Below, piece after piece: positions 1 through 22,851 of a DNA stretch of 22,851 bases (position 1 is its first letter; the number at the start of each line of letters is the position of its first letter). This stretch comes from a virus: positions 1 to 22,851 of the IMG/VR virus record IMGVR_UViG_3300007542_000202, one strand, 5' to 3'. The notes under the pieces were generated by a model. It made no database searches. It saw only the letters and a program-made list of their open reading frames with translations, and was not told where the DNA came from. The translations under genes and the position numbers were made by a program.

Positions 1-423
1 AACTAGAGCTTCACCTGAAATTGCAGTATCAGTGGAGACATCTCCAATACTGTTAAGTAATGCTATCGGTGCTTCTTGGTTTGTCCAACGAGAACCATCC
101 CATACTAAAGCTTCACCTGTTGTAACAGGGACATCCGTAGAGACATCTCCAAGACCGTCTACACTCGTTGCAATACCGTCAACATAAGCTTTAATACTTT
201 GTTGAGTAGCAATTGCTGAACTTGAGTCTGAGATCATATCGTCTTCGTCAAGAATAGTATTCACACTTGCAGAAGATCCGTTGATTGTAATAGGTGCGAT
301 AATGTCAATCGTTCCACCAACTACGTTAGGATTAATATTATCTGTTCGTATGCTCCTAGCAGTTTGAGCAAAAGCAATGTTCGTCAGAAGTATAAGAATT
401 AAAAGCGTAATTAATTTATTCAT
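1..423 (-). CDS. Exported fibre-like protein, partial (3' end beyond the window)
   Basis: The reading frame is open from an ATG at 423 to the left edge, giving 141 residues. Residues 1-19 form a clear Sec signal peptide (MNKLITLLILILLTNIAFA, likely cleavage before QT). The mature part is Thr/Ser/Asn-rich and low in charge. It carries the ATQQSIKAYVDG motif common in phage tail-fibre proteins, then two related segments (GDVSTD... GEALVWDGSRW and GDVSTD...GEALV) typical of repeated fibre shafts. The start overlaps the stop of the upstream fibre-adaptor gene as TAATG and has AAGGA about 7 bases upstream. Its position next to a T7-type fibre gene argues for a receptor-binding or fibre role. A signal peptide on such a protein is unexpected, since tail fibres normally assemble in the cytoplasm. 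It could instead be an exported host-surface modifier. The fibre-like fold is inferred from motifs only. Confidence 0.75.
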   Translation of the reverse strand, partial: MNKLITLLILILLTNIAFAQTARSIRTDNINPNVVGGTIDIIAPITINGSSASVNTILDEDDMISDSSSAIATQQSIKAYVDGIATSVDGLGDVSTDVPVTTGEALVWDGSRWTNQEAPIALLNSIGDVSTDTAISGEALV

Positions 424-1355
424 TAGTAATTCCTTGAAATTTCAAAATATCGGTTTTCACTAGCATCGTACATTAATGTTAAAGTGTCGTTAAGGCCAAG
501 ATAAGCGTCGCCTTTTAATAAACACCCACCTGCCGTATCACTGTAAGGAATGTGAACAATGTTTGAAGCACTTTTTCCCATAAGTGTAATAACTGCTCCG
601 TTTACTGGAGGTGCAAGGAAAGGACTTACTGAAGTCGTAACAGGTCCTCCGTTCCCTTGAATTTTTAAAAATTGTTGGTGTCCAGCATTTACTGTAATCT
701 CTCCACCTGCAGTAATATTCTGAGTATTCGAGATAACCTTAGCACCACCTGATAGAGCGTCAACCCATGCTGACCCACTCCATGTCTTTATATGGTTTGT
801 AACTGTACCTGATGGAAGAATGGCCTCAGTTAACTCAGCAAGAGTAAGACCATACTCAAGCCCGTCACCTGCAGCGTTTACTTTTAAATAAGCATCAGCT
901 TCTGAAGCAAAACCTGGAGGAAATTGAACATCGATAGCAGTCTCATCATCCAAGTCATTTATTCTAAGTCCTTGAGTACCTTTATAGGCCAGACGTTGAA
1001 CAGCACCTGCAATAAGATCTAATGCAAGTTCAAACTTCTTAAGGTTAAAACCGTTCTTATCACGGAACTCATAAGACTGAGTAGGTTCATCGTTAGCTTG
1101 AAGAAGTAATAAGGTGTAATTAGTTGGAAGGTTAGCTGCAAGATTGACAGTACCTCCACCATCAACGTTGTCAAACTCAACACTACTTAAATATGTTACG
1201 TCGTCTCCACGTACTCGCTGAGTTTCGACACCTGAATCGTCATACTCAACAATCTCTAAGTCTGTTAAAGCTTCAATTTTGAAATCAAAAGTGTAAGCTG
1301 ATAATGAGCCTGTACCTGTATACGATTCTTTGGGTGCGTAGGTTGATCTTGACAT
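423..1355 (-). CDS. Tail fibre / fibre adaptor protein (T7 gp17 N-terminal-like)
   Basis: 310 residues. The first ~130 residues follow the pattern of the T7 gp17 head-binding domain family: an N-terminal Y-x-G-x-G-x-x-x-x-Y-x-F-x-F block, a predicted beta-sandwich, then the aromatic/acidic segment QSYEFRDKNGFNLKKFELALD leading into a short helix. The C-terminal ~100 residues look like a beta domain found in phage fibre tips (FLKIQGNGGPV, GAVITLMGK, LTLMYDASENRYFEISRNY). There is no signal peptide. It follows the giant ejection protein, the same relative position as gene 17 in T7. AAAGGA lies 7 bases before the ATG. At 310 residues it is shorter than T7 gp17 (about 550), so it probably anchors a second fibre component, plausibly the following gene. 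The N-terminal attachment role is a family inference. Confidence 0.8.
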   Translation of the reverse strand: MSRSTYAPKESYTGTGSLSAYTFDFKIEALTDLEIVEYDDSGVETQRVRGDDVTYLSSVEFDNVDGGGTVNLAANLPTNYTLLLLQANDEPTQSYEFRDKNGFNLKKFELALDLIAGAVQRLAYKGTQGLRINDLDDETAIDVQFPPGFASEADAYLKVNAAGDGLEYGLTLAELTEAILPSGTVTNHIKTWSGSAWVDALSGGAKVISNTQNITAGGEITVNAGHQQFLKIQGNGGPVTTSVSPFLAPPVNGAVITLMGKSASNIVHIPYSDTAGGCLLKGDAYLGLNDTLTLMYDASENRYFEISRNY

Positions 1356-1370
1356 ATTAAAATCCTTTCA

Positions 1371-4300
1371 TTAATCTTTTTTACTGTCAATCTTTTTGAC
1401 TTGGTTCGTTATATGATTCTTAACATCTTTCACAGTTTCAAATCCTATAAATAAGTTCGCATTTTCCACAATCTCAGTCAATTTTTGATTATCATTATCC
1501 GATAACAATACTGCGATATAATCATTTGCCCCAAATCTATGAGCACCGTAAAGGTTATCTGTAGAAGGTTCTATTTGAAAAGAGCTAAGTCTCTTGGCAT
1601 TGTCCTCAAGACTCCATTTCATAGCTTTTTCTTGCTCTCTAGTGTCCTTAGACACCCTACCGTTATCGGTAAGGCCAAGGGAAGGATCTGCGTCATCAAT
1701 TTCCTCCCATCTTTGTTCAGTAAATTGATAAACACCTGCCGCACCTGTATTAGGGTCTACATCTTGCCAATCATTAATTTTGAAAGTGTCTAAAATATCT
1801 TCAGGTAGTAAATGAGTTTGGTCGGCATTAGGTGCTAAATCCCTTTGTAATTCCTCAAGAGCTTCGATATCTTCTTGCATGTCGGGATTATCTCCATGAC
1901 GTTCCTTGAAAAGTCTTATCTCATTAGCTAAACGGTCAGCTTCTCTTCCTAAAAATCCTCCAACAGCTCCAGGTAAACCTGTGTTATGGATAGTTTGTAA
2001 AATCTCTTGTGGACCTCTAATTGGAAAACCTCCTCCAAGATAAGAAGCTGTGGCAAAAAGTGACTTACGTTGTTGTTTACTTAATCTATCACCTTGTAAG
2101 AAATCGGCTAATGCTGAAACAAACGTTGCCATATCTGAAAATACTGCATTGATAGGAAGACGTACTTCTTTTTTACGTCTAAACCCACCTATAGCAAATT
2201 GGAAATCTCTTGCTACTGGTGTAACGTCAATTACACTTTTAGCTGGAGCAAGTGCAAAAGTCCCTACGGTATTGCCAAAGAACTTTTTAAGATCATTTAA
2301 GTCATTAACTTTCGCTAACTCTTTTATAGGACTATCATCTTCACCACGTATGCTAGAAATATAAAGCTGAGTCAACCCTTGAATCATTATGAAGGAACCT
2401 ATTGTAGCTGCAGCGTCCTTAGTATTTTTGTAATATTGTTTGGTGTCTCCAATCTTTTCTGCTTGTTTAGCTTTTTGTAATGATAGTCTAACTTTACGAC
2501 CCTCCGACATTGCTGTATTTAACTGTGCTCTTGAGTCTGTATAAAATGCTGTGAAAACTCTCATCAATGATACTTTCTCTATAGCAGATTTGTCGATCTT
2601 AGCACTTGTAGTTAATGCTAAGTCTGCTATCTGTTTAGCATATCTTTTAGCTTCTAGTTGTTTCTCAGCTTCAGTCATTGTATCAAGTTTTTCTTGTGGG
2701 AAAGCTTTTACATCTCCATTCATAAATTGAGAGTAAGAGGCAAGTGTTACTGCAGCTTTAATTTGAATATCGAGCTTAGTAAGTCCCCACATTGCAGCGT
2801 CTACCATTTTTTGCTTCGAGTTCTTCAACCATGCCATTTTCTTCGATTGCTTACCTGTTCTCTTCGTTTCAGGAATAAACTCGTAACTAGATTTTATAAC
2901 TGTGTCGTCTATGGAGTCTTGATTAAAAATTAAATCAGGATTAATTTCTGCGGCCATATTAAACATCTCATTATAATTATCGAGATTACTTAAAATTGCG
3001 CCTATTGATTTAGCGATATATCTACCACCCTTTGGACCCATTCTTAATGCAGCAGCTCCTAATGATACAGGTTGCATAGCTACTGATGAAAATTTAAAAC
3101 CTAAGTTAGCTACACTGAAGTTATTAACCAAGAATTTATAAACTGTATCTGCAGATCTAGCAGCATCAGAAAAAGGATTCAAAGCGTCTTGGTCATGGGA
3201 GTTACCTACAGTCTCAATCACTCCTGCAGTCATAGTTTTATATTTAGCTTCACCTACAGTCGCAATAATAGCGTTACTATAAGCTTCATTTCTCAATAAT
3301 TTTAAAACATCAGTACCAGCCTCTCTATATGACAAGTCGTGAATAGTCTCTTCAAAAGCGTGAAGTAGTTGTTTGAAATCAGTATCTAAAGCTCTACTTG
3401 AACCAAGACGATCCATTAATCGACCTTGTTCAGTTTGTTCAGCAGCTCTTAATCTACCGTAAAGTTTGTTGTCTTGTTTCTCACCAAACATAGAAAGCTT
3501 TTTGTCTCCCATCATATCTAGAAAACGATTAAGCTTCTCAGTAGGATTAGTGTTAAGGTAATTTAGAGGGACATATCCTCCTTCGTAAACTCTACCTTTG
3601 AACTCAATGGGTACACCTTTAACCATTGTAGGAGTTACGCCTGTAGTTCTTTCATGTAGTGCAATACTCTCTTCTTCAAAACTTTTGAAAATATTTATAA
3701 AATTCTGAGACAACTTAGCGTCTTTATGATCTAGATGTTGTTCTAATACTTTAGCTACAACATCTGCGTTCAACGCTTCACCTGTGACAGGATTTATAAA
3801 ATTTTGCATCCTTTCTCTAGCTTGAGGATCGCCAAGATAAGCGAATAGCATCCATAAATCTGACTTTGACATTTTACCATTACCTAATTCAGCAATGTTG
3901 TTAAATTCTGGTATGGTTACAAATTCGTTAAAAGCTGCTGCAAAATCCTTTTCACCATATTGAGCTGCGATTTTCTTTATTTGTTTAATTAATGCAAAGT
4001 TCTTAGATCTTTTCGATGTCTCTGCTTCAGTCATAGGAACTACTAGATTTTGATAATGTTCACCGCTTAAGTTCTCTTGATCTAATTCAGTTACTACGTT
4101 TTTAAAGTTAGTTAAAAAAGAACCTGCAAGAGCTACATTCTCGTTAATTCTTTGAGTAATATCTTTAGAGTTTTTGTTACGGACTTGCTGCAGTCTCGAC
4201 TCTTTATAGTTAGGATGTTCTTGAAGGTTTAAAACAGCGTCGGTTACTATCGCCTCTTCCGTTTGAAGTTTACCTTCCTTTGCTCTTTTATCCTGAACTC

Positions 4301-7250
4301 TTAATAACTTATTTTTTAATTTAGCTTGCTTCTCTAAAGTTCTGAGTCGATCTGTAATATTAAGATACTGTTCAACTGTAAGATCCGTTCCAGTTTTCCT
4401 AGTATCTGCCAAAGCTTCATTGGCCACTATACTTTCACCTCTACTATCGAGCTGCTGTAAAAAATCAATGTAAGCATCTCGTCTTGTCGCTTTAGGTGAA
4501 GGTGAAGTTAAGTCAAATAGATCTAGTATCTCATTTACCTGAGTAGTTAAACCTGCTTGCTTAAAAACCTTCATACCTTTTTTACTGGTGACACGTTTGA
4601 GAAATTGTTTAGCGTCATTTATCTTAGCTCTAGCTTTTAAAGACTCTCTTGTAAGCTCTACGTTTTGCATAGCTCTTTCTTTTGCTACAAACGCTTGCTC
4701 TACTTCATTTTTAAGAATATGATTGACAGCTTTTCTATTGTAGTCTTTTTCGGCTTTGTTAAACTGTCTAGGGTTAACATGAGCTACCTTGGTATTTTTA
4801 ACTTTTACTCTTGCTGTGTTATTAAGTTCTTCGATTCTAGGTAAAGGTAATGCTATTTTCTTAACACCTTGCTTTACTGTACTCCACTCATTATCTTTTA
4901 ATATTTCCATCTCTCTACGGTGAAGTTTATTATAATCGTCGAAAACTTTGTCTCGTCGTTGTTCCATTCTCTCTGCACGACTTTCACGAACTTGACTTCT
5001 AAGTTCTTCAGTTTCAAGTCTTCTCGCAGTTAGAAATTCTTGTTTAGTAGGTGCATTAGCAAGAACTCTTAATAGCGATTCACCGTCGGGCATACCTGAA
5101 CGACTAGCAGCTTCTTCTAAAGTGATACCACCCTCTACAAATACTTTACGTTTCTGCAACATTGGGTCAGTAACATATACTTCTCTCATATCTTCGGGAA
5201 GTGTCGCAGGATCAATTGCAAACTGTGAGTAACCTTTTTTAGCGTGTTTCGCTACAACCACTTCTTTATTAGGTTTAAATAATTCTACAATTCGATTAAC
5301 TTCAGCAAACTCTTCTTCTTGTCGTTGTTTGATTAACTTCTCATTTAATCTGACAACTTTATTTTCAGTTCGTTGCTCTCTATTTTCAAACTCTTCATTC
5401 ATCAGTTTTGAAACTTCGCCTCTAACTTTCTTTTGAGTAGCATCATACTTTTCAACTTGTTTATCAGGTAAAACTTCTTTTATCTTTTGAGTAAAAGTAA
5501 TAGTGTCTTCGATGTATCCTATTTCACCAGTTCTCTTGGTAGATTCTCGTACTTCTTTACTTAAAGCATCTAACTCTTCAATTTGTTGAGGTGATAATTG
5601 TTCTCCAGGACCAAGAGAATTTAAGAACTCAGCTCTCTTAGATTCAGCTTCATTAAAACGTTTTAAAACTTCTCTACTTTCTAGAGGGTTTGGAGCTTCA
5701 GGATTCAGTCTAGCCCAATCTGAGACTGTAGGTACCTCATCTACAAGATCCATGAACTGATGTAACTCTAACCCTGCTCCTGCAGAATCAGATTCAGTTA
5801 CGTCCATCTCTTTAATTTTCGCAGCAAGTTCAGGATTACTTTCAGCTAATGCTTGTATGTCGTTTTCTGTAAACCATACTTTATCCTGAAAACCTGCTTC
5901 AGAAAACATATCCCTTCTTAAGCTAGTTACTTGTTCGGGCGATAGTTTTTTAAGATTTGTTTGAATAGACATGTTAGCTACATTCAACATATCAGTCTGA
6001 GTTTCTAGAGCAGTAAGAGCATCTGTGATTGCTTGAAATTGCTCACGCTGTTCCTGGATTTCTATTATCTCAGAGTTACGTTTATCGAGTGCTCTCTTAA
6101 ATTTAGGAGCTACAACTAAACCTGATACTGCCGCAGATCCTCCACCTGCTAACCCTCCTACTGCCCCTGTACGTCCGATACGTTTTTGAATTTTGGGATC
6201 ATTAGCTATTTGATTTGCAGTAAGAGTTAAAGCATTAGCAAAACCTTCAATTGACTGATCTGACTTAGCGTAGTTCTCACCTGCTATTTGCACTACTTCT
6301 GCGGCCATCTCTTCTGATGCGCTTATACCTGCAGATTGTAAGACATTACCAAGGAGAGTTGTCGCTGTTTTAAGTGTAGTATTTTTAACAACTTTCTCAG
6401 CTAACGTTTTACCTGCGAGTTTTTTAAGACCTGCTCCCAACGCTCCAGCAGTCAAAGCTTCACCCATACCTGCAGCTACACCTACACCTATTGAGATTCT
6501 ATCCATCTGATCTCTACTTAGATCAAGAGGTTTACCATCGTCACCTTTCATTGATGAGATTTCATCAAATGTGCTATCTGCAGTTTTCTCATAAGCTCTA
6601 AGTATCATAAATGTACTTGTAGCTGCACCGAATCCTGTAGTCGCACCTGCTACAGCACCTGCTGGAATAGGTGCGACTAGTCCTACACCTGCTCCAAAAG
6701 CTGTTGACGCTGCAATGGTTTCTTTATTGTCGATCAGAGTCTCAACCATATCACCCATTACACCTGCAGCTTCACCTATAAGTTGTTCATTTTCTGTTAA
6801 GCCGAATGAGTCTACTCGTTCTTGTCTTTCAGTTTTAAGGTAAGAGAGAAATTCTTCTTCGTGGTCCTGAAGTCCTGATCTTCTTTTCTTAGATTGAAGA
6901 TCTTGAATACTTCCTTCAACTTCTCTTTTATCTATCAAGTTATATTTTATAAAACTTATCTGCTTTCCGATTTTATCAAATATACCGATCTCATCTTGAA
7001 TCGAAGCTGCATGTTCACTTGACTGAGACATGTAATCTTTTACAGGTTTAGAAACTGTGGCAGGTACACGCTCTTGAATTTTAACTTCAGGTTCAAGCTC
7101 ATCCTTCATACTAGTGTAATCGTCGGCATGTAAGTCAAGGTGTTCAGCTCTTTGAATATTTTTAACAGCTATCTCAGGTGATTGATTGTCTGTAACTCTT
7201 AGAATCTTTTGAACATCTGAATCGGTATCTTCATTAATAAAAGTGCTCAT
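1371..7250 (-). CDS. Giant internal virion / DNA-ejection protein with transglycosylase-like C-terminus
   Basis: 1959 residues, the largest gene here. It sits where T7 gp16 (about 1300 residues) sits, directly after a gp15-like gene with a TAATG overlap. Glycine/alanine-rich hydrophobic stretches lie at about 175-218, 252-280 and 360-385, suited to membrane insertion. A very long charged, probably coiled-coil region runs from about 385 to 1000. Around residue 1380 the motif FSVANLGFKFSSVAMQPV, and around 1560 VSLMRVFTAFYTDSRAQL, resemble segments recurring in giant phage virion proteins. The C-terminus (about 1825-1930) contains GAAGVYQFTEQRW, DNGRVSKDTREQEKAMKW and NLYGAHRFGAND, matching the later half of phage lysozyme-like/SLT domains. 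The usual E-S-G-N catalytic block before GAAG is not evident. In T7 the transglycosylase is N-terminal; here it is C-terminal. An ejectosome role is well supported by context; enzymatic activity is doubtful. Confidence 0.8.
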   Translation of the reverse strand: MSTFINEDTDSDVQKILRVTDNQSPEIAVKNIQRAEHLDLHADDYTSMKDELEPEVKIQERVPATVSKPVKDYMSQSSEHAASIQDEIGIFDKIGKQISFIKYNLIDKREVEGSIQDLQSKKRRSGLQDHEEEFLSYLKTERQERVDSFGLTENEQLIGEAAGVMGDMVETLIDNKETIAASTAFGAGVGLVAPIPAGAVAGATTGFGAATSTFMILRAYEKTADSTFDEISSMKGDDGKPLDLSRDQMDRISIGVGVAAGMGEALTAGALGAGLKKLAGKTLAEKVVKNTTLKTATTLLGNVLQSAGISASEEMAAEVVQIAGENYAKSDQSIEGFANALTLTANQIANDPKIQKRIGRTGAVGGLAGGGSAAVSGLVVAPKFKRALDKRNSEIIEIQEQREQFQAITDALTALETQTDMLNVANMSIQTNLKKLSPEQVTSLRRDMFSEAGFQDKVWFTENDIQALAESNPELAAKIKEMDVTESDSAGAGLELHQFMDLVDEVPTVSDWARLNPEAPNPLESREVLKRFNEAESKRAEFLNSLGPGEQLSPQQIEELDALSKEVRESTKRTGEIGYIEDTITFTQKIKEVLPDKQVEKYDATQKKVRGEVSKLMNEEFENREQRTENKVVRLNEKLIKQRQEEEFAEVNRIVELFKPNKEVVVAKHAKKGYSQFAIDPATLPEDMREVYVTDPMLQKRKVFVEGGITLEEAASRSGMPDGESLLRVLANAPTKQEFLTARRLETEELRSQVRESRAERMEQRRDKVFDDYNKLHRREMEILKDNEWSTVKQGVKKIALPLPRIEELNNTARVKVKNTKVAHVNPRQFNKAEKDYNRKAVNHILKNEVEQAFVAKERAMQNVELTRESLKARAKINDAKQFLKRVTSKKGMKVFKQAGLTTQVNEILDLFDLTSPSPKATRRDAYIDFLQQLDSRGESIVANEALADTRKTGTDLTVEQYLNITDRLRTLEKQAKLKNKLLRVQDKRAKEGKLQTEEAIVTDAVLNLQEHPNYKESRLQQVRNKNSKDITQRINENVALAGSFLTNFKNVVTELDQENLSGEHYQNLVVPMTEAETSKRSKNFALIKQIKKIAAQYGEKDFAAAFNEFVTIPEFNNIAELGNGKMSKSDLWMLFAYLGDPQARERMQNFINPVTGEALNADVVAKVLEQHLDHKDAKLSQNFINIFKSFEEESIALHERTTGVTPTMVKGVPIEFKGRVYEGGYVPLNYLNTNPTEKLNRFLDMMGDKKLSMFGEKQDNKLYGRLRAAEQTEQGRLMDRLGSSRALDTDFKQLLHAFEETIHDLSYREAGTDVLKLLRNEAYSNAIIATVGEAKYKTMTAGVIETVGNSHDQDALNPFSDAARSADTVYKFLVNNFSVANLGFKFSSVAMQPVSLGAAALRMGPKGGRYIAKSIGAILSNLDNYNEMFNMAAEINPDLIFNQDSIDDTVIKSSYEFIPETKRTGKQSKKMAWLKNSKQKMVDAAMWGLTKLDIQIKAAVTLASYSQFMNGDVKAFPQEKLDTMTEAEKQLEAKRYAKQIADLALTTSAKIDKSAIEKVSLMRVFTAFYTDSRAQLNTAMSEGRKVRLSLQKAKQAEKIGDTKQYYKNTKDAAATIGSFIMIQGLTQLYISSIRGEDDSPIKELAKVNDLNDLKKFFGNTVGTFALAPAKSVIDVTPVARDFQFAIGGFRRKKEVRLPINAVFSDMATFVSALADFLQGDRLSKQQRKSLFATASYLGGGFPIRGPQEILQTIHNTGLPGAVGGFLGREADRLANEIRLFKERHGDNPDMQEDIEALEELQRDLAPNADQTHLLPEDILDTFKINDWQDVDPNTGAAGVYQFTEQRWEEIDDADPSLGLTDNGRVSKDTREQEKAMKWSLEDNAKRLSSFQIEPSTDNLYGAHRFGANDYIAVLLSDNDNQKLTEIVENANLFIGFETVKDVKNHITNQVKKIDSKKD

Positions 7251-9085
7251 TATTTACTCTCTTCGACATATTTTAAAAATGCAGGGTCAGTAGGTGCAGG
7301 TGGCCCAGATCTGTTAAACTGTTTCATATATGCAAATCGTAATTGATTAACTCTACGTGAATCTAACCCTTCAAGAGGATTAACTCTCGGAGTTCTTGTA
7401 GTTACAGCTCTTGGTGTACCTTGAGGTTTCTTAGGAGGCACGAAGTTCCCTCCAGGTTGGAAACTACTTCCAAAGAAGCTGCTTTTAGTAGCTTGTTTAA
7501 TATATTGATCTACGTAATCACTTATTTGTTTCCGTGAAAGGTTCTCATCAAAACCATCCATAAAATCGGTTAAATCATCGTAAGCTTGATTAAGTTTTAA
7601 AGCATCGTCTTCTTCTATTTTACCGCCATCCATCTCGATAAGTTCTTGAGCAATTAGTTTTTGCTTAAGCATACTTGAAGCAGTCTTATAAACTTTCTGA
7701 GATATTGCGAACTCTGATTTACCTTTTTTACTTTTCCTTGAAAGGAATTTATCACTCATTCTTCTCTTATCGGATTCAGATAATCCTACTAGTTGTTCTT
7801 GAAATTGAGCTGCACTCATGTCTTCTACTCTTAAATTAGGGTCATTACCAAGAAGAATATCATGAACTTTAACTAGCTGCTTTTGATCGGTTTTTTTAGG
7901 AGAATCAAACTCTTCAATAATTGCTTTCTGTTGTTTAGAGTTTAGATTATCCCATGTTGCTTTATACACAGGGTGTTTTTCAAGATCAGCTATACCGTGA
8001 ATCTGACCATTTCTTTTTAAATCATTAAGTGTACCGCTAAGTCTTTCATAATTAGCATTTTCTTTATTCTTTCTGATAGTGTTACGTCTGCTAGTATTTG
8101 CTGCAGTTATCTTAAGAACTTCAGTTTTAATCTCAGGGTCTTTTATAAGGTCTATTGCAGCTTGAACATTATCGGGACCTTTAGATTCTACATTAGCCGC
8201 TACTTTATACGCTTCTTTCTGTTTTTCTTCTTTGTTAAGTTTTTTTAATATCCCGTCTTGACCTTTAGGATCTATATAAGATTTATAACGATCCATCATA
8301 GTCTTAGCTTGTTCAGTCTGACCTGCAGCTATCATATTTTCGATAGATGTCTTTACACCGTCACTCATCTCTTTAGCTGCTCTAGCTTTAGCTATGGGTG
8401 ACATTTTTACTTTTACCATCTTCCCATCTGCGTCTGGGTAGATGTGAGTCCATGTTTTAGCGTCATCTGGAAGAACTTCGACGGTCCCTTTTTCAACACC
8501 TCTAATCGCTACAGTAGTCTTAATGTCTGCAAGATTTTGATCAAAAGGGAGAAACGAACCTGGGTCATTAGATTGAACGTAAGACGCATTTACTGGAAGA
8601 CTATCTTTTTTTAATTTTAGATCAGACTCGTACAGACTATTCTTGTAAGCTTCTTGGTGTGCTCCACGTTGCTTTAAAACATGTAATCTATTTTTATCAC
8701 TTATTTTTCCTAGATTACCTGTTAGATGTCTTTTTACTCTACTACTTACATCACTATATTTACTTAGAATTTCGGCTTGTTTTTCTTTTTCTTCAACTTC
8801 AAATTTAGCGTAAGCATCAGTAGGATCACCTTCTACGTTTTTCAACTGTTGTAATTTTTGAATCTGCCATGTGCTATATTCTTTATCAGCTTCGCTAGTC
8901 AGTTGGTTAATTTTATCGTTCTCGTATTGTTGGTAAATATCGGCACCTTTTTCAACTAATGAAGTTACAGCACCAGTTTGTTGTAGGATCTGACTAGACT
9001 GATCTCTAACATTAAGATTTATTCTACCTGTAGGAGTTGTATCGGCAGTCTCCTGGACTTGTTGTATTCTAGGTATTCGTACCAT
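7250..9085 (-). CDS. Internal virion protein (T7 gp15-like position)
   Basis: 611 residues, predicted almost wholly helical and rich in K, E, Q and D, with no signal peptide or membrane span. The segment IENMIAAGQTEQAKTMMDRYKSYID (about 250-275) is a helical-hairpin pattern common in phage internal core proteins. The C-terminal ~70 residues are Pro/Arg/Gly-rich and look disordered. The gene lies between a gp14-like and a gp16-like gene, as T7 gene 15 (747 residues) does. The start has AGGAG 9 bases upstream and follows the previous stop within a TAACAATG junction. It probably forms part of the internal core that is ejected with the DNA. The assignment rests mainly on order, size and composition; specific residue conservation with gp15 cannot be claimed by eye. 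Confidence 0.65.
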   Translation of the reverse strand: MVRIPRIQQVQETADTTPTGRINLNVRDQSSQILQQTGAVTSLVEKGADIYQQYENDKINQLTSEADKEYSTWQIQKLQQLKNVEGDPTDAYAKFEVEEKEKQAEILSKYSDVSSRVKRHLTGNLGKISDKNRLHVLKQRGAHQEAYKNSLYESDLKLKKDSLPVNASYVQSNDPGSFLPFDQNLADIKTTVAIRGVEKGTVEVLPDDAKTWTHIYPDADGKMVKVKMSPIAKARAAKEMSDGVKTSIENMIAAGQTEQAKTMMDRYKSYIDPKGQDGILKKLNKEEKQKEAYKVAANVESKGPDNVQAAIDLIKDPEIKTEVLKITAANTSRRNTIRKNKENANYERLSGTLNDLKRNGQIHGIADLEKHPVYKATWDNLNSKQQKAIIEEFDSPKKTDQKQLVKVHDILLGNDPNLRVEDMSAAQFQEQLVGLSESDKRRMSDKFLSRKSKKGKSEFAISQKVYKTASSMLKQKLIAQELIEMDGGKIEEDDALKLNQAYDDLTDFMDGFDENLSRKQISDYVDQYIKQATKSSFFGSSFQPGGNFVPPKKPQGTPRAVTTRTPRVNPLEGLDSRRVNQLRFAYMKQFNRSGPPAPTDPAFLKYVEESK

Positions 9086-9087
9086 TG

Positions 9088-9579
9088 TTATCTGCTCCTT
9101 TGGTAGCCTGTAAGTCCTGACTGAGAGGCACCTAACACGCTTTGAAACATTACTTGTGAAGCTCTCGCTTGAGCTTGACTAAAATCTAAAGTTGATCCCA
9201 TTCTAATAGCTCTAGCTTCTCTCTCATAACCAAGGGATCTTTCTTGTGCTCTTTTTTCGATTTCCATTTTATTTAGATCAGCAATAAATTTAGACTCTTC
9301 TCTAATAGCTCCTGCAGTACCGAAACTAGTGTCAATATTAGCTGCACTTAAAGCAAGTTGTTGATCACTTAGAGTTTGATCAATCACTTTCTGATATTTA
9401 GCTTGAGCTGTGTATCCTTCAATCTCTGCATCGTAAGCGTCAAGTTCTGCAAACTCGGCGTTCATTTCAGCTATATCTCTATTTAACTCTGCTGTTGCTT
9501 TAATATTTTCCGCTGCAAAATAACCTGCAGCTAATTGTAAACCTGCTTGAGCACCGTATAAAGCTGCTAGTCCACTCAT
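9088..9579 (-). CDS. Internal virion protein (T7 gp14-like)
   Basis: 163 residues. It opens with a hydrophobic Gly/Ala segment (SGLAALYGAQAGLQLAAGYFAA, about residues 2-23), then a long amphipathic helical part rich in Ala and Glu. The pattern ALSAANIDTSFGTAGAIREE followed by a charged helix is typical of gp14-like core proteins in podoviruses, in which a hydrophobic N-terminus precedes a helical body. T7 gp14 is 196 residues and inserts in the outer membrane during ejection. The start overlaps the upstream nozzle gene stop as ATGA and has AAGGAG 6 bases upstream, one of the strongest ribosome sites in the window. The role as the outer-membrane part of an ejection channel is inferred from family and position. 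Confidence 0.7.
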   Translation of the reverse strand: MSGLAALYGAQAGLQLAAGYFAAENIKATAELNRDIAEMNAEFAELDAYDAEIEGYTAQAKYQKVIDQTLSDQQLALSAANIDTSFGTAGAIREESKFIADLNKMEIEKRAQERSLGYEREARAIRMGSTLDFSQAQARASQVMFQSVLGASQSGLTGYQRSR

Positions 9580-12038
9580 CTGTTACTCCTTCGTAAAACT
9601 TCTATATCTGGGATGATTGAAAGAATCTCGAAGTGAAGAGGGTCAACTTGTCTGATAGCAATTTGACCTTGAGAGTCCCAATTTCCAGGTAGAGTTTTTT
9701 CAATTCTTCTAGACGTTGGTTGTTTGTATCTGTTACCTATAATATCATAACCATCAGGTACATCAAACTTCTCCATATCTTCCATACCGTCTACTGATGT
9801 TCCGTCTTTACTGCCTGTTTTTTCTTCAGGAAATTCGTTACCTATGTAAAGGCCTCTAGTTTGATAAGTTCTGACGTAAATTTTATTAACTGTAAGAGAC
9901 TCTATTAATGTAGGTGATTGTTCAACTGTACTTATATTTAGAGTTTTAATGTCAGCCGCAACAGGTCTACCTACTACGACAATTGCTCCTATCTCACTGT
10001 TTGGTAAAGTGATAGTTCCACTTGATACAGTGACTGTAGGATATCCTTCAACGTCGTTATAAGGTGAAGCTAATACAGCTCCATCAGCAACAACTACTAC
10101 GTCTTCACCTTCTAAATGCGTAAGACCTGTAACTTGAGTCATTGTCTCATAAAGTCTAAAGTCTGTAGCTTGAGTTGAAGGGAATGTAGCTGAAGGTTTT
10201 ACAACTACTTCGTTATCACTGGTTCTAGACACAACTTTTAAATCAACAATGGTTCTATCTGTAGTATCGAAAAATCTAAAAATAGTACCTACGTCTCCTA
10301 GTCCTGGAGTTGGGAAAAGTGCAGAAGTACCGCATGTTAAAGTTAAATTACCGTTCCATGTGTCAGCGACAACAGGAACTAGAGTAAATACGTCACTTCC
10401 TACAAGTGAGTCGTTCATAAGAGTCTGAGTAGTAACTGAAGCATCCATTAAGTAATTGAACCCTAATTTGTCATACTCAGTGTTTGCTACTTTTGTCGCA
10501 GCAGTAACTTTCCTTGGTAATGATTTCTCAATGTATCTTTGACCGTTTTTATTCACAACAAATAAAGTAGTGTCTAATGTTGAAGTACCTTCCACTTGTT
10601 CGATAGGGTAAACTGAATCGTGTCTTGTCCACGCTCTCATCAATTGTTCTGCATTATATGTAAAAGTAGCGAAAGTACCATCAGAGAAATTTACAGTAAT
10701 AAGTGGAGCTACACCATCTTGAAATGCCCATGAAGTAATTGTTCTTTCTTGAAATAAATGATTACTGAAAATCGAAAACTCAGAAGCTTCATAAGTGAAC
10801 GTGTCTTGAGAGAAGCGAAGATTTCTAATTGAGTTAGTATCTCTGTCTACAAAAAATACTCCACCTGGAATTACTAAAGGAGGTATCTCAGGATTAATAA
10901 TCCAATTACCTTTCTTTTCAAGTGCTAGATTATCCGCTGAGAGTAAGCCTACACTTACGTAAACACCAAGAGTAGTAAACACAATCAGACCATCACTATC
11001 GATCATTCTTAATATAGTGGCGTTTCCCGAACTCCCGACTTTAAAAGCTAACGCTGAGTCTGAGTCGTAAGGGTAATCTCTGTAGAAGTTGTTAGGATAA
11101 CCTGGACGAGATGCAATGATCGCTTCATCTTCGTCGAATACTGTTAGAAGTAAACGTTGCTGATAATGAAGACTTACTACACCTTGTAAACTAGCTATGG
11201 CAGTACCTCCTAACCCTTCTTCTGTAATTAATGAAGGAGGATTATTAGTAAAATCCGCGTTAGCTCCTAAGTCTTTAAAGTCACTAAACCAATCAGGTCC
11301 AGTTTGATAAATATATGTACTAGTACCAAGAAGTCCGTAAGCTCCACCGCCTGTAGGTCTTCTGTAAACTCTAATCTCATTAAAGTCATTAATATCTATT
11401 TCAGTTAAGTCAAATTGAACAGTGATTGTATTTACTTCACCTACGTTGATAGGTATTGAGGTCCCTGCTCCAGGTCCACCTTCTTTCAATAACGACTCTT
11501 CACCGTTGAATACTCCTGTCACAGCATAATCTGCATTGTAACCTGTACCTGTTGAAGCTATACCTGTAATACTTGAAATCGCATCAGGTACGGTGAAAGC
11601 CGCTGCGGTAGATGTTGCAAGTGAGTCTCTTGGTGGCCCTGTAAATTGAATTTTTACTATGTTTGTACCTGCAGGTGTTGAGACATAAACATATTCTCCG
11701 CTAACGTCAAACTTTAGTAAGCCTATTACACTTGAACCAAAGCCTGTAGTGTCTTCAAAATGTAAAGTCCCATCGAAACTATAACATCTGACATAACTAG
11801 GACCAAACTCAAGGAATCTACCTGAGTTCGGAGGTGAGAAAACTTGAATTTCTTCATTATTATTTTTAGCTGCTACTATATGTTCTCTTGCAAAACGTGA
11901 AAGTATGCTTCCAGTTTTTCCGATCATTACATTTCTAGCAGTATCAAGTGCTTTTTTAAACTTTTCTAAGGTTACGTGATCGTGAAGAATAGGATCGAGC
12001 TCTCCTGTCGAAAAACTCATTGAAGGTTTAAGTCCCAT
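9576..12038 (-). CDS. Tail nozzle protein (T7 gp12 / tail tubular protein B-like)
   Basis: 820 residues from the ATG at 12038, close to T7 gp12 (794). The N-terminus GLKPSMSFSTGELDPILHDHVTLEKFKKALDTARN is the signature of podovirus tail-tube B/stabilisation proteins: F-x-x-GE-x-x-P, then a K-Y/F-x-x-x-L-x-x-x-RN block. The rest is beta-rich with repeated short Thr/Ser/Val strands, consistent with the beta-propeller of the nozzle. A longer reading frame reaches 12077, but the start at 12038 is preferred: its ATG overlaps the upstream stop as TAATG and has GAGG about 7 bases before it. It lies directly after the gp11-like adaptor, as in T7. It would close the distal end of the short tail and hold the DNA. 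Confidence 0.85.
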   Translation of the reverse strand: MGLKPSMSFSTGELDPILHDHVTLEKFKKALDTARNVMIGKTGSILSRFAREHIVAAKNNNEEIQVFSPPNSGRFLEFGPSYVRCYSFDGTLHFEDTTGFGSSVIGLLKFDVSGEYVYVSTPAGTNIVKIQFTGPPRDSLATSTAAAFTVPDAISSITGIASTGTGYNADYAVTGVFNGEESLLKEGGPGAGTSIPINVGEVNTITVQFDLTEIDINDFNEIRVYRRPTGGGAYGLLGTSTYIYQTGPDWFSDFKDLGANADFTNNPPSLITEEGLGGTAIASLQGVVSLHYQQRLLLTVFDEDEAIIASRPGYPNNFYRDYPYDSDSALAFKVGSSGNATILRMIDSDGLIVFTTLGVYVSVGLLSADNLALEKKGNWIINPEIPPLVIPGGVFFVDRDTNSIRNLRFSQDTFTYEASEFSIFSNHLFQERTITSWAFQDGVAPLITVNFSDGTFATFTYNAEQLMRAWTRHDSVYPIEQVEGTSTLDTTLFVVNKNGQRYIEKSLPRKVTAATKVANTEYDKLGFNYLMDASVTTQTLMNDSLVGSDVFTLVPVVADTWNGNLTLTCGTSALFPTPGLGDVGTIFRFFDTTDRTIVDLKVVSRTSDNEVVVKPSATFPSTQATDFRLYETMTQVTGLTHLEGEDVVVVADGAVLASPYNDVEGYPTVTVSSGTITLPNSEIGAIVVVGRPVAADIKTLNISTVEQSPTLIESLTVNKIYVRTYQTRGLYIGNEFPEEKTGSKDGTSVDGMEDMEKFDVPDGYDIIGNRYKQPTSRRIEKTLPGNWDSQGQIAIRQVDPLHFEILSIIPDIEVLRRSNR

Positions 12039-12658
12039 TACGATAACCTCGCTTCCACATATTCTGAACGAACCCAATCAGCCTCGTAATTGAAATTTTC
12101 CATCTTGTCTGTTTCTTGAGCTTCAGCTTTAGATATAACGTAGTCGTTCTGTATTTCCTTTCTAAGACTCTTTGCGCCTTTCCCTACAATAAGAGGTGCG
12201 GATAAAAAAGCGAGCTTGTAAGCCACCGCTAAAGCTGCCATAGGACTAAACGCTTCCAAGGGAGCGTCTTTAGGAATACATTCTGCTACGGCTTGAACTT
12301 CATCTGTAAAAATAACTTTCTGACCTTCATGGAGTCCTACTCTTTTAGCAATGTGAGTGCTTTTAGTATCTGTGACAGCTCCTGATTCGAGTCGTCTGAG
12401 ATAAGCACAATTTGAAGGATATTTATAAGCGTATGTCCAGATGTGGTCATCTGGAAGAGTTTCAATTAATTCAAGTGTAATTGGTTGGGATAAAGAATCA
12501 AGATCTAGATCTTGTAGAGTTGACTGTAAAGCAATGTCGTAGAATTTATTGAGATTTCTTGCTTCGTTGCTAGTATCAGTGTCTGCGTTACTGAACTCTT
12601 TTCCGAGCAACAACGCAGACATAGCTAGATTGTAAATTTGAGTTTTTGTAAAAGACAT
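12038..12658 (-). CDS. Head-to-tail adaptor (T7 gp11 / tail tubular protein A-like)
   Basis: 206 residues, against 196 for T7 gp11. The N-terminus (TKTQIYNLAMSALLLGKE, then SNEARNLNKFYDIALQSTLQDLDLDSL) fits the tail-tube A pattern of two helices followed by a conserved arm (about residues 30-55). The middle W-T-Y-AYKYPSNCAYLRRLESG is the characteristic Y-x-Y-P-x-D/N-C strand of this family. The C-terminal half is helical (MAALAVAYKLAFLSAPLIVG, then a charged helix). It would form the dodecameric ring joining portal and nozzle. GAGG lies 6 bases before the ATG. The following nozzle gene overlaps its stop by one base, fitting stoichiometric production of the two tail-tube parts. Confidence 0.85.
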   Translation of the reverse strand: MSFTKTQIYNLAMSALLLGKEFSNADTDTSNEARNLNKFYDIALQSTLQDLDLDSLSQPITLELIETLPDDHIWTYAYKYPSNCAYLRRLESGAVTDTKSTHIAKRVGLHEGQKVIFTDEVQAVAECIPKDAPLEAFSPMAALAVAYKLAFLSAPLIVGKGAKSLRKEIQNDYVISKAEAQETDKMENFNYEADWVRSEYVEARLS

Positions 12659-12687
12659 TTTTCACCTCTCATCGGAAAAGACGAAGG

Positions 12688-13068
12688 TTACTTTTTCGCC
12701 TTTTTTTTCTTTTCTTTGAAGAACTCGACTCGCTTCTTTTCGAGAACAGGATCTTTACATCTCATCCATTCTCCTAAAGACTCGAACTTAGGTACTGTAA
12801 AAACATCACCTTCTCGTTTCCTCATTTGACCATAAAAACCTTTTCTAGTAGCAACAACTTCAATTCCACCCTTGGGCACGATAGGAATTTTCACTTCGTT
12901 ATCTGCTTCGTTAGGTTTTATTATTTCAGGCTTAACTTCTACAGGAGAAGGTTCACTTGCTTCAGAGGGAGTTTCTGACAAGACGTTTTCAGAATCCAAA
13001 GCAGGTTCGACTTCTCCTGGAAGAGTTACTTTTTCTTGTTTCGGCATAACAGGCATTTTGTTAGTCAT
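12688..13068 (-). CDS. Small capsid-adjacent phage protein of unknown function
   Basis: 126 residues in two parts. Residues 1-70 are Glu/Pro/Ser-rich and likely disordered. Residues about 72-112 (IEVVATRKGFYGQMRKREGDVFTVPKFESLGEWM) match a short beta-rich domain often encoded next to the major capsid gene in podoviruses, in which 'A-x-R-x-GFYGG-x-R-R-x-GD-x-F' is followed by a W-M motif. The C-terminus is a run of lysines (KEKKKKAKK), possibly nucleic-acid binding. AAGGA lies 6 bases before the ATG. It sits between the decoration protein and the tail adaptor. A head-completion or minor virion role is plausible; no function is established here. Confidence 0.65.
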   Translation of the reverse strand: MTNKMPVMPKQEKVTLPGEVEPALDSENVLSETPSEASEPSPVEVKPEIIKPNEADNEVKIPIVPKGGIEVVATRKGFYGQMRKREGDVFTVPKFESLGEWMRCKDPVLEKKRVEFFKEKKKKAKK

Positions 13069-13077
13069 GTCTTATCC

Positions 13078-13515
13078 TTAAACTTCAGCGTCGTTTATTT
13101 TAGGGAAAGATTTATACTTAGCAATTTCGTCCTGTGGTACAAGGTATACATCAAGAGTAACAGTAGTTGTTCCACCAGTAATTGTATTTCTAAAACCGAT
13201 GTATTTTCTACTCATAACACCTTGAGGAATAGGAAGCTCAATTTCATCACCAAGAGCAAGGTCGGCAGCAGCAACTGTGACTGAACTTAGCGATTCAACG
13301 TTAGTAGTAAGAGCTGCATTGTCGGCTTGAATTACTTCCATAACGTGAGATGAACCTGCACCTGCAGCAACTGTAGGCATAACTAATAGGGCCATTCTAC
13401 GACCAATGCTAATGTCTTGTGCAGCAGTTTGTTTTTCATAAGCGTTGTCAGAAACTTCAGCACCACCTGTAAAAGCTTGAGCAACACATAATTGGTTTTG
13501 AATATCGAATCTCAT
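13078..13515 (-). CDS. Capsid decoration / cementing protein (Bbp16-like)
   Basis: 145 residues. It begins with QNQLCVAQAFTGGAEVSDNAYE and continues with a beta-rich body ending in RKYIGFRNTITGGTTTVTLDVYLVPQDEI, a pattern shared with the Bbp16 family of BPP-1-like phages: N-terminal Q-x-x-S/C-x-A-Q-A, a GxxR-xxLxV segment, and a C-terminal Y-x-G-x-x-Y-x-x-xG strand pair. These proteins bind the outside of the shell at capsomer junctions and stabilise it. The gene is directly downstream of the major capsid gene, the usual position. It has one of the strongest ribosome sites here (GGAGG 6 bases before ATG), fitting a protein needed in capsid-level copies. A hairpin separates it from the capsid gene. 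Confidence 0.8.
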   Translation of the reverse strand: MRFDIQNQLCVAQAFTGGAEVSDNAYEKQTAAQDISIGRRMALLVMPTVAAGAGSSHVMEVIQADNAALTTNVESLSSVTVAAADLALGDEIELPIPQGVMSRKYIGFRNTITGGTTTVTLDVYLVPQDEIAKYKSFPKINDAEV

Positions 13516-13547
13516 GGTCTTCCTCCAGAAAATTGTTAATTTGTCAA

Positions 13548-13567
13548 AAGGGGTCTTTCAACCCCTT
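13548..13567 (-). terminator. Terminator-like hairpin after the major capsid gene
   Basis: A perfect 7-bp stem (AAGGGGT / ACCCCTT) with a 6-base loop lies between the capsid stop and the decoration gene. On the transcribed strand it is followed by TTTTG, a short U-tract. This suggests a leaky intrinsic terminator or an mRNA-stabilising hairpin that could raise capsid transcript relative to downstream genes, comparable in position to T-phi after gene 10 of T7. The weak U-tract argues against full termination, and the downstream genes must still be expressed. Confidence 0.55.
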
Positions 13568-13579
13568 GTTCGTTAATCA

Positions 13580-14602
13580 TTAAGCAGTAACTTGAGCTTC
13601 ACTGTTTAAAATGGCATCCATTCTTCTTACAGGATCACCAAGGAAAGTAAGGATTTGCTTTCCTTCAAAGTTTTCAAAGCTAAGTCCTGCACCTGCTCCA
13701 ACTTTAGTAAGAGCTTGTTTATGTAAAGCAGCTTCAATAGTTCTGTTTACATACCAAACACCCATTCCGTTGTTCAGGTCATCAATCTTGTAGTTAGCAG
13801 AGATCATTAGGTCGATAAGATCGGCACCAGATCCAGCAACAAGATCAGAAACATCAATGTTCGCTACACGAGCACACTGACGGTAATCTTTAACAACAAG
13901 TCCGTGGTCAGTCATGAACTCTTCTTCATAACCCCAGAAGTCACCAGCGTTTCCATTCTCATCAAGACCAGGGATCTTAACAAGTTGTCCACCTTTCGAG
14001 TGATCTTTTCTAGTGATACCTGAAGAAGTTCCTTTAGGATAAACACCAAACACTGATCTTTCACCCCAATGTACTTTTAGAATCGAAGTGTTATCAGATC
14101 CTGTTCCACCAGCATCAATAATTTGATTACTAGTAGGTTCAGTAGCCGCTAGAGTTGAAAGAATATCAAAGAAACCTGCAGTTTTTCTATTAGCTGTAGC
14201 AGGTGAACCATAAATCATAAGGCTTGCAAGTTCATTTGCATGAGCTTGAAGGTGTCCTTGAGCTTGGTTCCATCTGTTGTAAGCTACTCTATCCATTCCA
14301 CCACGCTCAGCAACAGCACGGTCGATTTGAGATTTCGACTCAAAGTGAGAAGCTTGGAAAGTTCTCTCTTCGATTGTACTTTTAGAAGCTGGAATAGGCT
14401 GGTTAGCCTTTCTGTAATAGACCGCAGGAAGTGCTGATCTAATGTCTTCTTTGTGAACAGTACCTTCGTTCATCTCCATATAACCAATGTCATTTAACAT
14501 GGCATTGTGTTGGACGAGAACTTCGGCCACTTTTCCAATTTGTTTGTCTTTACTTTTTGCTACATCAGCAAGGGTAAGTAGTTCTGATCCTAAAGCTGCC
14601 AT
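13580..14602 (-). CDS. Major capsid protein (BPP-1/podovirus type, HK97 fold)
   Basis: 340 residues. The N-terminus LGSELLTLADVAKSKD...VAEVLVQHNAMLNDIGYMEMNEGTVHKEDIRSALPAVYYRKANQPIPASKST matches a widespread family of podovirus capsid proteins: TL-x-D-x-A, then E-x-L-x-Q-x-N-x-x-L-x-D, then R-x-x-LP-x-x-Y-x-R-x-N-x-G/P-x-x-x-S-K-S-T. Next comes NELASLMIYGSPAT, the 'E-x-A-x-x-x-x-YG' block typical of the same family. It is encoded between scaffold and decoration genes. GGAGG lies 6 bases before the ATG, a very strong site suited to the most abundant virion protein. No protease-cleavage delta domain is apparent, so the separate scaffold presumably directs assembly. The HK97 fold is a family inference. 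Confidence 0.88.
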   Translation of the reverse strand: MAALGSELLTLADVAKSKDKQIGKVAEVLVQHNAMLNDIGYMEMNEGTVHKEDIRSALPAVYYRKANQPIPASKSTIEERTFQASHFESKSQIDRAVAERGGMDRVAYNRWNQAQGHLQAHANELASLMIYGSPATANRKTAGFFDILSTLAATEPTSNQIIDAGGTGSDNTSILKVHWGERSVFGVYPKGTSSGITRKDHSKGGQLVKIPGLDENGNAGDFWGYEEEFMTDHGLVVKDYRQCARVANIDVSDLVAGSGADLIDLMISANYKIDDLNNGMGVWYVNRTIEAALHKQALTKVGAGAGLSFENFEGKQILTFLGDPVRRMDAILNSEAQVTA

Positions 14603-14617
14603 GTAAAACCTCCAAAA

Positions 14618-15412
14618 TTATTCATACATCTCATCTAAAAAATTCTTAGTCTCTACTTGTCGTTCATTCGGTTGCTGTCCGTTAACCATTTTTGTTGTTG
14701 GGTTAAGGAGCTTAGAAATCCCTAGCAAGTCTTTCATAATATAAGGAGGCAACATTGACCCCCGTTCTGTCAAGGTTTTTTTCATATTTGGAAAGTGTTT
14801 TTCAAGAAGTTTCTCCACACGATCCACATTTTTATCAAAATGCTCCCCTCCAAACGTCTTGTCTGACTTCAATTCAGATAACCACGCCTTTCTTTGAGCT
14901 TTAACTTGAGCTTGATAGTCCACTTCTGATTGAGCAGCATCATCCTTGGCAAACTGTACATAAGCTTCGATTTGCTCCTTGGTCATTTTATTCTCAAGAG
15001 CAAATTTAGAAACTTTTTCTTTATCTACTGATTCTGGTAACTCACCAAGAGACTTATCAATATCTTCTTTTGTAAGTTCTTCAGGTTTTTTCTCATCTTC
15101 AGGTTTCTTCTCATCGTCTGCAGGCTTATCATCTTCTTTAGGTTGATCACCTTCACCATAACCTGAAGATACTTTTTTCTCATCGTCTGCAGGTTTATCG
15201 TCTTCTTTAGGTTGATCACCTTCAGCAGGCTTTTTCTCATCATCTGAATATCCTGAAGATACTTTTTTCTCATCTTCACCTTCAGCAGGTTTTTGATCAC
15301 CTTCAGCAGGCTTTTTCTCATCGTCTGAATACATGTCTTGAATTACTGACTTGTCGTCAGTCTGTTGTTGGGACGTCGTGTTCGAGTCGGTGTTGTTCGC
15401 AGAGGTCGTCAT
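14618..15412 (-). CDS. Scaffolding protein with acidic repeat region
   Basis: 264 residues, extremely charged. Residues 1-30 are Thr/Ser/Gln-rich. Residues about 28-115 are low-complexity Asp/Glu/Lys/Pro repeats built from units such as YSDDEKKPAEGDQ, PKEDDKPADDEKK and KKVSSGY. The C-terminal half (about 120-264) is helical and matches phage scaffolds: KAWLSELKSDKTFGGEHFDKNVDRVEKLLEKHFPNMKKTLTERG resembles the 'W-x-x-x-x-x-D-x-E-F/L-GG-x-x-x-x-x-x-x-x-x-A' block followed by a helical tail. It lies immediately upstream of the capsid gene, as T7 gene 9 does. It would guide prohead assembly and then leave. The start at 15412 has AAAGGG about 6 bases upstream and lies inside the 3' end of the preceding gene, a 56-base overlap in another frame. 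Confidence 0.8.
   Translation of the reverse strand: MTTSANNTDSNTTSQQQTDDKSVIQDMYSDDEKKPAEGDQKPAEGEDEKKVSSGYSDDEKKPAEGDQPKEDDKPADDEKKVSSGYGEGDQPKEDDKPADDEKKPEDEKKPEELTKEDIDKSLGELPESVDKEKVSKFALENKMTKEQIEAYVQFAKDDAAQSEVDYQAQVKAQRKAWLSELKSDKTFGGEHFDKNVDRVEKLLEKHFPNMKKTLTERGSMLPPYIMKDLLGISKLLNPTTKMVNGQQPNERQVETKNFLDEMYE
15100..15340 (-). repeat. In-gene degenerate repeats encoding the acidic Asp/Glu/Lys/Pro segment
   Basis: The 5' third of the scaffold gene is built from recurring blocks such as CATCGTCTGCAGG(C/T)TTATC, TTTAGGTTGATCACCTTC and GAAGATACTTTTTTCTCATC (plus-strand readings), each present two or more times. The repeats keep frame and code for YSDDEKKPAEGDQ and PKEDDKPADDEKK units. This looks like slippage or recombination expansion of a disordered linker. 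Copy number is likely to vary between relatives. Confidence 0.7.
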
Positions 15413-15707
15413 ATTTTTCCCTTTCTAGTTTTGAGACAAGTGAAGCTGCGATTTCTGAATCCGCTTCACACGCAAGTTTATAAATTGAATTACCTGCTCT
15501 AAGAAAACCTAAGTAATCATAAAGCTCTTTTCCACTCATTTCAAGTGGCGGTAACTCGCCAACATTCAAATTTTTGAACAAATACTTAAAAAGCTTTTGA
15601 CCATCGTCAGTAGTTAAAATACTAGCAATGGCCAAAAGAACGTCCCTATGTTCGAGACGTTCCTTACGTTCTTTTTGTAGAAAATATTCTTCTAATTTTT
15701 CAGACAT
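15357..15707 (-). CDS. Bbp19-like phage protein
   Basis: 116 residues from the ATG at 15707; an upstream ATG at 15776 lies deep within the previous gene and is not preferred. The chosen start follows the previous stop in a TAATATG junction. Residues about 21-95 (HRDVLLAIASILTTDDGQKLFKYLFKNLNV...GKELYDYLGFLRAGNSIYKLACEADSEIAASLV) fit the Bbp19-like domain of podoviruses: D-x-x-x-x-L-x-T-x-x-G-x-x-x-x-x-x-L, then G-x-R-x-x-G-N-x-x-x-x-x-L, then a short helix. These proteins are encoded between portal and scaffold/capsid in BPP-1-like phages; their exact role is not settled. It is all-helical, without membrane segments. Its last 56 bases overlap the scaffold gene in another frame. The ribosome site is weak, so coupling to the upstream gene is likely. 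Confidence 0.65.
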   Translation of the reverse strand: MSEKLEEYFLQKERKERLEHRDVLLAIASILTTDDGQKLFKYLFKNLNVGELPPLEMSGKELYDYLGFLRAGNSIYKLACEADSEIAASLVSKLEREKYDDLCEQHRLEHDVPTTD

Positions 15708-15708
15708 A

Positions 15709-16212
15709 TTAGTTGATGTCTGCCCATGTCCCGATTGTAGAAACAGGTGCCCATGAGTCAGGTGTAATCGCTTCAAGCATGATAGAATTACCTAGAGTAG
15801 CATTTCTAATAGCGTCACCTGTTGCATCAGTTTCAACAAGGATCTGGTTAGGATCTGTTGGGTTGATGTCAAAGTTAGAAGCATCAGCAGTGATAAAAGT
15901 CAATCTACAACCTAAGTTAGCAGAAGCTTCAGGAAGTTGAATTTCAACAGCTCCTGAGTTATAGAAAGTAGAACCACACTGAGCTGAAGTAATGGTAGTA
16001 GCTGTCGCAGCAACTTGAGCTTGATCGAAACCAGTTCCATCAACATCAATTTCAAAAACTCCATTAGCAGCTCTTGAACACGTAAGACCAGCATCACAAT
16101 TAATCTTGTTAAAGATTTTCAGTGAAGTACCACCGTTCTTACCTTCAAAACCTGCGTGAGCTACGCCAACAATAAGACAAAGTAACAAAATAATATTCAA
16201 TACTAATTTCAT
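15709..16212 (-). CDS. Exported beta-rich protein with Sec signal peptide, four mature cysteines
   Basis: 167 residues. Residues 1-20 are a textbook signal peptide (MKLVLNIILLLCLIVGVAHA, cleavage likely before GF). The mature part has cysteines at about 39, 45, 79 and 102, enough for two disulfides, consistent with export to the periplasm. The C-terminal ~95 residues (VEIQLPEASANLGCRLTFITAD, FDINPTDPNQIL, GNSIMLEAITPDSWAPVSTIGTWADIN) resemble a beta domain common in phage fibre or decoration proteins, usually ending in GTW-T/A-D. The ribosome site is among the strongest here (AAAGGAGG 4 bases before ATG), so high expression is expected. It lies between portal and Bbp19-like genes. It is unclear whether it is a virion part, an exported superinfection-exclusion factor, or a fibre accessory. 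Confidence 0.75.
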   Translation of the reverse strand: MKLVLNIILLLCLIVGVAHAGFEGKNGGTSLKIFNKINCDAGLTCSRAANGVFEIDVDGTGFDQAQVAATATTITSAQCGSTFYNSGAVEIQLPEASANLGCRLTFITADASNFDINPTDPNQILVETDATGDAIRNATLGNSIMLEAITPDSWAPVSTIGTWADIN

Positions 16213-16233
16213 AAACCCTCCTTTAAGGTGTTA

Positions 16234-17934
16234 TTAAAATTGAACCGCTGAGGCATCCTTGGCAGCTTTGGCCACCGCAGGAAGTGTCTCTTGCAATGCT
16301 TGCTGCCTCTGAGCTTGCATCTGAGCTTGCTCCCTCATTGCGTCTACTTTACTTTGAGAATTATTCAACCCTGAAGGTAAATATAAACGATCTTCGTAAA
16401 GATCCGCAAGCTTATCTGTATTAAGTTTGTCTAATATTTTTGGATCAATTTGGGCAACATTCCCAATCATTGCGGCAAATCTATCAATTGCAGGAAGATC
16501 CGCAGCTTTTTGAGCTTGAGCAAAAACTGAGACAAATTCTGGTTTTAATGTCTGACCCTCAAGAGATTGAGGTACTGGTTTCAAATATGGATCTTCAAAA
16601 AGTACATAATCCATAACCCATTCCAAGACAGGAATATTATATGTATCGTTAAGACTTTGAAGATTAGGTCCGATAATTCTTTGTTGTTCTTCTAAAATAG
16701 CACTTGTCTCTGTCGCTGTTCTCGTCTTAGGGTTTTTAGAAAGATAAAGTAGAAAGTCAGCATAATATAACTTATCAACCATTTGTCTCAAATCGCCTAC
16801 ATCTTGAATTAATGCTCCAATTGCAGGATTAATTTGAAAGACGGGTTCCAATTTTTGTCTATTTGAAATTGATCTGCCGTCTATTGGAATAAAGCTATTA
16901 GGAGCACTAGATATGTAACTCTTTCTAAGACTTGCTGGACCTTGCAAAGTAGGTTTTAAAATTTGCTCCAACGCTTGATCTTTACCGATGCCTTTTTTAT
17001 TCAAAGACTTGATTAATCCAAGAGCATCAAGTGTAGGACCTTTTTCACCGTACTCAAAATCAGGAGTAGATTTACCTACTACGAAAGGTTTTCTCTTACC
17101 TGTAAATTTTCTAAGGAAAACGTCATCTTCTCTTGAAGTGTAACCAGTTCCAAATTCTGTCCCTGCTGAGAAAAAGTGACCACTTCCTCCACCTAGTTCA
17201 TAAGTTAATTCTAACCATTGACGGTTATCTGGAACATCTGGGAACTCAGGGTCAAAATCAGGATTCTCTTTTACGATATGAACTATATCTACGAGTTGAG
17301 AATAATTCCCATCCTCGTACATCTTTTTTACATTCTCAGAAATATTAGACCAATCAGGTCTACCGTCAGCGTTCTTTCTACCGTAAGTATCTACTACAGA
17401 TTTCACATTAAGGGAGAACTCTCTAACCAATATTATAGCTTCGCCGTAAGAATTATTTAAAACAAAATATGAACCTGGGATTAACGTATGGACATGAAAG
17501 CCGTTATCTAATTCCTCGAAGTAATGAGCACCTGTGTTAACTACTCCGTAGTCATAATAAAATATACCAGCAGCATTATAAAAATTCGACGAACCTAAGT
17601 AATCTAGAGTTCGCTGAGTAAAATGCTGTAACCATTCTCTAGACTCGCCGTCCTCAGTCAAATCACTGTCTCTAGTACCTGCACGATACCAAGGACGAGA
17701 AGCTGAAGTGTTACCTTCTAAAAACCCTGCTACGAAAGACCGTAAAGCAAGGGTATGAGTAGGATCTACTATATGTTGATTCTTTCTTTCCCCTGGAGTT
17801 TGACTTAATATCCAAGTCGATTTATAGGGAAGACCCCATCTTAATAGATCGCACCAAGTTGTACGGACTTTATCAAAGTTCTGTTTAGCTTGGTGGCGAA
17901 TAAATTCACAAGTTTGTTTTGAATATGTTTTCAT
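16234..17934 (-). CDS. Portal (head-tail connector) protein, podovirus type
   Basis: 566 residues, close to T7 gp8 (536). The N-terminus shows the podovirus connector pattern: a helix with W-x-D-L-x-RWGLPYKSTW, then IVDPTHTLALRSFVAGFLEGNTSASRPWYR, the conserved 'D-x-T-x-x-x-A-x-x-x-x-A-x-G-x-x-x-x-x-x-P-x-x-x-W-F/Y' block. Further matches are YYDYGVVNTGAHYFEE (early core) and TATETSAILEEQQRIIGPNLQSL (late helix, the E-x-x-x-R-x-x-x-G-x-x-x-x-x-x stem region). The C-terminus is Gln/Ala-rich and helical (MREQAQMQAQRQQALQE), a probable barrel. Its ATG overlaps the upstream stop as ATGA. It forms the dodecameric DNA channel to which terminase and the gp11-like adaptor bind. Confidence 0.88.
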   Translation of the reverse strand: MKTYSKQTCEFIRHQAKQNFDKVRTTWCDLLRWGLPYKSTWILSQTPGERKNQHIVDPTHTLALRSFVAGFLEGNTSASRPWYRAGTRDSDLTEDGESREWLQHFTQRTLDYLGSSNFYNAAGIFYYDYGVVNTGAHYFEELDNGFHVHTLIPGSYFVLNNSYGEAIILVREFSLNVKSVVDTYGRKNADGRPDWSNISENVKKMYEDGNYSQLVDIVHIVKENPDFDPEFPDVPDNRQWLELTYELGGGSGHFFSAGTEFGTGYTSREDDVFLRKFTGKRKPFVVGKSTPDFEYGEKGPTLDALGLIKSLNKKGIGKDQALEQILKPTLQGPASLRKSYISSAPNSFIPIDGRSISNRQKLEPVFQINPAIGALIQDVGDLRQMVDKLYYADFLLYLSKNPKTRTATETSAILEEQQRIIGPNLQSLNDTYNIPVLEWVMDYVLFEDPYLKPVPQSLEGQTLKPEFVSVFAQAQKAADLPAIDRFAAMIGNVAQIDPKILDKLNTDKLADLYEDRLYLPSGLNNSQSKVDAMREQAQMQAQRQQALQETLPAVAKAAKDASAVQF

Positions 17935-18326
17935 AACCCTAAGAAGTCTCCCTCAGTATCTCCTAAATTAGAAAATCTATTAGAAGGGATACTGCTTTTT
18001 GATCCTGTGGGTCTTCTCGCAGCTCCAGATCTCCGCGACAACTCTAATTGCTCAAGAGTGTTTTGTTCTCTAGCTGCTTCCCTTTCTCTTAATCTATTTG
18101 CTTTTTCTTCTTCAAATTGCGACCTTGCCAGCTCGTTAGCTTGTTCTGCAGCAGCAGCACCTGTAACTATCTTCAAGCCTTCTCTACCTTTCTCGACACC
18201 TTTCTCGATTACTCCACCTGTGATCGAATCGTCCTCTCCATTAAAACCTAAAGTACCTAGAGTACCTACTTGAAGAACTGTATCTATGACATTTTCAAAA
18301 ACACTATTTTCTGAACTTCCACACAT
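17931..18326 (-). CDS. Small phage protein preceding the portal, unknown function
   Basis: 131 residues. The N-terminal ~60 residues are Gly/Val-rich (NVIDTVLQVGTLGTLGFNG), the middle (about 55-100) is an Ala/Glu/Arg helix likely to form a coiled coil, and the C-terminus is Ser/Arg/Gly-rich and disordered (SGAARRPTGSKSS). This three-part layout recurs in small proteins encoded beside podovirus portals, but no function can be named from sequence. GAGG lies about 7 bases before the ATG. The stop overlaps the portal start as ATGA, so it is probably translated in step with the portal. A minor head component is one possibility. Confidence 0.55.
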   Translation of the reverse strand: MCGSSENSVFENVIDTVLQVGTLGTLGFNGEDDSITGGVIEKGVEKGREGLKIVTGAAAAEQANELARSQFEEEKANRLREREAAREQNTLEQLELSRRSGAARRPTGSKSSIPSNRFSNLGDTEGDFLGL

Positions 18327-18336
18327 ATATGTACCT

Positions 18337-18783
18337 CTATTTATCGAGTCTTTTACTGTATTCTATGTTCATGATGTCATAGCCTAATCTTTTAAGCAAT
18401 AGTCCATAATCATTTTTAGACTTGACATGATGATATACTACCTGAACACCAAGCTTTTTCAATTGTTCATCGCACCATGATATAAAACTAGCTCCCCGAC
18501 CTCTTTTGTCAGGATGAATGAAAATATTACTCAAAGAAGCTTGAGGTGATTTAAAATATTCTAAAGGATTAAATAAGTTGAAAGCTGCATATCCAATTAA
18601 CCGATCATCTTCTTTCATAGTGTAAAACTTTAAAAGACCATTTTTCTCTAATACCTCTATTTTTATCCAATTGATATTTATAGGAATATCATCATAAGGA
18701 CACGACTCTTTGTAATGAAGTCTGGCCAATTGTTCTACTTCATCTACATGATCAACTATTTTTTCATGACTAAAAGTTATCAT
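18337..18783 (-). CDS. GNAT-family N-acetyltransferase
   Basis: 148 residues from the ATG at 18783. That start is preferred over 18795 because GAGG lies exactly 6 bases before it. The fold pattern is clear: an N-terminal helix, strands around 52-71 (LKFYTMKEDDRLIGYAAFNL), then the acetyl-CoA binding motif A, SNIFIHPDKRGRGASFISWCDEQLKKLG (about 85-112, with R-G-R-G-A at 94-98), then VVYHHVKSKNDYGLLLKRLGYD, the motif B 'N-x-x-x-x-x-x-x-x-x-GF/Y' equivalent. It would transfer an acetyl group from acetyl-CoA to an unknown amine. The start overlaps the end of terL by 14 bases. Acetyltransferases appear between terminase and portal genes in some podoviruses; substrate and purpose are unknown. Confidence 0.82.
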   Translation of the reverse strand: MITFSHEKIVDHVDEVEQLARLHYKESCPYDDIPININWIKIEVLEKNGLLKFYTMKEDDRLIGYAAFNLFNPLEYFKSPQASLSNIFIHPDKRGRGASFISWCDEQLKKLGVQVVYHHVKSKNDYGLLLKRLGYDIMNIEYSKRLDK

Positions 18784-20329
18784 AGTCGACCTCATGTTCT
18801 TGTAACTTAATTACTTGTGACCCTGCGCCCATGAATCTACCGTCTTCACCTATCTCGTTCTCAGGTAATTTATCTTGAACGTCATAAGCGAAAAGAAGTA
18901 CAGCACCGTCAGCAATATCGGGGGACTTACCTACACGATCTTTAATATCAAGTTTAGATTCTGCCATCTTTTTATGAGTGACTTTATGTCGAGTCCCTTT
19001 TGTCCAGCAAAGTTGTTTTTTAATATCTTCGATCCATTCAGGTTTCCTTGCATCTAAAATCCCACCCATCATAAGGTCTTTATTTAAGAGATAGTACATC
19101 ATTGCTCTAATATTTCCGTACTCACTCTCTTTTGGTTCTGGAGTATCTGTAGGCGAACCTGCAAACGATACTAGCACCCAATGATATTTCTGTGCGTTCA
19201 TTGCCAAGGTGAATATTGCAGTCCCTTCCCCTTGGTCAATGTGAACCGCATCGGCTTGAAGCTTACGTTCCCAATAGCAAAGTTTATTGTAAGTGACCTG
19301 ATGAGTTTCACCACGTTGTTTATTAAGTTTATATCTCTCAAGTAAACATTTATAAGGTCCTTGCTTATACCAGATAGTTGTCTCATCTCCACCTGTCCAT
19401 GCAGGGTCACAAGATAAAATGACAGGAAAATTCTTCACACTAGCAATATCGAAAGTGTGCCTACGTGCTAACGCTGCTTCAACACTCTCCAATTTTATAA
19501 TAGAGTCCTTAGCTGACTTACGTGGTAATCCTCTAACACGAACTCTAAAGTCATCGTGATCCTCATCTCCTCCAGCATCAATTAACCATGCTTCGATTTG
19601 CTTAGGGTCAATGTGAGAAAGAGTACGAGTGTCAATACGTCGAGAGGTCCATAAAGGTGACGCCATATTTTGTTCAAACTTACTTTCAGGGTCATCCGAG
19701 TTCCCAAACGCCATGTGAATTTTAATTGTCTCAGTCTCAGTAAAAGCACCCGAAGCATATTGCCAAATAATTGCAGGAATACCTGGAGCTTCTTCAAAAA
19801 CATAAACCGCTGCCCCACCCTTATTGTGAAGACCTGAGATAGCTGCAGGAGATTGTTCAGACCATGTGACGGTATCGATCCTCCACTTCTCAGCTAAACT
19901 AGGGTTCTTAGCTTTGATAGATGTTCCAAACTTTTCAAAGAAATGATCAACGTACCTAGCACGTCTAAACCATACGTCGTACTCAGGCCATATAATCTGC
20001 TTCATCTGAGGGTCAGTGTTAGCAGTGATACGTGCTTTCAGCCTCTGAGTGAATAAAAGCATTATCATAGTCATTGCACCGAAAGCAGTTTTAGCAGATC
20101 CGTTACCTGAAGAAATTACAAGACGGTAAGTTTGATATCTTGTTTCAGGATTGGAAAGATGTCTGGAGAGTTTATCCCACTCTTCCATCTGCCAATCGTA
20201 AGGTGCCATATTTTCAAGATCGGTGTCTTTCTCACCGAATGGAAAAATAATATAAGCTAATTTGCAGAAATCGTAACGATTCTCGTTAATGAGTTTTTTA
20301 AATATCTCAATGTCTTGATCTACACTCAT
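18770..20329 (-). CDS. Terminase large subunit (TerL): packaging ATPase and nuclease
   Basis: 519 residues. Walker A-like motif SGNGSAKT at about 74-81 (K80), a variant of the TerL S-G-x-G-x-x-K-T/S loop; Walker B with catalytic Glu in AVYVFEEAPG (about 174-183). The RNaseH-like nuclease domain starts near 300: first acidic residue in VILSCDPAWTGGDET (D308), second in VHIDQGEGT (D365), third in SPDIADGAVL (D471/D474). All core catalytic positions are present, so the enzyme appears intact. It cuts concatemeric DNA and drives it through the portal. The start overlaps the stop of a 25-codon upstream gene as ATGA and lacks a strong ribosome site of its own, implying translational coupling. It is separated from terS by four small genes. 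Confidence 0.93.
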   Translation of the reverse strand: MSVDQDIEIFKKLINENRYDFCKLAYIIFPFGEKDTDLENMAPYDWQMEEWDKLSRHLSNPETRYQTYRLVISSGNGSAKTAFGAMTMIMLLFTQRLKARITANTDPQMKQIIWPEYDVWFRRARYVDHFFEKFGTSIKAKNPSLAEKWRIDTVTWSEQSPAAISGLHNKGGAAVYVFEEAPGIPAIIWQYASGAFTETETIKIHMAFGNSDDPESKFEQNMASPLWTSRRIDTRTLSHIDPKQIEAWLIDAGGDEDHDDFRVRVRGLPRKSAKDSIIKLESVEAALARRHTFDIASVKNFPVILSCDPAWTGGDETTIWYKQGPYKCLLERYKLNKQRGETHQVTYNKLCYWERKLQADAVHIDQGEGTAIFTLAMNAQKYHWVLVSFAGSPTDTPEPKESEYGNIRAMMYYLLNKDLMMGGILDARKPEWIEDIKKQLCWTKGTRHKVTHKKMAESKLDIKDRVGKSPDIADGAVLLFAYDVQDKLPENEIGEDGRFMGAGSQVIKLQEHEVDYDNF

Positions 20330-20403
20330 CTCATTATCCCATCAATACCAAGGAACACGATGACTGCTAATATTAAAAATACAACCTCGTAACTCTCAAG
20401 CAT
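20326..20403 (-). CDS. 25-residue single-span membrane microprotein
   Basis: A short frame from an ATG at 20403 to a TGA at 20328-20326. It begins MLESYEVVF, followed by a continuous hydrophobic segment at about residues 7-19 (VVFLILAVIVFLG), and ends in a short IDGIMR tail. It has a good ribosome site (GAGG, 5 bases before ATG), and its stop overlaps the terL start as ATGA. It fills the only otherwise empty stretch between 20330 and 20405. These points make it more credible than a chance frame. It could be a small membrane protein with its own role, or mainly a leader that couples terL translation. It is too short to be a typical holin. Confidence 0.6.
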   Translation of the reverse strand: MLESYEVVFLILAVIVFLGIDGIMR

Positions 20404-20405
20404 AA

Positions 20406-20654
20406 TTACCTCGGCATTGGGAAATTTGGAGGGAGAGGCAGGTTACTAGGTTTTGTTTCTATTAAATGTCCCCACAACATCAACAGACCTTTCTCCATAT
20501 CTCCCATGTTATTTGAATGTAAATATTGTACATTACCTTTAGGATCAACAACACTTAAATTATAAAACATCTTGTTGTTACCTTGACAATTAAAACAATG
20601 ATGAATGTTTTTATTAGTTAGTTCAGAAAGTATTGAAAAAAACTTAGACATCAT
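20406..20654 (-). CDS. Small protein of unknown function with a CxxC motif
   Basis: 82 residues, not recognised. It contains HHCFNCQG at about 18-25, a lone CxxC with adjacent histidines; one such pair is not enough to claim a zinc site, although HH plus CxxC could bind a metal. The middle is strand-like (MFYNLSVVDPKGNVQYLHSNNMG), then a helix (MEKGLLMLWGHLIE), then a Pro-rich tail. The start at 20654 overlaps the upstream stop as ATGA; a second ATG follows directly. It belongs to the run of small genes between terS and terL. Confidence 0.6.
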   Translation of the reverse strand: MMSKFFSILSELTNKNIHHCFNCQGNNKMFYNLSVVDPKGNVQYLHSNNMGDMEKGLLMLWGHLIETKPSNLPLPPNFPMPR

Positions 20655-20920
20655 TTGTTCTCGATAAAGTTATCTTTAAAATCTTCAGGACCGAATACAG
20701 CGAACTCTCCCCTCAAGTCTTTTATAAGATAGTCATTTTTCTTAATTACTAAAGTGTCTTCTAAGTCATCGAGCAAACCCAGAACTTCTCTGCTGTTAAC
20801 TACTTTTCTAAACCTTAACACGTCAGAGTCATTTACGAACTCAGCAAGCTCTTGAGTATTATCACCATTAAATTGAATTGCATCTACGGACTTAAGTTTA
20901 CGAATGTACTTTTTAATCAT
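20651..20920 (-). CDS. Small phage protein resembling the 'GDYIIKG-GEF' family
   Basis: 89 residues. The layout matches a common small phage protein: an N-terminal basic strand then AIQFNGDNTQELAEFVND (the 'V-x-A-x-Q/W-x-G-x-N-x-x-E-x-x-x-F' block), a beta stretch, then TLVIKKNDYLIKDLRGEFAVFGPEDFKDNF, matching the 'G-D-Y/W-I-I-K-x-x-x-G-E-F-x-x-x-x-x-D-x-F' signature. Here the usual Gly before Asp is Asn (KNDY). The function of the family is not established. The ATG overlaps the end of the upstream gene by 8 bases and has GAGG 9 bases upstream. Confidence 0.7.
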   Translation of the reverse strand: MIKKYIRKLKSVDAIQFNGDNTQELAEFVNDSDVLRFRKVVNSREVLGLLDDLEDTLVIKKNDYLIKDLRGEFAVFGPEDFKDNFIENK

Positions 20921-21170
20921 GAGCGTCTACCTCGATAAATTGATTTTCATTAAAGTATTCATCACAATACTCGCAATAAATCAACCCTTCATATCTATCA
21001 TCACCTAACGTAAAGTTATTACACCCACTTGCAAGGAGTCTCTTATTCCATATTTTATAACTACCGTCTGGATAGTGTTCAAAATACTCAAAGTTTTTCA
21101 ACTTGAACGTATCGGCATTTAACACTATTTTATGTTTAGGTCTTACACCTACATGTTTAAACGTCATCAT
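20913..21170 (-). CDS. Small protein of unknown function with CxxC motif
   Basis: 85 residues, not recognised. It has a cysteine near 50 (SGCNNF), a CEYC pair at about 70-73 and a histidine near the end, possibly a loose metal site but not a standard zinc ribbon. It is rich in Tyr/Phe/Lys/Asn. Two ATGs are adjacent (21170 and 21167) and AGGA precedes both; the second has the better spacing. It overlaps the end of terS by 14 bases. Confidence 0.55.
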   Translation of the reverse strand: MMTFKHVGVRPKHKIVLNADTFKLKNFEYFEHYPDGSYKIWNKRLLASGCNNFTLGDDRYEGLIYCEYCDEYFNENQFIEVDAHD

Positions 21171-21840
21171 TCTTCCTTGGTGTTATGTCGATTATCTCAG
21201 GCTTACGTCTCTCTTCAGCTCGCCTAGCACTCTCCAACAATATAGATGCCATGTCTTTAGTAACAGTATGCTCAACTTTAGTAGTGTTCTTAAACATCTC
21301 TTTCTCTTTACCTACTAACTCAGACGCTTTCAACTTGTCATAGAACTCATACTCAATCAACTCTCCAACAATCAACTTCTCTTTCATTCCATTAATGTCT
21401 TCAACCTGCTTATACAAATTCTTAACCTTCATCTTCTTTATATTTCTACGAGCTTCAGGCGGTATGTCGTGCATGTTACTCTTAAAAGTACCATCAGGAT
21501 TCTGAACCATTATAGGATCAAACTCAACGACCTCTTTAACACGCTCGAATATCTCACTATTGTCGAACCCATACTTAATCGCACTCTTATCGATCAACTT
21601 CTGTATGGCCAAGGACACGTCTCTCCTATGACGGATTTTATAACCATCTCTAGGATGAATACCTGCCTCCACACTCGCCTGTGAAATACTCTTACATGCT
21701 ACAAACGCATCAATAAAGGCAATAACACTAGCGTCCTTGCGGTGCTTTGCCTTAAGAGTAGCATCAAGTATAAAGCTAGACTCATCCGTGGTCAGCTCTC
21801 CACTATTCTCTTTAACTGTATCTGGAACAGGTAAACTCAT
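21157..21840 (-). CDS. Terminase small subunit (TerS)
   Basis: 227 residues from the ATG at 21840. A GTG at 21846 would add two residues but the TAATG overlap with the upstream gene favours 21840. Residues about 35-90 (ASVIAFIDAFVACKSISQASVEAGIHPRDGYKIRHRRDVSLAIQKLIDKS) show the TerS N-terminal helix-turn-helix pattern: 'FI-x-x-F-x-x-x-x-S-x-x-x-A-x-x-x-AG' followed by a recognition helix and the 'R-x-x-x-V-x-x-x-I-x-x' helix. The middle (EIFERVKEVVEFDPIMVQNPDGTFK...IPPEARRNIKKMKV) fits TerS proteins with a 'DP-x-x-x-x-...-L/I-P-x-x-x-R-x-x-I' segment. The C-terminal part is helical and charged. It would recognise the packaging site and recruit TerL. The repeat-rich DNA upstream of the operon is a candidate recognition region, though this is inference. 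Confidence 0.82.
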   Translation of the reverse strand: MSLPVPDTVKENSGELTTDESSFILDATLKAKHRKDASVIAFIDAFVACKSISQASVEAGIHPRDGYKIRHRRDVSLAIQKLIDKSAIKYGFDNSEIFERVKEVVEFDPIMVQNPDGTFKSNMHDIPPEARRNIKKMKVKNLYKQVEDINGMKEKLIVGELIEYEFYDKLKASELVGKEKEMFKNTTKVEHTVTKDMASILLESARRAEERRKPEIIDITPRKNDDV

Positions 21841-22223
21841 TACCACTGCACTCCCATAATAAGGTCAACAGATGCACCAGTACCTGAAATGGTTTTTACA
21901 TTACCTCGAACATATCTATAAGGAGCGTCTAAGTAAAAAAGATCACCTGACGAGTCAGCAGTCGCTAAAGTCAATGACAACTCATCTACCTCAATAAAGT
22001 CCGTACCATTATTAGACACCTCAATACCAATTGTAGCAGCACCTGCACCTGCTGACGTAGATCCTACACCATGAAACGTCCTCTTCGACTCCAAGGGTTG
22101 AAATGCAGTACCTGCACCTGTAGCAGTCGCAGCACTTACAATAGAAATTGTCTTAACCTTTCCCATCCCTGCAAACACGCTCATCGAAACAAGCAGCATC
22201 ACCATACTCAACAAAATTTTCAT
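21840..22223 (-). CDS. Exported beta-rich protein, first gene of the operon
   Basis: 127 residues from the ATG at 22223, chosen because AGGAG lies 8 bases upstream; the longer frame from 22259 has no ribosome site and would bury the signal peptide behind a charged extension. Residues 1-18 are a signal peptide (MKILLSMVMLLVSMSVFA, cleavage likely before GM). The mature protein is Ala/Gly/Thr/Ser-rich. Its end IEVSNNGTDFIEVDEL...FYLDAPYRYVRGNVKTISGTGASVDLIMGVQW resembles a small beta domain in phage structural proteins, in which 'S-x-DG-x-x-x-x-x-V' precedes 'A-P-Y/W-R/K-Y-V-R-x-N-V'. It is the first gene after the promoter and is coupled to terS by TAATG. A virion-like domain carrying a signal peptide is unusual. 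Confidence 0.72.
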   Translation of the reverse strand: MKILLSMVMLLVSMSVFAGMGKVKTISIVSAATATGAGTAFQPLESKRTFHGVGSTSAGAGAATIGIEVSNNGTDFIEVDELSLTLATADSSGDLFYLDAPYRYVRGNVKTISGTGASVDLIMGVQW

Positions 22224-22271
22224 CTTACACTCTCCTTTTTTACAAAAATAAAATTTCATACGAATACAAAA

Positions 22272-22301
22272 ATTTTACTAACCTGTTTCACCCTATGTCA
22301 A
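22272..22301 (-). promoter_or_regulatory. Sigma70-type promoter for the late operon
   Basis: On the minus strand TTGACA (22301-22296, a perfect -35) is followed after 18 bases by TAAAAT (22277-22272, 5 of 6 of the -10 consensus). It lies about 50 bases upstream of the first gene's ATG, with transcription expected to start near 22265. It is the best promoter-like site in the window and points to host RNA polymerase rather than a phage-specific enzyme. The repeats just upstream could bind a regulator. Activity is inferred. Confidence 0.7.
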
Positions 22302-22736
22302 ACTAGTAATTAAGTTAGAAGATCACATCGTCAAAATTTAACAATAAAATTTAATACATATATTTCTAACAATGTTAAGGGGTGTTTTACATCGTCAAAA
22401 TTTAATACATATTCTAACAATGTTAAGGGGTGTTTTACATCGTCAAAATTTACACAAGTTTTTGAGACGACCTTTACACCCTCGCACGTCCACACGATTC
22501 TTTGACCACCCCCTAGAACTTTTAAATTCTTTTAAAATAATTCTGAAAAATCAAACACTCTCCTACACTCTCCAGGACTCTACACTCTCCTACACTCTCC
22601 AGGACTCTACAATGCTTTACAATGTTCTACACTCTCCAGGACTCTACACTCTCCAGGACTCTACACTCTCCAGGACTCTACACTCTCCTACACTCTCCAG
22701 GACTCTCCTTCATTACTGAACAATGTTAACATTCCT
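22302..22736. other. Repeat-rich intergenic region upstream of the late operon
   Basis: No convincing gene lies between the promoter and the frame ending at 22737. The region holds a 48-bp tandem repeat (22351-22452), an AT-rich stretch without clear features (22453-22556), and a 10/17-bp modular array (22564-22755). The motif ACAATGTT recurs at about 22369, 22417, 22619 and 22720, linking the two repeat systems. A plus-strand frame of 115 codons across it is made entirely of repeat translation and is not a gene. No clear intrinsic terminator for an upstream gene was seen. Confidence 0.7.
22325..22452. repeat. 48-bp direct repeats with an odd-centred palindrome
   Basis: Two copies of a 41-base identical block (22364-22404 and 22412-22452) lie 48 bases apart. 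The core ACATCGTCAAAATTTA occurs three times (22325, 22389, 22437). Each 41-base copy carries TAACAATGTTA (22367-22377 and 22415-22425), an inverted repeat around a central A, next to AAGGGGTG. On the minus strand the core reads TTTTGACGATGT, with a -35-like TTGACG but no -10 at normal spacing. The location just upstream of the promoter suggests operator or activator sites. Confidence 0.75.
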
Positions 22737-22755
22737 TTACACTCTCCAGGACTCT
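22564..22755. repeat. Modular repeat array, 18-base unit TACACTCTCCAGGACTCT
   Basis: Seven exact copies start at 22564, 22591, 22628, 22645, 22662, 22689 and 22738. Start-to-start distances are 27, 37, 17, 17, 27 and 49 bases: 17-base full units, with extra 10-base part-units (TACACTCTCC, or TTTACAATG-like variants) accounting for 27 and 37. Three copies are in strict tandem at 17 bases. The last two copies share a longer identity of 34 bases (22689-22722 and 22738-22771). The irregular modular spacing excludes CRISPR. Packaging recognition, replication iterons, regulatory sites or simple slippage expansion are all possible. Confidence 0.85.
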
Positions 22756-22851
22756 CCTTCATTACTGAACATTATTGATCTAGCTTTAAAATTGCCAAGA
22801 GATGAAGAGGGATAGAGAGGCGCATTTTCATCGCCATCTTTACGAACATTG
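22737..22851 (-). CDS. Possible 3' end of an upstream minus-strand gene (partial)
   Basis: One minus-strand frame is open for 37 codons from the right edge to a TAA at 22739-22737. Its translation has ordinary protein composition, ending in ARSIMFSNEGESWRV, and it has the same orientation as the operon. The last 11 codons and stop lie in the 34-base block duplicated immediately downstream, so the repeat array seems to be derived from, or shared with, the gene's 3' end. No family is recognised. With only 37 codons this could be a chance open frame; other frames on both strands here give only short pieces. Confidence 0.4.
   Translation of the reverse strand, partial: NVRKDGDENAPLYPSSSLGNFKARSIMFSNEGESWRV

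Follow-up and report, generated by a model that had tools for sequence, protein, structure and literature searches.

Sec-type signal peptides on fibre- and decoration-like proteins of a podovirus clade suggest an exported part of the virion

Why would a tailed phage place export signals on proteins of its own structural operon? By the textbook account, tailed phages are put together in the cytoplasm, with no export step. Here we consider this question for a viral DNA of 22,851 nucleotides (hereafter the window), in which three minus-strand proteins—SP1, SP2, and SP3—open with strong Sec-type signal peptides.

The window is part of a podovirus genome whose genes follow the order of Bordetella phage BPP-1; this order, together with the portal, capsid, and cement genes, a T7-like tail tube, and internal proteins, places it with the BPP-1/epsilon15-like phages. 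The minus strand encodes the terminase small subunit (TerS; 21157..21840), the terminase large subunit (18770..20329), the portal or head-to-tail connecting protein (16234..17934; PF12236), g15357 at the position of BPP-1 Bbp19 (15357..15707), a scaffold/protease-like protein (14618..15412; phrog_458), the major capsid protein (13580..14602; phrog_212), a Bbp16-like capsid cement protein (13078..13515; PF21190), and the tail-fibre adaptor FibN (423..1355); neither of the last two has a signal peptide. The major capsid protein is 37-39% identical to those of cultured relatives, and relatives of the portal were absent from an 85,000-species genome set. Apart from SP1–SP3, the virion genes (portal, terminase, HK97-type capsid genes) are those of an ordinary tailed phage.

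SP1 (21840..22223) opens the late operon, ahead of TerS, and begins with MKILLSMVMLLVSMSVFA^G (22170..22223; mature start GMGK). SP2 (15709..16212) lies between the portal and g15357 and begins with MKLVLNIILLLCLIVGVAHA^G (16153..16212; mature start GFEG), while SP3 (1..423), the start of a protein cut by the contig end, begins with MNKLITLLILILLTNIAFA^Q (367..423; mature start QTAR). Each shows the features of a Sec/SPI signal: a positive n-region, a hydrophobic core, small residues at -3/-1, and a start with a ribosome-binding site, the Shine-Dalgarno sequence standing at normal distance in all three (AAGGAG in SP1, AAGGAGG in SP2, and AAGGA in SP3).

Such N-termini could be artefacts, either of start codons placed too far 5' or of chance hydrophobicity; we found no point in support of this, and it is extremely unlikely. 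No alternative start near the cleavage sites has a normally spaced Shine-Dalgarno sequence: SP1 offers an ATG at codon 20 without one, SP2 has no alternative start codon in this region, and the nearest in SP3 is codon 54. Wrong start codons as the origin of the signals are ruled out by this Shine-Dalgarno placement. As for chance, one strict signal-peptide rule was applied to the homologues of all window gene families, and it passed 2/2 for SP1, 13/14 for SP2 (the fourteenth also passes when read from its real start), and 2/2 for SP3; in the other 19 families 0/227 homologues passed, whereas a signal peptide is kept in 22/22 distinct relatives of SP2. The three signal-peptide genes listed by the initial annotation are confirmed, as is their recurrence within one structural operon, and the signals are conserved in the relatives surveyed.

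Those 22 relatives also keep SP2 in a constant place, in the order portal-SP2-g15357; in phages lacking SP2, g15357 directly follows the portal. Every relative is built in the same way—a signal peptide, then a conserved two-cysteine module, then an exchangeable tip. In the window, the N-module GFEGKNGGTSLKIFNKINCDAGLTCSRA (16069..16152), kept while tips are exchanged, carries two invariant cysteines, and the T4 gp10/TSP4/capsid-spike-like tip domain (15712..16026) carries two conserved ones. These are the four mature cysteines that had been noted earlier (residues 39, 45, 79, and 102), and relatives sharing this tip retain all of them. The modelled tip (pLDDT mostly 72-82) resembles CBA120 TSP4, T4 gp9/gp10, and the Pa223 capsid spike at Z about 8-11: the top structural matches reach Z 10.3-10.8 with rmsd 2.1-2.9 over 88-96 residues, T4 gp9 scores Z 9.5 and gp10 Z 7.9, and a profile match to 9ny6 has an E of 0.0029. 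No SP2 was found in cultured phages.

SP1 joins its signal peptide to a small jellyroll-like domain with zero mature cysteines, and a relative in L004 has the signal peptide as well. The SP1 model (pLDDT 63) is closest to XepA/YomS of Bacillus subtilis prophages (Z 10.4), which outscore the BPP-1 cement jellyroll of Bbp16 (3j4u; Z 8.7); a jellyroll fold may be common to all of them. XepA and YomS have been described as lytic cassette proteins (PMC6834076), and Bbp16 is a capsid cement that SP1 does not resemble by profile. The earlier description of the mature parts as fibre- or decoration-like holds, in that their models (of moderate confidence, pLDDT 61-63 overall for SP1 and SP2) are beta-rich with phage-like folds; the virion-type folds predicted for the SP2 tip and SP1 would support a place in the virion. 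The clade carries its own separate Bbp16 gene, and we rejected the idea that SP1 or the SP2 tip (ii) is a diverged duplicate of it: the profile comparison was negative, with no sequence-profile similarity between SP1 and PF21190 or the clade Bbp16. SP2 tip (ii) has a weak phrog_427 match.

SP3 and its relatives combine fibre-like repeats with a position after the fibre adaptor, as a tail fibre or receptor-binding protein would; the full-length homologue in L035 has 1305 aa, and the visible part of SP3 has no mature cysteine. The gene that follows FibN encodes a signal peptide in 15/17 phages (the window, L013, L015, L017, L018, L019, L035, L037, L038, L039, L041, L042, L043, L057, and MW202898) and lacks one in L012 and L044. 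In BPP-1, the equivalent locus, after the fibre Bbp9, holds the receptor-binding protein Mtd. Cysteine makes up 1.02% of signal-bearing fibres, 0.36% of signal-free fibres, and 0.20% of FibN, a difference confounded by the different tip domains.

The fibre and FibN appear to be partners. The C-terminal part of FibN (about 426-713) is the presumed fibre docking site, and its class A form co-occurs with a GIPL N-terminus on the fibre in 5/5 phages (three signal-bearing, two signal-free), a pairing for which linkage between neighbouring genes may be partly responsible. In the two signal-free phages, L012 and L044, a middle protein carries both the class A and the GIPL domains, which would follow from GIPL binding class A to form a chain. 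One presumed docking domain and one partner domain on the adaptor are common to signal-bearing and signal-free fibres. This conservation bears on the suggestion that periplasmic fibres, freed at lysis, act as soluble decoys that saturate receptors on debris and neighbours, sparing progeny virions from adsorption. The lack of a visible surface anchor after cleavage, tips of receptor-binding type (C1q-like in L015), and a gene position just ahead of the lysis genes would all suit a decoy; however, a decoy gives no reason for a docking domain shared by both forms, and FibN would become the sole virion fibre in many phages. We regard decoys as distinctly improbable.

Relatives with downstream starts and no signal, which the initial annotation had set against export, do occur for the fibre (L012 and L044) and for SP1 (L035/L084), with none for SP2 (0/22). 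Both kinds begin at the mature boundary: the fibre reads M-GIPLGSNF in L012 and L044 against A^GIPLSTNF in L037 and A^GIPLSSNF in L019, and the signal-free SP1 homologue starts one residue past the SP1 cleavage boundary (MMGITKT in L084 against A^GMGKVKT). Since these proteins start at the cleavage boundary, they suggest that the mature protein stays the same and only its export module comes and goes, rather than that a start was mis-called. Phages use signal-type membrane tethers for lysis proteins, and SP1–SP3 might likewise stay uncleaved at the inner membrane until lysis, in the manner of signal-arrest-release lysins; hydrophobic N-termini alone would suffice. Against this, good cleavage motifs with small residues persist even as the hydrophobic core diverges, and the signal-free forms start where cleavage would fall, making tethering very unlikely. 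Judged from sequence, export is not fixed across the whole set—SP2 appears always to be exported, the fibre in some phages but not in others, and the SP1 domain seldom. Nor is it needed for the fibre architecture: the fibres of L012 and L044 are signal-free and these two phages lack SP2, and in BPP-1, Vibrio phage 1.021.A, and Pelagibacter phage HTVC034P the tested proteins close to or behind the fibre adaptor carry no signal peptide.

We narrowly favour the reading that SP1–SP3 are accessory virion proteins given a removable Sec signal peptide, exported, and docked to virions at lysis; SP3 would be the distal tail fibre or receptor-binding protein, and SP1 and SP2 small decoration- or spike-like proteins. 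All three would be expressed late, together with the rest of the structural genes, sent through Sec, and probably cleaved by signal peptidase; folding would follow in the periplasm, where many of the fibres, like SP2, could form disulfides. The cytoplasm would remain the usual site of assembly for heads and for tails with their FibN adaptor. Once the holin has permeabilised the inner membrane at lysis, the cytoplasmic and periplasmic pools would meet, the mature N-terminus of the fibre may dock onto the FibN C-terminal domain, and the exported proteins would become part of the virion. The observed basis comprises the signal peptides, their conservation, their gain and loss at the mature boundary, the docking and partner domains that both fibre forms have in common, and the correspondence of this locus to that of Mtd. 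For the clade as a whole, we put it just short of an even chance that these tailed dsDNA phages assemble the virion in two compartments, with exported, often cysteine-rich fibres or decorations joining at lysis and signals gained and lost as modules.

Some phages of the clade probably infect Bdellovibrio-like predatory bacteria. A lysis-region lipoprotein encoded by L012 and L019/L005 has its matches in Bdellovibrio phages alone (5/5 records); it was not found in the 18 other records tested, and the lysis region lies outside the window fragment. A second lysis gene used as a host marker (L015:16086-16397) gave no match, and the GC-rich member L088 suggests other hosts too. A patescibacterial host was considered and rejected: a clade contig lies in MAG nzgw467, but there is a match in just 1/384 genomes of the class, neither Omp85 nor 16S was found in the MAG, and its publication reports several viral genomes in the bin, so co-binning is likely.

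Bdellovibrio itself has mosaic adhesive trimer (MAT) fibres, chromosomal adhesins with a signal peptide, a conserved N-terminal part, a phage-like shaft, and exchangeable tips, which have been observed on the predator surface and its vesicle (PMC10769870). An N-terminal domain of about 130 aa or an S74 domain is common to MATs. Because Bdellovibrio owns signal-bearing, phage-like fibres, a host-surface role is the main rival to docking at lysis: the exported fibres would be displayed on the infected cell like MAT fibres, altering prey or surface binding or blocking superinfection. SP2 has the same kind of layout, as an analogy of layout only, its signal peptide is never lost, and the lipoprotein ties two clade members to Bdellovibrio phages. 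However, the genes lie within the late structural operon and form no separate moron unit, the fibre retains the domain by which signal-free relatives pair with the virion adaptor, BPP-1 encodes its virion receptor-binding protein at this locus, and five fibres (L013, L015, L035, L037, and gp68 of Bdellovibrio phage phi1422) have no sequence match to solved MAT tips. We therefore find a surface role somewhat unlikely; among the options raised by the initial annotation, the addition of fibres outside the inner membrane is best supported, by the docking pair and the Mtd-equivalent locus, ahead of host-surface coating and superinfection exclusion.

Export signals on fibre- and decoration-like proteins suggest that these phages build some of the particle beyond the inner membrane and attach it at lysis. 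If true, an export step would be added to the tailed-phage assembly scheme, and disulfide-rich receptor-binding proteins could become possible; the same step could explain the relation between phages of predatory bacteria and the predator's phage-like MAT fibres. A literature search, most subscription journals aside, found no paper on signal-bearing fibres of tailed phages.

Among known systems, inoviruses have virion proteins with cleavable signal peptides, pIII and pVIII, and the receptor-binding pIII undergoes disulfide-linked folding outside the cytoplasm before joining the virion. Inoviridae, however, are extruded through the envelope without lysis, whereas the clade described here consists of otherwise ordinary tailed phages with predicted export. 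We know of no signal peptide on T4 gp9/gp10, TSP4, or the Pa223 capsid spike. With these the SP2 tip has a fold in common at 12-17% identity (CBA120 TSP4 and the Pseudomonas phage Pa223 capsid spike, PDB 7rej, 9ny6). BPP-1 Bbp9/Mtd has the same gene order and the same receptor-binding protein locus, but Mtd lacks a signal peptide and owes its variation to a diversity-generating cassette, and BPP-1 has no SP2-like gene. Compared with MATs, the clade fibres are encoded by late genes of the phage and carry a domain for docking to the virion adaptor, in hosts that are probably related. In the cultured Bdellovibrio phage phi1422 (NC_019525), gp67 has a marginal match to the class-B adaptor C-terminus (E 0.0099), on which we do not rely; gp68, annotated as hypothetical and with no sequence match in any other phage record, has 614 aa and a strong signal peptide, and lies directly after a tail-fibre gene. 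Although phi1422 is a myovirus of another lineage, its arrangement is similar to that of the clade fibres, and the export reading is thus directly testable in a cultured phage.

All clear genes of the window, a virus record of 22,851 bases, lie on the minus strand: TerS, TerL, GNAT, a PF12236 portal, a scaffold/protease, a phrog_212 capsid protein, a Bbp16-like cement protein, tail tube proteins, T7-like internal proteins, and a tail-fibre adaptor, in the gene order of Bordetella phage BPP-1. Against the nearest cultured phages, identity is only 37-39% for the capsid protein and about 33% for TerL; the rest of the clade, in this analysis, consists of metagenomic contigs with portal identities of 61-80%. 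In one of the related loci two open reading frames make up the portal gene (L031:4573-6284), and in another a small ORF between TerS and TerL resembles, by eye, an HNH-type endonuclease (L089:1484-1936).

Three proteins begin with signal peptides: SP1 (21840-22223), SP2 (15709-16212), and SP3 (1-423), all on the minus strand. These ORFs, their signal peptides, and the four cysteines of mature SP2 are as the initial annotation described them. A Shine-Dalgarno sequence precedes each of the three starts (AAGGAG, AAGGAGG, and AAGGA), and none of the alternative starts near the three cleavage sites has one at normal spacing. A strict signal-peptide rule of our own, used in place of SignalP, was run on the counterparts of all window genes across the related loci—it passes 2/2 homologues of SP1, 2/2 of SP3, and 13/14 of SP2 (14/14 when the true start of the L002 homologue is taken), and 0/227 across the other 19 families.

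SP2 lies between the portal gene and g15357 (15357..15707, minus strand), the gene at the position of BPP-1 Bbp19. Relatives collected with one SP2 alignment and a search of whole records gave 22 distinct sequences, all with an N-terminal signal peptide; the strict rule passes 20, the L002 sequence passes in addition from its downstream start, and the signal of L088 is slightly less hydrophobic, yet clear by eye. Behind the signal lies a conserved two-cysteine module, typically AGFEGxxxGTSLKIFNKINCSTGLTCT; a repeat shaft is optional, and last comes one of three tips that show no evident similarity to one another: (i) the window type, (ii) that of L002, L030, L031, and L086, and (iii) that of L080, L087, and L088. 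Tip (i) matches the folds of CBA120 TSP4, Solidus gp83, the Pa223 capsid spike, and T4 gp9/gp10 (Z about 8-11), and its profile matches the Pa223 capsid spike (E 0.0029). In the L012, L015, and L044 phages, where the sequence is complete, the portal directly adjoins g15357 with no gene between, as in Vibrio phage 1.021.A and Microcystis phage Mel-JY33. Since some phages lack the gene and all 22 SP2 sequences have the signal, SP2 is, judged from these sequences, an accessory insert that always carries a signal peptide where present.

The SP1 domain is common among phage contigs (77 loci matched), the great majority without a signal peptide. The L035 phage has a homologue of 60% identity in the same place, starting MMGITKT at most one residue from the SP1 cleavage site; the signal is thus gained or lost at the mature boundary. 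A clear signal peptide is present on this domain in the window, in L004, and in the other contigs L101, L121, L123, and L126, the last four being why signal addition to this type of domain seems to have been more than one event. Two further loci, L093 and L159, passed the rule and were judged false-looking. The predicted SP1 fold (model pLDDT 63) is a jellyroll that scores Z 10.4 against XepA/YomS and Z 8.7 against the BPP-1 cement protein. At 22346-22688, upstream of the late operon, are two tandem repeat arrays, with a 48-bp unit in 2.2 copies and a unit of about 17 bp (CTACACTCTCCAGGACT) in 7.6 copies; the reverse-strand repeat unit contains GGAGAGTGTA, which is also the ribosome-binding region of SP1.

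SP3 is incomplete at the contig end—its nearest homologue is a 1305-aa protein of L035—and it follows FibN (423..1355, minus strand), the tail-fibre adaptor without a signal peptide. The gene next to FibN is signal-bearing in 15 of the 17 phages with this junction, and complete signal-bearing fibres there span 532 to 1305 aa. In the other two, L012 and L044, the fibres have no signal and begin M-GIPLGSNF; signal-bearing counterparts read A^GIPLSTNF (L037), A^GIPLSSNF (L019), and A^QSGIPLQTNF (L039), where ^ marks the predicted cleavage site. The FibN C-terminal domain sorts into classes, and the GIPL N-terminus is found on the fibre in exactly the five class-A phages (L012, L019, L037, L039, and L044), three with and two without a signal peptide. 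Because the pairing holds regardless of the signal, signal-bearing GIPL fibres appear to retain the domain that, in signal-free relatives, seemingly docks to the virion adaptor; linkage between adjacent genes is a possible confounder. L012 and L044 also have an intermediate protein that begins with GIPL and ends in a class-A domain, as a head-to-tail chain FibN-fibre-fibre would require. Elsewhere, a second signal-bearing protein immediately follows the signal-bearing fibre (L015:14360-14797 and L039:14176-14835), the former fibre-assembly helper-like by eye and with no family match. The public genome ct8d5349 (MW202898) encodes a signal-bearing C1q-like fibre (L061:35766-38486) whose annotated start (35733) is seemingly 11 codons too far upstream.

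We favour, at slightly better than an even chance, a reading in which accessory virion proteins would be exported by Sec and would dock at lysis. The sequences show the signal peptides, their conservation, their gain or loss at the mature boundary, and the pairing of domains; from these we infer that the proteins are cleaved, fold in the periplasm, dock, and belong to the virion. Cysteine content is 1.02% for the mature signal-bearing fibres, against 0.36% for the signal-free ones and 0.20% for FibN; in SP2 the two of the N-terminal module are invariant, as are the two of the tip within type (i), and neither window SP1 nor the visible portion of SP3 has mature cysteines. This pattern fits an oxidising compartment, though it is confounded by domain type. 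Two other readings are action as soluble decoys, which we hold improbable, and membrane tethering, which we consider very unlikely. Upstream of TerS, the opposite strand encodes two more small signal-bearing, cysteine-containing proteins at L005:3239-3523 and 3859-4131.

A lysis-region lipoprotein of the L012 phage matches, among 50,697 phage records, only the Bdellovibrio phages phi1422, phi1402, and MAC3UK; a homologue is present in the L005/L019 phage, whose genes include SP2 and a signal-bearing fibre, and none was found in 18 other records. Cultured phi1422 encodes a signal-bearing protein of 614 aa, gp68 (MKFMIAFIIALFSVTMATA^QIKGVD), immediately after its tail-fibre gene gp67; no description of gp68 was found in the genome paper (PMC3391216). 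Both gp68 and gp75 (L064:40429-42273 and L064:44298-44810) are annotated as hypothetical and have strong signal peptides. Bdellovibrio's own mosaic adhesive trimer (MAT) fibres are signal-bearing and phage-like (PMC10769870). The lipoprotein matches, the gp68 arrangement, and the MAT fibres together make a Bdellovibrio-like host likely for some members of the clade, not necessarily for the window; L088, a GC-rich member, points to additional hosts. A MAT-like role on the host surface is the main rival to export and docking, and we regard it as possible, if rather unlikely. A contig of this clade (L055, L057; JAHFMX010000016.1) sits, probably through co-binning, inside the Patescibacteria MAG nzgw467, which is reported to be prophage-rich.

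Our literature search found no report of such signal-bearing fibres or decorations, a weak negative, since most subscription journals lay outside its coverage. Signal-bearing virion proteins are known from filamentous phages, and in tailed phages signal peptides are known on lysis and exclusion proteins; we know of no tailed phage with a conserved signal-bearing set of fibres and decorations. At the locus after the adaptor, BPP-1 encodes its receptor-binding protein Mtd without a signal peptide; in Vibrio 1.021.A and HTVC034P, too, the proteins that follow the fibre adaptor are signal-free.
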